Source: a virus. Taken from it: a DNA stretch of 64,000 bases. Positions 1 to 64,000 of this stretch are shown piece after piece. Made by a program: the position numbers and the translations under genes. Every line of letters starts with the position of its first letter. The stretch's first letter is position 1. The stretch spans positions 16,674-80,673 of IMG/VR virus record IMGVR_UViG_3300046459_000436; one strand, given 5' to 3'. A model generated the notes under the pieces. That model made no database searches, had not been told where the DNA came from, and was given only the letters and a program-made list of their open reading frames with translations.

Positions 1-815
1 CTCTGCACGCCTTCGGATTGGTACAGCGACAGGGCGCCTTGGTCGGCGGCGGTGGTCATGGCCCAGTCGACAATGAACGCGACTGATTCCACGTCCGTGC
101 CGGTGAGGACGTTCATCGCGTCCTCAATCATCTGGTCGCGGCTGGCACCGTCCTCGGCCCCTTGCGCGAGTATCCGACCGAGGTCTGCCGCGGCCCGGTC
201 GATAGTGCGGCCGAGCCAGCCGCCCGTGTCCGCCCAGATCTCGTCGAGGCGTTCCAGGGACTGGTAGGCGTCGCCGAAGGCGATGTTCCAGTCGAGGCCG
301 ATCCGGTTGGCGCGTTCGGCGGCGATGGCGACCGCGTTGACCATGCCCTCCGCCCGGCCGGCTGCGATGGCATTCCTCAGCGCGGTGCGCAGGGCATCCC
401 ATCCGGCGCCGGCTGCGTCGGCGATTGCGTGCAGCATGGCTTTGGCGGCTTCGAGTGCTTCAGTGCGGATGCTGGGCTTGCCGTGGTCGGCTTCGGTGAG
501 TCCGGCCTGCTGCCGGAACCGGTCAACCACGGCGGCGACCGCGTCCCGGCCGATGAGGTCGCGCCACGCATCGGCCACGAATGGTACGTGCTTGGCCTGC
601 TGCTCCTCGCGGCGTTGGAACAGTAGCGCCCACATGCCTTCGAGCTTGCCGAGGTCGATGGTGACTTCGAGGATGCGCGGGTCGTCAGCGTGCTCGATGG
701 CGAGCGCCACGGCTGCGGTGGAAGCGCGCCGCACGCGGTTCGTCATCGGCCCCCCGGAGACGGCCCAGCCTGCAGCGAACGCCTCGCGGGCGAAGCCCTC
801 AATGGGGTGCGGCAT
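1..815 (-). CDS. MuF-like minor head protein (3' end beyond window)
   Basis: Reading the minus strand from an ATG at 815 gives an uninterrupted frame of about 271 codons that runs off the left edge, so the C-terminus is missing. A good ribosome site (AAGGGGGG) sits just upstream. The product is alpha-helical and soluble, with no signal peptide or membrane segment. Its place shortly after portal, and its visible end (the region around DWAMTTAADQGALSLYQSEG), resemble the helical N-terminal part of Mu gpF-type minor head proteins, which bind the portal inside the capsid. Family assignment is inference from context and general look; a scaffold or protease role is possible. Confidence 0.6.
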   Translation of the reverse strand, partial: MPHPIEGFAREAFAAGWAVSGGPMTNRVRRASTAAVALAIEHADDPRILEVTIDLGKLEGMWALLFQRREEQQAKHVPFVADAWRDLIGRDAVAAVVDRFRQQAGLTEADHGKPSIRTEALEAAKAMLHAIADAAGAGWDALRTALRNAIAAGRAEGMVNAVAIAAERANRIGLDWNIAFGDAYQSLERLDEIWADTGGWLGRTIDRAAADLGRILAQGAEDGASRDQMIEDAMNVLTGTDVESVAFIVDWAMTTAADQGALSLYQSEGVQ

Positions 816-867
816 GGGCACCCCCCTTCAGCGCCAGGATTGGAGACCCAAGAGGAAAGCAACGCCC

Positions 868-1647
868 TCATGGCTTCTGAGGCGAAGCCTGCCTCCGGGC
901 TCGCGCCCGCTCCCGCAGGCAGGTTCGGCACTTGCGGCTGGGAGTCTTGCCATTACCGCTTCGCTCGATCACGGTATTTGCCTCGTCATAGGGGTGACCC
1001 TGAGGGCAGTGTGTCTTCCGCCCTGGCCGCCCCTGTGCGCGCCACTCTGCCCACCACTTTCGTTTCGCCTCTGCGACCTTCGCCCGCGAGGACGCGTTGG
1101 TCATCGGCTGAAGTGCGCGCGCCTTGGCTGCTTTGCTCAGCTTGCCCCGGGTCTCGTCCGAGGTGATGCTTCCCGCCGCTCGCCAGTCTGCCCAGCGTTT
1201 CGTCGTGGCCTCCGAGACCGCCTTCCGTGTGTTCGCTGGAATCGTCTTGCCCTTGTGCACGCGACTGACGGCCTGGCGCCGGACGGGGTCTTTCATCCGT
1301 TCGAGGGCGGCCTGCCGAATCCGCTCTCGGGTTTCGGGGGATGCGATGCGCCCCAGGGTTCCAGGGCCGCCATCAGTCGCGTTGGTCAGGCGAGCGCCCT
1401 GAGCTCTGTACGTGGTGATCCATCGCCGCTCGGCTTCTCCGTGGCTCTCGATCGGAACGATCTCAATCTCCGTCATGACTGGCGAGACACCGACTTTGAG
1501 CAATGAGCGGATCCACCGGCTCTTGTAGTCCTGGCGCCCAGTATCGGAGATGTGCCCTCGAAGCCGCTCGGCGAGCGAGCGTGTTGTGACCCCGACGTAG
1601 CGAACTTCACCGTTACGAGGGTCACTCAACGTGTAGATCCAGGCCAT
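868..1647 (-). CDS. GIY-YIG homing endonuclease
   Basis: About 259 residues. The N-terminus has the GIY-YIG core (WIYTLSDPRNGEVRYVGVT then a catalytic-type Arg in SLAERLRGH), followed by repeated NUMOD-like basic helices (SPETRERIRQAALERMKDP; ANTRKAVSEATTKRW; SDETRGKLSKAAKARA) and a C-terminal Cys/His cluster (CPQGHPYDEANT ... CRTCLRERARAR) that looks like a zinc-binding DNA contact module. This is the usual layout of free-standing phage homing endonucleases. It sits between portal and the MuF-like gene, a typical intergenic invasion site. Start chosen at 1647, directly before the GIY motif; an ATG at 1665 is an alternative and would lie inside the palindrome at 1663-1682. Confidence 0.85.
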   Translation of the reverse strand: MAWIYTLSDPRNGEVRYVGVTTRSLAERLRGHISDTGRQDYKSRWIRSLLKVGVSPVMTEIEIVPIESHGEAERRWITTYRAQGARLTNATDGGPGTLGRIASPETRERIRQAALERMKDPVRRQAVSRVHKGKTIPANTRKAVSEATTKRWADWRAAGSITSDETRGKLSKAAKARALQPMTNASSRAKVAEAKRKWWAEWRAQGRPGRKTHCPQGHPYDEANTVIERSGNGKTPSRKCRTCLRERARARRQASPQKP

Positions 1648-1662
1648 CCGCTCATGCACGTC

Positions 1663-1682
1663 CATGTACATCAATGTACATG
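1663..1682. promoter_or_regulatory. TGTACA palindromic operator
   Basis: Perfect inverted repeat CATGTACAT-CA-ATGTACATG holding two TGTACA cores (1665-1670 and 1675-1680). It lies between the divergent homing endonuclease and the antitoxin-like gene. TGTACA is the known core bound by YefM-type antitoxins at the E. coli yefM-yoeB operator, so autoregulation of the antitoxin gene, with side effects on the endonuclease, is the natural reading. Confidence 0.7.
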
Positions 1683-1708
1683 AGTGGCTCTCTCTGTACT
1701 CTGGCGTT

Positions 1709-1903
1709 ATGAAGGAAGAACCAGTCGAGATGAGTACCGCTGAAGTTCGCACGAACCTTGCGGACGTGGTCAACGCGGCAGTCCGAAACCGGATCACTTT
1801 CGTGACCAGTCGCGGGCGCCGCGTGGCGGCGGTTGTCCCGCTATCCATCGCCGAGGAGGCAGTGGAACGCGAAGACGGGGGCCCTAGCCGACCCGCTTCT
1901 TGA
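1709..1903 (+). CDS. Phd/YefM-type antitoxin (orphan)
   Basis: 64 residues: MSTAEVRTNLADVVNAAV is the classical Phd/YefM N-terminal DNA-binding segment, followed by the typical beta strand TFVTSRGRRVAAVVPL. It is the only plus-strand gene in the head module, divergent from the homing endonuclease. No RelE/YoeB/Doc-like toxin gene follows; its end overlaps the small minus ORF after portal. Start taken at the ATG at 1709, 27 bases after the TGTACA operator; no clear Shine-Dalgarno, so translation may be leaderless. Probably autoregulatory. Whether it neutralises a host toxin or only regulates transcription cannot be told from sequence. Confidence 0.8.
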   Translation: MKEEPVEMSTAEVRTNLADVVNAAVRNRITFVTSRGRRVAAVVPLSIAEEAVEREDGGPSRPAS

Positions 1904-1979
1904 TGAGCGGCAGCACATCCTTGGCGCGCAGCGGATGGTTCGGAGGATCGGGCGGCAGCGGTTCAGGCGGCACGCTCAT
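1884..1979 (-). CDS. 31-residue ORF overlapping the portal end
   Basis: A proline-rich start (MSVPPEPLPPDPPNHP) followed by a short basic tail ending KKRVG. The ATG at 1979 has a very strong ribosome site (CCAGGAGGTGTCG) inside the end of portal, so translational coupling is expected. It stops 20 bases before the 3' end of the antitoxin gene on the other strand. It may be a genuine short phage gene or the surviving N-terminus of a head gene cut off when the endonuclease/antitoxin unit inserted. Confidence 0.5.
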   Translation of the reverse strand: MSVPPEPLPPDPPNHPLRAKDVLPLIKKRVG

Positions 1980-3528
1980 CGACACCTCCTGGCAGCGTGG
2001 CCAGCGCCTCCCGCAGCCGAGCCCTGTACCGGGCATGCAGCGCCTCGACGGGCGGCTCCTTCTCCGGCTCAGCTGGCTCCTCGGATTGCCCTGGGGGCGC
2101 CTTGCCCGCGAACGCGGCGAGCTGGGGCGGCACGGGGGCGGGCTCGGGCTTCTCCACCGCGATCGGCTCGCCGTGCTCTGGCGCAGCTGGCTCCAGAGCG
2201 GTGCCGCGGAGTCTGTTGGCGATGAACGCCTTGGATGCGGCATCCATGTCGGCCCACTTCACCAGGTTGGTGCGGTCGATCAGGACCGGCTGGTCGCCGC
2301 CGTCGACAGGGGGTTCGCCGATGTCGGCTCGGGCCCGGTTGAGGGTCCATTCACCGTTGCGGATCCGCATGTCACGGATGTCCTCAACGGTCTTGGAGTC
2401 ACGCATGTCGACATCACGGAACTTGAGCTTCCAGCCTTCGACGCCGAAGCCGTTCTTCGCGAGGTGGAAGTTCAGGGCCTCCAGCACCAGTTCGGCCAAC
2501 GGCTGGCATGTGTTGACCATGAACGTGCGGTCCTGCGCCTCGCCGGTGCCGCCGCCGAGGTTCCCGGACTCGATGATGCCGACCTTGGATGGCGGAACCC
2601 CGTAGGCGGCGATGATCTCGTCGCGCTTCTGGTTGAGGAACTGCAGGTAGTCCATGGTGCGGGACTGCGACAGTTCGTTGACGCCGGCGCCGCCCTTGGT
2701 GTTGATCGGGTTGCCGATGTTGCGCGGGCCGATGTTGCGCTGCTGGTACTGGGCGTTCCACCGGTTGATGTCCGACGGGGAGGCGCCCGCCGGGTGGTCC
2801 ACATGGAGGACCGGGGGGCAGCCCTTCCGGAAGATCTCCTTCGAGGTTGCTGCCGAGAACAGCCAGGACACGATCGGCAGCATCGCCGCCTGCGTCGGGC
2901 TGACACCGAACACCCCGGACCGCGGCGAATCCAGCGAAATGTGGATGACGTCGCGCGGCTCGAACGTCGCCCGCTGGCCGAGTTCGGTGACCTGCACGTA
3001 GCTGGTGATCGTGCCATGTTCGTCGGCGATCGGCAGCATGCTCGGGCAGTCCAGCGAGTACAGGGCGACCGGCTGCTGGCCGAGCCAGACGACCTCGATG
3101 AACGCGTCACCGAACACGAGCAGGTCGGTGATGACGCCGCGGAGGATCTGCCGGACATTCTCCCGCGGGTTGCAGTAGGCCAGCATCCGCTCCAGCAGGA
3201 GCACCTGCTGTGGCTTGTCCGGCTGCTCCTCGTCGCCCTCACCGTTGTCGTTGTCCCAGTCGGTGACGAGGCCGCCCGCAGTGATGGTGCGCGCGATGGC
3301 GTTCACGGATGCCCACGACCAGGGACAGGCGAGGTACGCCTCGTAGAGCTGGTTCAGCATCGATCGGCGGTCGGACTGGGTGGCTGCGCCGATGCCCTGA
3401 TTGGACTCGGTCAGGCCACCCGGGCTGATGCCGTACTCGAAGCCCGAACGCTCCGGGAGCTTCGCCGGGGCCGTCTCCAGCACCTCGGTCTCCGACCGCA
3501 GACTGTTCCACCAGGTGCGCAGACTCAC
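1963..3528 (-). CDS. Phage portal protein
   Basis: 521 residues, normal for HK97/SPP1-like portals. The portal forms the dodecameric ring at the capsid vertex through which terminase pumps DNA. Visible hallmarks are an N-terminal region with SWASVNAIARTITAGGLV, a central domain with WLFSAATSKEIFRKG, and GVPPSKVGIIESGNLGGGTGEAQDRTF typical of actinophage portals; the C-terminus is Pro/Glu-rich. GTG start at 3528 overlaps the terminase stop by GTGA, so the two are translationally coupled. The next gene overlaps its 3' end. Confidence 0.9.
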   Translation of the reverse strand: MSLRTWWNSLRSETEVLETAPAKLPERSGFEYGISPGGLTESNQGIGAATQSDRRSMLNQLYEAYLACPWSWASVNAIARTITAGGLVTDWDNDNGEGDEEQPDKPQQVLLLERMLAYCNPRENVRQILRGVITDLLVFGDAFIEVVWLGQQPVALYSLDCPSMLPIADEHGTITSYVQVTELGQRATFEPRDVIHISLDSPRSGVFGVSPTQAAMLPIVSWLFSAATSKEIFRKGCPPVLHVDHPAGASPSDINRWNAQYQQRNIGPRNIGNPINTKGGAGVNELSQSRTMDYLQFLNQKRDEIIAAYGVPPSKVGIIESGNLGGGTGEAQDRTFMVNTCQPLAELVLEALNFHLAKNGFGVEGWKLKFRDVDMRDSKTVEDIRDMRIRNGEWTLNRARADIGEPPVDGGDQPVLIDRTNLVKWADMDAASKAFIANRLRGTALEPAAPEHGEPIAVEKPEPAPVPPQLAAFAGKAPPGQSEEPAEPEKEPPVEALHARYRARLREALATLPGGVDERAA

Positions 3529-5038
3529 GGGACGTTCACCGTCCCCCCAGCGCGCGGCGCCTCATCGTCATCGAACCACCAGGCGTCGTCGCTCGGCGCA
3601 GACTCGGACGGGCGCACGGCCATCGTCGGCCCGAGCGGCTTCAGAACCTCCGTGGTGGCGACCGGGGCTGCGTCGTCGAGGATGACGAACTCTGGGCCGG
3701 AGCCAAGGTTGGACAGGAGGTACCTGACCGCGTCGGCCAAGTGGTCATCTGCGGTGGTGTCGGCGTCTTCCGGGTCACCCTTGGTGGCGTGCGGCAGATC
3801 CGACAGTTCCCGGTAGAGATCGGGGCACGTCGTGAAGATGTGCATTTTCGGGCAGGTGTCCCAGCCCTGCGCCCGGTGATGCGGGCAGGCCGGCGCCTCG
3901 GCAAGGTAGGAACGCACCCGCTGCCAGCCGATGACGCGGGAGCCCGCTCCCTTGCCGGCCTGGGCCAGGTGCACTCCGTTGTCGGCGTACACCGCGGCAA
4001 TGGGCTTCGCATCGCCGCGGGTGGCCCACATCGCGTCATCGGCGTACCGCACGGCGATGTGTTCGCCGTGCGCTTCGGCCGCGAGGATGCTCTGGGCCTG
4101 CTCCGCTTCGCCGACTCCGCGCCGGTAGATCTCGCGGTAGACCCAGACGCGACCGTCTTCGTCGACGGCAGCCCATAGGACTGCCCAGGGGGCTGCGAAG
4201 CCCCAGTCGATGCCGTTGTATCGCTTCCACGTCGCGGGCAGTGCGATCGGCTCGATGACGTGCCGGTCGCGCTTGAGTTGGAACATCTGGCCTTGGAACA
4301 CGTCCCAGTCCCCGTCCAGGAATGCGGCCCGCAACTTTTCGGGCAGCGCCTTGAGGTCGGCGGCGTATTCAGGGTTGACGTGGGGGTTGTCGGACAGCTT
4401 CGACGGGATGAAGCGCACCGTGCGCCCGCGCTCATCGACGATGACCTTGCTGCCGTAGCCAGTGGGCTTGATGTAGCGGGTCTTCACCGCGCCGTGGCCC
4501 GGGCCGCCCGGGTTGGTGCCGGAGCGGATGCCGAGAACGGGGATGTCGCGGCGTCCGGACCGCAGCCGGGATTCGAGGAAGCTGCACACGTCGGGTGGGG
4601 TGAGGGTCCGCTCGTCGAAGATAAGCAGCTGGTACTGGCCGCCCTGCCTGCGGGTGGCGTCCTGGACGGTCTCGGCGTACCGAAACATGATCAGGCTGCC
4701 GTTGGGGAACCGGAGCTCGTACTCGGTGCCGTTCCAGCGGGCCCCGAGGTCTTTGGCGAAGTTGAGGTTCACCAGTTCGGCGATCAGTGACTCTTTGAGT
4801 TCGCCGTAGGTGCGGCGGAAAGCCCCGACGCGCAGCCCCGGGTAGCGGACGCATTCCCGGATGGCGTGCGCTGTCAGGGCCCGGCTTTTCCCCCGCCCGC
4901 AGCGCCGCCGAACAGGACGTCGAACTCTTCTGCACTGTGGAAGGTCAGCTGCTTCGGGGTGGGGGTGTAGCCGAGGGCGCCGAAGACGTCCTGTGGGGGT
5001 GCTTCCAGCATCTGGGCGGCGAGGATGAGGGCGTCCAC
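3525..5038 (-). CDS. terL: Terminase large subunit, -1 frameshift in Walker A
   Basis: ATP-driven packaging motor and headful or cos nuclease. From GTG 5038 (ribosome site GGAAGGGGTGAG) the frame reads normally to FGGAAGGGK (residues 43-51) and then stops at 4874-4876 after 54 codons. The -1 frame from the AGC at 4886 continues as SRALTAHAIREC to 3525. Joined, they give a canonical P-loop GGAAGGGKS, Walker B LLIFDE (about residues 138-143) and RuvC-like nuclease acidic residues in GIDWGFAAPW and TADDHLADAV, about 505 residues in all. The join falls on G GGA AAA (4886-4892), a textbook -1 slippery heptamer, but a lost A in the run would look the same. A frame open from 5045 with a nonsensical Arg-rich N-terminus also spans the region and is not the real product. 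Confidence 0.85.
4886..4892 (-). promoter_or_regulatory. Candidate -1 slippery heptamer in terL
   Basis: On the minus strand the zero-frame codons are GGG GGA AAA GCC; the heptamer G GGA AAA fits X XXY YYZ. A -1 slip gives GGG AAA AGC CGG, exactly restoring the Walker A Lys-Ser. Zero-frame translation would end 4 codons later. Could also be a one-base deletion in an A5 run, real or from sequencing. Confidence 0.5.
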
Positions 5039-5055
5039 GACTCACCCCTTCCTGA

Positions 5056-5769
5056 TCAGACGGCGCGGAGGTGGCGGGCGGCGACTTGCTTGGCCGCGGC
5101 AGCAGATTCGCCGGTCACGCCAGCCGCGATGAGTGCCGCGTCGATGGCCCGCAACACGGTCTCGGCCTGCTTCTCGGTGATTGCCGCAAGCCTCTCGTCG
5201 ATGTTGAGGCGGGCGATGTTGGCGAGCAGCGTTCCGGCCTGGTTGACGGCCCTTTCGTACAGGGCGACTTCGGCGCGGAGTTGCTCGCCGGCGCCGCCCT
5301 TGTAGCGGATCTCTTCGAGTTCGTTGACCTTGGCGCCGAGCGCGTTCTTGAACGCGAGCACTTCGCCGGCCAGCTCGCTGAGTGCGGTGAGCGGGTTGTC
5401 GACGGGGCTGGCGCCGATCTGGACGAGCAGCTTGTTGGCTTCCTTCATCAGCTTCACCTCCGCGATCCGCTTCCCCGCCGCTTTGAGGGCGTTGGGTGCT
5501 TTGCCGCCGTGCGCCTTGCAGACGTCCTGGCCCCTCATGGCCCAGTCGGTGCAGCGCTGTCCGGCGTTGTGGCCGTTCTTGGTGGTGCCGGTGCAGCGGC
5601 GTTCGTCGGGTGCTTTGCCGATGAGGCCTTGGCCGCTGTGGCGGTGGCAGACGTCGTAGCCGGGGAGCGTCCAGAGTTGGCAGCGTCCGCGGGGGTCGCC
5701 GCTGGGGTAGAGGCGGATGGTGACGCATTGCCGGTCTGGGGGTGGCTTGCGGGGGCCGGGGTGTGCCAT
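5056..5769 (-). CDS. Terminase small-subunit-like protein
   Basis: 237 residues, starting at the ATG in TAATG that overlaps the stop of the upstream gene. The first 90 residues hold Cys/His pairs (CQLWTLPGYDVCHRH, CTGTTKNG...CTDWAMRGQDVCKAHGG) and the signature HGGKAPNALKAAGKRI, a motif common in actinophage terminase small subunits; the rest is helical and coiled-coil-like. Directly precedes the large subunit with an 18-base gap. Role inferred: recognises packaging DNA and recruits the motor. Confidence 0.6.
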   Translation of the reverse strand: MAHPGPRKPPPDRQCVTIRLYPSGDPRGRCQLWTLPGYDVCHRHSGQGLIGKAPDERRCTGTTKNGHNAGQRCTDWAMRGQDVCKAHGGKAPNALKAAGKRIAEVKLMKEANKLLVQIGASPVDNPLTALSELAGEVLAFKNALGAKVNELEEIRYKGGAGEQLRAEVALYERAVNQAGTLLANIARLNIDERLAAITEKQAETVLRAIDAALIAAGVTGESAAAAKQVAARHLRAV

Positions 5770-6194
5770 TAGCTGCTGCCGGTAGTCCAGTGCTCGGGCA
5801 GCAGTGTCGGCGCGGGTTCGTCGACCGGCTCGGGCTCGGGCAGCGGCTCGGGGGTGCAGTCGCAGCCGGGCAGGTCCGCCTCGCTGGGCGCGGTGCAGCT
5901 GCTGGCATGGACGAGTGCGGCGGCGTCCATGTCGATGGCGTGCGGTCCGCAGGCGAAGACGGGGGTGGTGCACTCGTCGGCCTGCGGGAGCGGCCCGAAC
6001 TCGGGGGCCGGGAGCTGAGGGTCGGCGAGGAGGAGCCGCTCGTCGCGCTTCTCCTGTTCGAGGGTGATGTGCGCGGCGAGTTCGGCGGCGGTGAGGCGCC
6101 GCCGCCACTGCACGATCGCCCGGTCGGGGCAGGCCGTACACCGCGGGCCTGCGGGCGCCGGAGCGGCCGGGGTGGTGTCGGCAGGGCTGGTCAC
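5769..6194 (-). CDS. Cys-rich phage hypothetical protein
   Basis: 141 residues from GTG 6194, preceded by a strong GAGGAGG. The N-terminal part has CTACPDRAIVQWRRRLTAAELAAHITLEQEKRDERLL, the middle has several Cys (ECTTPVFACGPH; SSCTAPSEADLPGCDC) and the tail is Pro/Glu-rich. Likely a small metal-binding protein made with the packaging operon. No specific function recognised. Confidence 0.65.
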   Translation of the reverse strand: MTSPADTTPAAPAPAGPRCTACPDRAIVQWRRRLTAAELAAHITLEQEKRDERLLLADPQLPAPEFGPLPQADECTTPVFACGPHAIDMDAAALVHASSCTAPSEADLPGCDCTPEPLPEPEPVDEPAPTLLPEHWTTGSS

Positions 6195-6204
6195 AGTGGC
6201 CTCC

Positions 6205-7611
6205 TCAGGCGGGTTCTGGGCCGATGTTTTCGAGGCGCATCCGGAACGGGTACGCGGTGTGGGCGTAGACGACTCCGGAGCCGGTGCCCTGATGCGCGAG
6301 CGCGACCGTGATGCTGCCCGCGTTGATGTGACCGGCGCCGATGGTGAACATCTCAACCATCTCCTCGTACCCGAAGCTCAGCGAGGGGTACAGGTCCGGG
6401 TCACCCTCAGGGAGCGGGCTGCTGGTGAAAGTGCCCGCATAGATGGCGATCGCGCCCGCGTTGTCGAGGAGGGCCCAGTCGAGGAAGTGGCTGCCGGCGC
6501 GCATGAACCCGCCGTGGACCTTGATGCGGTCGCCCACGGCCGCCGCAATCGAGCACTGGAGCTTCGTCGTCGCGGACGTCTGCACGATCGTCCACGACGC
6601 GGCCGACGGCAGGCCACCCAGGTTGTCGTCGGTGATGCGAATGCTGGCCGTGCGGGTCGATGAGCCGCCGCTACCAGCCGGGAGCACTACCCCGATCGTC
6701 CCGGATGCCGACCGGACCTTGAGGACGCCACCCTCGACGTACAGCACTGCACCGGAGGCCGGGTTGCTGTCGGGGATAGTGACTGCATTGGGCAGGTGCA
6801 GCACCCCAACGCCGTCGCCGAAGTCGACACCGCCGTCCAGCAGCGCAACATTTGGCCCGCTCACCCCGGGCTGCACGCGCAGCACGGGCACACCGTTGGC
6901 CGAGTCGACGAGGTACAGGTCTTGTGACCCCGGACCCATCTGCCAGGCCCAGCGGTCCACGCCCGCCGTGCGCAGTCCGTAGGCGGCGTAGTTGGTGGTG
7001 GCACCGCGGTCCACGGCGTTGATGGCGGTGCCGGTGGAGTCGACGATGAGGTTGCCGTCGGCGATGGTGACGGTGCCATCGACGGTGCCGCCGCCATCAA
7101 GGGCGAGGTACTTCGCGGCGGCGTCAGCTTCGGCAGCCGCTGTTGCGGCATCGGCCTTCGTCGTGGCATCCGTGGCCGCCGCGCCGATCGCCGCCGCCTG
7201 GGCCGCGTTGGCCTTGGTGGTCGCATCGGTTGCCGCTGCGGCCTGGGCGGCTGCTGCTGCTCCGATCGTGTCGAAGTCGCCGACCGCATGGGTGGCCGCC
7301 GTGCCGAGACCGAGGTTGTTGCGGGAGGTAGTGGCGTTCTGTACGTCGGACAGATTGTTCTCGGCGAGCAGCGCCCCGACCGTGCCGGCGCCGCCGAAGG
7401 TGATGCCGCTGCCTGGCCATGCTCCGGCCACCTTGGGTCCGTACAGGACTGCAGAGGTGGGGTAGTTGGTGGTGTCCACGTAGTAGTCGCCGTCGATGCC
7501 CGTACCGCTGGACGGTGCGCCGACGCCGTTGAGAACGGCGTTGCCGCGCGGGCCTTGTGCGCCGGTTGGGGAGACGATGACGGTGGGTGGGGCGGTGACG
7601 GTGACGGGCAC
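6205..7611 (-). CDS. Tail fibre / receptor-binding-like protein
   Basis: About 468 residues. Starts with a short collagen-like stretch (GAQGPRGNA), then a Gly-rich linker and NNLSDVQNATTSRNNLGLGTAA, the repeat seen in trimeric tail fibres of many phages, an Ala-rich coiled segment (about 130-175) built from near-repeats of AAATDATTKA, and a beta-rich C-terminal head. Start at GTG 7611 gives the best spacing from AGGAGGTG; a GTG at 7617 is possible. It is unusual to find a fibre gene upstream of terminase; it could instead decorate the head. Confidence 0.75.
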   Translation of the reverse strand: MPVTVTAPPTVIVSPTGAQGPRGNAVLNGVGAPSSGTGIDGDYYVDTTNYPTSAVLYGPKVAGAWPGSGITFGGAGTVGALLAENNLSDVQNATTSRNNLGLGTAATHAVGDFDTIGAAAAAQAAAATDATTKANAAQAAAIGAAATDATTKADAATAAAEADAAAKYLALDGGGTVDGTVTIADGNLIVDSTGTAINAVDRGATTNYAAYGLRTAGVDRWAWQMGPGSQDLYLVDSANGVPVLRVQPGVSGPNVALLDGGVDFGDGVGVLHLPNAVTIPDSNPASGAVLYVEGGVLKVRSASGTIGVVLPAGSGGSSTRTASIRITDDNLGGLPSAASWTIVQTSATTKLQCSIAAAVGDRIKVHGGFMRAGSHFLDWALLDNAGAIAIYAGTFTSSPLPEGDPDLYPSLSFGYEEMVEMFTIGAGHINAGSITVALAHQGTGSGVVYAHTAYPFRMRLENIGPEPA

Positions 7612-7620
7612 GGTCACCTC

Positions 7621-7992
7621 CTACTGTGCGGCGACGAGGGAGCTGTTGAAGGTGCCCTCGACCCAGCAGGTTGCCGTGGTGAGACCGGGATTGGCCCACA
7701 GCGCGTGCGGGCGGGCACCCTTGCCGAGGAGCGTGGTGGCCGCCGGGGTCAGAGTCACGGTCACGGTGGCGGTGGGGATGTCCACGGCGATCTGACCCTG
7801 TGCGGTCGCGGTGGTGGTGACCTTGACGAGCGGGGGCACGGTGGCGTCGGTGACGTTCGACCGGATGACGAACTCCCACGTCATCCCCGTCAGGTTCACG
7901 AGGGTGCCGTCACCGTTCTTGAGGGTGAACGACTGCACCCACTGCGATCCGGCGGCCGTAAAGGTGTTCCACTGCATCGGTAGCGCGGCCAC
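7621..7992 (-). CDS. Phage structural-like beta protein
   Basis: 123 residues, all-beta in appearance (FTAAGSQWVQSFTLKNGDG; LTGMTWEFVIRSNV; ATVTVTLTPAATTLLG). The pattern resembles the small immunoglobulin-like or BppU-type N-terminal baseplate/fibre proteins that precede fibre genes. It lies 9 bases before the fibre gene on the same strand, suggesting an attachment or chaperone partner. Confidence 0.65.
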   Translation of the reverse strand: MAALPMQWNTFTAAGSQWVQSFTLKNGDGTLVNLTGMTWEFVIRSNVTDATVPPLVKVTTTATAQGQIAVDIPTATVTVTLTPAATTLLGKGARPHALWANPGLTTATCWVEGTFNSSLVAAQ

Positions 7993-8004
7993 GATCCACC
8001 GCCC

Positions 8005-8166
8005 TTAGCTGAGGTGCTGTCCGGCGTGAATCACGAACGGGATCCCGAAGGCGACGAGCCCGGCGGCGACCATCCGTACCCGGTCGAGGGCCGGTGTCGC
8101 ATTGGGGGCGATCGCGGCGAGGCCCCAGATGACGACGGCGATCAGGTAGCAGATCAGGTCAAGCAC
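8005..8166 (-). CDS. Small membrane protein
   Basis: 53 residues from GTG 8166 behind GAGGAGG. One clear hydrophobic helix (LICYLIAVVIWGLAAIAP) and a second weaker one (MVAAGLVAFGIPFVIHAG). Function unknown; it sits in the head/fibre operon rather than the lysis cassette. Confidence 0.65.
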   Translation of the reverse strand: MLDLICYLIAVVIWGLAAIAPNATPALDRVRMVAAGLVAFGIPFVIHAGQHLS

Positions 8167-8176
8167 GGTGGCCTCC

Positions 8177-8491
8177 TCAGCTCTTAGCGCGGCGCAGGTA
8201 TGCGGACCCCGGCGAACCGTGAATGCCGAGGCTCCGCAGTTCTCGCTGCACGACGTCACGGAGGTCACGTTCGTTGAGGACGCCGCCGTGGACGTGGATG
8301 GTGATCGCGGTCGGCGGGCCGTCCGACTCGGTAGCGGTCTGCTCGTGCGCCGCGTCGATGTGCTCGCGGATCCCGTCCGCGATCGCCCCGCAGGGGATGC
8401 GCAGGTTGCGTTCGTCGCCGCCGTCGATGAGGACGCTCAGCGGGCAGTCGCAGACGGGGCACAGGACTCGGATCGCGCGAATGTCGGGCAC
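8177..8491 (-). CDS. Hypothetical protein with CxxCxC motif
   Basis: 104 residues. LCPVCDCPLSVLIDGGDERN resembles a half zinc ribbon; HVHGGVLNERDLRDVVQRELR follows and looks like a short beta-alpha unit common in phage virion-associated proteins. Ends 11 bases before the small membrane gene. No function recognised. Confidence 0.6.
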   Translation of the reverse strand: MPDIRAIRVLCPVCDCPLSVLIDGGDERNLRIPCGAIADGIREHIDAAHEQTATESDGPPTAITIHVHGGVLNERDLRDVVQRELRSLGIHGSPGSAYLRRAKS

Positions 8492-8494
8492 GGG

Positions 8495-8719
8495 CTACGC
8501 CTCCTGCTCGGCGTGCGCCGTGACGAATGCGACCGCATCCGCTTCGATATCGAGGATCGCGGCGGGGACGGTGAGCCGGGCCTCGGCCTGCCCGTTCACG
8601 TCGAGGACGAGTTCCACGCGGGACACGAAGGTCAGCGGCTCGCCGTCGAGTTCGATGGTTGCCGTGGTGGGGTCGCCGTCGCAGCGGACGACGAGGCGGT
8701 GGCGTTCGGGTTGGGGCAT
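8495..8719 (-). CDS. Small hypothetical protein
   Basis: 74 residues, beta-rich (HRLVVRCDGDPTTATIELDGEPL ...) with an acidic end. First gene of the head/fibre transcription run on the minus strand; the structured non-coding block 8743-8942 lies just upstream and presumably holds its promoter or a terminator of the preceding unit. Confidence 0.6.
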   Translation of the reverse strand: MPQPERHRLVVRCDGDPTTATIELDGEPLTFVSRVELVLDVNGQAEARLTVPAAILDIEADAVAFVTAHAEQEA

Positions 8720-8742
8720 GCAGGTCTCCAGGGTGTGCGGTA

Positions 8743-8767
8743 GCCCCGGCGCCTGGAACGCCGGGGC
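8743..8767 (-). terminator. Hairpin, 9-bp stem
   Basis: GCCCCGGCG / CGCCGGGGC around a 7-base loop. A perfect stem without a clear T tract, as is common in actinomycetes. Placed to end transcription from the HTH gene at 9194 before the head operon. Confidence 0.5.
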
Positions 8768-8813
8768 CGCCTACCCGGCCGCGATCAACGGCGGGCGATG
8801 GGGGGTGTTGGGG

Positions 8814-8853
8814 CCCGCTGCCCGGCGGGCTCGGTGAAGTACCGGGCAGCGGG
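8814..8853. repeat. 12-bp inverted repeat
   Basis: CCCGCTGCCCGG (8814-8825) and its exact reverse complement CCGGGCAGCGGG (8842-8853), 16 bases apart. Non-coding, adjacent to the interleaved repeats at 8878-8942. Confidence 0.6.
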
Positions 8854-8877
8854 GTTCCGGCACGCTCGGGGGGGGGC

Positions 8878-8942
8878 GTTGAGCGCCGGTTGTGTCCTCG
8901 CGGCCGGGAGCGACCCGCAAGCGCTCAACCGGACCGCGAGGA
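8878..8942. repeat. Interleaved inverted repeats (pseudoknot-like)
   Basis: Arm A GTTGAGCGC (8878-8886), arm B TCCTCGCGG (8895-8903), arm A' GCGCTCAAC (8921-8929), arm B' CCGCGAGGA (8934-8942). The order A-B-A'-B' is that of an H-type RNA pseudoknot; as DNA it is two overlapping dyads. Lies immediately downstream of the HTH gene. Confidence 0.5.
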
Positions 8943-8951
8943 GCGTGGGGG

Positions 8952-9194
8952 TTACGCGGCCTGTAAGGCGACGCGACGGGCGTGCGGACCGGTGGCCGCC
9001 TGCTGCCGCTCTTCGGCGATCGCTTCTATCTCCGGCCTGGCGTACATGGTGCCGTCACAGCGGCGTTGCCCCGGGAACCTGTGGATCTTCCCGCGAGTGG
9101 CCCACTGTCGGACCGCCGCCTCAGAGACGCCAGCAATCTCGGCGGCCTCGCTGGCAGAGATGAGGTCCTCGGGATCAAGATGCCAGATATCCAT
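8952..9194 (-). CDS. HTH (MerR/excisionase-type) DNA-binding protein
   Basis: 80 residues. SASEAAEIAGVSEAAVRQWATRGKIHRF is a winged-helix motif of the excisionase/MerR class, followed by RRCDGTMYARPEIEAIAEER as the wing region. Likely a transcription regulator or directionality factor. It is the last gene of a small minus run; TTGACA on the minus strand at 9306-9311 could be its -35 element. Confidence 0.75.
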   Translation of the reverse strand: MDIWHLDPEDLISASEAAEIAGVSEAAVRQWATRGKIHRFPGQRRCDGTMYARPEIEAIAEERQQAATGPHARRVALQAA

Positions 9195-9323
9195 GGCACC
9201 CCCTACATGGCAGAACCCCCGCCGCTGTGCGACAGGGGTTCAAAGGCATAGATGTTGCGCTGGTGCCGATTGTGACATCCGGGGTAGATCTTTGTCTAGC
9301 GGGTCTGTCAAGGGGTGCGCCGG
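9195..9323. promoter_or_regulatory. Short regulatory gap with hairpin and possible promoter
   Basis: Contains GAACCCC/GGGGTTC arms forming a hairpin near 9210-9242 and, on the minus strand, TTGACA (9311-9306) followed 17 bases later by TCTACC. Weak evidence for a separate promoter for the HTH gene. Confidence 0.35.
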
Positions 9324-10022
9324 TCAAGCTGCGACCGATTCTCCAGGGGTGCCGTGGAGGGCATCGCGGAGCTTCTCCCACGCTTCACGGTCGGGCCATT
9401 CGGTGCCGCAGCCCTGACACTTGATGGCCTCCTTCCGGGTGGACGCGGTGAGTTGGCGTTTGCACGGGCCGTCAACGGTGAGGACCGGGCAGGCGCCAAT
9501 GCGGATGGGCCCGATCCTCCGATCCGGCGACAGAGCAGCCGTGCACTCGGAGTGCAGCCGCCGGATCTCCTCCACGTCCTGCCCGACCTCCGCGTACCGT
9601 TCGCACGCCCACCCGAGGTTGTTGGTCAGGAACTCGATCTGCTTGGGCAGGGATTGGCCGGCGTTGCCGCGCCACGGTGTGACCGTCCAGCCGAGGGTCT
9701 GCCGCCACGCGTCCTCAATTACCTGCAGACGGGTGGCGACTCCTCCAGCCGCGGCGAGGTTGAGGACTTCGGCGTTGGCGGGGATCGGCGGCACGCGCGA
9801 CCCGGTGGGCATCCCGGTTCCACGCCGGGAGCCCCGGACGAGCGCGGCGGTCGTGTTGACGCGGGCGAAGAGGGCGGGGAGTTCGGCGAGCCGCTTCCCG
9901 GTGCGGTCCTGACAGGGACGGCACGCCCAGCGGTCGGTCTCGTCGGCCCACAGGTCTTTGCTGCAGGCCACGCAGCGCGGCCACACGTAGCTGGAGTCTT
10001 CGGCGGTAGCAAGGTCGTGCAC
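9324..10022 (-). CDS. Double zinc-ribbon protein, unknown function
   Basis: 232 residues with a zinc ribbon at each end: CVACSKDLW...WACRPCQDRTG near residues 17-40 and a second set near residues 180-205 (ACPVLTVDGPCKRQL; IKCQGCGTEWPDREAWEKL). The middle is helical. The layout resembles phage and plasmid hypothetical proteins of Streptomyces. Probably nucleic-acid-binding; function not recognised. Confidence 0.7.
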   Translation of the reverse strand: MHDLATAEDSSYVWPRCVACSKDLWADETDRWACRPCQDRTGKRLAELPALFARVNTTAALVRGSRRGTGMPTGSRVPPIPANAEVLNLAAAGGVATRLQVIEDAWRQTLGWTVTPWRGNAGQSLPKQIEFLTNNLGWACERYAEVGQDVEEIRRLHSECTAALSPDRRIGPIRIGACPVLTVDGPCKRQLTASTRKEAIKCQGCGTEWPDREAWEKLRDALHGTPGESVAA

Positions 10023-10052
10023 GGCGGGTCTCCTTGCGGTGGTGCGGGCAGT

Positions 10053-10391
10053 TCAATGGCTGATGTAGATGGTCGCCTTGGTGTGGGCGGCGCAGGCATC
10101 ACGGAGGCGACGCAGATAGTCGAGGGCGCCGTCGTAGTTGCCCCAGCCATTGGTGGGGTTCATGGCCTCGTACTTGGCGGGGTTGGCTTCCATATCCGCA
10201 ACGGCGCGGCTGAGGTCGCCGATGCAGTCGCCAGCCGTCTTGTCCTTCAACTCGGCAAGTCGGTAGCCGAGGGCTTCGGTCCACATGCTGGAGACGTTGG
10301 CGGTGTAGTTGCCGATGTCGGCGGGGCAGAACTCGTGGGGCTCGGGGCCGCCCGTGTCGACTGTGACGTAGAGGGCGATGTCGTAGCTCAC
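10053..10391 (-). CDS. Conserved phage-type hypothetical protein
   Basis: 112 residues, starts MSYDIALYVTVDTGG, then NYTANVSSMWTEALG and NPTNGWGNYDGALDYLRRLRDAC. The beta-alpha start and conserved-looking Trp/Asn/Gly motifs suggest a compact globular enzyme-like fold, but no family function is recognised. Confidence 0.65.
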   Translation of the reverse strand: MSYDIALYVTVDTGGPEPHEFCPADIGNYTANVSSMWTEALGYRLAELKDKTAGDCIGDLSRAVADMEANPAKYEAMNPTNGWGNYDGALDYLRRLRDACAAHTKATIYISH

Positions 10392-10537
10392 GGGCGGTGC
10401 TCCTCGGGTGCGGGCGGTACGAGGTGCTCAGTCTCTGACTGTAATCATGCACACAGCGCGTGACATCCAGGCCAATGGCTGCGCAGATTGCACAATCTCC
10501 CCACCGTGCGCCGGTTCCCCCCGCCACACTCGACCTC

Positions 10538-10708
10538 ATGGCGGTCGCGTTGTGGGCGTTGGGTGATGACGAGGCGGAGCTGGCCGAGTGGCTGGCTGCT
10601 CACGGCATGCTGCCGGTGGGGCAGCCGGTGCACGGGATCACGGCACGGGCCCGGCTGATGCAACGCTGCGAGCCACGGGGCGGCGTACCCGAGCCCACCG
10701 ACGGCTGA
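10538..10708 (+). CDS. Possible small plus-strand gene
   Basis: 56 residues (MAVALWALGDDEAELAEWLAAHG ...), acidic helical start. No ribosome site is visible. The main support is the strong hairpin immediately after its stop codon. Isolated among minus-strand genes, so it may be a chance frame. Confidence 0.35.
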   Translation: MAVALWALGDDEAELAEWLAAHGMLPVGQPVHGITARARLMQRCEPRGGVPEPTDG

Positions 10709-10733
10709 GGCCCCCGCTTTCGGCGGGGGCCTC
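10707..10733. terminator. Strong hairpin terminator
   Basis: GAGGCCCCCGC (10707-10717), loop TTTCG, GCGGGGGCCTC (10723-10733): an 11-bp perfect stem. It overlaps the stop of the plus ORF and faces the end of the minus gene at 10763, so it can work in both directions. Confidence 0.75.
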
Positions 10734-10762
10734 GATGTGGCGGGGCGGGCTCGGGGTGGGGC

Positions 10763-10960
10763 TCAGATGCGGGTGAGTCCGATGACGCTGGGAGCCCAGC
10801 CGCTCCACTCGCGCCACTCGGCGGGGTTGTTCAGGTCGGTCTCGGCGACGAGCATCGGCCCGCGCTCCTCGGTGAAGATCAGCGCGTAGATGTCACCCAG
10901 TCGATCACGGAAGCGGACGAGGATTTCGGGGGCCTCGGATTCGGCGCTCACGGCGGTCAC
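10763..10960 (-). CDS. Small hypothetical protein
   Basis: 65 residues, acidic, beta-alpha (ILVRFRDRLGDIYALIFTEERG). Overlaps the upstream gene end by 4 bases. Unknown function. Confidence 0.6.
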   Translation of the reverse strand: MTAVSAESEAPEILVRFRDRLGDIYALIFTEERGPMLVAETDLNNPAEWREWSGWAPSVIGLTRI

Positions 10961-11166
10961 CTTCCGATCGCGTTACCGGGGGCCATGCGGATGCGCCCGT
11001 CGGGTTCGTCGAGGACCAGCCAGTCGTGGTGCGGCTGGCAGTGGAACAGGCCGCGGACCTTGGGTTCGCCGCAGTACGAGGCGCGGGAGTCCCAGCCCGA
11101 TTCGCTGATCTGGTAGCCGCACGTCTGGCTGCTGCGCGGCGGCTCGCGGTCGAGGGTCTTCGCCAC
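10957..11166 (-). CDS. Small Cys/His protein
   Basis: 69 residues from GTG 11166. CGYQISESGWDSRASYCGEP followed by FHCQPHHDWLVLDEPDGRIR gives a CX15CX9CX2H-type pattern, suggesting a zinc-stabilised mini-domain. Function unknown. Confidence 0.6.
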   Translation of the reverse strand: MAKTLDREPPRSSQTCGYQISESGWDSRASYCGEPKVRGLFHCQPHHDWLVLDEPDGRIRMAPGNAIGR

Positions 11167-11168
11167 GG

Positions 11169-11390
11169 TCAGATGCCCTTGCGGAGGTGCTTGAGGTGCT
11201 TGGGCAGCTTCTTCCCGGCGTCGCGGACGGCCTCCTGGAGGCGGTCGTCTTCCTCGTTCTCGATGAGGATCCCGGCCCGGGACTGCTTGGCGGTGTTGTC
11301 GTACAGGTCGGCCTGCGCGCGACGGAAGTCGGCGAGGGCCTCGTTGTGGTCGGCGTATTCCGCGAGTTCGTCGCGGGTGGGCTTGGACAT
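11169..11390 (-). CDS. Small helical hypothetical protein
   Basis: 73 residues, highly charged and helical (ELAEYADHNEALADFRRAQADLYDN; KKLPKHLKHLRKGI). No recognised family. Preceded by AGGAGACC. Confidence 0.55.
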   Translation of the reverse strand: MSKPTRDELAEYADHNEALADFRRAQADLYDNTAKQSRAGILIENEEDDRLQEAVRDAGKKLPKHLKHLRKGI

Positions 11391-11399
11391 GGTGGTCTC

Positions 11400-11600
11400 C
11401 TAGTAGCTGGGCTTGATGCGGGTCGTGCCGAGGGGCGTGACGTGGCGGTGTTCGCCGTTTCGGTCGGCGTCGCGGATGGCTCGGTCGATTTCCTGCTGGG
11501 TCCACATGCACGCGTCGCGCAGGTGGGCGCGGAGGTTGGCCTCATTGAAGGACTGCCGGGAGTCGGGCGAGCTGATGACGTCGTAGTAGGCGGTGGGCAT
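11400..11600 (-). CDS. Small hypothetical protein
   Basis: 66 residues (MPTAYYDVISSPDSRQSFNEAN ...), ending VTPLGTTRIKPSY. Preceded by AAGGAGGGG, a strong ribosome site. Function unknown. Confidence 0.6.
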   Translation of the reverse strand: MPTAYYDVISSPDSRQSFNEANLRAHLRDACMWTQQEIDRAIRDADRNGEHRHVTPLGTTRIKPSY

Positions 11601-11630
11601 TGCGTCCCCTCCTTGTGCGGTTGGCGGTGT

Positions 11631-12173
11631 TCAGATGTTGCGCGAGCCAGCGAGGTCGGCGGCCTGGTCCAGGAGGCGAAGGGGCACGGTGGGCCTGCCC
11701 CACGCGTCGTTGAATCCGGGCACGCTGTCCGCGTTGGTGAACTGCCGGCGGATGGCGTCCAGCAGAACGTCCAGCCCCTCGCTCGCCAGCCCGTAGTTGC
11801 CGCGGGCTTCCTTGTAGATCGCGGATTGCAGGCAGTCGGGGCCCGGCACGCTGGTCGTCGGGGTGTGGCCGCACCATCCGTCGCGGGTGAGCCGCTGGAG
11901 GGCCCGCTGGAGGAGGGCTGCGACGGGTGTCGGGTACAGGTCGACGGGCGTCCGGGGGGAGTCGACGGGGCCGCGGATGACGTCGGCTAAGTCGACGGGC
12001 TCGGTGGCGATGTGGGCGGTGTTGATGTCGTTGGCGAGGCTGGCTTCTTCGAGGCGGATGGTCATGGCCGCGTCCACGGCCGCCATCCGCGCTTCCAGGC
12101 TCAGTACCGGGGCGGGGGTGGTGCGGGCCGCGGGCTGAACCTGGGCGGCGAGGGTGACGGTCGTGGCGGGCAT
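11631..12173 (-). CDS. DUF6197-like protein
   Basis: 180 residues. The C-terminal 100 residues (ALQRLTRDGWCGHTPTT, CLQSAIYKEARG, PGFNDAWGRPTVPLRLLDQAADL) match the pattern of a Streptomyces family usually called DUF6197 (Trp-Cys, Cys-Ala, FND, leucine-rich end); the N-terminal 60 residues are low-complexity. A second copy of this pattern occurs at 46587-46967. Function unknown. Confidence 0.6.
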   Translation of the reverse strand: MPATTVTLAAQVQPAARTTPAPVLSLEARMAAVDAAMTIRLEEASLANDINTAHIATEPVDLADVIRGPVDSPRTPVDLYPTPVAALLQRALQRLTRDGWCGHTPTTSVPGPDCLQSAIYKEARGNYGLASEGLDVLLDAIRRQFTNADSVPGFNDAWGRPTVPLRLLDQAADLAGSRNI

Positions 12174-12176
12174 GGA

Positions 12177-12329
12177 TCAGCCTTCCTGGGACTTCGCGCG
12201 CTCGTCGGCTTCGCGGGTGATCCGGTCGGCTTCGGCGTGGTCGGCGGGGTCGCTGGAAAGGTTGAGTTTCACGGTCTTGACCAGGTCGCGGACGTTGTCC
12301 GCGCCCCAGACGGCGGGGTTGAGTTTCAT
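12177..12329 (-). CDS. 50-residue hypothetical protein
   Basis: Starts MKLNPAVWGADNVRDLVKTV after TAGGAGACCC; ends in a charged helix (EADRITREADERAKSQEG). Overlap-free spacing of 10 bases to the next gene supports it as real. Confidence 0.55.
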   Translation of the reverse strand: MKLNPAVWGADNVRDLVKTVKLNLSSDPADHAEADRITREADERAKSQEG

Positions 12330-12339
12330 GGCGGGTCTC

Positions 12340-12483
12340 CTATCGCTGGAAGGGGTTGTTGGCGCGCTGTCGTTCGCGGCGTTGCTGGACGGGGCAGGTG
12401 TCGGGGTGTTCGACGTCGCGCGGGCTGCAGCACCCGCAGTGGGGCCAGCGCGCGCGCTGGCCTTTGCCGCAGTGGTCGCACAT
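12340..12483 (-). CDS. 47-residue Cys-rich peptide
   Basis: MCDHCGKGQRARWPHCGCC then a Cys/His tail: a small zinc-knuckle-like peptide. The ATG is 3 bases downstream of the preceding stop codon. Confidence 0.55.
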   Translation of the reverse strand: MCDHCGKGQRARWPHCGCCSPRDVEHPDTCPVQQRRERQRANNPFQR

Positions 12484-12485
12484 GG

Positions 12486-12668
12486 TCAGTTGCCGAGGTG
12501 GTCGAGGCCGTGGCGGCGTTCCCACTCGCGGGTAAGGCCCTGGGCGACATCGCGGTTGCCGTCGAGCCCGGCGCGCTCGTAGACGTCCATGGCGTCGAGG
12601 AGTTCGGCGTCGGTGTAGTTGGGGATCGTCTTGTTCGCCCAGCTCTTGCCGGAGAAGTCGATGGCCAT
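12486..12668 (-). CDS. Small hypothetical protein
   Basis: 60 residues with TDAELLDAMDVYERAGLDG and REWERRHGLDHLG; helical, acidic. Unknown function. Confidence 0.55.
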   Translation of the reverse strand: MAIDFSGKSWANKTIPNYTDAELLDAMDVYERAGLDGNRDVAQGLTREWERRHGLDHLGN

Positions 12669-12673
12669 GGCGG

Positions 12674-12874
12674 TCAGGCCTTCGTGAGTTCTTCGGCGTA
12701 GAAGCCGATGTAGCCGCCGACGGCCTCGCGAACGCGGCCTTCGATTCCCTTGACGGCGATCAGGCCGCCGGACTTTGATCCGTCGTCAACGACCGTGCCG
12801 GTCTTGCCGTGGTGGGCGAGGTTGTCCAAGTTGGGGCGGCTGACGGTGACGCGGTCACCGGGCTGGAACTGCAT
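12674..12874 (-). CDS. KOW/SH3-like small protein
   Basis: 66 residues. FQPGDRVTVSRPN...HGKTGTVVDDG has the shape of a KOW/SH3 beta barrel (hydrophobic-GDRV, Gly-x-x-Gly-x-V). Such domains bind nucleic acid or protein; specific role unknown. Start is the ATG at 12874 behind AAGGAGAC. Confidence 0.6.
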   Translation of the reverse strand: MQFQPGDRVTVSRPNLDNLAHHGKTGTVVDDGSKSGGLIAVKGIEGRVREAVGGYIGFYAEELTKA

Positions 12875-12884
12875 GCGGGTCTCC

Positions 12885-13082
12885 TTAGCCCTGCGGAAGG
12901 AATGAGCAGGTGTTGGCGTGGTCCTGGGCCTGCTGCGTGATCTGGAAGTCGTAACCGCCACCGATGTTCGTGTCGCTGCAGCCGGTGCACCGCCAGCCGA
13001 GATAGGCGGCACCGTCCTCCTTGACGACGTTGACGTGGGCTCCGGATTTGTTCGGGACCGTGGAGAGGATCTTTGGTTCCAT
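12885..13082 (-). CDS. Small zinc-finger-like protein
   Basis: 65 residues from ATG 13082 (AAGGAGAAACACC upstream). WRCTGCSDTN ... AQDHANTCSF gives a CxxC...H...C pattern. Unknown role. Confidence 0.6.
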   Translation of the reverse strand: MEPKILSTVPNKSGAHVNVVKEDGAAYLGWRCTGCSDTNIGGGYDFQITQQAQDHANTCSFLPQG

Positions 13083-13171
13083 GGTGTTTCTCCTTGGGTT
13101 ACTGGGGCCGGACTGTCCGGCCGCCGAACCCCACACCGGTCGGGGCGTGTGGAGCACGGCGGGTGGGCAGG

Positions 13172-13471
13172 TCAGTACCAGGACCAGGGCTGACCGTTGC
13201 TGGCGTGGCGTTCGGCGACGACGGCGAGTTCGCGGGCGCTGACGGCCCAGAACGCGGGCATTCGGGGACTTGCTGCCGCCGTTCGGAAGATCTGCGCCAT
13301 ACGGGCCGCATCACGGACTGCAATGTCGAACGGGCCGTCGCCACGGTTGGCGTTGTGGAACAGCGGCTGAATGGTCCGCCAGTCTGCGGCGGGCACGATG
13401 TGGGCGATGTGCTGGCCGAGTTCGACCATTGCGGTTGCGGACCGGTAGGCGCCGCCGTTACTCCATCCCAT
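13172..13471 (-). CDS. Streptomyces mobile-element hypothetical
   Basis: 99 residues, MGWSNGGAYRSATAMVELGQ then PAADWRTIQPLF and a helical C-terminus ending PWSWY. Looks like a small family recurrent in Streptomyces phages and plasmids (a DUF7739-like pattern), but I am not certain of the family. Function unknown. Confidence 0.6.
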   Translation of the reverse strand: MGWSNGGAYRSATAMVELGQHIAHIVPAADWRTIQPLFHNANRGDGPFDIAVRDAARMAQIFRTAAASPRMPAFWAVSARELAVVAERHASNGQPWSWY

Positions 13472-13483
13472 GACGAACTCCTC

Positions 13484-13885
13484 TCAGGCGGCGCGTCGGC
13501 CGCGCTTGGGCTGGGTGGAGTAGTCGTTGAGGTTGCCGCCGCGAATGTTGGGCCCGTCGTCCTCGTTGAGCCATTCGCGGTACTGGCTCAGGGTCATGAG
13601 GCCCTTGCAGGGGGCGGCGTTGCGGTTGTCGTAGACGGGGCCGGCGCACGCCCACAGGTCGGGGGCGCCTTCGGGCAGGCCGGTGAAGGTCGAGATCTTC
13701 GTGAAGACGTGCTCGTCGAGGTACTGCCGAGCGCCCGGCCCGTTGTCCGACTTGATCGTGTAGTAGGTCTTGCCGAGCACGACCTTCTTCGCGAAGCGCT
13801 TGGCTTCGTTGCTGGCGCCGGACTTGTGGATGGCGTCGGTGAGCTTGCAGTCGAGGTAGTTGGTGGCGCGGTACCAGGTGCCCAT
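13484..13885 (-). CDS. Hypothetical protein
   Basis: 133 residues with NYLDCKLTDAIHKSGAS, a Tyr-rich strand (GKTYYTIKSDNGPG) and CKGLMTLSQYREWL; soluble. First coding region after the repeat cluster at 13981-14149. Unknown function. Confidence 0.6.
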   Translation of the reverse strand: MGTWYRATNYLDCKLTDAIHKSGASNEAKRFAKKVVLGKTYYTIKSDNGPGARQYLDEHVFTKISTFTGLPEGAPDLWACAGPVYDNRNAAPCKGLMTLSQYREWLNEDDGPNIRGGNLNDYSTQPKRGRRAA

Positions 13886-13980
13886 GACGGGCTCCTTTCG
13901 GGTTGGTCCGGGGTGATCCCCGGTTTTTGGGTGTGCTGAGGGAAGCCCCCGGCGGGGGCTGGTGGTTTGTGATGGTTTGT

Positions 13981-14149
13981 GGGGCGTACACCCCCCGTAC
14001 AGTGACCGCTATATGCCGGTATGCGGGGCGTACAGTCGGGGCGGTCAGCCGTACAGGTGGACGGCTCCAGGTGGCCGGTGAGCGGGGGGTGTACGGGTCA
14101 CATACCGGCATCTACCTGGGCAAACAGCCGCCCTGTACGGGGGGTGTAC
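13981..14149. repeat. Cluster of inverted repeats after the TraB-like gene
   Basis: GTACACCCCCCGTACA at 13986-14001 recurs as its exact reverse complement TGTACGGGGGGTGTAC at 14134-14149, and a 12-base part (CGGGGGGTGTAC) recurs at 14083-14094. ATGCCGGTATG (14013-14023) pairs with CATACCGGCAT (14101-14111). GGGGCGTACA is repeated directly at 13981-13990 and 14025-14034. No gene lies here. Position beside an FtsK-type transfer gene suggests a clt-like transfer locus or a regulator operator set. Confidence 0.7.
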
Positions 14150-14155
14150 GGCCTA

Positions 14156-16384
14156 TCAGGCAGCCTCCGGGGAGGCGAACTGGTCCCGCTTGAAGCCCTT
14201 CAGGCGCTTCCCGGCACCGAAGGTCACGATGTTCGTTGTTGTGATCCCATCCCGGCGCAGACGCTCCCGCAGAGCATCCACATCAACGCCCAGCTCCTCG
14301 GCCAGCAACTCAGCCGTCAGCCCCTGCGTCTCCGGAACCCCCAGCCGATCGAACACCGCCACCGCATCCCGGCGCATCTCCGCCGCACGCGCCACCGCCT
14401 CATCGACACGACTACGCGACGCCGCCTGACCCGTCAGCGTCCCGGCCTTCACCCGCAGGTCGTAGCCGCGCTCCACGATCTCCCGGAACTCCGGCAGCTC
14501 GATCACATCGGACTTCTGCGTGATGTGACCCGACTCCGCACCCTGGTCCAAGACCACGACACCCTTGTGGTGCTCCAGCAGCTTGTGCGGCGCCGCGCCG
14601 GCCTGCACGGCGTCGTCGCCGAGAACCATCCGCGCGGAGGCGTCGCCCTTGACCCGAAAGCAGGCGCGCTTCACGCACACCCCGCGCAGCTTGGTCGGGA
14701 CGCTGTCGGAGTCGGGGCGCTGGGTGATGAACACGCCCATGCCGCCGACGAACCGGGCCACGCGCACGTACCGGGCGAGGGTCTCGACCAGCACGTCCTT
14801 GCCGTTGCGGTGCTTCGCGCCCTTGCCGTCCTCGTCCTCCTCGACGACCTTGACGCGGGTGTTCGCGGCGGCGTCCAGGAGTTCCTGGAGCTCGTCGACG
14901 ATGAGGAGGGTGAGCCTCTTGTCGGGCTGCCGGGCAAGCGCCGGGGTGAGCTTGCCTTCGGGGCACTGCTGGGGGTCGGTCTCGGACAGGCTCTCCAGCT
15001 GCTCGCCGAGGTTCTGCATGCTGCCGATCAGGTCGTCCAGCACCTCGTGGACTTCGACGAGGGTGTCCGGCTTGGAGCCGGAAATGTAGGCGTGGGCGAT
15101 CTTCTTGAGGGCTGCCCAGTCCGGCCCGGACTTGCCGGTGATGACGATGATCCGCACGTAGGGGTCGAGGGCAGCTGCAGCAGCGATCAGCCGTGCCAGG
15201 TACGACTTGCCGTAGTCCTGCAGTCCGCCGATCAGCAGCGACGACCACAGCAGGTGCAGTGCCTGCCGGTCATGCCGGGCGTCCTGGCCGAGCGGTACGC
15301 CGTGCTGCCAGAAGTTCCACTCGGGGGCGTTGATCAGGGGGGACGGGGTCTTTCCGGCGCCGAACGGGTTGTCGGCGTCGGCGACCCAGATGGTGAATCG
15401 GCTCTCGTGCCCCTCGGCGCTGGTGTCCTTCTTCAGTTCGATGCGGGACGCCTTGACGCGCAGTGCGCCGGCGAGCGGTACGAGGCGGGCGATGGCCTGC
15501 TCTGCGGTGCGTCCGCCGGGCAGTTCGATGGTGGCGGTCCAGCCGGGGCCGTCGGTGCGCAGGCCGAGGACGCTGGTCTCTTCGCGGTCGGCCTCCTCGA
15601 TGATCTTCGCTTTGACGAGGGCGGTGACCAGGTCGTTCGCACCCCGCACCTGCACGTCCTCGGACTTCGTGAGCACGACCGGACCCGCAGCACTCGCGGA
15701 GGCCGCGGCGGCGATGGTGGCGGGCGACTCAGCGGCCAGCGTCACCGGAGACGACTCCTTGTCGTCGGCTTCGCGGTTCCGCCCCGCCCACCAGGCCGCA
15801 CCGAACCCTCCGAGGAGGACGGCGAGGAGGCCGAGGATGGGGTGCTGCATCTTCCCCAGCAGCATCCAGCCGGCCACCACGCCCGCGGCGACCATGGCGC
15901 ACCGACTGGCCTGCTGGGTGCGCTTGTGGCGCTTGATGTCCTTCTCGGTGACGTCGTCGTCGGCGTGCGGGAGGACGGGGCCGACGGTGACGCGCGTGGC
16001 GAACGCCTGGTTGAAGCGGTCCGCCTGCCCGGGGTGCCCCTGGTTGGCGGCGGTGGCGGCCTGCTTCTGCAGGTCCCGGACTTCGCTGTGGTGCTGGCGG
16101 ATGGCCTTGCGGTTCTCGGCAGCCCGCTTGTGGATGACGTCCTTGGCGAGGTTCTCCTCGTCGACACCTTCAAGGAGCACCCAGGCGCGGCCCTGCTGGT
16201 AGAGGGTCTGGCAGCCGCGCTTGGTCTGCGCCCACACGGTCAGCTTGACGACCGGCGGCGGGGCATCGGCGGGCACCGGCTTGAGGAGTACGTGGGCGGG
16301 CGGGTTGGTGGGCATGGGCGGGACGTGATTCTGGACCGGGATCTGGGGGCCCGCCGTCTCGGGCGGGGTGGCGTGCGTGGTCAT
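14156..16384 (-). CDS. traB: FtsK/SpoIIIE-type DNA translocase, TraB-like
   Basis: 742 residues. Two membrane helices (about 162-200), then an FtsK-like motor with Walker A GGLQDYGKS (386-394) and Walker B LLIVDE (493-498), then a C-terminal winged helix (about 670-735: LTAELLAEELGVDVDALRERLRRDG). This is the architecture of Streptomyces TraB/TraSA, a hexameric pump that moves double-stranded plasmid DNA between hyphae and reads clt repeats through its C-terminal domain. Start at ATG 16384; a long upstream Arg-rich extension is not real. Membrane partners follow upstream and a repeat cluster lies just downstream. A packaging or chromosome-segregation role is less likely. Confidence 0.85.
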   Translation of the reverse strand: MTTHATPPETAGPQIPVQNHVPPMPTNPPAHVLLKPVPADAPPPVVKLTVWAQTKRGCQTLYQQGRAWVLLEGVDEENLAKDVIHKRAAENRKAIRQHHSEVRDLQKQAATAANQGHPGQADRFNQAFATRVTVGPVLPHADDDVTEKDIKRHKRTQQASRCAMVAAGVVAGWMLLGKMQHPILGLLAVLLGGFGAAWWAGRNREADDKESSPVTLAAESPATIAAAASASAAGPVVLTKSEDVQVRGANDLVTALVKAKIIEEADREETSVLGLRTDGPGWTATIELPGGRTAEQAIARLVPLAGALRVKASRIELKKDTSAEGHESRFTIWVADADNPFGAGKTPSPLINAPEWNFWQHGVPLGQDARHDRQALHLLWSSLLIGGLQDYGKSYLARLIAAAAALDPYVRIIVITGKSGPDWAALKKIAHAYISGSKPDTLVEVHEVLDDLIGSMQNLGEQLESLSETDPQQCPEGKLTPALARQPDKRLTLLIVDELQELLDAAANTRVKVVEEDEDGKGAKHRNGKDVLVETLARYVRVARFVGGMGVFITQRPDSDSVPTKLRGVCVKRACFRVKGDASARMVLGDDAVQAGAAPHKLLEHHKGVVVLDQGAESGHITQKSDVIELPEFREIVERGYDLRVKAGTLTGQAASRSRVDEAVARAAEMRRDAVAVFDRLGVPETQGLTAELLAEELGVDVDALRERLRRDGITTTNIVTFGAGKRLKGFKRDQFASPEAA

Positions 16385-16407
16385 GGCGGCGGGGCTCCAG
16401 GCTTGGG

Positions 16408-16947
16408 TTAGAAGTTGGTGAGGGTGTTGGCGGCAGCGGTGACGGCGGAGTTGGTGAGCTGCTTGATCAGCGGGCCGACGAACGTCCCGTCCAGGAGCAC
16501 CCCGAGCGCGACGAGCGTGATCGCCCAGCTGGCGGCGACCTTCCGGCCCTTGATGCCGATGAACACGATCACGCCGATCAGCATCAGGCCGACGATGCCA
16601 ACGCCGATCGTGCCGCCGCTGACGTTCGCCGGCGTGACGTTGTTGACGGCCGGGGTGACGTTCGTGTCGACCACGGGGGCGACGGACGGCTGGACGGCGG
16701 CCACGGTGACGACCGCAGCCGAGTGGTCGGCGGTGGCCGTGTAGTGGGTGGTGGGCAGGCCCCGGACGGTCATGGCGCGGGTGCCGTCGGCGAGGCGGAC
16801 GCTGGTGTCGGTGGCGGCCTGGACGGAGGTCACGGTCGCGGTGTGCTGGGTGGCTGCGGCGACCGCCGGGGTGGCGATCCCGAGCGCCGCCAGAGCAGCA
16901 CCCGACAGGGCCACGGAGCGGACGATACGGATGGACTGGCGGGACAT
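16408..16947 (-). CDS. Exported membrane protein of the transfer module
   Basis: 179 residues with an N-terminal signal sequence (VRSVALSGAALAALGIATPAVAA), a Thr/Val-rich extracytoplasmic stretch, and two membrane helices (GTIGVGIVGLMLIGVIVFIG; WAITLVALGVLL). The position directly upstream of the TraB-like gene suggests a Spd-type spread function, inferred only from context. Confidence 0.65.
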   Translation of the reverse strand: MSRQSIRIVRSVALSGAALAALGIATPAVAAATQHTATVTSVQAATDTSVRLADGTRAMTVRGLPTTHYTATADHSAAVVTVAAVQPSVAPVVDTNVTPAVNNVTPANVSGGTIGVGIVGLMLIGVIVFIGIKGRKVAASWAITLVALGVLLDGTFVGPLIKQLTNSAVTAAANTLTNF

Positions 16948-16967
16948 GATGGGGACTCCTTCGAGGG

Positions 16968-18389
16968 TCAGTTCTGGTCGGTGTTTGAGGTGTTCTCGGT
17001 GGCGAGCCGACGACGTACATCGACGGCCTGCGCGCGCTTTGCGATGGGGTGGAACGGGGCGCTGTCGCCGCGTGTCCGGCGGGGCGGAATCGGCTTCGGT
17101 CGGGGACTGGTTCGGGGCTTCGCGGGAGAGGGGGATAGATGGGAGCTACGCTGCGCGTTCGTGACCTTGCTGGGTGTGTTCCCGGGGGCTTCTGAGAGGG
17201 CCGCTGCGACGCGTCGTGCGGCGACGTTGCGGGTGCGGATGACGTCGACGCTGTCGCCCGGGTCGGTGCCCTCGATGTCTCTGTAGGCGCGGATCCAAAC
17301 GGCTTCGGTCACGGTCGTCTCGCCGAGCGCGGCAGCCAGCTTCAGTGCGTGCTCCCACACCTCCTGGAACTCCTTAGCGCGGTCAGTGGCGAGCTTGTTC
17401 GCGGCTTCCTCGGCAGCCTTGAGATCCGCCGCCTTCGCGTCGTCGGCAGCCTTCTTCTCTGCGGCCTTCCCGGCCGCCGCGCGGGCCTCGGCCTTCTCCT
17501 TCGCCTTGCGCTCCCGACGGGTGAGCGCGCCGTCACGCTTACGGATCCGGCCGTGCTCGTGGAGATCCCAGACGCCCGGGCCGGCGACGGACGCGAACGC
17601 GGTACCGATGGCGGTCGCCGGGTCGAAGGCGTTCAGGCCGTGCCACAGGTTGACCCCGGCGGCGATGAACGCCAGCAGCCACGCGATGAGCCGGTAGTGC
17701 CAGTGCGGACGGTGCCCGGCGACCGCGGCGGCAGCACCCTTGAGGACGACCGCCGCACCACCTTCGAGCATGAGCGGGGCGATCACGAGCCACGGGGCGA
17801 CGGGGGTCCAGAACGCGGCGATCTGCACAGGCAGGGCGACGACGGCGCACACGATGTAGAAGCCGAGGGCGTACCGGCGCCACCGGGCGTCGGCGACGGC
17901 GATCTCCTTCGCCGCCTTGTCGGCGGCTTCCTGCTGAATCCGCTGCTCCTCAGCGGCGGACTGCGCTTCGTCGTCGGCCTCCTTGCGGGAGGCGGCGGCC
18001 TGCCGGTCGATCTCCTCCTGCTCGGCCTGGAGTTCGGCGAGCTTCCGGGCGTGCGCGGCCTGCTTCTCCTCCATGGCCATGCGGTTGCGCTCGTTGGCGA
18101 GCCGCAGACGCTCCGCCTCAGCCTCGGCCTTGGCGCGGATCGCGTCGGCCTCGGCGAGGGCCTTCACGCGGGCGGCCTCGACGGCGGCGGCGGTCTGGGC
18201 CCGGATCGCCTCGGCCTCAGCCTCGGCGCGCGGGTCGACGATGGGGACGGGAGTGGCGGCAGGCTCAAGCTCGGGGGCGGTCTGCTCGTCCTGGATGACG
18301 CCGTTGATGATCGGGAACGACTGCCAGCCCTCATACACGGGCACGGCAAGCCGCTTGGTGCCGTTCACCTGGGCCGGGTTGGCGCTCAC
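16968..18389 (-). CDS. Coiled-coil membrane protein, SpdB-like
   Basis: 473 residues from GTG 18389 (AAGGAGATCTCCC). Residues about 60-155 are a long Ala/Glu/Arg coiled coil, followed by three or four membrane helices (LGFYIVCAVVALPVQIAAF; WLVIAPLMLEGGAAVVL; LIAWLLAFIAAGVNLW), a second coiled coil and a basic tail. This fits the membrane Spd proteins that assist intramycelial plasmid spread in Streptomyces. Sequence-level homology not confirmed. Confidence 0.65.
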   Translation of the reverse strand: MSANPAQVNGTKRLAVPVYEGWQSFPIINGVIQDEQTAPELEPAATPVPIVDPRAEAEAEAIRAQTAAAVEAARVKALAEADAIRAKAEAEAERLRLANERNRMAMEEKQAAHARKLAELQAEQEEIDRQAAASRKEADDEAQSAAEEQRIQQEAADKAAKEIAVADARWRRYALGFYIVCAVVALPVQIAAFWTPVAPWLVIAPLMLEGGAAVVLKGAAAAVAGHRPHWHYRLIAWLLAFIAAGVNLWHGLNAFDPATAIGTAFASVAGPGVWDLHEHGRIRKRDGALTRRERKAKEKAEARAAAGKAAEKKAADDAKAADLKAAEEAANKLATDRAKEFQEVWEHALKLAAALGETTVTEAVWIRAYRDIEGTDPGDSVDVIRTRNVAARRVAAALSEAPGNTPSKVTNAQRSSHLSPSPAKPRTSPRPKPIPPRRTRGDSAPFHPIAKRAQAVDVRRRLATENTSNTDQN

Positions 18390-18424
18390 GGGAGATCTCC
18401 TTGTCTGGTCGGGCGGTTCGGGGT

Positions 18425-18700
18425 TCAGGCGGTCGCGGTCTTGGACTGGCGCTGCTGCACCACGTACTGGCGGCCCAGCAGGGCGACCGTCAGCAGGGCC
18501 TTCGGGTTGAAGCGGGCGATGACCACGATCAGCAGCGCGGGTACCGTGATCCACGGCTGGTGGAGCATCCACACGGGCACGGCCAGCAGGGACGGCGCGG
18601 ATCCGAGGACGGCGACCAGCAGCACCCACAGGGCGACGGTCGACGCGCTGAGCCTGCGCGGCGGCGGGGTGGGGGCGGTCGGGGCGGCTGGAGTAGACAC
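18425..18700 (-). CDS. Small two-helix membrane protein
   Basis: 91 residues from GTG 18700 (GGAAGGAAC). Pro/Thr-rich start, then hydrophobic helices VALWVLLVAVLGSAPSLLAV and WITVPALLIVVIARF, ending in a basic tail. Probably a Spd-like accessory of the transfer module. Confidence 0.6.
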   Translation of the reverse strand: MSTPAAPTAPTPPPRRLSASTVALWVLLVAVLGSAPSLLAVPVWMLHQPWITVPALLIVVIARFNPKALLTVALLGRQYVVQQRQSKTATA

Positions 18701-18778
18701 GGGGGTTCCTTCCGGTGGTCGGGTCGGGGTTACTGCGGTCGGATCTCCTGGCGGCCCGTGCGGGACGGGCATCCAGGG

Positions 18779-19144
18779 CTACCGGCCGGCAGGGACGGTC
18801 AGGCCAAGGAGGTGGTACGGGAACGGGTCGGATTCGGTCCGGGCGCTGGCCCACTTGATCCAGTACCAGTGGAACGGGAACGACTCGACGCCCATCTCCA
18901 TGAGGGCGATCGCCCGGTGGTGCCCGTCGCCGACGTACACATCGAAGTACCGGTCGTCGACGCCCAGCAGGATCGGCACCTGAAGCCCGCGCACCGCGAT
19001 CGACGCCTTCAGCTCATCGACCTTCACGCGGTCCTTCCCGGGCCGGCCGAACTGGCGTCGGGCGTGATCCCACTTCCGGAACTCCGTCGGGTGGATCTGC
19101 TGGTCGTTGAGGAACGCGGTGGGCATCTGGCCGAAGTACTTCAT
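18779..19144 (-). CDS. ParB-like N-terminal domain protein
   Basis: 121 residues: IHPTEFRKWDHARRQ ... VKVDELKASIAVRGLQVPIL ... YFDVYVGDGHHRAIALMEMG. The last part is the GxHR box of ParB/sulfiredoxin-like domains that bind CTP or act as nucleases. No HTH or dimer domain follows, so it is a stand-alone catalytic or nucleotide-binding domain, not a full partition protein. No ParA is in the window. Confidence 0.75.
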   Translation of the reverse strand: MKYFGQMPTAFLNDQQIHPTEFRKWDHARRQFGRPGKDRVKVDELKASIAVRGLQVPILLGVDDRYFDVYVGDGHHRAIALMEMGVESFPFHWYWIKWASARTESDPFPYHLLGLTVPAGR

Positions 19145-19192
19145 CGAGACGGACTCCTCTCAGGTCGGTGGTGCGGTCGGGTGGTGTACCGC

Positions 19193-19224
19193 CACCCCGG
19201 GCCGCGGGGGAACACCCCGGGGTG
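19193..19224. terminator. Hairpin with 9-bp stem
   Basis: CACCCCGGG (19193-19201) and CCCGGGGTG (19216-19224); an outer ACCGCC/GGCGGT pair extends it. Separates the small-gene run from the ParB-like gene. Confidence 0.5.
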
Positions 19225-19284
19225 ACGGCGGTTCTTGCCGGGCTTGACGGGTCGTCGGAGCGGTCCCCGCGAAACCCGGCGGTC

Positions 19285-19587
19285 TCAGGCGAGCCGAAGC
19301 TCTTCGTTGGCCTCGTACAGCAGCCGGTCGACCTGCTTGAGCAGCCGCTCCCGGGTCGTGGCGGCGTCGTCGCCGAGGTGCTGCACGGTTCGGAGCAGGT
19401 CGGCGGCCTCGGTCAGCCACTCGCGGGTCTGGCCGAGCGAGCCGAGCCGGTTGGCCGCGGTGTCGAGGAAGCCGATGAACCCGGCCTCGGTGCAGTCGTC
19501 GGCGTCGAGGGTGATACCGACGGCGTCGGCGATTGTTACGGCGTAGTCGGTGATCAGGGTGTCGATGGTGATGGGCGTGGTCTTCAC
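19285..19587 (-). CDS. Helical hypothetical protein
   Basis: 100 residues, acidic and helical (TIDTLITDYAVTIADAVG; LKQVDRLLYEANEELRLA). Overlaps the preceding short gene by ATGA. Unknown function. Confidence 0.6.
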   Translation of the reverse strand: MKTTPITIDTLITDYAVTIADAVGITLDADDCTEAGFIGFLDTAANRLGSLGQTREWLTEAADLLRTVQHLGDDAATTRERLLKQVDRLLYEANEELRLA

Positions 19588-19664
19588 TTCGGCTCCTCGA
19601 TGACTGGCGGCGGCGGAACGGGCGTCTCCTGGTTGGCGCCGTAGTCATCAAGCGGGGTGCTCAC
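19584..19664 (-). CDS. 26-residue peptide
   Basis: VSTPLDDYGANQETPVPPPP then VIEEPK, from GTG 19664, preceded by GGGAGG. Short but flanked on both sides by 4-base overlaps, as the other genes here, which supports translation. Confidence 0.4.
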   Translation of the reverse strand: MSTPLDDYGANQETPVPPPPVIEEPK

Positions 19665-19786
19665 GACCGGCCTCCCTGCTGGCGTCGGGCGGCCTCGGCT
19701 GCCTTCGCGGCGGCCATGGCGTTGGCGATCCGCTGCTGGGCGAGCGCGTCGGCGGCCTGCTGCTCCGGGTTCTCGGCCACCGTCAC
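19661..19786 (-). CDS. 41-residue helical peptide
   Basis: From GTG 19786: Ala/Gln-rich helix (EQQAADALAQQRIANAMAAA). Overlaps both neighbours by GTGA. Unknown. Confidence 0.45.
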   Translation of the reverse strand: MTVAENPEQQAADALAQQRIANAMAAAKAAEAARRQQGGRS

Positions 19787-20031
19787 TCACCCCCGCCCAC
19801 GAGAGCGGCGGCGGCGGTGGGCAGGTCCCGGTTGGCGGCGCTCAGGAATGCGAGCGTCATGGCCGGTGTCAGCCGGTACGTGGTCTGCCAGAACGCGCCA
19901 CGCTCGTCCCGGCTCGTCAGGGTGAGCAGGCCGCCACCATCGGGGGTCTCCTCGACCTTGAACATCGTCAGGTCGTCGATCAGCGGGGCCGGGGCCGCGG
20001 CAGTGGTGGGCTGGATCGCGTACACCGTCAC
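19783..20031 (-). CDS. Small beta-rich hypothetical
   Basis: 82 residues from GTG 20031: MFKVEETPDGGGLLTLTSRD then YRLTPAMTLAFLSAANRD. GTGA overlaps at both ends. Unknown function. Confidence 0.55.
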   Translation of the reverse strand: MTVYAIQPTTAAAPAPLIDDLTMFKVEETPDGGGLLTLTSRDERGAFWQTTYRLTPAMTLAFLSAANRDLPTAAAALVGGGE

Positions 20032-20123
20032 CACCCCCGCACGGCGGCGGCCAGTCGACGCAGCGCCCTGGCGAACGCGAACCTCGGCGGCAGGTCCGGG
20101 ATGATCGGGGGGAGGCCGCTCAT
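20028..20123 (-). CDS. 31-residue peptide
   Basis: MSGLPPIIPDLPPRFAFARA then a basic amphipathic end. ATG 20123, preceding overlap GATGAG with the upstream stop. Could be a coupling peptide. Confidence 0.4.
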   Translation of the reverse strand: MSGLPPIIPDLPPRFAFARALRRLAAAVRGW

Positions 20124-20332
20124 CGCGCACCCGCCTCGGTCTCGGCGAGCCGGTCCGCAGACTCCCGGAGCCTGGCCGCCCGCTCAAGCAGCACGAGCAG
20201 CTGCTCCCGAAGCGCAGGCCGCTCGCCAGCCGGAACCGTGAAGTAGTTCAGCCCGTTCTGCAGCTTCCGGGCCTCGTCCTGGACGATGCGCAACTCGGCG
20301 TAGAGGTCACTCGATGTCAACTGCTCGCTCAT
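20120..20332 (-). CDS. Small helical hypothetical
   Basis: 70 residues: DLYAELRIVQDEARKLQNG then LREQLLVLLERAARLRESAD; heptad-like, probably a short coiled coil. ATGA overlap with the upstream gene. Confidence 0.55.
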   Translation of the reverse strand: MSEQLTSSDLYAELRIVQDEARKLQNGLNYFTVPAGERPALREQLLVLLERAARLRESADRLAETEAGAR

Positions 20333-20523
20333 CGGACACCCCCGGGCTGCTCGCCGTGCTTGGCGGCGTTCCCCGACGCGTCCTGGTAGGCGGCCTGGTA
20401 GTGGCCGACGCTCCCGGCCGACGGGTGACCCGGCGTGGCCTGGATCTCCACGATCCGCGCGGCCAGACCGTTGGCACGGCTCTGCTCCTCGGCGGCGAAG
20501 GCCGGAGACGGAAGGTGGCTCAC
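20329..20523 (-). CDS. Small hypothetical protein
   Basis: 64 residues (MSHLPSPAFAAEEQSRANGL ... GHYQAAYQDASGNAAKHG). Overlaps neighbours by ATGA. Unknown. Confidence 0.5.
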   Translation of the reverse strand: MSHLPSPAFAAEEQSRANGLAARIVEIQATPGHPSAGSVGHYQAAYQDASGNAAKHGEQPGGVR

Positions 20524-20741
20524 AGGTCCTCACCACCGGCGGCGAGCTCGTAGGCGACCTGCTCGGGGATCCGGGCAGCCCACGCGGAGTCCTGGAGGTC
20601 AAGCTCCTGGTACGCGGCCTCGATCTGCTCGGCCGGCGACAGGGTGGCGCCCGGGGCGCGCTTCGGCAGGCGGACGTGCGAGGCGGCGGCGTGCGCGGCG
20701 GCATCGGCCTGAGACATCGGGGCGGCGTAGGCGGTGGTCAC
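20520..20741 (-). CDS. Small hypothetical protein
   Basis: 73 residues from GTG 20741, chosen because it forms the GTGA overlap used by the neighbouring genes; a GTG at 20750 is alternative. Contains LSPAEQIEAAYQELDLQDSA. Unknown. Confidence 0.5.
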   Translation of the reverse strand: MTTAYAAPMSQADAAAHAAASHVRLPKRAPGATLSPAEQIEAAYQELDLQDSAWAARIPEQVAYELAAGGEDL

Positions 20742-20860
20742 TGCGACCACCGGTCCGTCGCGACGAGAAGCCGCTGGAGCGCCGCGAGACCCGAGGCGGA
20801 AAGGCCCGAGGCGACGACGATGGGGGACGGTACGGGGGCGGTGCGGGGGGTCGTGCTCAT
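20738..20860 (-). CDS. 40-residue hypothetical protein
   Basis: MSTTPRTAPVPSPIVVASGL then LAALQRLLVATDRWSQ. GAGGAGCTCGCG precedes the ATG. Overlaps the HTH gene end by ATGA. Confidence 0.5.
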   Translation of the reverse strand: MSTTPRTAPVPSPIVVASGLSASGLAALQRLLVATDRWSQ

Positions 20861-21063
20861 GACGCGAGCTCCTCGGGGGTCGGGTCGACGCCCGTCAGGG
20901 CGGCTTCGGGGACACGGATCGCTCCGCCGCCGCGCTGGGCGGGGGCGCCTACGGCCTGCGGCTTTCCGTACCGGATCGCCTCTAGGCGACCCTCCTGGAT
21001 CCACCGGTAGACGGTGGCGGGGTGCACGTTGAGGCGCTTGGCGACCTCCTTTACGCGCAGCAT
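20857..21063 (-). CDS. Excisionase-type HTH protein
   Basis: 68 residues. MLRVKEVAKRLNVHPATVYR WIQEGRLEAIRYGKP is the winged HTH of the excisionase/MerR family; GGAIRVPEAAL is the wing. First gene of the minus run and divergent from the GntR pair, so it may act as recombination directionality factor or local repressor. Start at ATG 21063 in the middle of a longer open frame. Confidence 0.8.
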   Translation of the reverse strand: MLRVKEVAKRLNVHPATVYRWIQEGRLEAIRYGKPQAVGAPAQRGGGAIRVPEAALTGVDPTPEELAS

Positions 21064-21229
21064 GCGGGCTCCAATCGTTGGTTTCGCAACTGCCGCAACC
21101 ATAACTGTTTAATCGGAGATGTAGCAAGCTTCTGAGTCCATGAATGTCCGCCTCAGAGTCGCTGCGCGTAATCATCAAGGGCTTAAGGTTGAGGTCAGCG
21201 CCGCAACGACCTTCGAGAGGGGCCCGCCA
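21064..21229. promoter_or_regulatory. Divergent promoter region
   Basis: AT-richer than surroundings. On the minus strand TTGCTA (near 21128) and TTATGG (near 21103) give a plausible promoter for the HTH gene. GGTT...AACC dyads near 21080-21101 could bind one of the flanking regulators. Confidence 0.4.
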
Positions 21230-21757
21230 GTGACTGCGAAGTGGACCAGTACGTCTACGCCATACCTGCTACCACGCAGGCCCGGACAGGTAGACGCCTG
21301 GACGCAGGAGGCCGGAGCGCGCGGGGGTCAGCGCCTCATCGAGGTGGCCATCAAGGTGCCGCCGGCCGAGGTTGCGGAATCCCTCGGTCTCGCCGTTGGA
21401 GAGAGTGCGGTAGCGCGTCGGCGGGTGATGACCCTCGACGGGCAGCCCGTTGAACTCACCGACTCGTACTACCCGCAGAGCGTTGCGGTGGGGACGCAAC
21501 TCGCTGAGCACGCCAAGATCCGGGGTGGCGCTCCAACACTCCTCCGCAGCCTCGGCTACGAGGTGCACCGAGTAGCCGAAGAGGTAGAGGCGCGGGCGAC
21601 AACGCCTGACGAGGCCGAAGCTCTCGGCCTTGAACCGGGAACTCCCGTACTCACGCTGCTGCGAGTGACCTACTCCTGCAGTGAACAACCCATCGAGGCA
21701 TCACTGATGGTCATGAAGGGCCCTCACCGCCTCCGGTACGAAATGGAGATCGGCTGA
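21230..21757 (+). CDS. UTRA-only GntR-family protein without HTH
   Basis: 175 residues from GTG 21230 (GAGAGGGG). The whole length is a UTRA ligand-binding fold (EVAESLGLAVGESAVARRRV; YYPQSVAVGTQL; LRSLGYEVHRVAEEVEARAT; TPVLTLLRVTYS). No helix-turn-helix precedes it. It aligns by eye with the C-terminal half of the next gene, so it looks like a duplicated sensor domain; probably dimerises with or competes for ligand with the full regulator. Confidence 0.75.
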   Translation: MTAKWTSTSTPYLLPRRPGQVDAWTQEAGARGGQRLIEVAIKVPPAEVAESLGLAVGESAVARRRVMTLDGQPVELTDSYYPQSVAVGTQLAEHAKIRGGAPTLLRSLGYEVHRVAEEVEARATTPDEAEALGLEPGTPVLTLLRVTYSCSEQPIEASLMVMKGPHRLRYEMEIG

Positions 21758-21758
21758 C

Positions 21759-22520
21759 GTGGTCAAGCACAAGGACAAGCGCGCCGTGGCTGAGCGCATC
21801 GCCGCGAACATCAGATTCCTGATCATGTCCGGCGAGTGGGAGCCCGGAAAGAAGCTCCCGACCAACAGCGAACTCATGGCGGACTACGGCACATCCAACG
21901 TCACCGTGCAGCGCGCCCTCGGAATCCTCAAGGACGAACTCCTCCTCGAAGGCCGGGCAGGCAGCGGCGTCTACGTCCGCGCGCGGGCACCTCAGACCAT
22001 CATCCCAGCGTCCTACATGGCACCCTCGGACCCCGGACATCCATACCGGTGGGTCACCGAAGCCAGCAACCGCGACCAGCACGGAAGTAACAGGATCCTC
22101 CAGGTCGCCGAGGTCGAACCGCCCAAGCGCGTCGCAAAGATCCTGGGCCTGGAGCCCGGCGACACGGCGGTTCTCCGGACGCGGGTCGGCCTCCTGGACG
22201 ACGAGCCGGCGGAGATGACGTACTCGTACTACCCGGCCAACCTTGCGCGGGGTACGCGCCTCGCTGACCGTCGGAAGATCCCTGGCGGATCGCCGACGCT
22301 GCTCGCAGAGATGGGCTACCCGCCCCGCGAGCAGGAGGACGAGGTGGCCGCCCGGATGGCGACGACCGAGGAGTACGAGCTGCTGGAGATCCCCGGCGAT
22401 ACGCCAGTGATCGAGGTCTTCCGGGTGGTCTACAGCGACGGCCGGCGCCCGATCGAGGTGACCGTGATGGTGAAGCCCGGCCACCTGTACAAGATGGGCT
22501 ATCACCTGCCGGTTTCCTGA
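21759..22520 (+). CDS. GntR-family regulator (HutC/UTRA type)
   Basis: 253 residues. N-terminal winged HTH (VAERIAANIRFLIMSGEW ... LPTNSELMADYGTSNVTVQRAL) and C-terminal UTRA domain. GTG start one base after the stop of the UTRA-only gene. KorSA/TraR-type GntR proteins repress transfer genes in Streptomyces plasmids and integrative elements; the position next to the transfer module makes the same role likely here. A hairpin follows the stop codon. Confidence 0.85.
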   Translation: MVKHKDKRAVAERIAANIRFLIMSGEWEPGKKLPTNSELMADYGTSNVTVQRALGILKDELLLEGRAGSGVYVRARAPQTIIPASYMAPSDPGHPYRWVTEASNRDQHGSNRILQVAEVEPPKRVAKILGLEPGDTAVLRTRVGLLDDEPAEMTYSYYPANLARGTRLADRRKIPGGSPTLLAEMGYPPREQEDEVAARMATTEEYELLEIPGDTPVIEVFRVVYSDGRRPIEVTVMVKPGHLYKMGYHLPVS

Positions 22521-22533
22521 CTCGGCAAGCCTC

Positions 22534-22559
22534 AGCCCCCGTCCGATGCGGCGGGGGCT
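22534..22559 (+). terminator. Hairpin after the GntR gene
   Basis: AGCCCCCG (22534-22541) and CGGGGGCT (22552-22559), 10-base loop. Closes the regulator operon. Confidence 0.7.
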
Positions 22560-22582
22560 CTGTGATGCATGGATGCGAAAGC

Positions 22583-22611
22583 TTGATACAAAAGCGAATA
22601 CGCCCTACTGT
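22583..22611 (+). promoter_or_regulatory. Sigma-70-like promoter
   Basis: TTGATA (22583-22588), 17-base spacer, TACTGT (22606-22611). Suits expression of the gene starting at 22741. No clear gene in the 130-base leader. Confidence 0.55.
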
Positions 22612-22740
22612 CGTTCCCGTGAAGGTGGCGCACGCCACAACACAAAGGCCGGACGGTTGCCACCGTCCGGCCTGGGATCAAAGCGGGGTGCAACCCGCCG
22701 ATCAGCTGAGGCCCCATCCGCCTGGAAGGAACTCTCGCCT

Positions 22741-23073
22741 GTGAGCGTACAACAGAGCACATCCGTTCGACCCATCGAGACCCCTGAGGCATCCGTCACG
22801 CCGCCCGCCCTCACCCTGCTGGCGAAGCTGTGGCAGTCGACGCCGCTCCCCCTGCTCCTGGAGGCCGCGAACGCCCGCGTCCTCGACTCGGAAGAGATCG
22901 ACGACGAATGGTTCATGGGCGCTGCGGTACAGCGCAAGGACGGCCGAATGTTCTTCGTGATGCCGCCCAACCGACCCGAGGTAGAGCGCGACACGATCGT
23001 TCGGGACCTGATGGCGCGGATGCTCCGCGTGCCACTGCCCGGGATGACACCCACCGGACGAGTAGCCGCATGA
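22741..23073 (+). CDS. Hypothetical protein
   Basis: 110 residues from GTG 22741 (GGAAGGA upstream). Contains LTLLAKLWQSTPLPLLLEAANA and DDEWFMGAAVQRKDGRMFFV. Small soluble protein; function unknown. Confidence 0.6.
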   Translation: MSVQQSTSVRPIETPEASVTPPALTLLAKLWQSTPLPLLLEAANARVLDSEEIDDEWFMGAAVQRKDGRMFFVMPPNRPEVERDTIVRDLMARMLRVPLPGMTPTGRVAA

Positions 23074-23405
23074 CCGACGGCGGCATCCCCGACTACTACA
23101 TGGAGCGCGCGCGCTTCCTCGCCACCGTCAAGGACATCGGCGAGGGGACCGAGGTGGCCGACGCGGCGCTCGACCTGATGATCAGGCTGGAGAGTTCCAT
23201 CCAGTCACCCTGGGCCGTCACGGACCCGTTCGCCGCCGAGCGCTACCTCGTGGCACGCGGAGCCGACCCGGACGTCGCATCCGAGGAGGGTGTCGTCTTC
23301 GAGATCCAGATGCGCGCCCTCGTCGGCATCGGCCTCGGACGCCCCGTCCAGTCGTTCGACGAGATCGCTGACTGGATCGCCGAACACGTCGACACCACCC
23401 CGTAG
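23070..23405 (+). CDS. Hypothetical protein
   Basis: 111 residues, ATGA overlap with the previous gene. Acidic, helical, ends SFDEIADWIAEHVDTTP. Forms a pair with the gene at 22741. Unknown. Confidence 0.6.
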   Translation: MTDGGIPDYYMERARFLATVKDIGEGTEVADAALDLMIRLESSIQSPWAVTDPFAAERYLVARGADPDVASEEGVVFEIQMRALVGIGLGRPVQSFDEIADWIAEHVDTTP

Positions 23406-23457
23406 TTGTCAGTCCCTGCCCGTATCGTCCACCGTGCCGCACCCGAGAGGAGGCCCC

Positions 23458-24975
23458 GTGCAGACCGAGATCCTGAAGGCGTTCAAGTTCGCGCTCGACC
23501 CGACCAGCGCTCAGATCGAGGCCCTGTCGAGGCATGCGGGTGCGGCGCGGTGGGCGTTCAACCACGCACTCGCGGCGAAAGTCGCGGCGCACGAGCAATG
23601 GCGTAGCGAGGTTGCCGCGCTGGTCGAGGCTGGCACTCCCGAGACGGAAGCGCGCAAGAAAGTGCGCGTGCCGATCCCGATGAAGCCGTCGATCCAGAAG
23701 GCCTTGAACCAAGTCAAGGGCGACTCGCGCACGGGAATTGACGGTGTGTGCCCCTGGTGGCATGAGGTCAACACCTACGCCTTCCAGTCCGCATTCATCA
23801 ACGCGGACCGCGCGTGGAAAAACTGGCTCGACTCCCTGTCCGGAAAGCGCGCTGGCCATCGAGTCGGCTATCCCCGATTCAAGAAGAAAGGGCGGACCCA
23901 GGACTCATTCCGTCTGCACCACGACGTAGACAAGCCAAGAATCCGGCTTGCTGGTTACCGTCGGCTGCGCCTGCCAACAATCGGCGAGATTCGGCTGCAT
24001 GACTCGGCGAAGCGTCTGTCACGATTGATCGACCGTGACAATGCGGTGGTGCAGTCGGTGACGGTGTCTCGTGGCGGTCATCGCTGGTACGCCTCCGTCC
24101 TGTGCAAGGTCGTCGTGGATGTCCCAGCGAAGCCGACTCGGCGACAGGCCGGGCGGGGCACCGTGGGAGTAGACCTCGGGGTGAAGTACCTCGCAGCACT
24201 GTCGCAACCGCTCACGGAAGGCAACGAGTCAACCCAACTAGTCCAGAATCCCCGTCATCTACGCCGCACGGAGAAGCGCCTGACGAAGGCGCAGCGCTCT
24301 CTATCTCGAACAGTCAAGGGTTCTGCGCGGCGAGAGAAGGCCAAGCGCCGCGTCGGCCGGCTGCACCACGAGGTGGCGGCACGCCGCGCAAGCGCCCTAC
24401 ATCAGGTGACCAAGCGACTCGCCACTGAATTCGCCGTGGTGGCCCTTGAGGACTTGAACGTCGCCGGGATGACGCGATCCTCTCGGGGCACCGTGGCGGC
24501 GCCGGGGAAACGGGTGCGACAGAAGGCCGGGCTGAACCGAAGCGTTTCGGATGCAGCTCTAGGTGAGTTCCGGCGGCAGGTCACCTACAAGACTTTCTGG
24601 TACGGGTCGAAGCTGGCGGTCTTGGATCGCTGGTTCCCGTCGAGTAAGACCTGTTCGATGTGTGGGTGGCGAAACCCAAACCTCACGCTCAAGAACAGGG
24701 TGTTCCACTGCGACAACTGCGAGACGGCCATGGACCGGGACCTGAATGCAGCCCGGAACATCGCGCGCCATGCGGTGCCGATTGATCAACACGTCGCCTG
24801 CGATACGCGGGAGACGAAAAACGCCCGTGGAGCCCCTACAAGACCGACCATCCCTCGGGATGGCTGGCAAGGAGCGTCGAAGCGGGAAGACGCGGCTCGC
24901 AAGGCCGCGCCACCCCAGCGGAGTAATCCGCTGGCACTCCCACCCGTGGGCCACGGACAGATCACGCTGTTCTAA
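23458..24975 (+). CDS. tnpB: TnpB, RNA-guided nuclease of IS605/IS607 type
   Basis: 505 residues from GTG 23458 (GAGAGGAGGCC). Contains the N-terminal helical OrfB domain (KAFKFALDPTSAQ; WAFNHALAAK), RuvC acidic residues in GVDLGVKYLAAL, VALEDLNVAGM and CDNCETAMDRDLNAARN, and the zinc finger CSMCGWRN...FHCDNCE. All catalytic positions appear intact. TnpB proteins cut DNA using an omega RNA made from the element's 3' end. No TnpA or serine-recombinase partner is present, so this is an orphan or passenger copy. Confidence 0.9.
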   Translation: MQTEILKAFKFALDPTSAQIEALSRHAGAARWAFNHALAAKVAAHEQWRSEVAALVEAGTPETEARKKVRVPIPMKPSIQKALNQVKGDSRTGIDGVCPWWHEVNTYAFQSAFINADRAWKNWLDSLSGKRAGHRVGYPRFKKKGRTQDSFRLHHDVDKPRIRLAGYRRLRLPTIGEIRLHDSAKRLSRLIDRDNAVVQSVTVSRGGHRWYASVLCKVVVDVPAKPTRRQAGRGTVGVDLGVKYLAALSQPLTEGNESTQLVQNPRHLRRTEKRLTKAQRSLSRTVKGSARREKAKRRVGRLHHEVAARRASALHQVTKRLATEFAVVALEDLNVAGMTRSSRGTVAAPGKRVRQKAGLNRSVSDAALGEFRRQVTYKTFWYGSKLAVLDRWFPSSKTCSMCGWRNPNLTLKNRVFHCDNCETAMDRDLNAARNIARHAVPIDQHVACDTRETKNARGAPTRPTIPRDGWQGASKREDAARKAAPPQRSNPLALPPVGHGQITLF

Positions 24976-25309
24976 CAGCATGATCGGCGAGTGCCCGACC
25001 TGGGTGTACAGGGAGCGATCATCCGAGCATTGCGAGATGTGCCGCCGCCACTTGGACCTAACCCGGGCACGCACGGAGTGATCGGAGACCTCTGTGTCTC
25101 GTCGATGCACCTGGTGCTGTCCAGTCCAAGGGTGCAGGGAGCGATTGAACTTCTCGCAGCCGCTGAGCCAAGAGGTGCCACCGTGTCCCCTGCGCCCCGT
25201 GTTGCCGCCCCGTCGGTGACGCCCGCCACACTCTCCGCCCGCCCCGTTGCCACCCCCGCAACGCCCGGCCACCCTGGCGTCCTCACCGTGGCGACAAGGG
25301 GGCCGGGTC
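24976..25309 (+). ncRNA. Non-coding tail of tnpB, candidate omega RNA region
   Basis: 334 bases without a credible gene. The omega RNA of TnpB typically overlaps the 3' end of tnpB and ends at the element boundary. CAGGGAGCGAT occurs twice in direct orientation (25009-25019 and 25135-25145). The exact ends of the RNA or the element cannot be set from one sequence. Confidence 0.4.
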
Positions 25310-25633
25310 ATGATCTGTCCGTCAGGCAAATGCGGATCGTCGAACGTCGAGTCCCTGCCGCACTACTGGCAGAGTCTCCCCTCGGACAGCCCTCTGAAAG
25401 CGCAGTACGCGGAGCCGCCGGTCGTCGCGGCCCAGTACCTGTGGGCGGTCGGGGGCATCGTTCTGGGTGTGATGACGCTGGCTCGGAGCGTGGTGGCCGG
25501 CCTGCTGTTCGTGGCCCTGGGCGTGGCGTGGTGCGTCGCCACGCATCGGCAGGCGGAGGCTGCGGATTCTGCGCGCGCGGAGTGGGGCAGCTCGCTGATA
25601 TGCCTGGCGTGCACCGGGCAGTTCCTGCCCTGA
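25310..25633 (+). CDS. Small membrane protein with Cys ends
   Basis: 107 residues from ATG 25310. CPSGKCGSS near the N-terminus and CLACTGQFLP at the C-terminus flank two hydrophobic helices (YLWAVGGIVLGVMTL; VVAGLLFVALGVAWCV). The Cys clusters may bind zinc on the cytoplasmic side. Function unknown. Confidence 0.6.
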   Translation: MICPSGKCGSSNVESLPHYWQSLPSDSPLKAQYAEPPVVAAQYLWAVGGIVLGVMTLARSVVAGLLFVALGVAWCVATHRQAEAADSARAEWGSSLICLACTGQFLP

Positions 25634-25655
25634 GCTACCCCCGAGCGCAGCAAAG

Positions 25656-25687
25656 AGCCCCCGGGCCCGTTGTGGGCGCCGGGGGCT
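25656..25687 (+). terminator. Hairpin terminator
   Basis: AGCCCCCGG (25656-25664) and CCGGGGGCT (25679-25687) with a 14-base loop, right after the membrane gene. Confidence 0.7.
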
Positions 25688-25714
25688 TCGTCGGTTCTGC
25701 TGACCGTGGGGTTC

Positions 25715-25748
25715 GTAAGTAAATCGCGCACACTTTCGATTTGCTTAC
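25715..25748. promoter_or_regulatory. 12-bp-arm palindrome upstream of the TA pair
   Basis: GTAAGTAAATCG (25715-25726) and CGATTTGCTTAC (25737-25748), one mismatch, 10-base spacer. A second dyad CCCTAC/GTAGGG lies at 25766-25783. The position upstream of the Panacea gene suggests an autoregulatory operator. Confidence 0.55.
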
Positions 25749-25893
25749 GATGCCGTCCCGGGTCTCCCTACTCACAGGTAGGGCCGTTAGTGTGGACTCG
25801 ATTGGATGGTTCTCCGCACACCATGGGTCCGCCGAGTCGCATGTGGGGGCGACTCGACTACGGTGGAAGCGAGGAACGCAGAGGGGACCGATC

Positions 25894-26346
25894 ATGGCCA
25901 ACGTCAACGACGTAGCCGCATACATTCTGGCCAAAGCCGCACCGATGACCGCCATGAAGCTGCAGAAGCTCTGCTACTTCGCCTACGGCTATCACCTGGC
26001 ATGGGAAGACCGGCAGCTCTTCCCCGAACGGTTCCAGGCCTGGGCGAACGGCCCCGTGTCCCCCACCCTGTACGACAGGCACCGCGGGCGGTTCCAGCTG
26101 AACCGCGGCGACATCGCCGGCGACCCGTCCGTACTGGACGAGGGCGAGTGCGAGACGGTCGACCTGGTCCTTGACGCGATGGGCGGCTTCTCCGCGCACG
26201 AGCTGTCGGGCATGACTCATCGGGCGGGCCCGTGGCTGGCCGCCCGCGAGAGGGCCGGTGCCGCCGATCTGGAGCGGTCCACCGAGGAACTCCGCGACGA
26301 GGACATAGAAGATTTCTTTGGGGCGCTGGCGGGCAGCGACGACTGA
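25894..26346 (+). CDS. Panacea-domain (SocA/DUF4065) antitoxin
   Basis: 150 residues from ATG 25894 (GAGGGGACC upstream). MKLQKLCYFAYGYHLAWEDR and FQAWANGPVSPTLYD are the defining motifs of the Panacea/SocA family; a short acidic tail follows. Panacea antitoxins neutralise diverse toxins by direct binding. The TGATG overlap couples it to the downstream gene, as in known PanAT pairs. Confidence 0.85.
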   Translation: MANVNDVAAYILAKAAPMTAMKLQKLCYFAYGYHLAWEDRQLFPERFQAWANGPVSPTLYDRHRGRFQLNRGDIAGDPSVLDEGECETVDLVLDAMGGFSAHELSGMTHRAGPWLAARERAGAADLERSTEELRDEDIEDFFGALAGSDD

Positions 26347-26816
26347 TGGTCAAGGGGGGAAAGCCGAAGAAGCGGCTCGCTGTGCCCCCGATGGGGCCTG
26401 CGAGCGGCAAGCAGATCGGCAACGCCAAGGGCCTGCTCCCCGGAGCGGGCAACTCGTCCGAGCGGTTGTGCTGGCGCTTCACCTATGTCGATCACGAGAG
26501 CCGCTGGGACTTCTGCGCCATCACGCCAGAGCTGATGTGCGAGATCTTGGGCAAGATGGCCGACTGCGAGTCCATGACCATCGACGAGCTGCGGAAGACC
26601 TGGCGGCTGTTCAAGGATTACGAGTTGCCGGGCGGCCTGTGCAAGGAAGCTCTCGACCGTTTGACGGCGACGGGCCGCGATGACCAGACGAAGATCCAGC
26701 GTCTGGAGTTCAAGGGCACGCAGCGGCTGTACGGCTTCCTCGAAGACAACGTCTTTCACGTCATCTGGTGGGACCCGGACCACGAGGTCTACCCGTCCAC
26801 GCTGAAGCACACCTGA
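26346..26816 (+). CDS. Putative toxin partner of the Panacea antitoxin
   Basis: 156 residues. Basic start (MVKGGKPKKRLAVPP), then LCWRFTYVDHESRWDF and a C-terminal IQRLEFKGTQRLYGFL EDNVFHVIWWDPDHEVYP, a beta-hairpin arrangement like that of RelE-like or other small RNA-targeting toxins. The toxin role rests on operon position; the fold is a guess. Confidence 0.65.
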   Translation: MVKGGKPKKRLAVPPMGPASGKQIGNAKGLLPGAGNSSERLCWRFTYVDHESRWDFCAITPELMCEILGKMADCESMTIDELRKTWRLFKDYELPGGLCKEALDRLTATGRDDQTKIQRLEFKGTQRLYGFLEDNVFHVIWWDPDHEVYPSTLKHT

Positions 26817-26828
26817 CACCGACGGTTG

Positions 26829-27032
26829 TCACCCGAACAGCCCGTCCTGCGGCACGTCGAACCGCCCGACGCCCGGCCCGATCCGGATGCCGAGCTTCTG
26901 CCGACACCGCGGCCCGAGCCGGTACAAACGCGAGATACGGTCGTGCAACTCCTCATCGCACTCGTCGCACGGAACGACGACGCGCCCCGTCGCCAGCTCG
27001 TGGGAGCGGGCGAGGAGCGCGTCAGGAGTCAT
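26829..27032 (-). CDS. DUF6011-like zinc protein
   Basis: 67 residues. VPCDECDEELHDRISRLYRL GPRCRQKLG has the CxxC...GxxC spacing of the small DUF6011 family found in Streptomyces elements. Convergent with the toxin gene (12-base gap). Confidence 0.6.
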   Translation of the reverse strand: MTPDALLARSHELATGRVVVPCDECDEELHDRISRLYRLGPRCRQKLGIRIGPGVGRFDVPQDGLFG

Positions 27033-27047
27033 GCGTCCAGTGTGCGG

Positions 27048-28397
27048 CTACGCGGCGCTCTCGCGGCCGGGGAGGCGCATCTCCAGCGTATGGCCGCCGT
27101 CGACGTCCAGGAGCTTCGCCAGCGGGGCCGTGACGGCCTCGTGGCGCGGGATGGCCAGGGTCTGCGCCTGCTGCGGGATGCGCCCGGTAGCGGCCTGCCG
27201 CGTCCCCCACCCGTTGCGCCGCAGCGTCGCCAGCGCGTAGAGCCGGAGCGGGATGAGGAGTGTCAGGTTCATCAGCGCGTACAGCGGCGCCGCGGCGAAC
27301 GTGAGCAGCCGGTCGGTACGCGGAACCTGGCCGGCTGAGCGGAGGTAGTGCAGCGACCGGAACCACGCGGCGGCCGAGACGTACACGGCGTACCAGGCGA
27401 ACACCGTCCAGGCGTGCGGGTTGGACGCGAATACGGCGAGGGCGACCAGCAGGGCCGAGGTGAACGCGATCCACGTGGCGAGCTCGACGAGGTTGAGCCA
27501 CCAGTAGGCGCGGCCCATCGAACTGACCTTCAAGGCCAGGAGGACGCCCTCGCGGATGAAGCTCTTCGTCCACCTGCATTGTTGAACGAGATACTTCCGA
27601 AGATTCTCCGGCACGTCGGTCCAGGCGACCGCGGTGGGCACGATCAGCGACTGGCCCTCCAGCAGGCAGTAGTACGTGAGCCTGCGGTCGTCGCCGAAGG
27701 TGCACTCCTTGCCGAGGAAGCGCTGCTGCAGGAAGTCATCGAGGTACTTCCGGACCGTCGAGCCGCGATAAAGGGCGAGGCTTCCGCAGGCGCACAGGAC
27801 GGAGCCGAGGCGGGAGTAGGCCACCCGCTCGCCGAGGAACGCATTCTGATACCGCATGTCGATCAGCCGGGTGAGCAGGTTCTTCGAGCGATTCGCAGCC
27901 AGGACCAGCCCGGTAACCGCGTGGACGCGGCGGCGGGCGAACGGCCGGGCGGCCTCCTCGACGGCGTGCTCGTCCAGGACGGTGTCGGAGTCGATGCACA
28001 GGTAGATGTCCGCGTCCTGGCGGGCGTTGAACCCGGCCGCCAACCCGTGGCGTTTGCCTCTGTTGACGGGGAAGCGGATGAAGTCCAGGCGGATCCCGGC
28101 GGCGGCGAACGCCGGGCGCAGCAGGTCGATGACGCCGGCGGCCGAGCGGTCCTTCGAGCAGTCGTCGATGACGGTGAGACTGTCGGGCCGGCGGGTCTGG
28201 TCGAGGATCGATTCCAGGCAGCGGCGGAGGGCGGCAGGCGATTCGTTGAAGGTCGTGACAACTCCGTGAATGACATGGCCGGTCGGCCCTGCCGGCTGCT
28301 GTGCGGTGGGTCTGCGGCGCCGCTTCATGGACGCGAGGAGCTTGATGGCGAGCAGGCTGCCCACGGCTATGCCGTACCAGCCCAGGTGGTTGTGCAC
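27048..28397 (-). CDS. Family-2 glycosyltransferase, hyaluronan/chitin-synthase-like
   Basis: 449 residues from GTG 28397. N-terminal membrane helix (YGIAVGSLLAIKLLASM), GT-A domain with HGVVTTFNESPAAL, VIDDCSKDRS, metal-binding CIDSDT (135-140), GDDRRLTYY (235-243) and the processivity motif QQCRW (272-276), then about four membrane helices. This set is diagnostic of processive beta-glycan synthases such as HasA, NodC and chitin synthase, which polymerise UDP-sugars and extrude the chain. In a phage or plasmid it may alter the host surface. Substrate cannot be told. Confidence 0.85.
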   Translation of the reverse strand: MHNHLGWYGIAVGSLLAIKLLASMKRRRRPTAQQPAGPTGHVIHGVVTTFNESPAALRRCLESILDQTRRPDSLTVIDDCSKDRSAAGVIDLLRPAFAAAGIRLDFIRFPVNRGKRHGLAAGFNARQDADIYLCIDSDTVLDEHAVEEAARPFARRRVHAVTGLVLAANRSKNLLTRLIDMRYQNAFLGERVAYSRLGSVLCACGSLALYRGSTVRKYLDDFLQQRFLGKECTFGDDRRLTYYCLLEGQSLIVPTAVAWTDVPENLRKYLVQQCRWTKSFIREGVLLALKVSSMGRAYWWLNLVELATWIAFTSALLVALAVFASNPHAWTVFAWYAVYVSAAAWFRSLHYLRSAGQVPRTDRLLTFAAAPLYALMNLTLLIPLRLYALATLRRNGWGTRQAATGRIPQQAQTLAIPRHEAVTAPLAKLLDVDGGHTLEMRLPGRESAA

Positions 28398-28434
28398 AGG
28401 GGTCCCCCGTGTAGGTGGTTCGAGTGGTGGTTGG

Positions 28435-28647
28435 TCAGGTGCGGCGGGTCTTGGCCACGACAACGTCTACGCACGCCGCGGGCAGGTCCACGACGCGATC
28501 AAAGTCCCCGAGCCCCACGCCGTGTTGGGCTGCAGCGGCAAGCAGATCCCGGAGCAGCTCCAATGCAGCGGCGCGGGTCTCCGGGCTGATCGCCGGCCCG
28601 TGGCGGTGGACGGCGGCGATGGCCTCGGCCGGGGTGCGGGCGGTCAC
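28435..28647 (-). CDS. Small helical hypothetical
   Basis: 70 residues (AEAIAAVHRHGPAISPETRA ... LGDFDRVVDLPAACVDVVVA). GTGA overlap with the upstream gene. Unknown. Confidence 0.55.
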   Translation of the reverse strand: MTARTPAEAIAAVHRHGPAISPETRAAALELLRDLLAAAAQHGVGLGDFDRVVDLPAACVDVVVAKTRRT

Positions 28648-28805
28648 GGTTTCTCCCCGTATTCGGCGACGGTGTCGACGCTGACGGTGGCCTTGTATCC
28701 GGCGCCGCCGAGCGCCGACTCGATGACGGCGGTGACATCCTCGGCCTCATCCTCGGAGTCGAGGTTGCTAACCCAGATGCTCAGGTTGGCGTAGTGGCTG
28801 CTCAC
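28644..28805 (-). CDS. 53-residue hypothetical
   Basis: From GTG 28805: VSSHYANLSIWVSNLDSEDE then TAVIESALGGAGYKATVSVD; looks like one beta-alpha-beta unit. The start resembles that of the next gene upstream (MSSH...). Confidence 0.55.
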   Translation of the reverse strand: MSSHYANLSIWVSNLDSEDEAEDVTAVIESALGGAGYKATVSVDTVAEYGEKP

Positions 28806-28816
28806 TGCTGGGCTCC

Positions 28817-29035
28817 TCAGGTGCGGTTGGATTCGAGGGAGAAGAACAGGACGACCGGATCCGTGGCACGGACTCGCTCCGAGGCGTCACCGAGGATTGC
28901 CTCGTACACGTCCTGCCGTGTGGTGCCAGGCGCGCGGTCGACGGTGCCGGATACGGTCCGCACCTCCTTTCCGGCTCGGCCTTCCCATTGGATGGTCAGG
29001 ACCCAGAAGAGCCTTGCCGACGCGTGGCTGCTCAT
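28817..29035 (-). CDS. Small beta-rich hypothetical
   Basis: 72 residues from ATG 29035: SSHASARLFWVLTIQWEG ... RQDVYEAILGDASERV ... VVLFFSLESNRT. Compact alpha/beta. Unknown function. Confidence 0.6.
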   Translation of the reverse strand: MSSHASARLFWVLTIQWEGRAGKEVRTVSGTVDRAPGTTRQDVYEAILGDASERVRATDPVVLFFSLESNRT

Positions 29036-29196
29036 CGCTGCTCCTCGTTGTCGCTCCACCGCGCGTCGGCGCTGGGGTCGTAGTGCTCGCGGTTCTCGGC
29101 GCTGCGGCTGTTGATGTGGCCCGGGGACTTCCGGCAGATGAGGGTGCGGCCGTCCTCGGTGCGGGTGGCGAGGCAGAGGTCGCGGGTGCCAGTCAC
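29032..29196 (-). CDS. 54-residue Cys/His peptide
   Basis: From GTG 29196: LCLATRTEDGRTLICRKSPG H then a charged tail. Overlaps both neighbours by ATGA/GTGA. Unknown. Confidence 0.55.
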   Translation of the reverse strand: MTGTRDLCLATRTEDGRTLICRKSPGHINSRSAENREHYDPSADARWSDNEEQR

Positions 29197-29474
29197 GCCG
29201 GGTCCCGTTCGGTGACGGGCTCGACCCGGAGGTCGCGCAGGCCGTGGTCGCGCATCAGGTCGGCAGCCGTCTCGACCAGGGCGCCGCTCAGTTCCACCTC
29301 AAGGGCGGCCAGCAACTCCGGATGCACGGCGGGGTCGTGGCCCCACTCGGCGACCAGCGCGGCTCCGAGATCGCGCATCCCGCTGAGGGGTGAGAGGTAG
29401 CAGGCCTTCAGGTGTTCGTAGTCCCGACGGCCGAGGGTGACGTACTCGCGGGAATCCAGGCCGTATCGGCTCAC
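29193..29474 (-). CDS. Hypothetical protein
   Basis: 93 residues: REYVTLGRRDYEHLKACYLS then helical HPELLAALEVELSGALVETA. Soluble; unknown. Confidence 0.6.
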   Translation of the reverse strand: MSRYGLDSREYVTLGRRDYEHLKACYLSPLSGMRDLGAALVAEWGHDPAVHPELLAALEVELSGALVETAADLMRDHGLRDLRVEPVTERDPA

Positions 29475-29830
29475 GTCGTCCTCCTAGCGTTCGGATGACA
29501 GTCGGCCGTCGGACCGTGCCCGCAGTCGCACGGGCTGCCGGTCGGGGAGTGGAACTGGCAGGCGTCGGCGGGGGCGTCGAGGCCCTCGGTGGGGCCGAAC
29601 CGGGCGCGGGACCCGGTGGGCCATCCGGCGACCACGTCGGCGAAGAAGTGGCCGGCCTGGCTGGCGCGGTCGTCCACGTCGGGGAAGTTCGCGGCCTCCC
29701 GAAGGCGGGCGTCGTAGCGGGTCTCCACGGCGCGGATGAGGAGGTCGAGGTTGGGGAGGCAGTGCTCACGGAATGCGGCCTCGCGTGCGTCCTCCACGGC
29801 CTGCTCGGCGCGCTCCAGCGGGGTGGTCAC
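29471..29830 (-). CDS. Hypothetical protein
   Basis: 119 residues from GTG 29830: ERAEQAVEDAREAAFREHCL PNLDLLIRAVETRYDARL and a Cys/His end (CQFHSPTGSPCDCGHGPTADC). Possible metal site. Unknown function. Confidence 0.6.
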   Translation of the reverse strand: MTTPLERAEQAVEDAREAAFREHCLPNLDLLIRAVETRYDARLREAANFPDVDDRASQAGHFFADVVAGWPTGSRARFGPTEGLDAPADACQFHSPTGSPCDCGHGPTADCHPNARRTT

Positions 29831-30009
29831 GACGTGCTCCGACCGGCGGGCGTGGCCCACTCCAGCAGCCGGTGCAGGGTGTCGCCAGCCACGCTGATGT
29901 CGCTGCCCCAAATGCCGCCCAAGTTCTCGCGGACATCGGCGGCTTCGGCGGCGGTCATGCGGATGGTGATCGCGCCGTCCGGTTCGATGCGGATGGATTC
30001 CACGTGCAT
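29827..30009 (-). CDS. Small hypothetical protein
   Basis: 60 residues from ATG 30009, behind the CCCGAGGAGGGC ribosome-site cassette. HVESIRIEPDGAITIRMTAA EAADVRENLGGIWG; beta-alpha. Unknown. Confidence 0.6.
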   Translation of the reverse strand: MHVESIRIEPDGAITIRMTAAEAADVRENLGGIWGSDISVAGDTLHRLLEWATPAGRSTS

Positions 30010-30032
30010 GCCCTCCTCGGGCTGTCGGTCGG

Positions 30033-30290
30033 TTAGCGCGTGGTGTCTTCTGTGCACCAGGGCGCATCGGCGTCGTCGTAGATGACAGGGGGGTGGGTGT
30101 CGGCGCGGTGGCCTGTCGGGGCGAATGTGATGCGCGTCCTGGCTGTGGCGTCATCCGTCTCGGTGCTGGTGACGGTGCGGTCGTAGCCGGTGCCGTCAGA
30201 GATCCGCATGCCGGGTTTCAGGTCACGGGCCTTGTGCCAGGTGGTGTGGGGGAAGGGGCCGGGCTTTCCGGCGAGGTTGGCGCTTCTCAC
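30033..30290 (-). CDS. Small beta-rich hypothetical
   Basis: 85 residues from GTG 30290, same ribosome-site cassette upstream. ARDLKPGMRISDGTGYDRTV reads like an SH3/Hint-type beta fold entry. Unknown. Confidence 0.6.
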   Translation of the reverse strand: MRSANLAGKPGPFPHTTWHKARDLKPGMRISDGTGYDRTVTSTETDDATARTRITFAPTGHRADTHPPVIYDDADAPWCTEDTTR

Positions 30291-30313
30291 GGTGGCCCTC
30301 CTCGGGCTGTCGG

Positions 30314-30547
30314 TCAGGCGTCGGTGTCGTTGGCGGGCGGCATGTAGTGGACGATGTCGCCGGGCTGGAGCCAGGCGGGCGGCTCCCACAGGTGGGAGTC
30401 GATGTCGAGGAGGTCCAGGCGTAGGCGGGCGGGCTGACCCGGGCACGGGTCCGGAGTGACCTGGTCGACGATGGCGCAGCGGTCGCCGAGGTCGGCGATC
30501 GCGCCGACGGGGAGGCGGTCGGCGGTGTCGAGCGTCATGCGGGACAT
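30314..30547 (-). CDS. Small beta-rich hypothetical
   Basis: 77 residues from ATG 30547, again preceded by the GAGGAGGGC cassette. LPVGAIADLGDRCAIVDQVT then WLQPGDIVHYMPP; likely a small beta barrel. Unknown. Confidence 0.6.
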   Translation of the reverse strand: MSRMTLDTADRLPVGAIADLGDRCAIVDQVTPDPCPGQPARLRLDLLDIDSHLWEPPAWLQPGDIVHYMPPANDTDA

Positions 30548-30605
30548 GTGGCCCTCCTCGGGCTGTCGTCGGCACCCGGCCGCGAAGGACGGGCAGGGGC
30601 GGGGG

Positions 30606-30929
30606 TCAGGCGTCGAGCAGCGGGTCGCCGTGGTCGTCCAGGTACTGACGCTGGGCGGGCAGTTCCTCGCGGACGGTGAGCGGGTGCGGCTCCAGTGCCA
30701 ACCAGTCGCATCCGGCGTCCAGGTGAATGGATCCGTCGTCCTCCTGGCGGGCGTCGTCGATCGCGAAGGCCATGTTCTGCGCCTCGATGACGAACTGGCC
30801 GCGTGCAAGGTCGCGCTCGGCGAAGACGCCGAGGACGCTGCCGCCCTCGTGGTGCTCGCCCTTGCTGAGGATCCACACGACCGGACCGGTCGGAGCCTGC
30901 TGCGGCTGGTGGCGGTCGAGTTCCTGCAT
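30606..30929 (-). CDS. Conserved-looking hypothetical, first gene of operon
   Basis: 107 residues from ATG 30929 (CAGAGGAGC). VVWILSKGEHHEGGSVLGVF AERDLARGQFV reads as a beta-alpha unit often seen in Streptomyces phage proteins of unknown function. Promoter at 30969-30997 drives it and the genes leftwards. Confidence 0.65.
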   Translation of the reverse strand: MQELDRHQPQQAPTGPVVWILSKGEHHEGGSVLGVFAERDLARGQFVIEAQNMAFAIDDARQEDDGSIHLDAGCDWLALEPHPLTVREELPAQRQYLDDHGDPLLDA

Positions 30930-30968
30930 TGCGGGCTCCTCTGCGGTTGGCGTTTGCCTACTGACTCC

Positions 30969-31008
30969 ATAATTGCCAACTCACTTGCTATTGTCAACTC
31001 AGTTGGCA
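30969..31008. promoter_or_regulatory. Promoter with two abutting 18-bp operators
   Basis: Tandem repeats TTGCCAACTCACTTGCTA (30973-30990) and TTGTCAACTCAGTTGGCA (30991-31008) are directly adjacent, 14 of 18 bases identical; their outer parts also form the dyad TGCCAACT/AGTTGGCA. On the minus strand TTGACA (30997-30992) and AATTAT (30974-30969), spacer 17, make a good promoter for the gene at 30929. A regulator bound here would cover the whole promoter. Confidence 0.65.
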
Positions 31009-31043
31009 TTCACAGTTACAACCCGGTGTGGCACTATGACCGC

Positions 31044-31316
31044 ATGGACACCTCTGCGCTCGAAACCGCAGCCCACCGCTACAAGCGGGCTGACGACACC
31101 CTCAAGGCAGCCCGCGACACCCTCCAGGCCGAGGCGGTTGCCGCGCTGCGAGCCGGAGCGCGGCCCACCGACGTTGCCCGCATCACCGAATGGAGCCGTG
31201 AGTACCTGCGCCGCCTCCGCGACGATGCCGACAAGCGCGACGCCGAGGCGGAAGTTGCAACGCTGCGGCAGCAAGTCGCCGAACTCCGGGCCGCTGCCGA
31301 CCAGCCCGACGCCTGA
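31044..31316 (+). CDS. Small HTH-like putative regulator
   Basis: 90 residues from ATG 31044, divergent from the operon at 30929. A helical start is followed by LRAGARPTDVARITEWSREY LRRLRDDA, a plausible helix-turn-helix, and a coiled-coil tail (EVATLRQQVAELRAAAD). Good candidate for the protein that binds the tandem operators at 30973-31008. Confidence 0.65.
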   Translation: MDTSALETAAHRYKRADDTLKAARDTLQAEAVAALRAGARPTDVARITEWSREYLRRLRDDADKRDAEAEVATLRQQVAELRAAADQPDA

Positions 31317-31479
31317 CCCACCACCGCCCGCCGACCTCGACCGCCGCGAACACGGCGAGGCCGACGGCGAGGATCAGCCACCACGGCGGGAGCGCGTGGC
31401 CGGTGACCACCCACGCCACGGCGGGTGACATCCCGACGGCGAACCACGCGGTGAAGGTGACGGCGTGGCGGGCGGTCAC
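31183..31479 (-). CDS. Two-helix membrane protein
   Basis: 98 residues from GTG 31479, GTGA overlap with the upstream gene. Hydrophobic helices VTFTAWFAVGMSPAVAWVV and WWLILAVGLAVFAAVEVGG, then a basic tail. Its 3' part overlaps the divergent HTH gene by 134 bases in antisense, so the true end or the gene itself is not certain. Confidence 0.5.
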   Translation of the reverse strand: MTARHAVTFTAWFAVGMSPAVAWVVTGHALPPWWLILAVGLAVFAAVEVGGRWWVRRRAGRQRPGVRRLAAAALQLPPRRRACRHRRGGGAGTHGSIR

Positions 31480-32552
31480 GGGACGGCCGGCGGGGTGGTG
31501 TCGGCCGGGCCGTCGAGGGCGGTACGGATGCAGTCGGCAGCCTTGCTGAAGCCGAGGACGGCGCCGAGCTGGTCCAGGTCGGCGAACTTGTCGGCGACAA
31601 CGCGGACGGCGGCGAGCGTGGCCTCGGCGGTCTCGGCGCGGCGGACGGCAGCAACCCGGTCGGTCTCGTTGTCGGCGAGTTCGTCATGCCACCGGTCGCG
31701 GTCTCCCTCGGCGTCCAGGGCGCGGGCGCTGACGGTACGGCACCAGTCGCCGAGGCGCTCCACCTCGGCGGCGAGTTGCTTCATGCGGCGGTCGCGGACT
31801 GCGAGGACCGCCTCGGCGAGGTGGTGGTCCCAGTCGTACTCATCAGCGTCGCCGCCCTCGCGCCAGTCTCCGCATCGGCAGGGCATGTTGCCGTCGGCGT
31901 CGGCCTCGTCCCGGTTGGTGATGAGGTAGTGCTCGCGCATCGCCGCCGCGTACCGCTCGCGCAGCCCGTTGTCCGTCTCGTTGTTGCTGGCCGCCGGGTT
32001 GTCCGGGGCCGTCCGGGCGGTCGCCGCACGCAGCAGCGCACCCGGTTCCCGTGCGCATGCCGTGCCGGGTTCCGGTGTCGGGCAGGTGACGCAGATGGTC
32101 AGTCCGGCCCATGTGGCGGCGGGGCAGGTGGACGTCGGCTTGTCCCGGCATCCGCACACCTGCCGCTGGTCGGGCATGGGCGTGGTGGGCTCCCCGAACT
32201 CGGTAGCGCGGACCTGTTCGGCGAGTTCCGCCTGCTGGCCGTCGGTGAGGCAGTCGGGCCAGACGCAGGCCGTCGGGTCGTACAGGGCGCACCGTCCGGC
32301 GTAGGCGTGGCCCTCGGCGCACTCCCCACCGCAGGCCGTGGCGGGTAGGGCGGTGGCCTTGTGCGACTCGGCCAGGGCGGGACTGAAGACAGCCAGCGAT
32401 TCCATCAGCAGCCGGTGAAACTCCTTCGTGGAAGCGAATGCGTCGGGGCTCGGGGTGAAGTCGTCGAGGATGTCGCAGATCTCGGCGGCGTTGATCTCGA
32501 CGTGGATGCGTTGCTCGCCGTCGATGCGGTTCGTGTAGATGCGGGTTGGCAT
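31476..32552 (-). CDS. Large hypothetical protein with Cys clusters
   Basis: 358 residues. Starts MPTRIYTNRIDGEQRIHVEI, has a Cys-rich middle (CGGECAEGHAYAGRCALYDP; CGCRDKPTSTCPAATW; CRCGDWREGG) and a coiled-coil end (RMKQLAAEVERLGDWC). Typical of mosaic Streptomyces phage proteins; no enzyme motif seen. Unknown. Confidence 0.65.
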   Translation of the reverse strand: MPTRIYTNRIDGEQRIHVEINAAEICDILDDFTPSPDAFASTKEFHRLLMESLAVFSPALAESHKATALPATACGGECAEGHAYAGRCALYDPTACVWPDCLTDGQQAELAEQVRATEFGEPTTPMPDQRQVCGCRDKPTSTCPAATWAGLTICVTCPTPEPGTACAREPGALLRAATARTAPDNPAASNNETDNGLRERYAAAMREHYLITNRDEADADGNMPCRCGDWREGGDADEYDWDHHLAEAVLAVRDRRMKQLAAEVERLGDWCRTVSARALDAEGDRDRWHDELADNETDRVAAVRRAETAEATLAAVRVVADKFADLDQLGAVLGFSKAADCIRTALDGPADTTPPAVP

Positions 32553-32572
32553 GGCGCACGTCTTTCGGTTGG

Positions 32573-32597
32573 GCCCGGCCGGTCGTCCCGGCCGGGC
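32573..32597. terminator. Intra-operon hairpin
   Basis: GCCCGGCCGG (32573-32582), loop of 5, CCGGCCGGGC (32588-32597). Lies between two same-strand genes and may attenuate transcription. Confidence 0.55.
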
Positions 32598-32610
32598 AAC
32601 AGGTGGGCGG

Positions 32611-33000
32611 TCAGGCGGCGGGGTCGACCTCGGGGTGCACGAACTCGACGGGCAGGCCGAGGCCTCGGGCGTAGGCGATCTCGGAGCGGGTCGAGTCGCC
32701 GATGCGCGTGCCGACGACGAGCACCCGGTCAGCGAGCCGGATCTTCGCCTTGTGCAGGCCGTCGAGGCGGAGCTTGAGGGCCTCGGCGTCGACCGGGTCG
32801 GCCCACAGCGGGTGCGGGAGCTTCATGTTGCAGCCGACGGACAGCACGATCCGGCCGAGCGCGGTCTGCTGGACGTTGGCCTCCGTGAACTCGTCCATGA
32901 ACGCGGTGCTGCCGCAGAGGACGACGATCTCCGGGATGTTGAGGCGCTCCTTGGCGTGGGCGAGCTTCTCTTCGGGGCTGAGCAGTTCGGGGTACGACAT
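32611..33000 (-). CDS. Nucleoside deoxyribosyltransferase-like (SLOG-type) protein
   Basis: 129 residues from ATG 33000 (GGAAGGACC). Rossmann-like: IPEIVVLCGSTAFMDEF, LGRIVLSVGCN, then LDGLHKAKIRLADRVLVVGT and TRSEIAYARGLGLPVEF. This order matches phage proteins related to nucleoside 2-deoxyribosyltransferases and nucleotide-sensing SLOG domains. Might act in nucleotide metabolism or base modification; unproven. Confidence 0.65.
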   Translation of the reverse strand: MSYPELLSPEEKLAHAKERLNIPEIVVLCGSTAFMDEFTEANVQQTALGRIVLSVGCNMKLPHPLWADPVDAEALKLRLDGLHKAKIRLADRVLVVGTRIGDSTRSEIAYARGLGLPVEFVHPEVDPAA

Positions 33001-33035
33001 GGTCGGGTCCTTCCGGGTGGGTTGGGTCGTGCGGG

Positions 33036-33116
33036 TCACAGGCGTTCCCCCCGCCGCCAGCCGGCGATGGCGCAGGCGGCGGCGAGGACGGACAGGGCGA
33101 TGTGGGGCCAGGTCAC
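33036..33116 (-). CDS. 26-residue single-helix membrane peptide
   Basis: From GTG 33116: VTWPHIALSVLAAACAIAGW then RRGERL; one membrane helix with a basic end. GTGA overlap with the upstream gene supports it. Confidence 0.45.
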   Translation of the reverse strand: MTWPHIALSVLAAACAIAGWRRGERL

Positions 33117-33793
33117 GGCTGGTCCGGCTGCGGGTCGTTGCGGCGGAAGATGGCGCGGGCCGCTTCGAGGGCCAGGGCGCGCCCGTAGTCCTCGTCGTAG
33201 GGCAGCGCGAACCCCTCCTCGGGCGTGATCAGCGCGGGGGCGATGAGGTCGGCGAGCTCCTGGGCGGTGTACGTGTCGAACCCGATCGCCGGGTGGCCGT
33301 CGGTGTCGGCGTAGACCCGGCTGATGCTGAGCGTGGGCTCGGACTCTCGGGCGTGGGCGCACTCGCCCCACACGAGGGTGTGCACTCCGGGCTTGCGGCA
33401 GGCGCGGGCGCAGCCGTCCCAGTCGCCAAGCCCCAGGCTGCGCTCGTAGCGGGGTTGGTAGTCCAGGCAGCCCGCGCAGGTCGCCTGCGTCCCAACGGGC
33501 AGCGCTCCCTGGGTCGTCGAATAGCCGCACAGCGCGGGCCCGGTGGCCCACTCCTGGAAGCCCGGCAGCCACTCGTACACCGACAGGTGGATCACGTCGG
33601 GCTGGTCCGGCAGGTCGAGGCGGGCGACGGGTGCGAGGTAGCGACGGGACCGGTCGAGGCTCTGTGCGCCCGTCTGCGGCCCGTTCAGGCCCCCCGGTCG
33701 CCGCTCGGTGCCAACTGAGGGGGTTTCGTGGCTCTCAGCGGCGTACAGCGGGCTTCCTGGCGCCTCGGAAGCCCTGTCGCTAGATGCTGTCAT
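33113..33793 (-). CDS. Hypothetical protein
   Basis: 226 residues. Disordered N-terminus; VIHLSVYEWLPGFQEWATGP ALCGY; QATCAGCLDYQ; then DWDGCARACRKPG and an acidic C-terminus. Cys pairs may bind metal. Unknown. Confidence 0.6.
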   Translation of the reverse strand: MTASSDRASEAPGSPLYAAESHETPSVGTERRPGGLNGPQTGAQSLDRSRRYLAPVARLDLPDQPDVIHLSVYEWLPGFQEWATGPALCGYSTTQGALPVGTQATCAGCLDYQPRYERSLGLGDWDGCARACRKPGVHTLVWGECAHARESEPTLSISRVYADTDGHPAIGFDTYTAQELADLIAPALITPEEGFALPYDEDYGRALALEAARAIFRRNDPQPDQP

Positions 33794-33993
33794 CAGTCGG
33801 CCGTCCGTTCTGTAGTGGTTCGCGGCTTATCGAGGCCCAGTTGGATAGCGGCGAGTTCCACGGCCTCCCGGATCGACAGCCCGTCCTCCGAAGCGGCCCG
33901 GATCGCGAGCGCCCGGATGTGCAAGTCGTCGGCGATCACCTGCTGTTCGTCGGTCAGTTGCGGGCGGCCCTGGCGGTTGCGGTCCTTCGCCAT
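33793..33993 (-). CDS. Small HTH-like hypothetical
   Basis: 66 residues, MAKDRNRQGRPQLTDEQQVI then LAIRAASEDGLSIREAVELA AIQLG. The second half could be a helix-turn-helix. One-base overlap with neighbours on both sides. Confidence 0.55.
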   Translation of the reverse strand: MAKDRNRQGRPQLTDEQQVIADDLHIRALAIRAASEDGLSIREAVELAAIQLGLDKPRTTTERTAD

Positions 33994-34277
33994 CAGCTCT
34001 CGCCGCCCTTCGCGGCCACAGGAGCGCCGCTGAGCGCATCCGGGGCCGCTCGCTGGGGCTCAGGCACTCCCGACGCCTCCACGGCGCTCACAGCCCCGTC
34101 CTGCCCCCGCAGTCGCCGTACCTCCGCCGTCAGCCCGCCCACCGTCCGCCGCGCCTGCTCCAGACCCGCCACCAACTCCCGCACCCCAGCCCGCAGGCGG
34201 ACCGCCTCATCCGGCAGCAGCGAACCGGCCTCCGCGCGGTCGATCAGGTGCATGAGATCCGACACGGCGGCGGTCAC
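33993..34277 (-). CDS. Coiled-coil hypothetical
   Basis: 94 residues: LMHLIDRAEAGSLLPDEAVR LRAGVRELVAGLEQARRTVGG LTAEVRRLRG; a short coiled coil with a Pro/Ala tail. Unknown. Confidence 0.55.
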   Translation of the reverse strand: MTAAVSDLMHLIDRAEAGSLLPDEAVRLRAGVRELVAGLEQARRTVGGLTAEVRRLRGQDGAVSAVEASGVPEPQRAAPDALSGAPVAAKGGES

Positions 34278-34705
34278 TGGGCGTCCTGCCGTGGCTCAAC
34301 GTCCGACGGGGCGGCGAACGCGGCCTCCTTGGGCGTGGTGTCGACGAACGACTGCAGCGGCAGCGGCGAGTTTGCGACGAGCAGCAGCCAGTCGCCATGG
34401 CACGGGTCGCCGACCTTGCACCAGCACATGAGCGTCTTGCCGGCCAGTTGCTCCCGGATTCGGCGCAGGTACTCGATGTCGTGGGTTCGGGCGTTGCGGT
34501 AGCTGTCGACGGCCTGCTGCTGGGTGAGCGGCTCGTGCGGTCGGCGGTCGATCCAGCCGCCGGGGAGGACGGTGTGTCCGGTGTCGCCGACCCTCCATGA
34601 GTTCGACCAGACCGACGGGCGGCCCACGTACAGGGCGCCATCAGGGGCGGACCATCCGGCCGTGCGGCGGCGTTGGATGCGGGTGGGCTTGCTGGGTTCG
34701 GACAT
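34274..34705 (-). CDS. DUF4326 protein
   Basis: 143 residues. RIQRRRTAGWSAPDGALYVG RPSVWSN, then QAVDSYRN, LAGKTLMCWCKVGDPCHGDW LLLVAN: the conserved Arg/Trp/Gly start and the CWC...CHGD end define DUF4326. Its biochemical role is not known to me; it is common in phages and plasmids. It lies just downstream of the DNA methyltransferase. Confidence 0.8.
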   Translation of the reverse strand: MSEPSKPTRIQRRRTAGWSAPDGALYVGRPSVWSNSWRVGDTGHTVLPGGWIDRRPHEPLTQQQAVDSYRNARTHDIEYLRRIREQLAGKTLMCWCKVGDPCHGDWLLLVANSPLPLQSFVDTTPKEAAFAAPSDVEPRQDAQ

Positions 34706-34810
34706 CAGGTCACTCCGGTCTGGGTGGGCGGGGGTCAGGCGGCGGGTCGGTACGGCGGGGTGGTGTGCTGGGGATGCGCCGCCCGGCTAGGCCCCGGGCG
34801 GCGTGCTGCG

Positions 34811-36538
34811 TCATGCGGCGGCGTCGAGGGCGCTGTGGATGACGGCTCGCAGCCGGGACCCGATCCATGCCCCGACCTGTGGGGATACGGCGTTGCCGAA
34901 CCCGTCCACCTGGTTCCGGGCGGACCCCCAGACGGTGAAGCTGCCGCGGTAGTCGTTGAAGTCGACGTCGAAGCCGCAGCCGCGGCCGATCTCGTGCGCC
35001 GCCATCATTCGGTAGAAGCAGTCCTCAAGCGGAAGCTCGGCGAGCGACGCCTGCCACTGGGCCATGAGCAGCGCAGTCGTGTCATGGGAGGTGAGGGTGC
35101 CGAGCGGGTCCGTAACCGGGTGAGGCGCGGTCTCGTTCCCGGTGGGGCCGTTCTGCTTGTACCAGCCGGCGGCCGTCAGCACCGCCGGGATCTGCTCCGA
35201 GGTGAAGGTGGGCATCGCCTCGCTGTACAGCGTGGGCAGCGTGTTCTTCCGGTACGGGATGACACCGGAGGACAGCAGGGCGAAGGTCTCCGACCCGACC
35301 TGGGTGGGCAGCGGCTCCCCGGCGCCACGGGGGGCGCCCTGGTAGTTGTCCACCGCGAGGGCCATCGCCGGTGCGGCCAGTCCGTCAGCGGCGGCCTGTG
35401 CCCACAGCGGCTGGACGACCGGTCCGGTCGACAGGATCGCGGTCTCCTGCTGGCTGGTCTGCGTTGCCATCGGCTGCAGCAGGAGCCGCTCCGAGCCGTG
35501 CACGCCCTTCGCCGGCATGAGGATCGCCGGGAACTCGGCGAAGCGCTGGCGGCACCGTTCCGCGCGCGTCATCGAGGAGCGCGCGAGCGGTCCGACGAAG
35601 CCGTCCTTGAACGTCTTGGCCGGCTTGTCGCCGATGCGCGTGCCGAGATTGGTGAGGTCGAGCGCGGTCAGCGACGGCGTCATCGGCGGGACGACGGGGC
35701 GGCGGCAGGACGGGCACCGGTACTCGTACTGCTTGCCGTACATCACCGTGCCGGTCGCCGGGATGCCGGTCTTCCACGTCCACACCGCCTCGACGTCCTT
35801 GTCGCAGTGCCCGCAGCGCGACACCGGCCGGTGCTCCAGGTCGGGTTCGGGCAGGGACCTGTCCCAGAACACCCAGTAGCCGCGGTCCCGGGACTGCGGG
35901 ACCCCGAAGAACTGCGAGTTCAAGAACCGGACCTTGTGGTCGTAGTTCAGGAGGTCGAACTGCTTGAGCCACCACCGATAGGCGGAGCCGTCACCGACCT
36001 TCGGGCGGTTCGGCAGCGCGGGCCCCCACGAGATGAGCTGGGTGGTGCACTCGACCAGGATCAGCCGCGGGCGGTGCTGCTGCGCGTAGTGCAGCACGCA
36101 ATTCGCAGTCGCCCGGTCCCGCTCCGACTTCGTGACCCGCGCATCGAAGTCAGGATCGTCCAGCTCGAACAGCGTCATGCCCTGCTCGTAGGCCTTGACC
36201 GTGTTGGCGAGCGAGTGGTTGACGCAACTCACTCCAGCGACCAAGAGGTCAGCCGGGGGAAGGTCGCGGGCGGAGTGGTAGTCCGCCGCTTCGGGGTCGA
36301 CCAGGTCGGCGATCCAGTGTTCGGCGTTCGGGTGGTTCGCCTCGTGGACCTCGACCTTGTAGGCGTTGTGGTTCGCGGCCATGATCGTGGTGAACCCGGC
36401 GATCTCGATGCCCTTGGTGAGGCCCCCGAAGCCGCTGAAGAGGTCGACCGCGATGAGGTCGTCGTGGCGGAACCGACGCCGTCTGGTGGCCGGCCGGTGT
36501 GTGGCGGTGCGGATCTTCTGCGTGGATGCGCGGGTCAT
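34811..36538 (-). CDS. DNA cytosine-C5 methyltransferase
   Basis: 575 residues. Motif I VDLFSGFGGL (31-40), motif IV with catalytic Cys105 in AGVSCVNHS (in place of the usual PCQ), motif VI region VECTTQLISWGP, motif VIII LNSQFFGVPQSRDRG and motif X GFGNAVSPQVGAWIG. A zinc ribbon (CGHC ... CPSC) sits in the target-recognition region. SAM-dependent methylation of DNA cytosine is expected; the divergent motif IV puts it in the phage-type branch with SxC...NHS. No restriction enzyme partner is present, so it probably protects phage DNA from host restriction. The ATGA start overlaps the upstream gene. Confidence 0.85.
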   Translation of the reverse strand: MTRASTQKIRTATHRPATRRRRFRHDDLIAVDLFSGFGGLTKGIEIAGFTTIMAANHNAYKVEVHEANHPNAEHWIADLVDPEAADYHSARDLPPADLLVAGVSCVNHSLANTVKAYEQGMTLFELDDPDFDARVTKSERDRATANCVLHYAQQHRPRLILVECTTQLISWGPALPNRPKVGDGSAYRWWLKQFDLLNYDHKVRFLNSQFFGVPQSRDRGYWVFWDRSLPEPDLEHRPVSRCGHCDKDVEAVWTWKTGIPATGTVMYGKQYEYRCPSCRRPVVPPMTPSLTALDLTNLGTRIGDKPAKTFKDGFVGPLARSSMTRAERCRQRFAEFPAILMPAKGVHGSERLLLQPMATQTSQQETAILSTGPVVQPLWAQAAADGLAAPAMALAVDNYQGAPRGAGEPLPTQVGSETFALLSSGVIPYRKNTLPTLYSEAMPTFTSEQIPAVLTAAGWYKQNGPTGNETAPHPVTDPLGTLTSHDTTALLMAQWQASLAELPLEDCFYRMMAAHEIGRGCGFDVDFNDYRGSFTVWGSARNQVDGFGNAVSPQVGAWIGSRLRAVIHSALDAAA

Positions 36539-36981
36539 CAGCTGGCCTTCCTGGCGTCGCGTGCGTCACAAACGCCCTGGTCGGGGGCCCGTCGCACGGT
36601 GAGGTGCGGGGGGTGGGGCGGGGTCATGAGGTCGGCCAGTTCGGCGGCCAACCGGTGGATGCCGCCGGCGTGCGGGCTACCGAGCGACGTGGCTTCAAGG
36701 ACCCAGCCGACCAAGATGTAGGCCTCGGTCGGGCTGAACCCGGGCGGACTCTGCGTGCACGGCCGGTGCGTGCCCCGGTCGATCTGCCCGAGCTCACGCC
36801 GGACCCGTTCCAGCCGCGGCACGTCGGCCACCGGGCGGTCCGTACCGCGGTTGGCGCGGATGACGCGGATGAGGATTTCCCGCATCGCCGGGTACGTGGC
36901 GTTCCACAGGTCGGCGAGGTGGTCGGCCTGGTCGGCGGTGAGGTGGCGGTAGGTGCGGAGGGTGGTGGGAGTGATGGTCAT
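36538..36981 (-). CDS. Hypothetical protein
   Basis: 147 residues from ATG 36981: TLRTYRHLTADQADHLADLW NATYPAMREILIRVIRANRG; helical; C-terminus Pro/Arg-rich. Unknown, co-translated with the methyltransferase. Confidence 0.6.
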   Translation of the reverse strand: MTITPTTLRTYRHLTADQADHLADLWNATYPAMREILIRVIRANRGTDRPVADVPRLERVRRELGQIDRGTHRPCTQSPPGFSPTEAYILVGWVLEATSLGSPHAGGIHRLAAELADLMTPPHPPHLTVRRAPDQGVCDARDARKAS

Positions 36982-37196
36982 GACGTCCTCCAGTGCCGGG
37001 TGTTGGGGGTGCAGCCGCATTCGCAGACCGCGCGGGCTCGGCGCTCTTCATCAGTCATGGCCCGGAATTCGTCGACCGCGGCCTGCCACGCTTCGGGCGG
37101 CTGGGGCCGGACGGGGGTGGGGCGTCCGCACCCTGCGGGCCAGGCGCCGGGGCGGCGCGGCGGTTCTTCCGTGGCTTCCGTCTCGGCGGCGCTCAC
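36978..37196 (-). CDS. Small hypothetical protein
   Basis: 72 residues with a Pro-rich start, a helix AWQAAVDEFRAMTDEERRAR and a final CECGC motif. ATGA overlap. Unknown. Confidence 0.55.
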   Translation of the reverse strand: MSAAETEATEEPPRRPGAWPAGCGRPTPVRPQPPEAWQAAVDEFRAMTDEERRARAVCECGCTPNTRHWRTS

Positions 37197-37486
37197 CGGT
37201 CGGGGTCCTTCCGGGCGAGGTGCTTGCGGGCCCGGTTGATCGCGGCCTGCTCGTAGACCTCGCCGGTCAGGTGGCGGTCGAACAGCGGGGCGTCGTTGGC
37301 CGGTTCGGGCGCGAGGATGCGGCCGGGGACGGCACCCCAGGAGCAGGTCCAGGTGTGGCGGCAGGCCGGGCAGCGGTAGCCGGCCACGATCCCGTCGGCG
37401 CCGTCGGCTATCGACGACTCGGGGATGACGTCGTACTGGCCGCAGTTCTCGCAGGCGTCGGCGTACAGCGGGTTGAGGTCGGTCAC
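37193..37486 (-). CDS. Zinc-ribbon protein
   Basis: 97 residues from GTG 37486. CENCGQYDVIPESS ... GYRCPACRHTWTCSWG is a complete CxxC/CxxC ribbon; the rest is helical. Overlaps the helicase gene by GTGA. Perhaps a replication accessory; unproven. Confidence 0.65.
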   Translation of the reverse strand: MTDLNPLYADACENCGQYDVIPESSIADGADGIVAGYRCPACRHTWTCSWGAVPGRILAPEPANDAPLFDRHLTGEVYEQAAINRARKHLARKDPDR

Positions 37487-38799
37487 CAGATCGCTCCCGT
37501 CGGGGAGAAACCGCTGTACGGGTCGGCGTCGACGGGCTGGTAGGACTCCCACGGCCAGCGGGTGCCCTGCTTGACGAACTGGGGCCAGTCGCGCTCGTCG
37601 CGCATGCCGCGCCACGGGACGACGCGGCGTCCTCGGCAGCCGTCGGTGTTGGCGGACGACTTGTCGTCCTCGACGGGGCGCAGGCCGAATCCGAACTCCG
37701 GCCAGCGCATCCACAGCGACGAGCCGAGGGGGCGCAGGGCTCGGGGTCCCATGCCGTTGCCGTGGGGGGCGTGGGCTTCCATGAGGACGGCGCAGCCGGA
37801 GGTGGCGCGGGCTTCGTCGATGACGACGGATACCTTGCGGGCGAGCTCTTCGTCGTTGGGGTTGCCGGCGTGGAGCCGGTACACCGGACCGATGATCAGC
37901 ACGTCGGGCTTGAGGCGTTCAACGCGGCGCATCATCCAGGCCCGGTCGACGGGCCGGCTCAGGTCGAGGCCCTCGGGGCGGCATTCGATGTGGAACATGC
38001 CTCGGCGGACGGACCGCTTGGTGTTGTCGGCCGATGCGAGCAGCGGGCGGAATGCGCGGCGGGAGGCGGGTGCTCCGTTTTCGCAGTCGAGGGCGAGGAC
38101 GCGCCGGGGGTCGATGAGCTCGGTGGGCTTGAACGGGTGGATGCCCGCGGCGAGGGTCACGGCCAGTTGCCGCATCATGACGCTCTTTCCGCCGCCTTCG
38201 CTGGCGGTGAGGATGAGCCGGTCGCGGCGCTCCAGGAGGTTCGGGACGAGCCAGTCGTAGGTGTCCTGGTGGGCGACGAAGTCGTGGATATCTTCGGTGG
38301 GTACCTCTTCGGTGGCGCGGCCGCGGTCACGGAGTTCGCGGGCCATGGAGACGGCCTGCTCGACGAGCTCGAAGGTGTCCTGGTCCTGGCCGTAACCCAT
38401 CCGAACCAGCTCGGTGCCGAGTTCGACCAACGCACGACGCAGGGCCCGGTCCTGGACGATCTCGGCGTAGTACTCGGCGTTGGCGGCGGTGACTGTTTCG
38501 TTGGCCAGGGTGAAAAGTTGGGTCGTGCCGCCGACGCGGACGAGGTCGCCGGAGTCGGCGAGGTGCTTGCCGAGGGTGATCGGGTCGACGGGGTCGCCCT
38601 TTGCGTGCATGCGGCCGATGGCGTTGAAGATCGCGGTGTGAGCGGGCCGGTAGAAGTCGGCGGGGTCAAGGACGTCGAGGACTGCGCGGCATGCGTCGCG
38701 GCTGAGCATGCAGGCGCCGAGGACGGACACTTCCGCGCCGAGATCCTGGGGCGGCGTGCGCTCGATGGCGTGAGGGTCGTGGTCGTACTGGTCGGTCAT
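37483..38799 (-). CDS. Replicative helicase, DnaB-N plus RepA/AAA_25 type
   Basis: 438 residues from ATG 38799. Residues 15-115 match a DnaB N-terminal domain (DLGAEVSVLGACMLSRDACR; DFYRPAHTAIFNAIGRMHAK). The C-terminal half is a RecA-like ATPase of RepA/AAA_25 type: Walker A ASEGGGKS (199-206), CENGAP, Walker B DVLIIGP (299-305), MEAHAPHGN. Expected to be the hexameric helicase loaded at the origin carried by the neighbouring initiator gene. Same-strand ATGA overlap with it. Confidence 0.8.
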   Translation of the reverse strand: MTDQYDHDPHAIERTPPQDLGAEVSVLGACMLSRDACRAVLDVLDPADFYRPAHTAIFNAIGRMHAKGDPVDPITLGKHLADSGDLVRVGGTTQLFTLANETVTAANAEYYAEIVQDRALRRALVELGTELVRMGYGQDQDTFELVEQAVSMARELRDRGRATEEVPTEDIHDFVAHQDTYDWLVPNLLERRDRLILTASEGGGKSVMMRQLAVTLAAGIHPFKPTELIDPRRVLALDCENGAPASRRAFRPLLASADNTKRSVRRGMFHIECRPEGLDLSRPVDRAWMMRRVERLKPDVLIIGPVYRLHAGNPNDEELARKVSVVIDEARATSGCAVLMEAHAPHGNGMGPRALRPLGSSLWMRWPEFGFGLRPVEDDKSSANTDGCRGRRVVPWRGMRDERDWPQFVKQGTRWPWESYQPVDADPYSGFSPTGAIW

Positions 38800-39725
38800 C
38801 AGAAAACTCCGCGTTCTTCGGGTGAGGGTTGGTAGGCGCGGCCGTTGCCGCGTTGCGCTCGTTCGGACTTGTGGTTGGCGGAGTCGCGCATCCACTTCTG
38901 CCAGGCGTCGTGCCAGTTGCGCTTTCGCCGGCCTTCGGAACGCCAGTAGGAGATGAACTGTTCGGTCTCGAACTGGGGGTCGAGGGCCTGGCCGAAGGTC
39001 GAGACGGACCAGCGGCGCATCTGATCGTTGAGGTGGAAGTCGTCTGGAATGAGGTGAAGACCGGTGGTCCCAGGGCCCTCGCTGTGGCTAGGGCGCCCGC
39101 CCTCTCTTTCTTGTACTGGTGGTTGATTGGTGGTTGGGCGCCAAGATTTTGGGTGTGTTTCCGCAGGTGGGGGCCCTGTGTCACAGGCTTTGCGCCTGTG
39201 AGTCACAGGCTTTGCGCCTGTGACGGCCAGGCTTTGCGCCTGTGACATCGCAGATTCGCTGTCCGGTATGTCGCCTGTCACAGACTCTGAGTGCGTGACC
39301 GTCACGGACTCTGCGCCCGTGACGGTCACAGGCTTTGCGCCTGTGACGCGCTTCGCACGGGACCGCCGCTTGCGCTCGGCAGCCGCGGTGCGGAGTGCGT
39401 CCTCCTCGGCCTCCAACTCCTTCCAGTCCGAAGCCGGCCGACGCAGATCGACTGCAAGCCGCCAGCACGTCCGGCCGCCTACGACTCCGTCCCGCTTGAT
39501 CAGCCCTGCCTGCTCCAGGCGGCGCATCGCGCGTTCGGTTGTCGTCTTGTCGTAGCCGGTGCGGTACCTGATGCGGAGCATCGAGGGGTGCGCGTTCGAG
39601 CCGTCCTTGCGGGCATGCTCGGCGAGCGCTTGGAGGACGTGCCGGGCTGTGGTGTCCGGCTTACCTCCCACGGTGCGCAGCATGGGGGCGTCATCCATGG
39701 CCCACTGCACTGCCTCGTTGCTCAC
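38799..39725 (-). CDS. Replication initiator, lambda-O-like
   Basis: 308 residues. N-terminal winged helix (ARHVLQALAEHARKDGSNAH; RTGYDKTTTERAMRRLEQAG LIKRDG) as in O/DnaD-type initiators; residues about 127-182 are a repetitive linker (VTGAKPVT units) encoded by the iterons; the C-terminal part (FETEQFISYWRSEGRRKRNW HDAWQKWMRDSA) is the short helix module seen in phage initiators that contact the helicase. Directly followed by the helicase gene. Domain order, internal origin and helicase partner mirror lambda O-P. Confidence 0.8.
   Translation of the reverse strand: MSNEAVQWAMDDAPMLRTVGGKPDTTARHVLQALAEHARKDGSNAHPSMLRIRYRTGYDKTTTERAMRRLEQAGLIKRDGVVGGRTCWRLAVDLRRPASDWKELEAEEDALRTAAAERKRRSRAKRVTGAKPVTVTGAESVTVTHSESVTGDIPDSESAMSQAQSLAVTGAKPVTHRRKACDTGPPPAETHPKSWRPTTNQPPVQEREGGRPSHSEGPGTTGLHLIPDDFHLNDQMRRWSVSTFGQALDPQFETEQFISYWRSEGRRKRNWHDAWQKWMRDSANHKSERAQRGNGRAYQPSPEERGVF
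39180..39347. repeat. Iteron array, candidate replication origin
   Basis: Six 22-23-bp units, each arm GTCACAGGC, spacer TTTGC, arm GCCTGTGAC in the best copies (39202-39224 and 39325-39347 perfect; 39180-39202 one base short; 39227-39246 left arm degenerate; 39277-39299 and 39301-39323 variant arms). The spacing is 22-24 bases apart from one 50-base gap. All lie inside the initiator gene. The next 70 bases on the coding strand (about 39100-39170) are comparatively AT-rich and could be the unwinding element. Confidence 0.75.
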
Positions 39726-39840
39726 GTATCTCTTCTCTCGGGGTCATCCGTGCTGGTCAGGGCCGCTTTACGGCAGCACTCATGGGGGCTTCGAGAGGGA
39801 GGTCCCCACCCCTTTGGCACATCGCCAGCTTACCCCAGGG

Positions 39841-39923
39841 TGACCGGTCAGGTGATAGCCACGTGCAATCATTTTGCGGGCCAGGGGGTGATAGGTCACC
39901 GACCAGTCAGTTACAGTGGCGTC
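39841..39923. promoter_or_regulatory. Operator region before the RHH gene
   Basis: TGACCGGTCA (39841-39850) is a perfect 10-bp palindrome; AGGTGATAG and GGTGATAGGTCACC follow. Related half sites (GGTCA/TGACC) occur four times between the initiator gene and the divergent small regulator. Confidence 0.5.
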
Positions 39924-40136
39924 ATGACTACGAAAGGCACCCCGGGAAGAGTCGTCCGCATCGAGGACGATCTTTGGGATGACTTCGAACAGGTCTGCAA
40001 GGCGAAGGGTCTCGCCCGCGCCACGGACATCCGCATGTACGTCGTGCGTGAGGTCACCGCCTGGCGCGAGAAGCAGGACCGCCAGGCCGCCATCAAGCGC
40101 CGGCTCGCGAAGACCGCCGAAGCCCCCGACGCCTGA
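39924..40136 (+). CDS. Ribbon-helix-helix regulator
   Basis: 70 residues from ATG 39924: GRVVRIEDDLWDDFEQVCKA KGLARATDIRMYVVREV is an RHH/CopG-type DNA-binding fold, then a basic tail. Divergent from the replication initiator and so a candidate copy-number or replication repressor. Resembles the RHH protein at 58148 (shared D-LW-DFE pattern). Confidence 0.75.
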   Translation: MTTKGTPGRVVRIEDDLWDDFEQVCKAKGLARATDIRMYVVREVTAWREKQDRQAAIKRRLAKTAEAPDA

Positions 40137-40189
40137 CCCCCGCTCCCCCTTCGCCCCGCCCCCGCGGCGGGGCGTCCCCATGCCCGCGT

Positions 40190-40468
40190 TCACCGCGCAC
40201 CGTCCTCGTCGCCCGAGGCCCCGGCTATGGCGGCCCGTTCGGCCGCGCTCTTCCCGCCGAGGACTCCGGCTCTCCCGTTGGCGCCGGCGGTGCCTTCCTG
40301 CTCCAGTGCCCAGGTGAGGCAGCGCGCTTCGATCGGGCACCGGCCGCAGACGGTCTTCGCTGCGACAGCACGGGTGGCCCACGACATGCCCGGTACGCGC
40401 TTGTCGCCGAACAGCGGCATGTTGTCGGGGATGAGGCACAGGCCGGCGGCCTGCCAGTCGGCGGTCAT
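40190..40468 (-). CDS. WhiB-type iron-sulfur regulator
   Basis: 92 residues. GLCLIPDNMPLFGDKRVPG then CGRCPIEARCLTWALEQEG and a GVLGG turn. Four Cys in WhiB spacing suggest a [4Fe-4S] cluster; WhiB proteins work with sigma factor HrdB/SigA. Second gene of a two-gene overlap (ATGA) with another WhiB. Confidence 0.85.
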   Translation of the reverse strand: MTADWQAAGLCLIPDNMPLFGDKRVPGMSWATRAVAAKTVCGRCPIEARCLTWALEQEGTAGANGRAGVLGGKSAAERAAIAGASGDEDGAR

Positions 40469-40740
40469 GCGGCACCTGCTGTCTGCTGCCGACGTTCGCG
40501 GCCGATGCGGTACCGCTGGTGTCGGTCGAGTCCGCCGTATACGCCGGCGCGGTATGCGGGGGTGCTGTCGCCTTCGCGTTCGAGGGCGTAGGCCAGGCAT
40601 TCGGGCCGGACCCTGCAGTGCGCGCAGACGGCCTTCGCCTCGCGGGTCTGGGTCAGGGCGACGTAGCCGACACCGTCGGGAAACATGACTTCCGGCCCGA
40701 CGGTGACGCAGCGGGCGTCGAGCGTCCAGGCGGGGATCAT
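40465..40740 (-). CDS. WhiB-type iron-sulfur regulator (second copy)
   Basis: 91 residues from ATG 40740. DARCVTVGPEVMFPDGVGYV, AVCAHCRVRPECLAYALERE G and GVYGGL. Phage WhiB proteins are known (for example in mycobacteriophage TM4) to interfere with host WhiB2 and cause superinfection exclusion. Confidence 0.85.
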   Translation of the reverse strand: MIPAWTLDARCVTVGPEVMFPDGVGYVALTQTREAKAVCAHCRVRPECLAYALEREGDSTPAYRAGVYGGLDRHQRYRIGRERRQQTAGAA

Positions 40741-41372
40741 GACGCCACCGCCTGCTTCTGGAGTTCTTTCTGCCGTGCACTGGTGGTGATGTCTTCGATG
40801 TGGGCGGGTTGGACGCACAGGTCATGGCCGCAGTGGGGGCGGGCTGATCCATGGGGGTCGTTGCCGGTGTGGAGTTGGTAGGCGATGCGGGCGGCGAGGT
40901 AGTTGCGGTTCCGGTAGCGGAACCGGGGGACGCCGCCAGTGGTGACGGAGCCGGTCCAGAGGAGGTGTCCGTCGTCGGCGGGCTGGGTGTAACTGGCCCA
41001 CCGTTCTTCGATGAATTCCTGGGCTTTGGCGGGCTTGGCGTCGATGCGGCTGCCGTCGGGGTTGAAGTCGCGGTCGGGCCAGCCGTCCTTGTTCCAACGG
41101 AGGATGGTGCGGGCGTTGGCGCCGACGCGCTCGGCGACCAGCTTGTTGCGGCGGGCTATGTCGTCCTCGTAGGACAGGAGGGCGTAGAGGCGCCGCGCGG
41201 TCTCGTACTTCTCGGCCTCGTTGAGTTCGGCCGGCTCGCCGTTGAGGGCGCGTTCCATGGCCATGACGTCGTAGGGGCCGTCGTTGAGGGTTTCGGTGTC
41301 CCAGATGTAGAAGCGGGACCGGTGGCCCATCGGGTTGGAGCCGGCGAGGGGCTCCCAGTGGGCGGTGCTCAC
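40737..41372 (-). CDS. HNH-type nuclease-like protein
   Basis: 211 residues from GTG 41372. N-terminal half helical (HTH-like: AERVGANARTILRWNKDGWP); C-terminal DGHLLWTGSVTTGGVPRFRY then CGHDLCVQPAHIED gives the C-x-H...C-x-P-x-H pattern of HNH nucleases with an HTH domain. Likely a homing or regulatory endonuclease. Catalytic His pair not fully provable by eye. Confidence 0.6.
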   Translation of the reverse strand: MSTAHWEPLAGSNPMGHRSRFYIWDTETLNDGPYDVMAMERALNGEPAELNEAEKYETARRLYALLSYEDDIARRNKLVAERVGANARTILRWNKDGWPDRDFNPDGSRIDAKPAKAQEFIEERWASYTQPADDGHLLWTGSVTTGGVPRFRYRNRNYLAARIAYQLHTGNDPHGSARPHCGHDLCVQPAHIEDITTSARQKELQKQAVAS

Positions 41373-41704
41373 CGCGGGTCCTCCTCGCCGATGTAGTCGT
41401 AGGCGGGCATCGCCCACAGCCGCTCGCACAGGTCGAGCGCCTCGGCTGCGTCGATGTGCGCGTAGAGGTCGGCCTGTGCCTCGAGGTCGACCGGCCATCC
41501 GTCCCCGCCGCCGGCGTTGTCTGCCCACGGCGCCCCGTTCTCCTCGGCGTCGCTCGCGGTGGCTTCGGTCCGCATGTCGCGCGGGTCACTGGTTCCGAGC
41601 CACACGCCGACCGCGAGACAGGCGGCGACCAGGGCGGTGAGGTGCCAGGGGCTGGAGCAGAACCAGGCGAGGAAGCAGACGGCGGCCCAGACGTAGTCGC
41701 TCAT
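41369..41704 (-). CDS. Membrane protein
   Basis: 111 residues; YVWAAVCFLAWFCSSPWHLT ALVAACLAVGVWLG gives two short helices, then an acidic soluble tail (EAQADLYAHIDAAEALDLCE). Unknown. Confidence 0.6.
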   Translation of the reverse strand: MSDYVWAAVCFLAWFCSSPWHLTALVAACLAVGVWLGTSDPRDMRTEATASDAEENGAPWADNAGGGDGWPVDLEAQADLYAHIDAAEALDLCERLWAMPAYDYIGEEDPR

Positions 41705-42072
41705 GCCGCCCTCCGCTCGGCCGCGCGGCCCGCACGCCGGTCAGTAAGGAACTTGCGTCCGGCGCCGGTCAGCCGGTAGATGCCGACCTTCTTGCCGTGG
41801 GCCTTCGGGTTGACGGAGGGGACTTCGCCGACGGGGCGGAGGATGAGCGGGCTTTCAAGCTCGATGAGACTGCGGAAGTACAGGCCGGCCCGCTTGCAGG
41901 CGTCCTCGGGGAGGACGGTCCGCAGGTCGTTCATGCCGAAGGGCTGGCCGTCGGAGGCGATGGCGAGGACGGCCTGGTCGAGGAGCGCGGTGTCCCAGTC
42001 GGTGACGGTCTTGTAGAGGGAGGCGAGGGTGGCGTTGGCTTCGGCGCGGGCCTGCTCGGGCGTGATGGTCAT
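41701..42072 (-). CDS. Hypothetical, wHTH-like
   Basis: 123 residues. DTALLDQAVLAIASDGQPFG MNDLRTVLPEDACKRAGLYF RSLIELESPLIL reads as a winged helix. The C-terminus is basic. A DNA-binding role is possible but unproven. Confidence 0.6.
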   Translation of the reverse strand: MTITPEQARAEANATLASLYKTVTDWDTALLDQAVLAIASDGQPFGMNDLRTVLPEDACKRAGLYFRSLIELESPLILRPVGEVPSVNPKAHGKKVGIYRLTGAGRKFLTDRRAGRAAERRAA

Positions 42073-42380
42073 GACGTGGCCCCCTCGTCGACAAGCTCGG
42101 CGTCCTGACCGACTGCGATCTCGGCGATCTCGTCATCGGTCATCAGGTAGGCGGGGATGCGGCCGTTGATGAGGGCGTGTCGGATGTCGTTGCCGGCCTG
42201 CCGGGTCTGCATGGCCCGGGCTCGGCCGACGTCGGTGGTGGCCTGGTCGGCGATCTGCAGGTAGCGGTCGGAGAGGAGGCCGAGGGCGGTCTGCATCCGG
42301 ACGGCCTCGTCGTGGATCGGGTCGTGGCTGGGTCCGTCGTGGGCGAGGGCTACGAGCAGTCGGCGGAGGAAGGTGCGCAT
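42069..42380 (-). CDS. Hypothetical protein
   Basis: 103 residues, helical: MRTFLRRLLVALAHDGPS, QTALGLLSDRYLQIADQATT. ATGA overlap with the previous gene. Unknown function. Confidence 0.55.
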   Translation of the reverse strand: MRTFLRRLLVALAHDGPSHDPIHDEAVRMQTALGLLSDRYLQIADQATTDVGRARAMQTRQAGNDIRHALINGRIPAYLMTDDEIAEIAVGQDAELVDEGATS

Positions 42381-42400
42381 GGGAGACTCCTGGTGGTCTG

Positions 42401-42435
42401 CCGTGGCCGCGCTGTTTCGGGCAGCGCGGCCACGG
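42401..42435. terminator. Long intra-operon hairpin
   Basis: CCGTGGCCGCGCTG (42401-42414) and CAGCGCGGCCACGG (42422-42435): 14-bp perfect stem, 7-base loop. Separates the exonuclease gene from those further left. Confidence 0.7.
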
Positions 42436-42446
42436 CGAAGCGGGGG

Positions 42447-43208
42447 TTACGGGGTGGGCGGTTCGGCGTCAGCCGGGACCGTGGCGGGGATCAGCGGCCA
42501 GAACTGGTTGACGTTCACGTCGGGGTTCAGCCGGCGCAGGTGCTCCTGGAACGGGCCAGCCCAGCGGGTGTGCCACTTGATCTGCCAGGCGTGCAGCTGG
42601 TGGGCGTCGACCTGCAGCTCGGGGTACTTCTCGCCGATGCGCACGGCGACCTCGAGCGCAGCCTGCGCATCGGCGGCAGCGGTGTGGGCGTCGGTCAGTT
42701 CGACGCCGTAGTGGGCGCAGAGCGCCTCGAGCCGCCGCTTGCCCTTGCGGTACTTGTCGGCCGCGCGGTCCAGAACGAGCGGGTCAACGATCGGCGCGAC
42801 CGGTCCCCCGTTCCGGTCGGCCAGTGTCGGCAGACCGTGACGGGTGCATTCGCGGTCGAGGATGCTCAAATCGAACGGCGCATTCATGATCACGATCGAG
42901 GCGCGGGAGGCGAGTTCGTCGGCCAGGGCCTCGGCGATCTCGTCGATGACCAGCGCGGCGGGCTGCCCGTGCGCCCTGGCGTGCTCTGTCGTGATGCCGT
43001 GCACGTTGCTCGCCTCGACGGGGATGTCGACCTGCGGGTCGGCCAGCCACAGGCGCGGCTCCCGACCGGGCACCACCAGGGCGGCGCTGACGATGCGCGC
43101 CTCGTCGACATCCGTCCCCGTGGTCTCCGTGTCGAAGCCAGCGAGGTAGCCGAGGTGCCACGGGGCGCCGAGTACGCCGCCCTGCTCGGGCTGCACGAAG
43201 GCGGTCAT
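42447..43208 (-). CDS. DnaQ-like 3'-5' exonuclease
   Basis: 253 residues. Exo I GFDTETTGTD (Asp26, Glu28), Exo II NAPFDLSIL (Asp113), Exo III DAHTAAADAQAAL (His175, Asp180): the complete DEDDh set. Operon with the RecT-like annealing gene suggests a recombination or replication-proofreading role. ATGA overlap with 43205. Confidence 0.85.
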   Translation of the reverse strand: MTAFVQPEQGGVLGAPWHLGYLAGFDTETTGTDVDEARIVSAALVVPGREPRLWLADPQVDIPVEASNVHGITTEHARAHGQPAALVIDEIAEALADELASRASIVIMNAPFDLSILDRECTRHGLPTLADRNGGPVAPIVDPLVLDRAADKYRKGKRRLEALCAHYGVELTDAHTAAADAQAALEVAVRIGEKYPELQVDAHQLHAWQIKWHTRWAGPFQEHLRRLNPDVNVNQFWPLIPATVPADAEPPTP

Positions 43209-43735
43209 GATGCGGCCTCCGTGACGGGCGCCGGTGCGATCTGCGGCAACTCGAGGTGGGCGAGCTTCCCGTCACGCCAGGCGGCGGCGATGGCCTCGCG
43301 GCCGTCCTTCGTGGGCCGCACCGAGTGGGTGAGGCTGCGGGTCGCGCGGACCTCGACGCCGGGCACGTCCTCGACGACGCCCGTCTCCTTGTCGGCCACG
43401 ACGGCGACGCCGGCCGCGGTCATCTCCGCCAGCAGCGCGGTGGTGTAGGCGGGGCGGACTTCGGTGACGACGCGGGAGGTGACGTTGTGCGGCGAGTAGG
43501 TGCGGACGAACTCGAGGAACGCCTTGTCGTCGGTGACGACCGCGGCGGGCTTCGGGTCGGAGCGGGAGATCGTAGCGACCTTCGTGCCGTCGGGAAGGGC
43601 GGCTTCCACGCTCTTGGCGCCGGTGGTGATGAGGGCTTCCTGCATGCTGGCCTTCACCTCCTTCAGGCGATCGAGTACGGCGTCGGCGAGGGTCTTGAGG
43701 GCGGCCTCTTCGAGGGCGAGCTGGCTCAGGTCCAT
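43205..43735 (-). CDS. Recombination-operon hypothetical protein
   Basis: 176 residues. Helical start (LALEEAALKTLADAVLDRLK EVKASMQEAL), then DGTKVATISRSDPKPAAVVT DDKAFLEFVRTYSPHNV. The size and position between exonuclease and RecT-like gene resemble host-nuclease inhibitors or exonuclease accessory proteins, but this is not proven. Confidence 0.6.
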   Translation of the reverse strand: MDLSQLALEEAALKTLADAVLDRLKEVKASMQEALITTGAKSVEAALPDGTKVATISRSDPKPAAVVTDDKAFLEFVRTYSPHNVTSRVVTEVRPAYTTALLAEMTAAGVAVVADKETGVVEDVPGVEVRATRSLTHSVRPTKDGREAIAAAWRDGKLAHLELPQIAPAPVTEAAS

Positions 43736-43756
43736 GGGCTGTGTTCTCCTGTTGGG

Positions 43757-43785
43757 TGGCCGCCCCCGATATCCGCGGGGGCGGC
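43757..43785. terminator. Intra-operon hairpin
   Basis: GGCCGCCCCCG (43757-43767) and CGGGGGCGGCC (43775-43785), 7-base loop; directly downstream of the RecT-like gene. Confidence 0.65.
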
Positions 43786-43803
43786 CGTTGTGCGTGCGGG
43801 GGG

Positions 43804-44892
43804 TTAGGCAGCGGTGCCGCGGAGTTCGGTGAGGAAGCCGCGGATCTGGGCGGCGGTGGCCTCGGACAGGGGCAGGCCCTTGGCGCCCTCGAAGTCGGCG
43901 GCGATGCCCGGCAGTCCGGAGGCGTCGGCCCAGGCGCGCAGTTCGCGCTCGGCGGCCTGCGCGTCCGACTCGGGGTTGTCCGTCACAATCTCGGCGTCCA
44001 CCGCGTCATCGCTCTGCTCGGCGGCGGCCTTCTGCTTGCCGACGTCGGCGATCTGCGCCAGGTACTCCGGCACCGCGCCCTCACCCTTGGCGTCCTGCCA
44101 GATGAGCCGCACCGTGGCGGCGTCCGGCGCGGCGAGCGCCTCGTGCAGGTAGTCGCGGCCTGCGGGGGTCAGCGATTCCGGCGGTACGTCCGCCGTGCCC
44201 GCCTGCACGGTCGCCGCGGGCGTGGCCCACTGGTCCGCCTGTCCGGCCGGGACCGAGCGGAGCTGCTGGACTTCCGCTTCCATCGGCAGACCCTCGGCGT
44301 CCACCCGGGCGCCCAACTCCTCGGGCGTGTAGATCGCGCCGTGCAGCACCTCGGGGCAGGCGGAGCGCACGCACTCGGAGATTGCGCGCGCCCGCAGCAT
44401 CGCCCGCGGGTACTTCTCCCAACTCTGCTTCTCGCCCTTGCTGCTACGGGAGTAGGGACGGTTGTCGCGGATCTCGCACAGCCCGGCGGTGACGGCGTCG
44501 TCGAGGGTCCACTCGATGCGGTTCTCGAAGTCGGGGTCGTCGTTCCGCCAGATGCTTACCGCGCAGGACCCGTTGCCGGGGACGATGCGCACCTTGTGGC
44601 CGGCGGAGCGCGCCCGGGACAGCATCAGGTCGGCGGACTGCGAGGGCTTGCCCTTGATGACGTGGATGGTGGTGATGGTGGTGACGACGTCCAGGTTGAG
44701 GGCGCGGCCGTACTCGAGGGCCCACAGCACGGAGGCGGGCTGGCGGCGGTAGGCGTCGGGCAGGAGCGGCGTGTCGGCGAGGGCCTCGCAGAACAGCCAC
44801 GCGTCGTGCGGGGTCATGTTGGCGAGGGAGAGGGCGCCTGCGCCACGGGGGGCGGGGGCTGTCGGCTGGCGGGTGGCGATTTCGGTGCTCAC
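43804..44892 (-). CDS. recT: RecT-like single-strand annealing protein
   Basis: 362 residues from GTG 44892. LPDAYRRQPASVLWALEYGR ALNLD, TIHVIKGKPSQSADLMLSRA, WTLDDAVTAGL and KYPRAMLRARAISECVRSAC PEVL match the actinophage RecT/lambda-Bet-like core; a C-terminal acidic linker and helical end follow. Function: anneals complementary single strands during phage recombination or replication. Neighbouring DnaQ exonuclease may supply the single strands. Confidence 0.75.
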   Translation of the reverse strand: MSTEIATRQPTAPAPRGAGALSLANMTPHDAWLFCEALADTPLLPDAYRRQPASVLWALEYGRALNLDVVTTITTIHVIKGKPSQSADLMLSRARSAGHKVRIVPGNGSCAVSIWRNDDPDFENRIEWTLDDAVTAGLCEIRDNRPYSRSSKGEKQSWEKYPRAMLRARAISECVRSACPEVLHGAIYTPEELGARVDAEGLPMEAEVQQLRSVPAGQADQWATPAATVQAGTADVPPESLTPAGRDYLHEALAAPDAATVRLIWQDAKGEGAVPEYLAQIADVGKQKAAAEQSDDAVDAEIVTDNPESDAQAAERELRAWADASGLPGIAADFEGAKGLPLSEATAAQIRGFLTELRGTAA

Positions 44893-44957
44893 GGTGTCTC
44901 CGGTGGTTGATGTTCGGGTGATGCGGGTGGTGCGGTGGATGTGGCGTTGGCGATTGG

Positions 44958-44996
44958 GGCGGCCCACGCCCGTCAGGGGGTTGGGCGTGGGCCGCC
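44958..44996. terminator. 14-bp hairpin upstream of recT
   Basis: GGCGGCCCACGCCC (44958-44971) and GGGCGTGGGCCGCC (44983-44996). A second dyad GGCCCGGA/TCCGGGCC follows at about 45000-45034. The block 44893-45083 is otherwise gene-free and may hold both a terminator and a promoter. Confidence 0.65.
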
Positions 44997-45083
44997 TGTG
45001 GCCCGGAACCGTTGGGGGGAGGTCGGTCCGGGCCGTTGGCGCCGTCTACTGGCGGGGGAGCCAGGAGGCGCCGGTCGGGGTGG

Positions 45084-45257
45084 TCAGAGGTGGTCGTCGA
45101 TCACGTCGGCGGCGAACTCGATGGCGGGCGGTCCGACCCACACGACGAGGGCTCCGGCGATCCCTGCGACGGCCGTCCACAGTCCGCTGTGGCTGAGGCC
45201 CCAGGTGATCCCCGATGCGGCGGCGGCGAGCCCGAGACCGGCGAGGAAGCGGGTCAC
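45084..45257 (-). CDS. Small membrane protein
   Basis: 57 residues from GTG 45257; helices LAGLGLAAAASGITWGLS and WTAVAGIAGALVVWVGP, acidic end. GTGA overlap with the vWA gene. Unknown. Confidence 0.6.
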   Translation of the reverse strand: MTRFLAGLGLAAAASGITWGLSHSGLWTAVAGIAGALVVWVGPPAIEFAADVIDDHL

Positions 45258-46000
45258 CGGACGATCCCGGCGGCGGTGGCAGCTGCCAGCCAGCCGGCGT
45301 ACTCGTGGGTAAGCCCGTCGTACAGGTCGGCGTCGCGGATACCGCGCGGGTTCGTACCGGCACCGAAGAACGAGGCGTTGTCGACGGCCCGGCCGCGCAG
45401 GTCGTCGAGCTTCTCCAGGAAGCTGACCCGCCCGCCGAAGCCGACGAACGCCCAGTGGATCGGCAGGTTGGATGCCTCGCGGAGGAGACGCTCGACGGCG
45501 CCCCGGTCGTCGGGTTCGCCGTCGGTCTGGAAGATGACGAACGCCGGGGCGGTGGCGCCGGAGGCCTGGTGCTCGTCGATGACGTTGCGCATCGCGGCGA
45601 CGTAGTTGGTGGTGCCCCAGCGGACCGCGCTGTGGGTGCGGTCGATGACGCCCTGGTAGTTGTCGAGGCGCACGTCGAGCATGGCTTCGGCGGTGGAGTG
45701 GAAGTAGCCGACGGGCACCACGCCGTCGTCGTCGAGGTTGACGGACAGTCCGAGGGCCTGCTCGGCGAGGTGCTGGACGGAGCCGTCGCGGTAGTACGGG
45801 CGCATGCTGCCGGAGTGGTCGAGGACCAGGTACACGGCGGCGCGCTGCCCGGTGAGGCCCTTCTTCTCCAGTGAGATGGCGGCGGTCTTGGCGAGCGACA
45901 CGAGGCCGGGTGCGGTCTGCTGGACCTTCTCCAGGCTGATCGCGGGGCCGGTGCCGGTCGGGGCCGACGGGGTGGCGGTGGGGCGGCGGAACAGACTCAC
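45254..46000 (-). CDS. von Willebrand A domain protein, TerF-like
   Basis: 248 residues from GTG 46000 (CAGGAGTTCCCC). YLVLDHSGSMRPYYRDGSVQ has a MIDAS motif DxSxS, then GTTNYVAAMRNVIDEH (Thr), FQTDGEPDD (second Asp), and GFGG. This is the vWA fold of the TerF/tellurium-type group, which binds Mg-dependent partners. Role in a phage is unknown; perhaps an ATPase or chaperone partner. A hairpin lies just upstream. Confidence 0.75.
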   Translation of the reverse strand: MSLFRRPTATPSAPTGTGPAISLEKVQQTAPGLVSLAKTAAISLEKKGLTGQRAAVYLVLDHSGSMRPYYRDGSVQHLAEQALGLSVNLDDDGVVPVGYFHSTAEAMLDVRLDNYQGVIDRTHSAVRWGTTNYVAAMRNVIDEHQASGATAPAFVIFQTDGEPDDRGAVERLLREASNLPIHWAFVGFGGRVSFLEKLDDLRGRAVDNASFFGAGTNPRGIRDADLYDGLTHEYAGWLAAATAAGIVR

Positions 46001-46030
46001 GGGGAACTCCTGTTTGATGTCAGTGGTGTC

Positions 46031-46053
46031 GCGCCCGGATTCCGCCCGGGCGC
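46031..46053. terminator. Short hairpin
   Basis: GCGCCCGG (46031-46038) and CCGGGCGC (46046-46053), 7-base loop; between two minus-strand genes. Confidence 0.5.
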
Positions 46054-46071
46054 GGCGCTTCGGGTGGTGGG

Positions 46072-46590
46072 TCAGGTGGCGGCGGCCCGTGGTCCGCCGG
46101 AGACGGTGACCTTGTTGGCCTCGTCGAGCAGCCGCGACAGGACTCGCGCGGTGGCGGGGAAGCGCTGCTCGGGCGTCGGGTCGCCGAGTTCGACGGCCAG
46201 GACCGCCGGCCCGACGGGGGCCTTGGCGAGCGGCGAGTCCTGCAGTGGCGTGGGTTGCCACTTCTCGCGCCGCTGGTCGAGGTAGTCGTCGGGGAATTCG
46301 TCGCCGACGTGCTGCACCCCTCGCGGCACCGTTGCCTGGTCCTCGATGGCGCTGGTATCGCGGACGCCGATCTGCGTGGACACGGCGGTGGCGTACTTCT
46401 CGTTCGCGTCAAGCGCCCGTGCAAGCTGGGTCTGCAGCTCGTTGACTTCGACGACGGCGTTCCCGAGTTCGCTGGCGGTGTGTCGCAGCCGGTTCCGGAG
46501 GCGCCGGCACTCTTCGCGGGCGGCGTCCCGGTCGTGGCGGAGGTGTCGTTTGGTGTAGCGGTGTGCGCCCGCTCCGGTGAAGGGCCTCAT
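46072..46590 (-). CDS. Coiled-coil hypothetical
   Basis: 172 residues from ATG 46590: RHDRDAAREECRRLRNRLRH TASELGNAVVEVNELQTQLA, a long coiled coil, then a Pro-rich part and a helical end. ATGA overlap with the gene at 46587. Unknown. Confidence 0.6.
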   Translation of the reverse strand: MRPFTGAGAHRYTKRHLRHDRDAAREECRRLRNRLRHTASELGNAVVEVNELQTQLARALDANEKYATAVSTQIGVRDTSAIEDQATVPRGVQHVGDEFPDDYLDQRREKWQPTPLQDSPLAKAPVGPAVLAVELGDPTPEQRFPATARVLSRLLDEANKVTVSGGPRAAAT

Positions 46591-46967
46591 ACCGCCACCT
46601 CCGGCGCCTCGACGCTGGCCGGGCGGAGGCTCGCGGCGGTCTCCCGCATCGCCGCGATGACCTCCTCGACCGTGCGTCCGTCGGCGTCGTTGAAGGCAAA
46701 GGCGTTCCACCCGAGGTGCTCGTGGAGGGCCACCAGCGCGAAGTCGACGACGGCGAGATCGTCGGCGTCCCCGCCGAAGCGCGGCTCGCCGAGTACGACC
46801 GCCTTGAGCGCGCCGTAGATGTCGGTGCGGCACTCGGCCAGCAGTGCGCCTGCGGCGAGTTGCTTGCCGTCGTACATGGCGCCCTGAATCCACCCCCACT
46901 CGGCGAGGTGGTCGGCGGCCTTGTCGAGGACATCGGCCTGCGCGGCGGGGGTGGGGAAGGTGGTCAC
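46587..46967 (-). CDS. DUF6197-like protein (second copy)
   Basis: 126 residues from GTG 46967. DVLDKAADHLAEWGWIQGAM, AAGALLAECRTDIYGALKAV, GWNAFAFNDADGRTVEEVIA AMRETA: the Trp-x-Gln-Gly start, GAxxxA middle and ND..RT.EEV end fit DUF6197 of Streptomyces. Function unknown. Compare the more divergent gene at 11631. Confidence 0.7.
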   Translation of the reverse strand: MTTFPTPAAQADVLDKAADHLAEWGWIQGAMYDGKQLAAGALLAECRTDIYGALKAVVLGEPRFGGDADDLAVVDFALVALHEHLGWNAFAFNDADGRTVEEVIAAMRETAASLRPASVEAPEVAV

Positions 46968-47224
46968 AGCGATCGACCTCGGTTCGTCTGGTGCGGGATC
47001 TGGGAGACGTGGCGGGCGATGCGCGCCCCGCCGGCCTTCGGGTTGTCGACGGCGGGGAGCGCGTTGTACGGCTCGGGCTCCGGCGGCGCCATCCCGGCGG
47101 GCCCGGTGGGCTTCGCGCCGGTGATGACGTTCAGGCCGGGGACGCGGGAGGCGCAGATGAGGACTGCGCAGCCGACCACGATCACGACCAGGGCGGAGAG
47201 GAAGAGGATCGTGGAGGTGCTCAC
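46964..47224 (-). CDS. Small membrane-anchored protein
   Basis: 86 residues from GTG 47224; N-terminal helix ILFLSALVVIVVGCAVLICA, soluble tail. GTGA overlap. Unknown. Confidence 0.6.
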   Translation of the reverse strand: MSTSTILFLSALVVIVVGCAVLICASRVPGLNVITGAKPTGPAGMAPPEPEPYNALPAVDNPKAGGARIARHVSQIPHQTNRGRSL

Positions 47225-47553
47225 GCGGCACTCCCCGTCTCGGCGTCGAGCGTTGCCTGAGTCGTGTCGCCCTTGATGTGCGGGCATCGCTTCGCGAGGT
47301 CGATGTCGGCCCGGTAGCGGTCCCAGCCCATCAGTTCCAACTGGTAGCCCTGGCGGGTGTACTTGGCCCGTTCGCGCTGCGTGGGCCAGATCTCCCGGAG
47401 CGCCTGGTCGAGCGTGGCGTGGGCGGTGTCCCCGTAGGCGGCGGTGAGGGCGCCGGTCGGGCATCCGCAGGGTGCGAATGTGATCCACACGCACTTGCTC
47501 AGCGGCCACAGCGTGCCGTCGATCTGCACCATCAGGTCAGGCACGGTTGCCAC
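47221..47553 (-). CDS. Hypothetical protein
   Basis: 110 residues: VQIDGTLWPLSKCVWITFAP CGC, then LREIWPTQRERAKYTRQGYQ LELMGWDRY. Start uncertain (GTG 47553 or 47544). Typical of small proteins in Streptomyces phage early regions. Confidence 0.6.
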   Translation of the reverse strand: MATVPDLMVQIDGTLWPLSKCVWITFAPCGCPTGALTAAYGDTAHATLDQALREIWPTQRERAKYTRQGYQLELMGWDRYRADIDLAKRCPHIKGDTTQATLDAETGSAA

Positions 47554-47728
47554 CGCCCTCGGGCAGCATCTCGATGTCCATGCCGATCCCGACTTCGGGG
47601 ACCTCGGGCCGGGTGCTGTCGTTCATGATGACCGGGCGGCCGGACAGCAGCGCGGTCATGATGGCCTCGCCTAGTCCGTTGTCCTCGGCACCCATGTCGA
47701 CGCGGATCGGATCGGTGTTCTCAGACAT
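47537..47728 (-). CDS. Small acidic hypothetical
   Basis: 63 residues from ATG 47728: GLGEAIMTALLSGRPVIMND then Pro/Glu-rich. Preceded by GAGGAGGGCCGC. Unknown. Confidence 0.55.
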   Translation of the reverse strand: MSENTDPIRVDMGAEDNGLGEAIMTALLSGRPVIMNDSTRPEVPEVGIGMDIEMLPEGGGNRA

Positions 47729-47927
47729 TGCGGCCCTCCTCGGGCGGGTTGGGGATGAGGCCGAGTGCGGCCATGAACTGGAAGTCCTCCAGCGGCAGTT
47801 CGGGAAGCTCGCGTCCGCCGAGGCCGAGCGCACGGATGAGCCCGGACCCCACGGCGTTACGCGTCTCAGGCGGCGCGTCCGGCAGGTGCTCCAGCGCGTC
47901 CACGGCCTGAGCAACATCGGTCGTCAC
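47721..47927 (-). CDS. Small hypothetical
   Basis: 68 residues from GTG 47927: VTTDVAQAVDALEHLPDAPP, LPLEDFQFMAALGLIPNPPE. Overlaps both neighbours. Unknown. Confidence 0.5.
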   Translation of the reverse strand: MTTDVAQAVDALEHLPDAPPETRNAVGSGLIRALGLGGRELPELPLEDFQFMAALGLIPNPPEEGRNV

Positions 47928-48208
47928 GCCACCGCCCGCTTCCGGTAGGCGCGGGAGTCGTTCCGCCACCGCTGCCGATCGGCGGGAGCCCGCAGCACCG
48001 GCACATCGAGGTTCGCGGCGGCACAGCCCTCCAGGAACCCGGCGGCCGACGCCAGATGGTCGCCGGAGATCAGCGACCGGAAGAACCCGTCCGTGTCGTC
48101 ACCCTCGGATGCGGCCCGCAGACCGGCGTTGAAGCCGAGCATGTACAGCTGCTGGCCCTCGGCCGGCAGGTGTGCGCAGTGCGTGAGCGCGCGGTCGTAG
48201 GTCTTCAT
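47924..48208 (-). CDS. Hypothetical protein
   Basis: 94 residues from ATG 48208: YDRALTHCAHLPAEGQQLYM LGFNAGLRAASEG; helical with a basic end. Unknown. Confidence 0.55.
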   Translation of the reverse strand: MKTYDRALTHCAHLPAEGQQLYMLGFNAGLRAASEGDDTDGFFRSLISGDHLASAAGFLEGCAAANLDVPVLRAPADRQRWRNDSRAYRKRAVA

Positions 48209-48444
48209 GCCGCCTCTTTCTGCGGGTGGAACTGCTCGTGGATGGCGCCGAGGGTCGCGAGGTAGACGCGGCGGGTCTTCGGTCCCCACGCGGTCTCGTC
48301 GGCGCCGAACTGGCGGTGGAACAGGGCATCGACCCGGGCGAGTTCGGCCTCCTCGACGTCCTCGGGCCGGGTCTCGTAGACCGGCGGGAGGTCATCGGTG
48401 GCGGGGAGGTCGTCGGCCCAGTCGGCCAGCAGCAGGGGGCTCAT
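48205..48444 (-). CDS. Hypothetical protein
   Basis: 79 residues from ATG 48444: acidic N-terminus (LLLADWADDLPATDDL), then ARVDALFHRQFGADETAWGP KTRRVYLATLGAIHEQF. Unknown. Confidence 0.55.
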   Translation of the reverse strand: MSPLLLADWADDLPATDDLPPVYETRPEDVEEAELARVDALFHRQFGADETAWGPKTRRVYLATLGAIHEQFHPQKEAA

Positions 48445-48674
48445 GCCTGGCTCCCCGTGATCTGCTCGGCACGGAAGTCGGCGAGCTCCTTGAAGGCCTG
48501 CGACATGCGCAGCAGGTAGGCGGGAGTCGCCATCGACGGGTCGAGGTTCAGGCTGTCGCCCAGCTTCAGCAGGGCCATCGGATGACCACCGCTCATGAAG
48601 TGGTGGACGCTGATCTCGTGCGCGTCCTCGCCCAAAACCACCTGCGGCGTCGACACGTAGGACGAACGACTCAT
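48441..48674 (-). CDS. Hypothetical protein
   Basis: 77 residues from ATG 48674: STPQVVLGEDAHEISVHHFM SGGHP then a helical end. Coupled by ATGA to neighbours. Unknown. Confidence 0.55.
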   Translation of the reverse strand: MSRSSYVSTPQVVLGEDAHEISVHHFMSGGHPMALLKLGDSLNLDPSMATPAYLLRMSQAFKELADFRAEQITGSQA

Positions 48675-49450
48675 GCCGCACCGCCCTCGGTGCCGTCGGC
48701 GAGTTCCAGCGCCGGCTGAGGGGTGGCGAGCTTCCGCAGGCCGTAGCGGGTGACCTTGTCGTAGCGGCGGATGCCCCAGAGGATCGCGTGGCAGGCCCAC
48801 AGGAACGATCGCTCGTAGTCGCGGAAGCTGAACTCCCACGTCTCGCCGAAGTCGAAGCCCTTGAACTCGAAGGACTCCAGCAGGTCCCGGGCCTCCCGCT
48901 CGTCCGGCAGTTCCCTGTTCAGGATCTCCTCACGAACCGCCCTGCCCAGCCCTCGGGGGGCGTCGCCACACTGGACTGCACTCACGAACAGCTCGGTGAC
49001 GATCTGCTTGAACGCGTCCTCGGAGTAGACCTTCGCGGAGTCCCGGTGGCCGTCGAGCTTCTGCACCCAGTAGTACGGGTTGATGCCCCACCGGCGGTCG
49101 GCCCGGAAGAACGGGAGCATGTCCCGCTCGCGGGTGAAGGTGTAGGCGTCGCCGTAGTCCCCACGGATGGTGAGGCAGCCGGGCCAGGTGATCAGGTCGA
49201 ACCAGTACTCGCCGTAGCCGCGCGGGTTGCTGGTGAACCGCAGGTGCCGGTACAGGTCGTCGTCGTGCAGGATCGTCATTGCGTGCTTGGCGGTGTCGTC
49301 GGCGAACCGCCGGGCGATGCCCTGCTCGCGGTCCTCGACCGTCACGAACGATGCGGGCTTAGTGGGCGGGGCGACGGGCGCGAAGTTCTCCGGGGCGCCC
49401 ATCAGGGCCGCGCCCTCGGCCGCCGTCAGAAGGGTGGCGTTGGCGGTCAT
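48671..49450 (-). CDS. Conserved phage hypothetical protein
   Basis: 259 residues. The core SNPRGYGEYWFDLITWPGCL TIRGDYGDAYTFTRERDMLP FF is a strikingly conserved-looking block common to many phages and plasmids, followed by AFKQIVTELFVSAV and a Trp/Tyr-rich end (FRDYERSFLWACHAILWG). Function unknown to me; soluble. Confidence 0.7.
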   Translation of the reverse strand: MTANATLLTAAEGAALMGAPENFAPVAPPTKPASFVTVEDREQGIARRFADDTAKHAMTILHDDDLYRHLRFTSNPRGYGEYWFDLITWPGCLTIRGDYGDAYTFTRERDMLPFFRADRRWGINPYYWVQKLDGHRDSAKVYSEDAFKQIVTELFVSAVQCGDAPRGLGRAVREEILNRELPDEREARDLLESFEFKGFDFGETWEFSFRDYERSFLWACHAILWGIRRYDKVTRYGLRKLATPQPALELADGTEGGAA

Positions 49451-49671
49451 GCGGTCACCTCGGGGGTGGTCTCGTTGTCGTCGCAGGGGCAGCCGGGTGC
49501 CATGTGGGCGCAGGCCGTCTCGTGGGCCGGGGCTTCCAGCTCGTGGCGGAACGTGTCGGTCAGCGACAGGGACAGGCGGTAGGCCTCCACCTGGACGTCA
49601 GCGGCCGCGCGCTGCCGGGTCACCAGGTCTGTGAGGCCGGGGAGCGGGCGGGGAGAGACGGGGGCGGTCAT
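49447..49671 (-). CDS. Small hypothetical
   Basis: 74 residues from ATG 49671; helical (QRAAADVQVEAYRLSLSLTD TFRHEL) with a Cys cluster (CAHMAPGCPC). Unknown. Confidence 0.55.
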   Translation of the reverse strand: MTAPVSPRPLPGLTDLVTRQRAAADVQVEAYRLSLSLTDTFRHELEAPAHETACAHMAPGCPCDDNETTPEVTA

Positions 49672-50213
49672 GACGTGCACCCCGCTCCGCAGCCGAAGCG
49701 GACCAGTGCCGACGGGTACGGGCCGCCGTGCTTCAGTGGGTCGATCTCGTTCGCTGCGTCACGGAGTCCTCGGGGCACGGCCCTCTCGCCCCCGATCTCC
49801 GCCTTGGCGGCCGTCATCCGCAGATCCCTTGCCGCCTCGGCCGCCGCGTAGGAGCCGACCGCCTGCTGGTAGCACAGGTGCACGTCCTCGGCGAGGCGGC
49901 TGGCCAGGAACGCGTGCACCTCGGCCGGAGTGACGGAGAAGCGCGACAGGTAGGCGGAGTCGCTGACGATGGGCTCACCGAGCGAGAGTTGGGTGAGCAT
50001 CCGCGACAGCTCGTACTGGGCGCCCAGAGCCTCACTGCCCGGGTCCGTGCTGTCGTCGATGAAGTGCTGCAGGGACTGGCTCACGCGCTTCGCAGCTGCG
50101 GCCAACTCAGCCAGCTCAATGCGCTGGCGCTCCGCCAGACGCTCCGGCGACAGGGGGACGGGGGTGAAGTCGGGGGCGGGTTCAGGGTTCTGAAAAGATG
50201 TGGTCACGGCCAC
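49668..50213 (-). CDS. Helical hypothetical
   Basis: 181 residues, mainly helical (SPERLAERQRIELAELAAAA; MLTQLSLGEPIVSDSAYLSR FSVTPAEVHAFLASRLAEDV). Ends FGCGAGC. ATGA overlap. Unknown. Confidence 0.6.
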   Translation of the reverse strand: MAVTTSFQNPEPAPDFTPVPLSPERLAERQRIELAELAAAAKRVSQSLQHFIDDSTDPGSEALGAQYELSRMLTQLSLGEPIVSDSAYLSRFSVTPAEVHAFLASRLAEDVHLCYQQAVGSYAAAEAARDLRMTAAKAEIGGERAVPRGLRDAANEIDPLKHGGPYPSALVRFGCGAGCTS

Positions 50214-50295
50214 TCCTGTTCTTCAGGGTTCTGGGGGTGGATCGAGGGCCCGGCTGCTGGTGTGAGGCGCCGGCGGTTGGGCCCGCAGACCGTCG

Positions 50296-50922
50296 TCAGG
50301 CGACGGCCGTCTCCGAAGCGGTGTCGCCCAGATCGCCACGCGCCTCGGCCAGCTCGGCGCGGAGTGTGCGCACCTCAGCGATGAGCAGAGGGGCCAGGCG
50401 GTGGGCGTGGATGATGAATTCGGCGATCGATCGGGCCTGGCAGTTGCGCCCTAGCCCTCTGCGGATCTCCGCGACGTCCTCATCGCAGCCGTCGTTGATC
50501 TCATCCGCAGGGCGGGAGAGCACGCGGTATCGCTGATCGTCGGAATCGAGAATGGGGAAAGAGAAGAACCAGGACCCATCAGGGGTGTCCAGGTACGCAT
50601 CGAGCAGCTCGGCAAGATCTTCATCCGAAGCCGACTCGACTTCCCCCGACCAGAACGCGGCCCGAGCGAACGCACGAAAGCGCAAGTAAGGCTGAGTGCT
50701 CTTGGCGATGTTGCATCGCTTGCAGGCGAGCGTCAGGTTGTCCTCGACGTCTCCCCCGCCCTCGGCGAGGGGGTCCTTATGGTCGACGTGCCAGGGACGC
50801 CTGTCGGGTCCAGCCTCCAAGCCGCCCGGCCGGTTGCAGTAGTGGCACCGGTAGTCGTGGGCGCGGATGAAGTCGTGCCGCCAGGCCAGTGGGCGAACGA
50901 TGCGGGCGATCTTCTCGGTCAT
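50296..50922 (-). CDS. HNH endonuclease
   Basis: 208 residues from ATG 50922. DYRCHYCNRPGGLEAGPD, then WHVDHKDPLAEGGGDVEDNL TLACKRCNIAKS: a classic HNH (CxxC...H-V-D-H...N...H/N...CxxC) nuclease with intact DH and Asn. The C-terminal half is helical and ends in a coiled coil. Near the early promoter: may cut host DNA, act as homing nuclease or help packaging. Confidence 0.8.
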   Translation of the reverse strand: MTEKIARIVRPLAWRHDFIRAHDYRCHYCNRPGGLEAGPDRRPWHVDHKDPLAEGGGDVEDNLTLACKRCNIAKSTQPYLRFRAFARAAFWSGEVESASDEDLAELLDAYLDTPDGSWFFSFPILDSDDQRYRVLSRPADEINDGCDEDVAEIRRGLGRNCQARSIAEFIIHAHRLAPLLIAEVRTLRAELAEARGDLGDTASETAVA

Positions 50923-50944
50923 GGGTGGCGCTGGTCCTTTGGGC

Positions 50945-51250
50945 TCAGGCGGCGGTGCGGGCCGGCTTGCGGCTGGCCTGCTGAGGCACGGTGGCCTTGC
51001 GGGGTCGGCTGCGGGTGCGGCGTATGGACTTGGCGCCGCCGTGGCGCAGCTCGTAGATGGCCGCCCGGGTGGCGCGGTCGGTGACGACCCTGAGGCCGGG
51101 GGTGCCGGGGCGGCCGAGGGCCTTGAGGGCCTCTCGGACGGCCCGGACGCTGCACTTGAGGACGAAGGCGGTTTCCCGTCCGTCCATGTACTCGGCGTTG
51201 AGGTCGGTGGGGGCGACCGGGGTCTCGTACTGGGCGTACTTGCTGGACAT
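50945..51250 (-). CDS. Small DNA-binding-like protein
   Basis: 101 residues from ATG 51250. EYMDGRETAFVLKCSVRAVR EALKALG suggests a short helix-turn-helix, followed by a very basic C-terminus (KSIRRTRSRPRKATVPQQAS RK). Position after the Cro-like gene suggests an early regulator. Inference only. Confidence 0.55.
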   Translation of the reverse strand: MSSKYAQYETPVAPTDLNAEYMDGRETAFVLKCSVRAVREALKALGRPGTPGLRVVTDRATRAAIYELRHGGAKSIRRTRSRPRKATVPQQASRKPARTAA

Positions 51251-51251
51251 G

Positions 51252-51503
51252 TCACTTCCTTTCGGGCTGGGGGGTGTCTCCTCGGTGGGGGGCAAGGAGG
51301 TCGTCGTAGGTCGCTTGGAGCTCGCTGCAGAGCCGGGCGTATTTGGCCGGTCCTAGCTGTTTGCGTCGGCCGTTTTCGAGCTTTCGGAGGTAGCTGGCGC
51401 TGATCCCCACGGCGTCTGCGAGCTGCTGTGTGGGCAGACCGGCTCGCATACGTCTCTTGCGGATTGCGTCCCCGTCCACCTCGACCGTGGTCGTTTGGGG
51501 CAC
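51252..51503 (-). CDS. Cro-like XRE repressor
   Basis: 83 residues from GTG 51503. IRKRRMRAGLPTQQLADAVG ISASYLRKLENGRRKQLGPA is a canonical XRE HTH. First gene of the long early minus operon and divergent from the repressor at 51682. Its promoter is leaderless (see 51501-51538). Expected to act like lambda Cro. Confidence 0.8.
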   Translation of the reverse strand: MPQTTTVEVDGDAIRKRRMRAGLPTQQLADAVGISASYLRKLENGRRKQLGPAKYARLCSELQATYDDLLAPHRGDTPQPERK

Positions 51504-51538
51504 GTCTACAACCTAGGCGCTAGTTAGGCAGTTGTCCA
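51501..51538 (-). promoter_or_regulatory. Leaderless early promoter
   Basis: On the minus strand TGGACA (51538-51533), 17-base spacer, TAGGTT (51515-51510), and the GTG start at 51503-51501 where +1 would fall. A leaderless transcript is typical of Streptomyces repressor genes. Confidence 0.65.
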
Positions 51539-51681
51539 GCACTAGGTCAGCATTAGTCGGACACAGTTCTGCAATAGTGCGACGTTTGTGCAGGTGGGGG
51601 CGATGTTGCAGAAGGGTCGATCTTCGGCCGACCTGCCGAACAGTCCTGGCTAGTCCCGCACAGTCCTGTCATGATGTGCGC
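51504..51681. promoter_or_regulatory. Immunity operator region
   Basis: About 178 bases without a gene. The TAG-centred half sites CTAGTTAG, ACTAGGTC, ATTAGTCG, AATAGTGC and CTAGTCCC recur, and ACAGTCCTG occurs twice, 20 bases apart (51640-51648, 51660-51668). These are good operator candidates for the two XRE proteins. Confidence 0.5.
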
Positions 51682-52113
51682 GTGGCGACACCCGACCTCC
51701 AGCGGCTAGCGGCCTTCGTAGAGAAGCGCCGCCGAGACCTCAACCTGTCCGTAGTCCGCGCTGCCCGCGCATCTGGCATGAGCAGAGACACCTGGTCGCG
51801 CGTCGAAAACGGCCAGCCGGCTCGCCTGATGAACTACGACAAGATCGAAGACGTCCTCCAGTGGGCGACCGGGAGCTGTCAGAAGATCATGGACGGCGGC
51901 GAGCCCATAGAGGCCTCTTCCGTGAGCGATGAAGCACCCATTGAGTTCGCCGCCGTACCGCCCGAGGCGGTGGAGGAGAAGTGGCGTCAGGCCGTGCAGG
52001 GCGCAATGATCGCCGGGACGGATCTGACGGCCGACAAGATCCGTGACGTGACGGAGCGAGCCCTCGCCGAGGCGCGCAGGAACGGGCTGTTCCCTGGAAT
52101 CAAGGAAGATTGA
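51682..52113 (+). CDS. XRE repressor (CI-like)
   Basis: 143 residues from GTG 51682. RLAAFVEKRRRDLNLSVVRA ARASGMSRDTWSRVENGQPA is an XRE HTH; the C-terminal half is acidic and helical. No peptidase (LexA-like) domain is visible, so induction would not be by classical RecA cleavage. Divergent from the Cro-like gene: the phage immunity repressor by position. Confidence 0.75.
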   Translation: MATPDLQRLAAFVEKRRRDLNLSVVRAARASGMSRDTWSRVENGQPARLMNYDKIEDVLQWATGSCQKIMDGGEPIEASSVSDEAPIEFAAVPPEAVEEKWRQAVQGAMIAGTDLTADKIRDVTERALAEARRNGLFPGIKED

Positions 52114-52262
52114 CGCCACTTCCGTACAACCATTCGCACGTTACGCATTTGTGACAACCCGAATCGTAACCTCACCCGAACAACCCCATCACAACCAGCC
52201 ACACACGTGGCACTATCGGTCAAACCACTTGGGGGGCACTCCCATCCCTACGGGAGGGCCAT

Positions 52263-52463
52263 ATGGGAAAGTTGCTCACAGCCGACCTCGGTACCGGCAT
52301 CATCGGATGGCGGGGCGAGATCAACGGGAGCATGGTGTGTGTTGCCACACCCCGGGTCCTGCACGACCCCGCCGCATGGCGGAAAATGCGCGATCTGGTC
52401 AAGCTGCAGGGTGGCGACTGCGACGGCTGTCAAGGATGCCCGCTCGGGCAGGGAAACAGCTGA
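52263..52463 (+). CDS. Small hypothetical after repressor
   Basis: 66 residues from ATG 52263 (GGGAGGGCC). GKLLTADLGTGIIGWRGEIN GSMVCVATPRVL then CDGCQGCPLG. Cys-rich C-terminus. Unknown; spaced between repressor and integrase, it could be an excision or regulator factor. Confidence 0.55.
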   Translation: MGKLLTADLGTGIIGWRGEINGSMVCVATPRVLHDPAAWRKMRDLVKLQGGDCDGCQGCPLGQGNS

Positions 52464-52530
52464 CGTGACGTGAGGCCGGCGGCAGGGGTGCTACGCCGGA
52501 CCACACGCACCGATCCCCAGGGGTGACGAG

Positions 52531-53889
52531 ATGCCGTATGTAGAGGTGCGCGGGGGCAGTATCCGCGTCAAGTGGTGGGGTGGCGAGTACAAGACCGCCG
52601 AGGATGGTACGCGGACGAAGAAGTACGAGTCCGCCAGCGGCCCCGAGCCCGGCGTGAAGTTCCGGACCGAGCGGGAGGCCGAGGACTTCGGCAAGGACCG
52701 CGAGTACGAGGTGCGGCACGGCAAGCACATCCGGCGCGTCGACAGCAAGACGCTCATGGAGTCGTACTGCTGGGTCTGGTTCGACGCCGCGGAGGAGCTC
52801 CAGCCGAACAGCGTGAAGAGCTACCGTTCCATGCTGAACGCCGCCATCGTGCCCTACTGGGGCGGCAGGCCGGTCGGCGAGATCACACCCCCCGAGTACG
52901 ACGCGTGGAAGAAACAAATCAAGCAGTCGTACTCGGAGAACTACGTCAAGGGGCTCCTCGGTCTGTTCCGTCGGCTGATGGAAGACGCCGTGGTCAAGTA
53001 CAAGTTGCGCCCCGAGACGCCTGTCGTCGAGCAGCGGCGCCGCGGCCAGTACGTGAAGCGCAACACCCGCCGCGTGAAGCGGATCCTGCCCATCGAGGTC
53101 GTGCACCACCTGGCGACGAACGCCTACACGGTCTGGGGCTTCACCGGCTGGACCTACATCTGGACGGTGGGCTTCACGGGGATGCGCCCGCCCGGAGAGA
53201 TGTACGGCCTGCAGCGCGGCTTCGCCTCGCCGAACTGGCCGGCCTGCGACCCGGACCCGGACCGGCGCGAGGACGCGCTGGAGCGCTACGAGAAGATGCA
53301 CGCCCTGCGGGTGCAGCACCAGACGTACAAGGCGGGCGGCCAGTCGATCCTCGCAGGCCCGAAGTACGGCTCGTACCGGACGCTGGTGATCCCGCCGTTC
53401 CTGCACGACATGCACTCCGCGCTGCTCGCCTCCCACGACTCCCCGTGGGTGTTCACGTCCACGTCCGGCAAGCCCATGCTGGGCTCGCAGTTCCACCGGA
53501 GCTACTGGTGGCCGATCCGGGACGGCGCCCCCGCGCGACGCGGAAGGTTCGAGCGGCCTGCACTTCTGCCCGTGGAGGCGATGGCTGGTCAGGATCTGTA
53601 CCGGCTCCGGCACTGGATGAAGGAGCTCATGGACGAGCCCGGTGCGGATATTGCGAGGGCGGCGGTCGAGGGGCGCATGGGCCACGAACTGCCCGGCGTG
53701 GAGGGCACGTACAGCTACGTCACGCCTGCCATGGAGCGGCGGATCGTCGACTACCTGCAGGGCGTGTGGGAAACCTTCTGGGCGTCGGGGCCCTGGTGGG
53801 CTCCCCCATTTCCCAAACCTCTCCCAGATGGGCAACGGGCGGTAAATTCGCCCCTGTTCAGCGGGCTGCCGATCATTGGTGAGCATTGA
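52531..53889 (+). CDS. Tyrosine integrase 1
   Basis: 452 residues. N-terminal arm-type region, SAM-like core-binding domain (SVKSYRSMLNAAIVPYWGGR PVGEI; YVKGLLGLFRRLMEDAV), catalytic domain with Arg in TGMRPPGE, LRHW (HxxR-like box II), GRMGH and nucleophile Tyr in TYSYVTP. Catalyses site-specific integration and, with a directionality factor, excision. Followed by a 550-base non-coding region that is the natural place for its attP. Confidence 0.85.
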   Translation: MPYVEVRGGSIRVKWWGGEYKTAEDGTRTKKYESASGPEPGVKFRTEREAEDFGKDREYEVRHGKHIRRVDSKTLMESYCWVWFDAAEELQPNSVKSYRSMLNAAIVPYWGGRPVGEITPPEYDAWKKQIKQSYSENYVKGLLGLFRRLMEDAVVKYKLRPETPVVEQRRRGQYVKRNTRRVKRILPIEVVHHLATNAYTVWGFTGWTYIWTVGFTGMRPPGEMYGLQRGFASPNWPACDPDPDRREDALERYEKMHALRVQHQTYKAGGQSILAGPKYGSYRTLVIPPFLHDMHSALLASHDSPWVFTSTSGKPMLGSQFHRSYWWPIRDGAPARRGRFERPALLPVEAMAGQDLYRLRHWMKELMDEPGADIARAAVEGRMGHELPGVEGTYSYVTPAMERRIVDYLQGVWETFWASGPWWAPPFPKPLPDGQRAVNSPLFSGLPIIGEH

Positions 53890-53949
53890 TCCGCCAGATG
53901 TAGCGGTCGGCTTTTCACCTGAGCCACCCACCTGCCGCTACTGGCGGAT
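53889..53949. repeat. Large inverted repeat after integrase 1
   Basis: ATCCGCCAG-ATG-TAGCGG (53889-53906) and CCGCTA-CTGGCGGAT (53935-53949): 15-bp complementary arms with a 3-base bulge. Starts at the integrase stop codon; can be a terminator or an arm of attP. Confidence 0.6.
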
Positions 53950-54069
53950 TAACCACTCTGACCTGCACGTTCCATCTCTCAGTCGGAATCTATCGGTAGT
54001 GTTCCGGCGGTGTTCGGACGACTTTCTTTCCCAATCGTCTCCCATTCCCGGCCCCGGGCAGCAGAAAGA

Positions 54070-54116
54070 CCGTCCCCGGGCCGCCACTTGGGGAGCGGCT
54101 TCCGGCCCGGGGACGG
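54070..54116. terminator. 14-bp perfect hairpin
   Basis: CCGTCCCCGGGCCG (54070-54083) and CGGCCCGGGGACGG (54103-54116). Strong bidirectional terminator-like stem in the intergenic region. Confidence 0.65.
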
Positions 54117-54255
54117 CCATCCTGATCAACGAGTCCATGTACGCGCAGGTGGCGGCCATTCTTGTCACTCGATTGAGTGAGTTTGATCGCGCGCCGACAA
54201 GAAAAGACCGGCCCCGCCGCTAGGGGGTGCTGCGACGAGACCGGCCGTCATGTGA

Positions 54256-54284
54256 CGCCGGAGCGAACCGTTTCTGCTCCGGCG
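54256..54284. terminator. 9-bp hairpin
   Basis: CGCCGGAGC (54256-54264), 11-base loop ending in TTTCT, GCTCCGGCG (54276-54284). Confidence 0.5.
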
Positions 54285-54334
54285 CCAAGCCTCTCGGATG
54301 CCACTGACATCGGGCACCGTTGCGTGGCGTTGCA

Positions 54335-54389
54335 TGCATATATGCAGGCCGTGACCGGGCGTCTCCCATCACTACCCGGCCATGGCCGG
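54335..54389. promoter_or_regulatory. Two perfect palindromes before an XRE gene
   Basis: TGCATATATGCA (54335-54346) and CCGGCCATGGCCGG (54376-54389), 56-110 bases upstream of the XRE gene start. Probable operators. Confidence 0.45.
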
Positions 54390-54444
54390 AAAATGTGCAT
54401 GGCCATGTACAGACTTGGGATCTTGAGCCGACCAGCGTGGGCGC

Positions 54445-54690
54445 GTGCCACAAGATCCGCCCGACTGGGCCCTTGCCCGCCGCCGCGAGATCGGCCAACG
54501 ACTCCGCGCTCGCCGCCGCACCGCAGGCCTGTCCATGGAGCGGCTCGGCGAACAGGTCCGCGGCGTCGACCGGCGCACCGTCTCCGCCTGGGAGTACGGC
54601 ACCAGCGACCCGACCCTCACCGACCTGCTGCTCATTGCTCACGCCCTCGGGATCCCGGCCGCCGACCTCATCGCCGACCCGCCGGAGTAG
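54445..54690 (+). CDS. Small XRE regulator
   Basis: 81 residues from GTG 54445. RREIGQRLRARRRTAGLSME RLGEQVRGVDRRTVSAWEYG TSDPTLTDLLLIAHALGI is a full XRE domain with no ligand domain. Convergent with the gene at 54705. Confidence 0.75.
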   Translation: MPQDPPDWALARRREIGQRLRARRRTAGLSMERLGEQVRGVDRRTVSAWEYGTSDPTLTDLLLIAHALGIPAADLIADPPE

Positions 54691-54704
54691 CCGCCGGCCG
54701 CGGG

Positions 54705-55139
54705 TCACGCATCGCCGTCCCGCAGTACCGCACCGAGCGCCCGGTACAGCAGCCCGGCGCTGGTGAGGTAGTCGTCGACCTGCGTCGGCAGGATCCGCCA
54801 ATGCGGGATGCCGACGCACAGCAGACCGGGTACGCCGACCCAGGTGCCGGTGCCGCGCACGAAGACGCCGCGGCCGAGAGGTATGTCCCAGGCCGCTGCG
54901 GCGCCCGGCAGGATGAGCCAGTAGAGGACGTAGCCGTCGGAGATGATGGCGCCGTTGTCGTCGGCGAGGAGTTTGGCGACCTGCTCCCCTTCGGCGCGGG
55001 GTACGCGGATGGCGTCCCAGTATTCACCGGCGCGGGTGAGTCGGGAGTTGCGGGCGTCGGGTGGCAGCCACGGGAAGCGGGTCCTCGCACCGGCGGCGGC
55101 TGCTGTTCGGGGCCCGGCGTCGTCCGTAGGCTGGTCCAT
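54705..55139 (-). CDS. Hypothetical protein
   Basis: 144 residues. LTRAGEYWDAIRVPRAEGEQ VAKLLADDNGAIISDGYVLY WLILPGAAAAWDIPLGRG reads like the N-terminal part of small Streptomyces proteins related to primase-polymerase accessory domains, a family often found next to XRE/GntR mini-regulators in chromosomal accessory regions. Function unknown. Confidence 0.6.
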   Translation of the reverse strand: MDQPTDDAGPRTAAAAGARTRFPWLPPDARNSRLTRAGEYWDAIRVPRAEGEQVAKLLADDNGAIISDGYVLYWLILPGAAAAWDIPLGRGVFVRGTGTWVGVPGLLCVGIPHWRILPTQVDDYLTSAGLLYRALGAVLRDGDA

Positions 55140-55223
55140 GCTGGCCTGCTCTCATCAGGTCGGTGGTTCCGCCCCCGGTGGCCGTGTCGCGCGGCGCCGG
55201 GGGTTTTCGCTGTTCAGACGCTA

Positions 55224-55258
55224 CCGCCATATGCCGCCCTATGTGGCCCCATACGGCC
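55224..55258. promoter_or_regulatory. Short repeats before GntR mini-gene
   Basis: Three related units CCGCCATATG, CCGCCCTATG and GGCCCCATACGG follow each other at about 10-base spacing. Candidate operator of the GntR protein at 55302. Confidence 0.4.
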
Positions 55259-55301
55259 ACCTACGGATGCCTGGCGCGGCGTGCAGCTCTACGTTGCGAT
55301 C

Positions 55302-55538
55302 ATGAGCGAGGGGATCCCGCAGTACGTGTACATGCAGGTCGCCGACAAGGTGGAGGCGGAGATTCGTGCCGGTCGGCTGCCCGTAGGTGCCCGTCTGCCG
55401 AATGAGCGGGACATGGGCGCGCAGTACGGTGTCGCGCCTGGGACGGCGAGCCGGGCGGTCCGGGAGCTCCGGGACCGGGGCCTCGTGGTGACGCTGCCCA
55501 ACAAGGGCACGTTCGTGGTGGCGCCGGCGGGAGGTTGA
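55302..55538 (+). CDS. GntR HTH-only regulator
   Basis: 78 residues from ATG 55302. QVADKVEAEIRAGRLPVGAR LPNERDMGAQYGVAPGTASR AVRELRDRGLVVTLPNKGTF VV is a complete winged GntR HTH with no effector domain, as found in many Streptomyces. Divergent from the gene at 54705. Confidence 0.8.
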   Translation: MSEGIPQYVYMQVADKVEAEIRAGRLPVGARLPNERDMGAQYGVAPGTASRAVRELRDRGLVVTLPNKGTFVVAPAGG

Positions 55539-55587
55539 CGCCGCCCGCGTTCATCCCGCTGTCACTGCCCGCGCCTATGATCGATCC

Positions 55588-55785
55588 ATGCCCCCAACCC
55601 CCGCCGCACCCTCTCCTGGCGCGCGCACGGCCGCCCAGGTGAACGCGGCGATCCGGGCCTTGTTCCGCCCGCGTTGGGGTCGCGGCCTGACCACGGAGGA
55701 GCGCCGGGAGTACGAGCGGCTGCTCGCGGAGTGGAAGGCGGCTGTGCGGGCTGAGGGGCAGGGCGGGTACGGGCGGGCCGCCTGA
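55588..55785 (+). CDS. Small hypothetical protein
   Basis: 65 residues: TAAQVNAAIRALFRPRWGRG LTTEERREYERLLAEWKAAV. A helix pair frequently seen in Streptomyces accessory regions. Unknown. Confidence 0.55.
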   Translation: MPPTPAAPSPGARTAAQVNAAIRALFRPRWGRGLTTEERREYERLLAEWKAAVRAEGQGGYGRAA

Positions 55786-55819
55786 GGCCACTGTCAGACC
55801 CGCCGCCTACGCTCCCGCC

Positions 55820-56092
55820 ATGAGCATCGTGATCCCTCCCGCCTTGGCCGACCTGCAGCGCACCGCGACCGACACCTTCGAGACGATCAGCGCCTACGAG
55901 GAGCAGGTGGCCAAGCCAGCGTTGGAGTGGTCGGACGAGGAGCGGGCCCGGCTGGCGGAGTTGTGGGCGGCTACGAATGCGGCGGCGGATGCGCTGCGGG
56001 CCGCCATCGACGCGTCGGGGCTGGAGCAGGGTGACGGGTACGAGTTCCAGCGGGCGTTGAAGGCAGCCGCGCGGGAGTCGCTCAACGGCTGA
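55820..56092 (+). CDS. Small helical hypothetical
   Basis: 90 residues: ADLQRTATDTFETISAYEEQ VAKPALEWSDEERARLAELW AATNAAADALRAAIDASG. Soluble, helical. Unknown. Confidence 0.55.
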   Translation: MSIVIPPALADLQRTATDTFETISAYEEQVAKPALEWSDEERARLAELWAATNAAADALRAAIDASGLEQGDGYEFQRALKAAARESLNG

Positions 56093-56252
56093 AGGACTGG
56101 AACGCCGCCCGCTCCACGCGCCCGGCACTCGCCGCGTCGGGCATGATGCGCGCCAGTGCGGGTGATGCGGCGGCGCTGCCCCGGGAGGCCAGTTCCGCGA
56201 GGGGGATGCGGCGGCGGGTCTGGGGTGCTGCGGGCGGCTGGGTGTCGGGCAT
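56082..56252 (-). CDS. 56-residue hypothetical
   Basis: From ATG 56252 (GAGGAGCCCC): RRRIPLAELASRGSAAASPA LARIMPDAASAGRVERAAFQ. Overlaps the end of the plus gene by 11 bases. Unknown. Confidence 0.45.
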   Translation of the reverse strand: MPDTQPPAAPQTRRRIPLAELASRGSAAASPALARIMPDAASAGRVERAAFQSFSR

Positions 56253-56327
56253 CGGGGCTCCTCAAGTGGGGCGGCCTCGACTCGACGGGGGCGCGAGCCG
56301 AGGCCTGAAGTGAGGGTAGCGCGGGGG

Positions 56328-56588
56328 CTACGTGTGGACGGCGTGAGCGGCCACAGCAGCCCGGACGCTGTAGGCCACATTCGCAACGGTGTCCCCGCCG
56401 GTGGTGGCGAGGTCTCCGAGCGCGGGCAGGGCTTTGGCGATCTGCTCGTCGGGCCACGGTTCGCCCCATGCTCCGTCGATGTCGCGCTGGAGCCATGCGG
56501 CAGCGGCTTCGATGTCCGCGCGGGAGTGCCCGGTCGTGGCGGCCATATCGCGGATCGCGGCTTCTACAGTGTCGGTCACGGCTTCCAT
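56328..56588 (-). CDS. Hypothetical protein
   Basis: 86 residues: VEAAIRDMAATTGHSRADIE AAAAWLQRDIDGAWGEPWPD EQIAKALPALGDL. Last gene of the RHH-controlled minus operon (58061 to 56328). Unknown. Confidence 0.6.
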   Translation of the reverse strand: MEAVTDTVEAAIRDMAATTGHSRADIEAAAAWLQRDIDGAWGEPWPDEQIAKALPALGDLATTGGDTVANVAYSVRAAVAAHAVHT

Positions 56589-56742
56589 TCCTTGCGGTAG
56601 TCAGCGTAGGGCAGTGCGAGGAGCGGGAAGTCGGCCTGGTTGTAGTCGATGGCGCGAACCACTCGATGTGCAGCAGGATCGCCGCCTTGTCGCGCTGGCA
56701 GTCGATCGCGGGGTCACCCCCACACAACTCGCAACGGGTCAC
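56576..56742 (-). pseudogene. Short Cys-rich gene with a one-base frameshift
   Basis: Begins at GTG 56742 with TRCELCGGDPAIDCQRDKAA ILLHIEW and then loses frame; in the -1 frame the expected continuation VRAIDYNQADFPLLALPYAD YRKEWKP ends exactly at a TGA (56576-56578) just past the start of the next gene (56588), as the overlap pattern predicts. A single G missing at GAGTGGTTC would explain it. Real decay, sequencing error or frameshifting are all possible. Confidence 0.55.
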
Positions 56743-57026
56743 GGCAACGGCTTCTTCTGCCAGTAGTCCGGGCGGGCGCCCCCGTTGAGGTGGTCGATCA
56801 AGTCGTCCATCGCCTTGCCAGGATCTATTGCGAGGTGCAGGAGACGGGAGTACTCCGCGTATGCCTCACGGTCGGCTGCGGTCAGGCCACGGCTCATCTT
56901 CCGGTCCCAGTAGGACCCTTCGCTCTCGAAGCGATCGAGAAGTTCATCTCGATTCAGCGTAGACAGGTCATTCTCGGTGAGCCGTTTGAATGCTGGCACG
57001 GCCAGTCCCCTCAGGTGCGCCTTCAT
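56739..57026 (-). CDS. Helical hypothetical
   Basis: 95 residues from ATG 57026: KAHLRGLAVPAFKRLTENDL STLNRDELLDRFESEGSYWD and helical AADREAYAEYSRLLHLAIDP GKAMDDLIDHLNGG. Unknown. Confidence 0.6.
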   Translation of the reverse strand: MKAHLRGLAVPAFKRLTENDLSTLNRDELLDRFESEGSYWDRKMSRGLTAADREAYAEYSRLLHLAIDPGKAMDDLIDHLNGGARPDYWQKKPLP

Positions 57027-57544
57027 TGGAGCGGGTCCCATCCGGCGCCCTCATCCCCGTCGAGCCACGCGTAGTAGTCGCTGCCCTGCCACGCGGTATG
57101 CCGTCCGTGATGGCCGCGTTCTCCGCAGTACGCCGTGTCGGGCATCGGGTCTTCGCGGAAGGTGGCAAGGCAGGTCGCCACGTCGTCCTGGTCGGGCCCG
57201 TACTTGCAGCCGGGCGCGTGCGGGAACGGGAACCGGTTGGACCGCTCACCGCACCCGTCGCCGTCGCAGACGTCGTATCCGAAACTGGTCATGACCGCTC
57301 CGCCGCCTTGATCGTTGCTCGGAATGGCGAGGCGGCGGCCGTGTACGAGCTCGCCGGGTTCGCCGCATCCACACTCGCAGGGCTCGACGTTCGGCGCGGT
57401 TACTGGAGCGACGGGCTCCTTGGGCATCGGCCACTGGTTGGTCCACTTGTCCTGATGCACTTTGCCGCCGTGTCCGGCAGACAGTACGCACGGGCTGGTG
57501 CCTGATCGCGGCTCGGGCTCGCGCGCCCCGCAGGTGTCGGTCAC
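57023..57544 (-). CDS. Zinc-rich hypothetical
   Basis: 173 residues with scattered Cys/His (CGAREPEPRSGTSPCVLSAG HGGKVHQ; CECGCGEPGE; CDGDGCGER; HAPGCKYG; YCGERGHHGRH). The H-x-G-x-H pattern is common in Streptomyces phage proteins. Unknown. Confidence 0.6.
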   Translation of the reverse strand: MTDTCGAREPEPRSGTSPCVLSAGHGGKVHQDKWTNQWPMPKEPVAPVTAPNVEPCECGCGEPGELVHGRRLAIPSNDQGGGAVMTSFGYDVCDGDGCGERSNRFPFPHAPGCKYGPDQDDVATCLATFREDPMPDTAYCGERGHHGRHTAWQGSDYYAWLDGDEGAGWDPLQ

Positions 57545-57846
57545 GACTGCTCACCCGCCGCGTCGGCGATCTCCTTCAGTTTCTCGATCAGCGCGGGCAG
57601 TTCGGAGAGCGGGACACTGCTGCCGTTCGGGTCGGTCTTGAAGTACACGCCACCGCCAGCATCGGGGATGTCGGCCGTCGTGATGAGCAGTCGGTCGCCG
57701 TCCACGTCGGCGTAGGTGAACTTCGGCGGCTGCGCGTTGACGACCGTAACGATGCTGGTCCGGGTTCGCGGGGTTTCAGCGGTGCCCACTGGCTCTCCTT
57801 GCTGCTCGATTGGGGCGGTCACGAGGTCACCACGACGGTGGCTCAT
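57541..57846 (-). CDS. Hypothetical protein
   Basis: 101 residues from ATG 57846 (ATGA overlap with the upstream gene). TSIVTVVNAQPPKFTYADVD GDRLLITTADIPDAGGGVYF is beta-rich, then SELPALIEKLKEIADAAG. Unknown. Confidence 0.6.
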   Translation of the reverse strand: MSHRRGDLVTAPIEQQGEPVGTAETPRTRTSIVTVVNAQPPKFTYADVDGDRLLITTADIPDAGGGVYFKTDPNGSSVPLSELPALIEKLKEIADAAGEQS

Positions 57847-58061
57847 GCGATCCGGTCCGGCTCGACCATCCACGTGAGGTCGATGACCTCGTCGTCTCCG
57901 GGTTGCCGCTTGGTGGGGTCGACGGCGACGAGGCCTGTGACCTCCACGAGCGTCTTCCCGCCGTGGTAGTGGATGTCACGGATAGCGACGAGCCCGCCGA
58001 TGGGGTTGACGCGCGTCGGATGCGGGACGAGGTTGCGGACCTCGCCGACGGTGATGGGCAT
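57843..58061 (-). CDS. Small beta protein
   Basis: 72 residues from ATG 58061 (AGGGGAAATG): PITVGEVRNLVPHPTRVNPI GGLVAIRDIHYHGGKTLVEV TGLVAVDPTKR. First gene of the operon repressed by the RHH protein. Unknown. Confidence 0.6.
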   Translation of the reverse strand: MPITVGEVRNLVPHPTRVNPIGGLVAIRDIHYHGGKTLVEVTGLVAVDPTKRQPGDDEVIDLTWMVEPDRIA

Positions 58062-58078
58062 CTCATTTCCCCTGCTCG

Positions 58079-58131
58079 TAGGTGGTTGACCACCTACAAT
58101 ATGGCACACCCTGGACAGGTGGTCAACCACC
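58079..58131. promoter_or_regulatory. Two palindromic operators over divergent promoters
   Basis: O1 TAGGTGGTTGACCACCTA (58079-58096) and O2 GGTGGTCAACCACC (58118-58131), both centred on GGTGGT/ACCACC. Plus-strand -10 TACAAT lies at 58095-58100. On the minus strand TTGACC (58126-58121), spacer 17, CATATT (58103-58098). Bound protein would block both promoters. Confidence 0.75.
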
Positions 58132-58147
58132 CTGGCAAGATTGCCCC

Positions 58148-58339
58148 ATGGCCAACATGCACAAGGAGAAGCTGCGCGGAGTGCGCGGCGTAGACGACCA
58201 GCTCTGGACCGACTTCGAAGCGGCTACCGCCCGAGCCGATAGCGACCGATCGGCCGAGCTCCGGCGCTACATGGAGTGGTACGTGCGGCGACCCGGTGCG
58301 GAACATCCCCGCAGACCCCAAGAATCCGAAGCGCCATAG
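58148..58339 (+). CDS. Ribbon-helix-helix regulator
   Basis: 63 residues: LRGVRGVDDQLWTDFEAATA RADSDRSAELRRYMEWYV is an RHH domain, then a short tail. Divergent from the operon at 58061 and next to the two palindromes, hence probable autorepressor. Paralogous-looking to the protein at 39924. Confidence 0.8.
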   Translation: MANMHKEKLRGVRGVDDQLWTDFEAATARADSDRSAELRRYMEWYVRRPGAEHPRRPQESEAP

Positions 58340-58349
58340 ACTCGAACAC

Positions 58350-58736
58350 GTGAGCGAACAACCACCCCCGCGCGTGAAGGTCACCCTGCCGGACGGCACG
58401 GCCCTCGATGGACGGCTCCACGCGCGACGACGGCGCTCCGACGGGACCTGGTGGTACGAGGTCGCGGTCGAGGTGCCCGCCGGGGCCGTGACGCCGGTCG
58501 ACGGGGAGGACTACAGCGGGGTGCCCACCGAGCGGGCCGAGCCCCGGTACGTCGTCGACAACGGGCTGCCACCGGTCGACGGGAAGCCACGGCTCGAACT
58601 CCACATCGCCGGATGCTGGTCCATCAACCAGAGGCCCGGAGTCATCGTCACAGCCATCCCGGACGCGCGAGAGGCACGGATGATGTTGCGGTTCGAGGAC
58701 ACCGTGGCTTGCGGGGTGTGTCGGCCGGAGCCGTAG
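58350..58736 (+). CDS. DUF6233 protein
   Basis: 128 residues from GTG 58350. RVKVTLPDGTALDGRLHARR, WWYEVAVEVPAGAVTPVDGE DYSGVPTERAEPRYVVD and a Cys end (CGVC) fit the DUF6233 family of Streptomyces. Function unknown. Coupled to the RHH gene (10-base gap). Confidence 0.75.
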   Translation: MSEQPPPRVKVTLPDGTALDGRLHARRRRSDGTWWYEVAVEVPAGAVTPVDGEDYSGVPTERAEPRYVVDNGLPPVDGKPRLELHIAGCWSINQRPGVIVTAIPDAREARMMLRFEDTVACGVCRPEP

Positions 58737-58871
58737 GCGATGGGCTGACCGGAGTGGGTGGCGGGGGCTACTCGAAAGCGGCTTGAAGCCCTTCGAGCGT
58801 ACTCAAACTCCGGATAACTCACACTTATCAAGTGGTAGAATTGGCACGTCAGTTCGCCATTTGGAGGTCGC

Positions 58872-59915
58872 ATGGACAAGGAACTCGAACCGATCGTGGA
58901 AGCCGAACTCGTCCTCGACGAGGAAGCGTCACGCGAACGCGACCACCACCTGTCCGGCGAGACGATCGCCGACCTGAAGCGGGCCACCGCCGCAGCCACG
59001 GACCGCGCATACGACCGATGGTGGAAGATGGCCCTCGCCTGGTGCGAGAGCGAGCAGCGCACCCCGCTCCCCATGACCGCAGAGACCCTCGCCGAGTTCA
59101 TCGGCCACCTCAAGCGATCCACATCGCCAAAGACCGGCAAGCCCTGGGCGCCGGCGAGCCTTAACCAGGCCGTGGCCGCCGTCCGTACCGCCCACTTCCG
59201 CGCTGGGTTCGAAGGTCGGCCGAATACTCGTGCCGCAATCGACCTCATCAAGGTGCACCGCCAGGACCGCGCGAAGGACGGCTGGCGAGCCCGGCGGGCC
59301 AACCCCGTCACCCTCGAAGTGCTGCGCCTTCTCCTGGCCCGCTGCGATCAGAACGCGCTCAGCGGCCGACGGGATGCCGCCGTCCTTGTGCTCGGGTACG
59401 GGCTGATGGGGCGCCGGTCGGAGTTGGCGGCCTGTCGCATCGAGCAACTCACCCTCGGCGATGCATGGCTGACCGTCTTCATCCCCATGTCCAAGACCGA
59501 CCAGGACGCGCAGGGCGAAGACGTCGACATCCCCCGCACCCTGGCTCCCGACATCGACGCCGTGGCCATCGTGCGCAGCTACCTGGATGGACTCGGCGAG
59601 CGTGGAATCACCGATGGTCCGCTACTCCGAAGCATCGACCGATGGGGGAACCTCGGCGAGAGCATCTCAGGAGAGGGGATCAGTGACATCGTCGTGAAGC
59701 TCGCACGCGAGGCGAATCTGACGGACGCAGAACGGACCACCGCGCACGGCCTCCGGGCCGGCGGACCGACCGATGCAGCCGAGCGTGGTGTCCCCATCCC
59801 CTTCATTGCCGAGCATGGCCGCTGGAGCAAGAACTCCACTCAGGTGCTGACCTACGTGCGTCCTGCTGACCGGCGCCGGAACAATCCGCTTCTGCCGCGC
59901 GACAACCGCGCGTAA
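58872..59915 (+). CDS. Tyrosine recombinase 2 (XerD/phage type)
   Basis: 347 residues. SAM-like N domain (DRAYDRWWKMALAWCESEQR; SLNQAVAAVRTAHFRAGF), catalytic Arg in MGRRSELAACR, HxxR in HGLRAGGPTDAAERG, HGRWSKN and nucleophile Tyr in LTYVRPAD. All boxes present. A -10-like TAGAAT at 58836-58841 lies just upstream. Probably resolves multimers of the plasmid form or is a second integrase. Confidence 0.85.
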   Translation: MDKELEPIVEAELVLDEEASRERDHHLSGETIADLKRATAAATDRAYDRWWKMALAWCESEQRTPLPMTAETLAEFIGHLKRSTSPKTGKPWAPASLNQAVAAVRTAHFRAGFEGRPNTRAAIDLIKVHRQDRAKDGWRARRANPVTLEVLRLLLARCDQNALSGRRDAAVLVLGYGLMGRRSELAACRIEQLTLGDAWLTVFIPMSKTDQDAQGEDVDIPRTLAPDIDAVAIVRSYLDGLGERGITDGPLLRSIDRWGNLGESISGEGISDIVVKLAREANLTDAERTTAHGLRAGGPTDAAERGVPIPFIAEHGRWSKNSTQVLTYVRPADRRRNNPLLPRDNRA

Positions 59916-59932
59916 GGAGTCGGGCCGCGGGG

Positions 59933-60121
59933 GTGGATGGCCGCTGGCGCTCCCACAGCATGCGGCGAGGATTCGTCACCGCCGCCCGAGCCGCCGGAAA
60001 GGACCTGGTGGACATCGGTCGGCATGGCGGATGGGCCGACGGGTCCAAGGCCCTGCTCGCGTACATCGAGGAAGACGACGGATGGGGCGAGAACAACCCG
60101 CTCATCGGCATTGGCCTCTGA
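59933..60121 (+). pseudogene. Orphan tyrosine-recombinase C-terminal fragment
   Basis: 62 residues: RSHSMRRGFVTAARAAGKDL, IGRHGGWADGSKALLAYIEE then NPLIGIG. These are the HxxR, H/W and Tyr boxes of a second recombinase but the first Arg box is missing. It lies 18 bases after recombinase 2 and is not a plain copy of that gene. Likely the remnant of a replaced recombinase. Confidence 0.7.
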
Positions 60122-60127
60122 CAGCGG

Positions 60128-60157
60128 AACGCCCGCCCCAAGCAGAGGGCGGGCGTT
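60128..60157. terminator. 11-bp hairpin terminator
   Basis: AACGCCCGCCC (60128-60138), 8-base loop, GGGCGGGCGTT (60147-60157). Ends the recombinase transcript. Confidence 0.75.
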
Positions 60158-60256
60158 CGAGCGGCGGGTGTGACCCGCGCTACCGTCCGACGGCCGATCG
60201 GATGCCGCCACAGGGGTGCGCACCGCCAGACGGAGAAGCCAGCGTAGCGAACGTCC

Positions 60257-60292
60257 GTGTGGCCCCGCCCGGCTCTCCAGGTGGGGCCACAC
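60257..60292. terminator. 10-bp hairpin
   Basis: GTGTGGCCCC (60257-60266) and GGGGCCACAC (60283-60292). The surrounding 60158-60486 holds no gene. Confidence 0.6.
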
Positions 60293-60425
60293 TCCGCGCG
60301 TACCCCGTGGGTGGCTGCGCGTTCAGCCGTATGAGCAGGGTGGCATGGGGCACTGACAGTGGGGTCGATGTCTTCGTCGGACCGCCGCGGGGTCACGGGA
60401 TGGTCACCACCACGGCGCGGGTGGA

Positions 60426-60442
60426 TGTGAACCGGGTTCACA
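60426..60442. promoter_or_regulatory. 17-bp palindromic operator
   Basis: TGTGAACC-G-GGTTCACA: perfect dyad 45 bases upstream of the gene at 60487. Candidate operator. Confidence 0.5.
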
Positions 60443-60486
60443 GCTGTACCGTCATGTCTCCATCAACTAGTCCTTGGGGGGACTTA

Positions 60487-61137
60487 ATGACTCAGCCGCC
60501 GCAATGGGGACAACAGCCCGATCAGCCGCAGCAGGGGCAGCCGCAACAACCGCAGTGGGGCCAGCAGTTCACCCAGCCCATCGCACCGCCGCCTGGCCCG
60601 CCCGGTCAGGGGCCAAGATGGGCACGGAAGCGCATCATCATCCCCGTTGCCGCGGGCCTGTTCTTCTTCGGTGTCATCATCGGCGCGGCGGGTGGGGGCG
60701 ACAGCACGACCGCCGCCAGCGCGAAGCCCGCGCCGACCGTCACCGTCACCACGAACACCGTCACCAAAGTCAGCGCCGCGCCGGAGCCGGCGGTCACCGT
60801 GACGAAGACCGTCACCGCCAAGCCCGCGGCGAAGAAAACCACCGCGGCGCCCGCCGGGAAGGCCCTGTTCAAGGTGTGGGGGTCGGCGCCGTCCGGGGTG
60901 GACATCACCTACGGCAGCGACGGCGAGAACATCGGCAGCCACAGCGTGACCATGTCCAAGACCCTTACCGTCAAGGACGACGCCCTGTACTACCAGATCA
61001 CCGCCCAGTTGCAGGGCGGCGGTGACATTCACTGCTCGGTCACCATCGACGGGAAAACCAAGACCGGGCACGCCAGCGGCGGGTACAACATCTGCTCGGC
61101 ACAGCTGAACGGGGACTTCGGCGGCGGGTTCAGCTAG
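60487..61137 (+). CDS. Membrane-anchored secreted protein, MmpS-like
   Basis: 216 residues from ATG 60487 (GGGGGGA). Pro/Gln-rich cytoplasmic start, one membrane helix (IIIPVAAGLFFFGVIIGAAGG), a Thr/Val/Lys-rich linker and an extracellular domain (LFKVWGSAPSGVDITYGSDG, IHCSVTIDGKTKTGHASGGY NICSAQLNGDF). The end pattern resembles MmpS-type transport accessory proteins. Plus strand, opposite to the lysis cassette: likely a lysogenic conversion gene. Confidence 0.65.
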   Translation: MTQPPQWGQQPDQPQQGQPQQPQWGQQFTQPIAPPPGPPGQGPRWARKRIIIPVAAGLFFFGVIIGAAGGGDSTTAASAKPAPTVTVTTNTVTKVSAAPEPAVTVTKTVTAKPAAKKTTAAPAGKALFKVWGSAPSGVDITYGSDGENIGSHSVTMSKTLTVKDDALYYQITAQLQGGGDIHCSVTIDGKTKTGHASGGYNICSAQLNGDFGGGFS

Positions 61138-61152
61138 GGCCGGACATGATGA

Positions 61153-61196
61153 AGCGCCCCGCCCTCCCGAAGGAGAGCGGGGCGCTGTTGCGTGCG
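61153..61196. terminator. Bidirectional hairpin
   Basis: AGCGCCCCGC (61153-61162) and GCGGGGCGCT (61187-61196), 24-base loop; between the convergent lysogenic gene and lysis cassette. Confidence 0.65.
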
Positions 61197-61201
61197 GTCG
61201 G

Positions 61202-61363
61202 CTACGCGGTCTCCACGACGTCGTACCCGCTGAGTGGCGGCGCTGGCGGTTCGGGCGCAGCGACGGGCTGCTCGGGCAGCACGCCGAGGTCGACCATCGT
61301 CGTCGTGTCACCTGCCGTCGGATCCGGGCGCGGGGTGACCGGGCGGGGTGGGTTACTGGGCAC
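61202..61363 (-). CDS. Small Pro-rich protein of the lysis cassette
   Basis: 53 residues from GTG 61363: low-complexity Pro/Asp/Thr, ending SGYDVVETA. Last gene of the cassette. Unknown. Confidence 0.5.
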   Translation of the reverse strand: MPSNPPRPVTPRPDPTAGDTTTMVDLGVLPEQPVAAPEPPAPPLSGYDVVETA

Positions 61364-62078
61364 GCTGGGCTCCGATCTTCCGGTAGGCGGCCGTCAGGGA
61401 AAGCGCACCCACCCCGAGCAGGCCATGGTTCGGCGAGGGAGAATCCGTGGGGGCCGGGCTGTCCGTCGAGGTGTCCGCGCAGTCGTACTGCGGGGCATCG
61501 TCCGGCGAATCGGCGGTGCGCGTGCACGTCACGTGGTGCGTCACCCCGGTGCCGTCCGTCCACGGATAGGACCAGCCCGCCGGCGGGGATCCGTCGGATC
61601 CGTCCCTGCCGTCGACCCCGGCCGGCCCGGGATCGCCCTGGACGCCGGCCGGACCCGGACTCCCCGCCGAACCTGGGACGCCGGCACCGCCGGGGGCCCC
61701 TGACGCACCAGGCGACGGCGTGATGGTCGGTGCTGGCTTCCCGGAAGCCCCAGCCGGTCCGGGTGGGCCCGGCGGCCCGGGTATCGGCACGGGCACCTCG
61801 GCGCGCGACGACAATGACGGCACAGCCTTCGTCGGATCCGGGGCGACCGGCGTGTCGCCCTTCGCCTTGACCTGCTGGCGCAGCGCCCGCACATCCCCGG
61901 CCAGCGTGGACACGGCGTTGCCGCGAAGATCCGCCTCCGTGGCCAGTTGGTCCGCGCGGTGGGACTCGGTCTGTATCTTCAGCCAGCCGAGAGCCACCGC
62001 CGCGGTGAGGAACAGCAACACCGCCACCAGGGCGAGCATTGAGCGGCGTCGGGCGAACAGGCGCTCCGTGCGGGTCAC
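61353..62078 (-). CDS. Collagen-like membrane protein
   Basis: 241 residues. N-terminal membrane helix (MLALVAVLLFLTAAVALGW), a short coiled coil (AVSTLAGDVRALRQQVKAKG), Gly-x-y repeats (about 105-165: GPPGPPGPAG; GVPGSAGSPGPAG), then PPAGWSYPWTDGTGVTHH VTC. It does not end in a membrane helix. Collagen-like phage proteins are usually fibre parts, but the membrane anchor and lysis-cassette position su ggest a cell-surface or spanin-like role. Confidence 0.7.
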   Translation of the reverse strand: MTRTERLFARRRSMLALVAVLLFLTAAVALGWLKIQTESHRADQLATEADLRGNAVSTLAGDVRALRQQVKAKGDTPVAPDPTKAVPSLSSRAEVPVPIPGPPGPPGPAGASGKPAPTITPSPGASGAPGGAGVPGSAGSPGPAGVQGDPGPAGVDGRDGSDGSPPAGWSYPWTDGTGVTHHVTCTRTADSPDDAPQYDCADTSTDSPAPTDSPSPNHGLLGVGALSLTAAYRKIGAQRAQ

Positions 62079-62341
62079 GGGTGCCCCCCGAGCTGTGCCA
62101 CCTTCAGGCGCAAGCGCGCGGACTCCAGCCGTTCAGCTGCTAGTTCAGCGCGCACGGTTCGCACCTCGGCGATCAGCTCTTTGCGCTCCTCTTGGAGCTC
62201 GTTGGTCAGCGTGTTGTAGCCGCCGATGACTCCGCCCTCCCGCTGAGACCGCCCTGCGACCCGGTGGCCGTACAGGGCGCCGGCGCCGGCCAGTGACGAG
62301 CCGATGAGTGCGGCTATCGCCGTGACCGTGGCGGCGTCCAT
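62075..62341 (-). CDS. TM / coiled-coil protein
   Basis: 88 residues: one hydrophobic helix (VTAIAALIGSSLAGAGALYG) followed by a long coiled coil (ELQEERKELIAEVRTVRAEL AAERLESARLRLKVAQ). Holin-accessory or spanin-like by layout and position; ATGA overlap with the collagen-like gene. Confidence 0.65.
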   Translation of the reverse strand: MDAATVTAIAALIGSSLAGAGALYGHRVAGRSQREGGVIGGYNTLTNELQEERKELIAEVRTVRAELAAERLESARLRLKVAQLGGHP

Positions 62342-62372
62342 ACGCTCTCCGAGCCGCTTGCATGGGGCGGGA

Positions 62373-62687
62373 TCAGGCGCCCGAGGGGCGGGCGGTCACC
62401 AGCGAGTCCTGCGCCTTGCGGGCCACACCGAGCGGCTGCCATGCCCCGTAGTGCACGGCGATCGCGGTCACGAGCGACACGATCCAGAACAGGACCCCGA
62501 CGCCGAGCTGGTAGTGGTCACCGGCCGCGGCCCACTCGTTGAGGAAGCCGTTCGCGGCGGTGAACACGATGAGCAGCAGGCTCTTGAGGGCGGAGCTGGT
62601 GAGTCTGGTGGTGACGAGGCCGACGAGGATCGGCAGGACGGTGGAGATGAGCAGGCCGATCACGGCCTGAGTGGTTGAGACGCCCAT
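62373..62687 (-). CDS. Holin-like membrane protein
   Basis: 104 residues with three hydrophobic segments (AVIGLLISTVLPILVGLVTT; LKSLLLIVFTAANGFLN; LGVGVLFWIVSLVTAIAVHY). Size, topology and position right after the endolysin gene fit an actinophage holin that releases the amidase to the wall. Confidence 0.75.
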   Translation of the reverse strand: MGVSTTQAVIGLLISTVLPILVGLVTTRLTSSALKSLLLIVFTAANGFLNEWAAAGDHYQLGVGVLFWIVSLVTAIAVHYGAWQPLGVARKAQDSLVTARPSGA

Positions 62688-62712
62688 GATGGCACTCCAG
62701 TTCGGTGAAAGA

Positions 62713-63519
62713 TCAGGCGGTGACGGTGAAGCCGTGGCGCTTGCCGAGGCGGGTCAGGGATGCGATGCCCGGGTAGCCGTCGGCTGCGGTCCCGGTGTAC
62801 GAGCCGCCGGCCTTGGACTTCTGCCACGCCGCGTAGGCAACCTTGGTCTTGGTGCCGAGGCTGCCGTCGACCCACTTCTTGGCGAGGAGCCCTTCGGCAC
62901 GCAGGGCCTGCTCCAGCAGGAGCGCCTCCGCCTTGTACGTGACGTGGCCCTGTGCCCCTGCTGCGTCGCGCTTCATGGCGGTGACCAGGTGGGCGACAGA
63001 CACGCTCTTGTGGGCCGCCGGGGGCGCCACGAGGGCGGTGGCGGCGGCCATGATGTCGGCGCGCTGCGCCTTCCGCAGGTCGCCGGGGCAGGCGGGGTGT
63101 CCGCCCCAGGCCTTGCCGCCGATGCCGTGGTAGGTCAGGCCGTGGGCGGTGGTGGAGTCGACGACGACCAGCGGCCAGCCGAACTCGGTGTGCCCCCAGG
63201 CGTAGATCTTGGCGACGCCCTCGATCTGCGCGGCGGTGAGCGGCTCCGACGGGTAGCCCTCCGTCTCGACGCTGGCGTAGTACGGATTGCCTGCGGCCTG
63301 AGTCCAGGCGTAGTCGACGCCGGTATTCACGTACTGCTCGATCACTCCGGTCTTGGAGACCCAGAAGTCGGAGCTGGCCTGTGAGGAGGCCTTGTTGAAC
63401 CAGCCGAACGGCGAGTTGTTGCCGGCCTGGACGTGCAGGACGAGGCCGCGGTGTTCCTTCACGCCGTTCGGGTGGAAGTTGACGACGGGGCGCCAGGTGG
63501 CGCCAGGCATGCGGGTCAT
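62713..63519 (-). CDS. Endolysin: N-acetylmuramoyl-L-alanine amidase
   Basis: 268 residues. Amidase_2 catalytic domain (VVNFHPNGVKEHRGLVLHVQ AG with metal His29; GHPACPGDLRK with His141 and CPG), then a peptidoglycan-binding domain (AEALLLEQALRAEGLLAKKW VDGSLGTKTKVAYAAWQ). Zinc-dependent cleavage of the peptide from MurNAc. ATG at 63519 is 3 bases from the upstream stop; the holin gene follows. Confidence 0.85.
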   Translation of the reverse strand: MTRMPGATWRPVVNFHPNGVKEHRGLVLHVQAGNNSPFGWFNKASSQASSDFWVSKTGVIEQYVNTGVDYAWTQAAGNPYYASVETEGYPSEPLTAAQIEGVAKIYAWGHTEFGWPLVVVDSTTAHGLTYHGIGGKAWGGHPACPGDLRKAQRADIMAAATALVAPPAAHKSVSVAHLVTAMKRDAAGAQGHVTYKAEALLLEQALRAEGLLAKKWVDGSLGTKTKVAYAAWQKSKAGGSYTGTAADGYPGIASLTRLGKRHGFTVTA

Positions 63520-63522
63520 GGG

Positions 63523-64000
63523 TCACAGCCCTTTCTGGACGGGCACCGTGGCAGCGACGTTGTTGTCGTGCGCCCACGCCTTCATCAGAGCCAGCGCCTG
63601 AACCAGGCGAGGATCCGCAGGAGGAGTGGGAACGGGGAGAGGGGATGGCGGCTCCGGCGTGGGCTCGGGCTGCGGGAGGGGGTTGGCCTCGCCGGTGAGG
63701 TCGGTGAATGCCGCCCCGAGCGCGTAGAACGACGGCAGGCCCGTGAAGTAGGCGCCCGCCTTCTGGACGCCGTCCTGGTCGAGGGCGACCCAGCCCTCAT
63801 CGACGTACTTCTTCCAGAACGCCCACGTCACCCGGGTGCGCGCGCCCCAGGTGATGATGTCGACGCCGGCCGTGTCGTAGCCGACGGCCATGACGCAGTG
63901 GCCGCCCTCGATGCGGGCGCCCTTGACGACGTCCCAGACCTGGCCCGCGTTGAACTGGTCCATCGCGGAGTCGGGGAAGTTCATGCCGATGTTCAGCGAG
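63523..64000 (-). CDS. Papain-like peptidase-like protein (5' end beyond window)
   Basis: The frame runs off the right edge; the visible 159 codons include GGHCVMAVGYDTAGVDIITW G, a His-centred block like that of papain/C39-type cysteine proteases, then WAFWKKYVDEGWVALD, a Pro-rich linker and a short C-terminal helix. The catalytic Cys would lie beyond the window. May be a tail- or lysis-associated peptidase. Confidence 0.55.
   Translation of the reverse strand, partial: SLNIGMNFPDSAMDQFNAGQVWDVVKGARIEGGHCVMAVGYDTAGVDIITWGARTRVTWAFWKKYVDEGWVALDQDGVQKAGAYFTGLPSFYALGAAFTDLTGEANPLPQPEPTPEPPSPLPVPTPPADPRLVQALALMKAWAHDNNVAATVPVQKGL

Follow-up and report, generated by a model that had tools for sequence, protein, structure and literature searches.

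A putative temperate phage of a Streptomyces-like host carrying a TraB-type conjugation operon

Here we describe a sequence of ~80.5 kb that is probably the genome of a temperate tailed phage whose host is Streptomyces-like; it carries a complete TraB-type conjugation operon and is predicted both to transfer in a clt-dependent manner and to make virions. This reading is built on gene content, gene order, homology, a repeat block and selection on TraB; from these we infer how the operon is repressed, what TraB binds, that DNA is transferred and virions are made, and what the dormant state and host may be. The combination of phage genes with a full plasmid-style DNA-transfer operon means that the element may spread in virus particles and also directly from one cell to the next along the mycelium.

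The window (the whole stretch of DNA analysed) comprises 64.0 kb of an IMG/VR record totalling 80,673 bp. An exact 127-bp repeat is common to both record ends, with one reading frame on either side of it, and the record thus closes into a circle of ~80.5 kb that looks like the complete genome of a temperate tailed phage, presumably of a Streptomyces-like host. An assembly that closes in this way would be expected alike from a plasmid, from an excised prophage and from circularly permuted virion DNA. No housekeeping genes were recognised among the 48 of ~138 candidate proteins of the 80,673-bp record scanned against Pfam. Host genes beside the lysis or terminase module, which would speak against the initial annotation, were not encountered: the rest of the record holds head and tail genes, and its two ends share the repeat. 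Within the window, a tRNA scan found none and a search of Rfam returned nothing at the gathering score (a single sRNA match was sub-threshold). Gene models were obtained by simple gene calling, after which the TerL start and the GIY-YIG, TnpB, O-like initiator and UTRA-protein models were set by hand.

The virion, packaging and lysis genes expected of a pZL12-type phage-plasmid are all present. The portal (1963–3528, minus strand; Pfam Phage_portal, 4e-30; 63% identical to the portal of pAmyja1) is followed by the large terminase subunit TerL (3525–5045, minus; PHROG, 9e-30; best match phrog_2, then phrog_979). A GIY-YIG homing-endonuclease-like open reading frame (868–1848, minus; Pfam GIY-YIG, 1.2e-6; PHROG homing endonuclease, 1.4e-12) sits between a minor-head-like gene and the portal. 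At the other end of the window lie a holin (62373–62687, minus; PHROG, 1e-15) and an amidase endolysin (62713–63519, minus; Pfam, 3e-8; PHROG, 2.5e-19), so that portal, terminase, endolysin and holin are all where the initial annotation had placed them. A further lysis-region gene (63523–64000, minus), peptidase-like by eye and with no significant Pfam match, runs on across the record ends into L001:1-576. The remaining 16.7 kb of the record encode head and tail proteins, including a major capsid protein (1.5e-47) and a tape measure protein (1e-71).

The transfer operon lies between the terminase and the early genes, and its order is that of pSVH1: a divergent GntR regulator, small genes, an SpdB2-like gene and a TraB-like gene. 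The latter encodes a TraB/FtsK-like double-stranded DNA translocase of 742 residues (14156–16384, minus), which matches the PHROG FtsK/SpoIIIE-like family (3e-25) and is 28.5% identical to pSVH1 TraB over 372 residues (E = 2e-24 in a nine-sequence set); as a query against the full plasmid collection, it retrieves pSVH1 TraB (E = 9e-16). The translocase that had been claimed from the sequence is therefore present, without a match to Pfam FtsK_SpoIIIE, which pSVH1 TraB does match. Against the NCBIfam plasmid_TraB model it scores 29.9 bits, far under the 800-bit cut-off. It has a hydrophobic stretch near residues 183–201, a motor region placed by alignment to pSVH1 TraB, and a putative C-terminal winged-helix-like DNA-binding region recognised by eye only. 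A fold prediction from a three-sequence alignment was unusable (mean pLDDT 36), and a PDB sequence search gave 0 matches up to E = 1. The dN/dS ratio was 0.17–0.20 in three comparisons, a range indicating that the gene is under purifying selection.

Next to the translocase gene is a 179-residue protein (16408–16947, minus), a probable spread-type membrane protein judged by its position and sequence, with no family match; it is kept beside TraB in two relatives, at 93% identity in G001 and 85% in G002. The SpdB2-like spread protein of 473 residues (16968–18389, minus) is 35% identical to pSVH1 SpdB2 over 207 residues (E = 2e-18 in the nine-sequence set), bearing out the Spd-like membrane proteins of the initial annotation, and in all 11 of the viral loci that hold its relatives a translocase gene adjoins. 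A small open reading frame (18425–18625, minus; 98% in G001, 97% in G002) precedes a ParB N-terminal-domain protein (18779–19144, minus), whose assignment is weak (PHROG, 5e-4). The latter matches 10 plasmid records at E = 1e-10; of four such loci opened, three place the relative within a GntR/DUF2637-type transfer operon and one does not. The ParB-like domain proposed earlier is thus present, if weakly, and the protein probably belongs to the transfer operon and not to a partition pair; a partition role was set aside because of the transfer-operon setting of its relatives in those three of four loci. No ParA was found among the 48 of ~138 proteins of the record scanned with Pfam. Small open reading frames (19285–21063, minus; gene calls) form the promoter-proximal end of the operon. 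Divergent from it is a GntR/UTRA regulator (21759–22520, plus; domain matches), accompanied by a UTRA-domain protein (21140–21757, plus; UTRA, 1.2e-24; no helix-turn-helix matched), and these two correspond to the GntR regulators noted before. The locus hence combines the features by which a TraB-type operon is recognised: a TraB homologue, an SpdB2 homologue, a divergent GntR regulator and short repeats beside traB.

These repeats form a candidate clt (cis-acting transfer site) at 13977–14153, with seven CGTACA/TGTACG copies within ~170 bp immediately 3′ of traB; the clt repeats of pSVH1 occupy the corresponding position. Relatives have five (L005) or six (L158 and L006) copies. Among 6-mer clusters of the window the block ranks second, behind the origin iterons; in the ranking at k = 8 it is outside the six strongest. 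Shuffling the flank alone gave no significance for the window repeat count (P = 0.12–0.28); significance is reached when the remainder of each element serves as the background. Across loci with translocases of the window's type (class A), a repeat cluster within the top 5% occurs at the same position in 13 of 15 (median rank 0.6%), in a test that was designed after the first clusters had been seen and on loci that are not all independent. This test recovers the known TRS of pSVH1, GACCCGGA, and its clusters include GACACC and CGCACA, which match the clt repeats of pWTY27 and pJV1, respectively. For class B translocases, clt-like repeats were found at 1 of the 24 loci tested (from a total of 34, 10 being left out). 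NBC_01353 has none 3′ of its translocase, NBC_01238, G014 and G016 have no such cluster in the cluster ranking, and the candidate motif of pAmyja1 is dispersed over the whole plasmid. Clt-like repeats thus appear to go with translocase type, an association that we believe to be new here.

In the proposed mechanism, the divergent GntR/UTRA proteins would repress the transfer operon in the lysogen. On release, TraB hexamers would bind the CGTACA repeats of the predicted clt, immediately 3′ of traB, and drive double-stranded circular phage DNA via a membrane pore into a neighbouring hypha, while the SpdB2-like and small membrane proteins would carry it past cross-walls. Virions would be made independently of this, by means of the lambda O-type origin and the terminase, head, tail and lysis genes. 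The predicted clt repeats are directly testable at the bench.

Could the TraB-like protein instead be a phage translocase that serves lytic growth or superinfection control, with the operon otherwise passive? Translocases of the G010 type have matches in 89 of 50,697 phage records, all from Streptomyces phages and all below 60% identity; gp107 of Mildred21 lies near its terminase and has a C terminus alignable with the G010 type, and the short locus of Mischief19 contains a repeat cluster that ranks among its top 2%. However, the window protein itself matches none of the 50,697 records, the three phage loci that were opened show no SpdB2 or GntR homologue within flanks of 3–5 kb, Mildred21 is without a 3′ repeat block, and the window carries the full pSVH1-type operon with its clt-like block. 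We therefore regard this alternative as unlikely. That the assembly wrongly joins a phage to a conjugative plasmid, conceivable for a virus record from an unknown host, is far less probable again, as the combination recurs in G010, in the complete genome pAmyja1, in G014 and in the isolate genome G017, where the translocase has a full reading frame; moreover, G001 has a near-identical TraB placed among shared early genes.

The preferred reading, a phage with a complete conjugation operon, is compatible with more than one dormant form: an integrated prophage, as in G016, G017 and G018, or a circular plasmid, as in pAmyja1. Replication would depend on a lambda O-like initiator (38799–39725, minus; PHROG replication initiation protein, 1.5e-18; O-like, 2e-9) and a DnaB-like protein (37483–38799, minus; profile matches). 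Internal 22–24-bp iterons at 39180–39348 within the initiator gene are the probable origin, in agreement with the lambda-like ori of the initial annotation, and such replication genes would suit lytic or plasmid replication. A RecT-family recombinase (43804–44892, minus; domain match) and two tyrosine recombinases are also encoded: an integrase (52531–53889, plus; PHROG integrase, 8e-22), homologues of which (36–39%) adjoin direct repeats in the integrated G016 and G018, and a second enzyme (58872–59915, plus; Pfam). Of the Cro/CI-type switch claimed earlier we find a possible immunity or excision control region (50945–52463), where a 111-residue regulator-like protein (51778–52113, plus; PHROG, 6e-6) gives it weak support.

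That the element is an exclusively integrative prophage, equipped with an AICE-like transfer module and at no time maintained as a plasmid, falls just short of an even chance in our estimate. This form would account for the two recombinases, for the lack of a ParA among the 48 of ~138 proteins scanned and for the prophages G016, G017 and G018, integrated in Streptomyces chromosomes between direct repeats of 18, 22 and 63 bp, ~76–79 kb apart. Against it, the record of pAmyja1, which has a related virion module and also an integrase, is that of a complete circular plasmid, and the search for attP found none: against five Streptomycetaceae genomes, DNA downstream of the first recombinase gave chance-level matches (best E = 0.04) and that downstream of the second gave one weak 73-bp match (74%, E = 4e-5). 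As to an autonomously replicating phage-plasmid, the form proposed initially, we lean mildly against it. The record assembles as a circle, the elements pAmyja1, pSLE1, NBC_01238 and NBC_01353 are circular plasmids of comparable layout, and the O-type origin has iterons, but no ParA/ParB pair was seen in the scanned proteins, integrases are present, and G016, G017 and G018 are integrated. From the earlier proposal of a temperate phage-plasmid we thus retain the phage with a Streptomyces-type conjugation operon, on the strength of order, homology, repeats and selection; the plasmid state is one of the possible dormant forms, relatives being both integrated and plasmid.

Relatives suggest exchange of these modules. 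The virion module of the window occurs with other translocases in G010, G014, pAmyja1, G016 and G017, and in G001 a window-type TraB (95%), the small membrane protein (93%) and an SpdB2-like protein (39%) adjoin a terminase and portal that differ from those of the window. To our reading it is new here that transfer operons accompany three terminase types and that translocase types are apparently swapped beside one virion type. The integrated relative G018 has no translocase of classes A–D, and the operon is thus not essential to this phage family. We tentatively propose, while inclining more against than for it, that actinobacterial temperate phages carry TraB-type operons as a portable module, found beside at least three terminase types, in which translocase and matching clt are exchanged as a unit. 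Prophage DNA would then travel within and between mycelia with no need of virions, which would give phages of filamentous hosts a second route of transmission, and the FtsK-like proteins that occur singly in lytic Streptomyces phages may be a pared-down version of this device. Should a working conjugation operon prove to be retained time and again across several virion types, a viral genome could be passed on by inheritance, by packaging and by mating, and receptor-determined limits on host range would not have to confine its spread.

Among known systems, pSVH1 shares gene order, TraB and SpdB2 homology and the repeat block 3′ of traB; it differs in being a 12.7-kb plasmid without virion genes and in its repeat motif. 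To our knowledge, AICEs carry no virion module. These pSAM2-like elements combine an integrase with single-protein FtsK/TraB transfer, both of which the window also has, but in the account of PMC3218068 they replicate by RepSA, RepAM or Prim-Pol; the replication proteins so far recognised in the window are O-like and DnaB-like. PhiNon1 of Nonomuraea gerenzanensis is described as a plasmid-phage that occurs as a circle and also in integrated form (PMC5431353); our likening is by description and not by sequence, and PhiNon1 differs in its 59-kb size and its integration at tRNA-Val. The 92.5-kb circular plasmid pAmyja1 of Amycolatopsis japonica is close in portal (59–63%), TerL (71%) and capsid (64%) and has an FtsK-like translocase, a GntR regulator and a DUF2637-like protein just under the Pfam cut-off; its translocase is of class D and its host of another family. 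The pZL12/pSLE1 group is represented by pSLE1, reported to be syntenic with pZL12 (PMC4487206), NBC_01238 and NBC_01353, circles of 86–93 kb with virion genes and integrases in which a GntR regulator and an FtsK/T4CP-like translocase adjoin the terminase. Judged against pSLE1 and not pZL12 itself, the window lacks the terminase and translocase of this group: the best terminase match is phrog_38 in the group and phrog_2 in the window (both also match phrog_979), the translocases are of class B rather than class A, with the scarcity of clt-like 3′ repeats given above, and pSLE1 has ParA/ParB. MOB-suite, via PLSDB, types NBC_01238, pAmyja1, pSLE1, NBC_01353 and pSVH1 all as non-mobilizable; this typing thus misses TraB-type transfer. 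In one account pZL12 is called a singleton (PMC7157519). The kind of element is already known from pZL12 and pSLE1, and it is the lineage of the window that differs.

The combination of phage and conjugation genes in this element is real and, judged from its sequence, probably functional. Running from divergent regulators to the terminase, the transfer operon comprises genes for a GntR/UTRA regulator, a UTRA-only protein, small ORFs, a ParB-N protein, a small ORF, an SpdB2-like protein, a small membrane-type protein and the TraB-like translocase. The GntR/UTRA gene (21,759–22,520, plus strand), divergent from the operon, is directly preceded by that of the UTRA-domain protein (21,140–21,757, plus strand), in which no HTH was matched; a similar tandem is present in the related element G010. 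TraB of the Streptomyces plasmid pSVH1 is a studied model, and the window protein aligns with it at 28.5% over 372 aa (E 2e-24, 9-sequence set) and recovers it from the whole plasmid collection at 9e-16. pSVH1 TraB matches Pfam FtsK_SpoIIIE, whereas the window translocase does not. The SpdB2-like protein aligns with pSVH1 SpdB2 at 35% over 207 aa (E 2e-18, same set); as the latter itself has no Pfam match, the missing match of the window protein is uninformative. The window translocase matched 48 of 72,556 plasmid records (24–35% identity among the best 40 of the 48) and none of 50,697 phage records. Relatives of the ParB-like protein lie inside transfer operons of plasmids NBC_01353, NBC_01383 and NBC_01237, and elsewhere in NBC_01456. 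The dN/dS ratio was 0.17–0.20 for the translocase (three pairwise comparisons), 0.44 for the SpdB2-like protein and 0.59 for the small membrane protein (one comparison each), and 0.03–0.20 for the portal (three comparisons).

In Streptomyces, double-stranded DNA is moved by a single FtsK-like protein, TraB, which recognises 8-bp TRS repeats in clt, the cis-acting transfer site (PMC4170104, PMC3218068). In the window, seven copies of CGTACA/TGTACG lie within 200 bp 3' of traB, a count not significant against shuffles of the flank alone; among relatives, six copies are present in L158 (same virus record as L006) and five in L005. An unsupervised scan ranked this candidate clt block second in strength among the window's 6-mer clusters, behind the origin iterons, and outside the top six at k=8; applied to pSVH1, it ranked first, at both lengths, the known TRS block in the corresponding position. 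We grouped the translocases into our own classes A–D by sequence similarity. Across 47 loci, a 3' repeat block in the top 5% of locus windows was found in 13 of 15 class-A, 4 of 6 class-C and 1 of 2 class-D loci, and in 1 of 24 class-B loci (of 34 found), with the 200-bp flank criterion set after the first clusters had appeared. Collapsing near-duplicates (window/L005/L158, L105/L106 and L159/L168) left 9 of 11 for class A. The motif varies from lineage to lineage: GACACC (L105, L106) matches the pWTY27 repeat TGACACC, which lies inside a TraA footprint, and CGCACA (L167) the CCGCACA repeat of pJV1 (PMC3583192).

FtsK-like proteins are also encoded by phages. Relatives of the G010-type translocase occur in 89 phage records and weak matches to pSVH1 TraB in 4; the translocase of pSLE1, a pZL12-type circular plasmid, matched none. 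In the phage locus Mildred21, the gene for an FtsK-like protein stands close to that of the terminase; the protein can be aligned with the G010 type at its C-terminus, and the locus lacks both annotated spread or GntR genes and a repeat block. A weak block is present in Mischief19, and within 3–5-kb flanks no SpdB2 or GntR homologues were found in Mildred21, Mischief19 or the unannotated Mandalore locus. Such Streptomyces phages are lytic. The translocase alone is thus no proof of conjugation, and the case is made by the operon as a whole together with the clt-like block. The Streptomyces phage locus L180 (MF155946.1) has at 4608–6425 an FtsK-like gene near the terminase, with a G010-like C-terminus and without annotated spread or GntR genes.

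Elements with a common virion module carry different translocases: class A in the window and G017, class B in G014 and G016 (no PHROG match; assigned by similarity to the pSLE1/NBC_01238 type), class C in G010 and class D in pAmyja1, a plasmid of Amycolatopsis japonica. Twelve elements sharing the module were viewed over large stretches, in a comparison that leaves out G020. Six carry a translocase; G021 is an ambiguous case, its class-A gene lying about 40 kb from the portal, and none was seen in G018, a whole integrated prophage, or in G011, G022, G023 and G024, contigs of 28–96 kb, some partial. Ten shorter viral records (G003–G009, G012, G013, G015) gave no match with the window translocase as sole query. 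Conversely, in the element G001, TraB (95%), the small membrane protein (93%) and an SpdB2-like protein (39%) adjoin a terminase of the phrog_9 type, and the portal is a different one. Because IMG/VR may hold plasmids misjudged as viruses, terminases were checked. The SpdB2-like search gave 11 viral loci (G002 included), all 11 with an adjacent translocase (class A in 6, class C in 5); the other 10 SpdB2-like records have a phrog_9 terminase (7), a phrog_2 terminase whose frame has one TGA (1), or neither (2, of 37 and 22 kb). Of the 34 viral loci found with the pSLE1-type class-B translocase, among them pSLE1 and G014, 27 have a pSLE1-type terminase within the locus; this terminase best matches phrog_38 and more weakly phrog_979, a family matched by the window terminase as well. 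Transfer operons therefore adjoin terminases of three best-match families (phrog_2, phrog_9 and phrog_38). Class-B translocases also occur outside phage-like elements, in 74 plasmid records, many of 100–320 kb.

The window covers positions 16,674–80,673 of an IMG/VR record of 80,673 bp. The first and last 127 bases of the record are identical, and a single reading frame was found either side of this repeat (genes g001 and g131), which gives a unit of about 80,546 bp, circular or circularly permuted; an exact 127-bp repeat is a typical product of k-mer assembly of a circle. The 16.7 kb beyond the window hold head and tail genes; in PHROG searches, a conserved phage protein of 1,140 aa matched at 9e-127, the tape measure at 1e-71 and the major capsid protein at 1.5e-47. 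E values for the portal, TerL, capsid, tape measure, holin and amidase range from 3e-8 to 1e-71, RecT is encoded in the window, and no housekeeping genes were recognised among the 48 of about 138 candidate proteins of the record scanned with Pfam. By megablast, the window's first 20 kb matched nothing in the phage collection and three plasmids over short stretches only. The portal matched 57 phage records, every one below 60% identity, and one plasmid, pAmyja1 (63%). The lambda-like origin proposed in the initial annotation was borne out by a 308-aa O-like initiator (PHROG 1.5e-18; O-like 2e-9), iterons within its gene (39,180–39,348) and a DnaB-like protein after it; the CI/Cro switch proposed there found weak support. 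A GIY-YIG homing-endonuclease-like gene (868–1848, minus strand; relative at 83% in L017 and L018) lies between the portal and a minor-head-like gene. A TnpB-like ORF (23290–24975, plus strand; OrfB_IS605 2e-25, Cas12f1-like TNB 8e-21) is followed by a 243-aa ORF (24991–25722) with no Pfam match. At 25894–26816 (plus strand), a SocA/Panacea antitoxin-like gene (1.5e-15) and the unmatched 156-aa ORF directly after it may form a toxin–antitoxin pair. A family-2 glycosyltransferase (27048–28397, minus strand) has a 97% identical counterpart in G001.

The same annotation proposed a temperate phage-plasmid. A temperate phage with a conjugation operon stands; its dormant form may be a plasmid or an integrated prophage, as pAmyja1 is a circular plasmid in a complete genome and G016, G017 and G018 are integrated. 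G018 is flanked by 63-bp direct repeats 76.5 kb apart, with an integrase alongside, at the 3' end of a gene that, from its translation, we take to be uppP. G016 has an 18-bp repeat 77.8 kb apart, also with an integrase, within what is presumably a phoD-like gene. That repeat alone is weak, because a second 18-bp match, probably chance, appeared in G017 by the same comparison; the case for integration is made because the same gene is read on both sides. G017, with an intact class-A translocase, SpdB2-like protein and GntR regulator, has a 22-bp repeat 78.8 kb apart at the 3' end of what we read as a regulator gene; homologues of the window's integrases were not found there. The window encodes two tyrosine recombinases (52,531–53,889; 58,872–59,915, plus strand), and its own attP was not found. 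Directly behind the second, a 62-aa ORF (59933–60121, plus strand) matches the C-terminal end of the NBC_01238 integrase at 67% over 61 aa, as though this were an attachment site within another integrase gene, or what is left of one. A likely attP of G010 (L042) lies downstream of its integrase, just past position 3697, where by eye the DNA resembles an acyl-CoA dehydrogenase gene at its 3' end. We prefer to call the window element a temperate phage carrying a conjugation module, rather than a proven phage-plasmid.

Among the literature matches listed, with subscription papers and preprints outside the scope, none treated transfer operons across several actinobacterial phage lineages; PhiNon1 is described in PMC5431353, and further literature on the subject includes PMC10023795, PMC10879196, PMC11652158 and PMC12889140. 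In pSVH1, the operon order is GntR, small ORFs, SpdB2, small ORF, TraB. The plasmid literature describes pSLE1 as syntenic with pZL12, with ParAB and two integrases (PMC4487206), and terms pZL12 a singleton (PMC7157519). Within the pZL12 kind, the element described here is a new lineage and variant.
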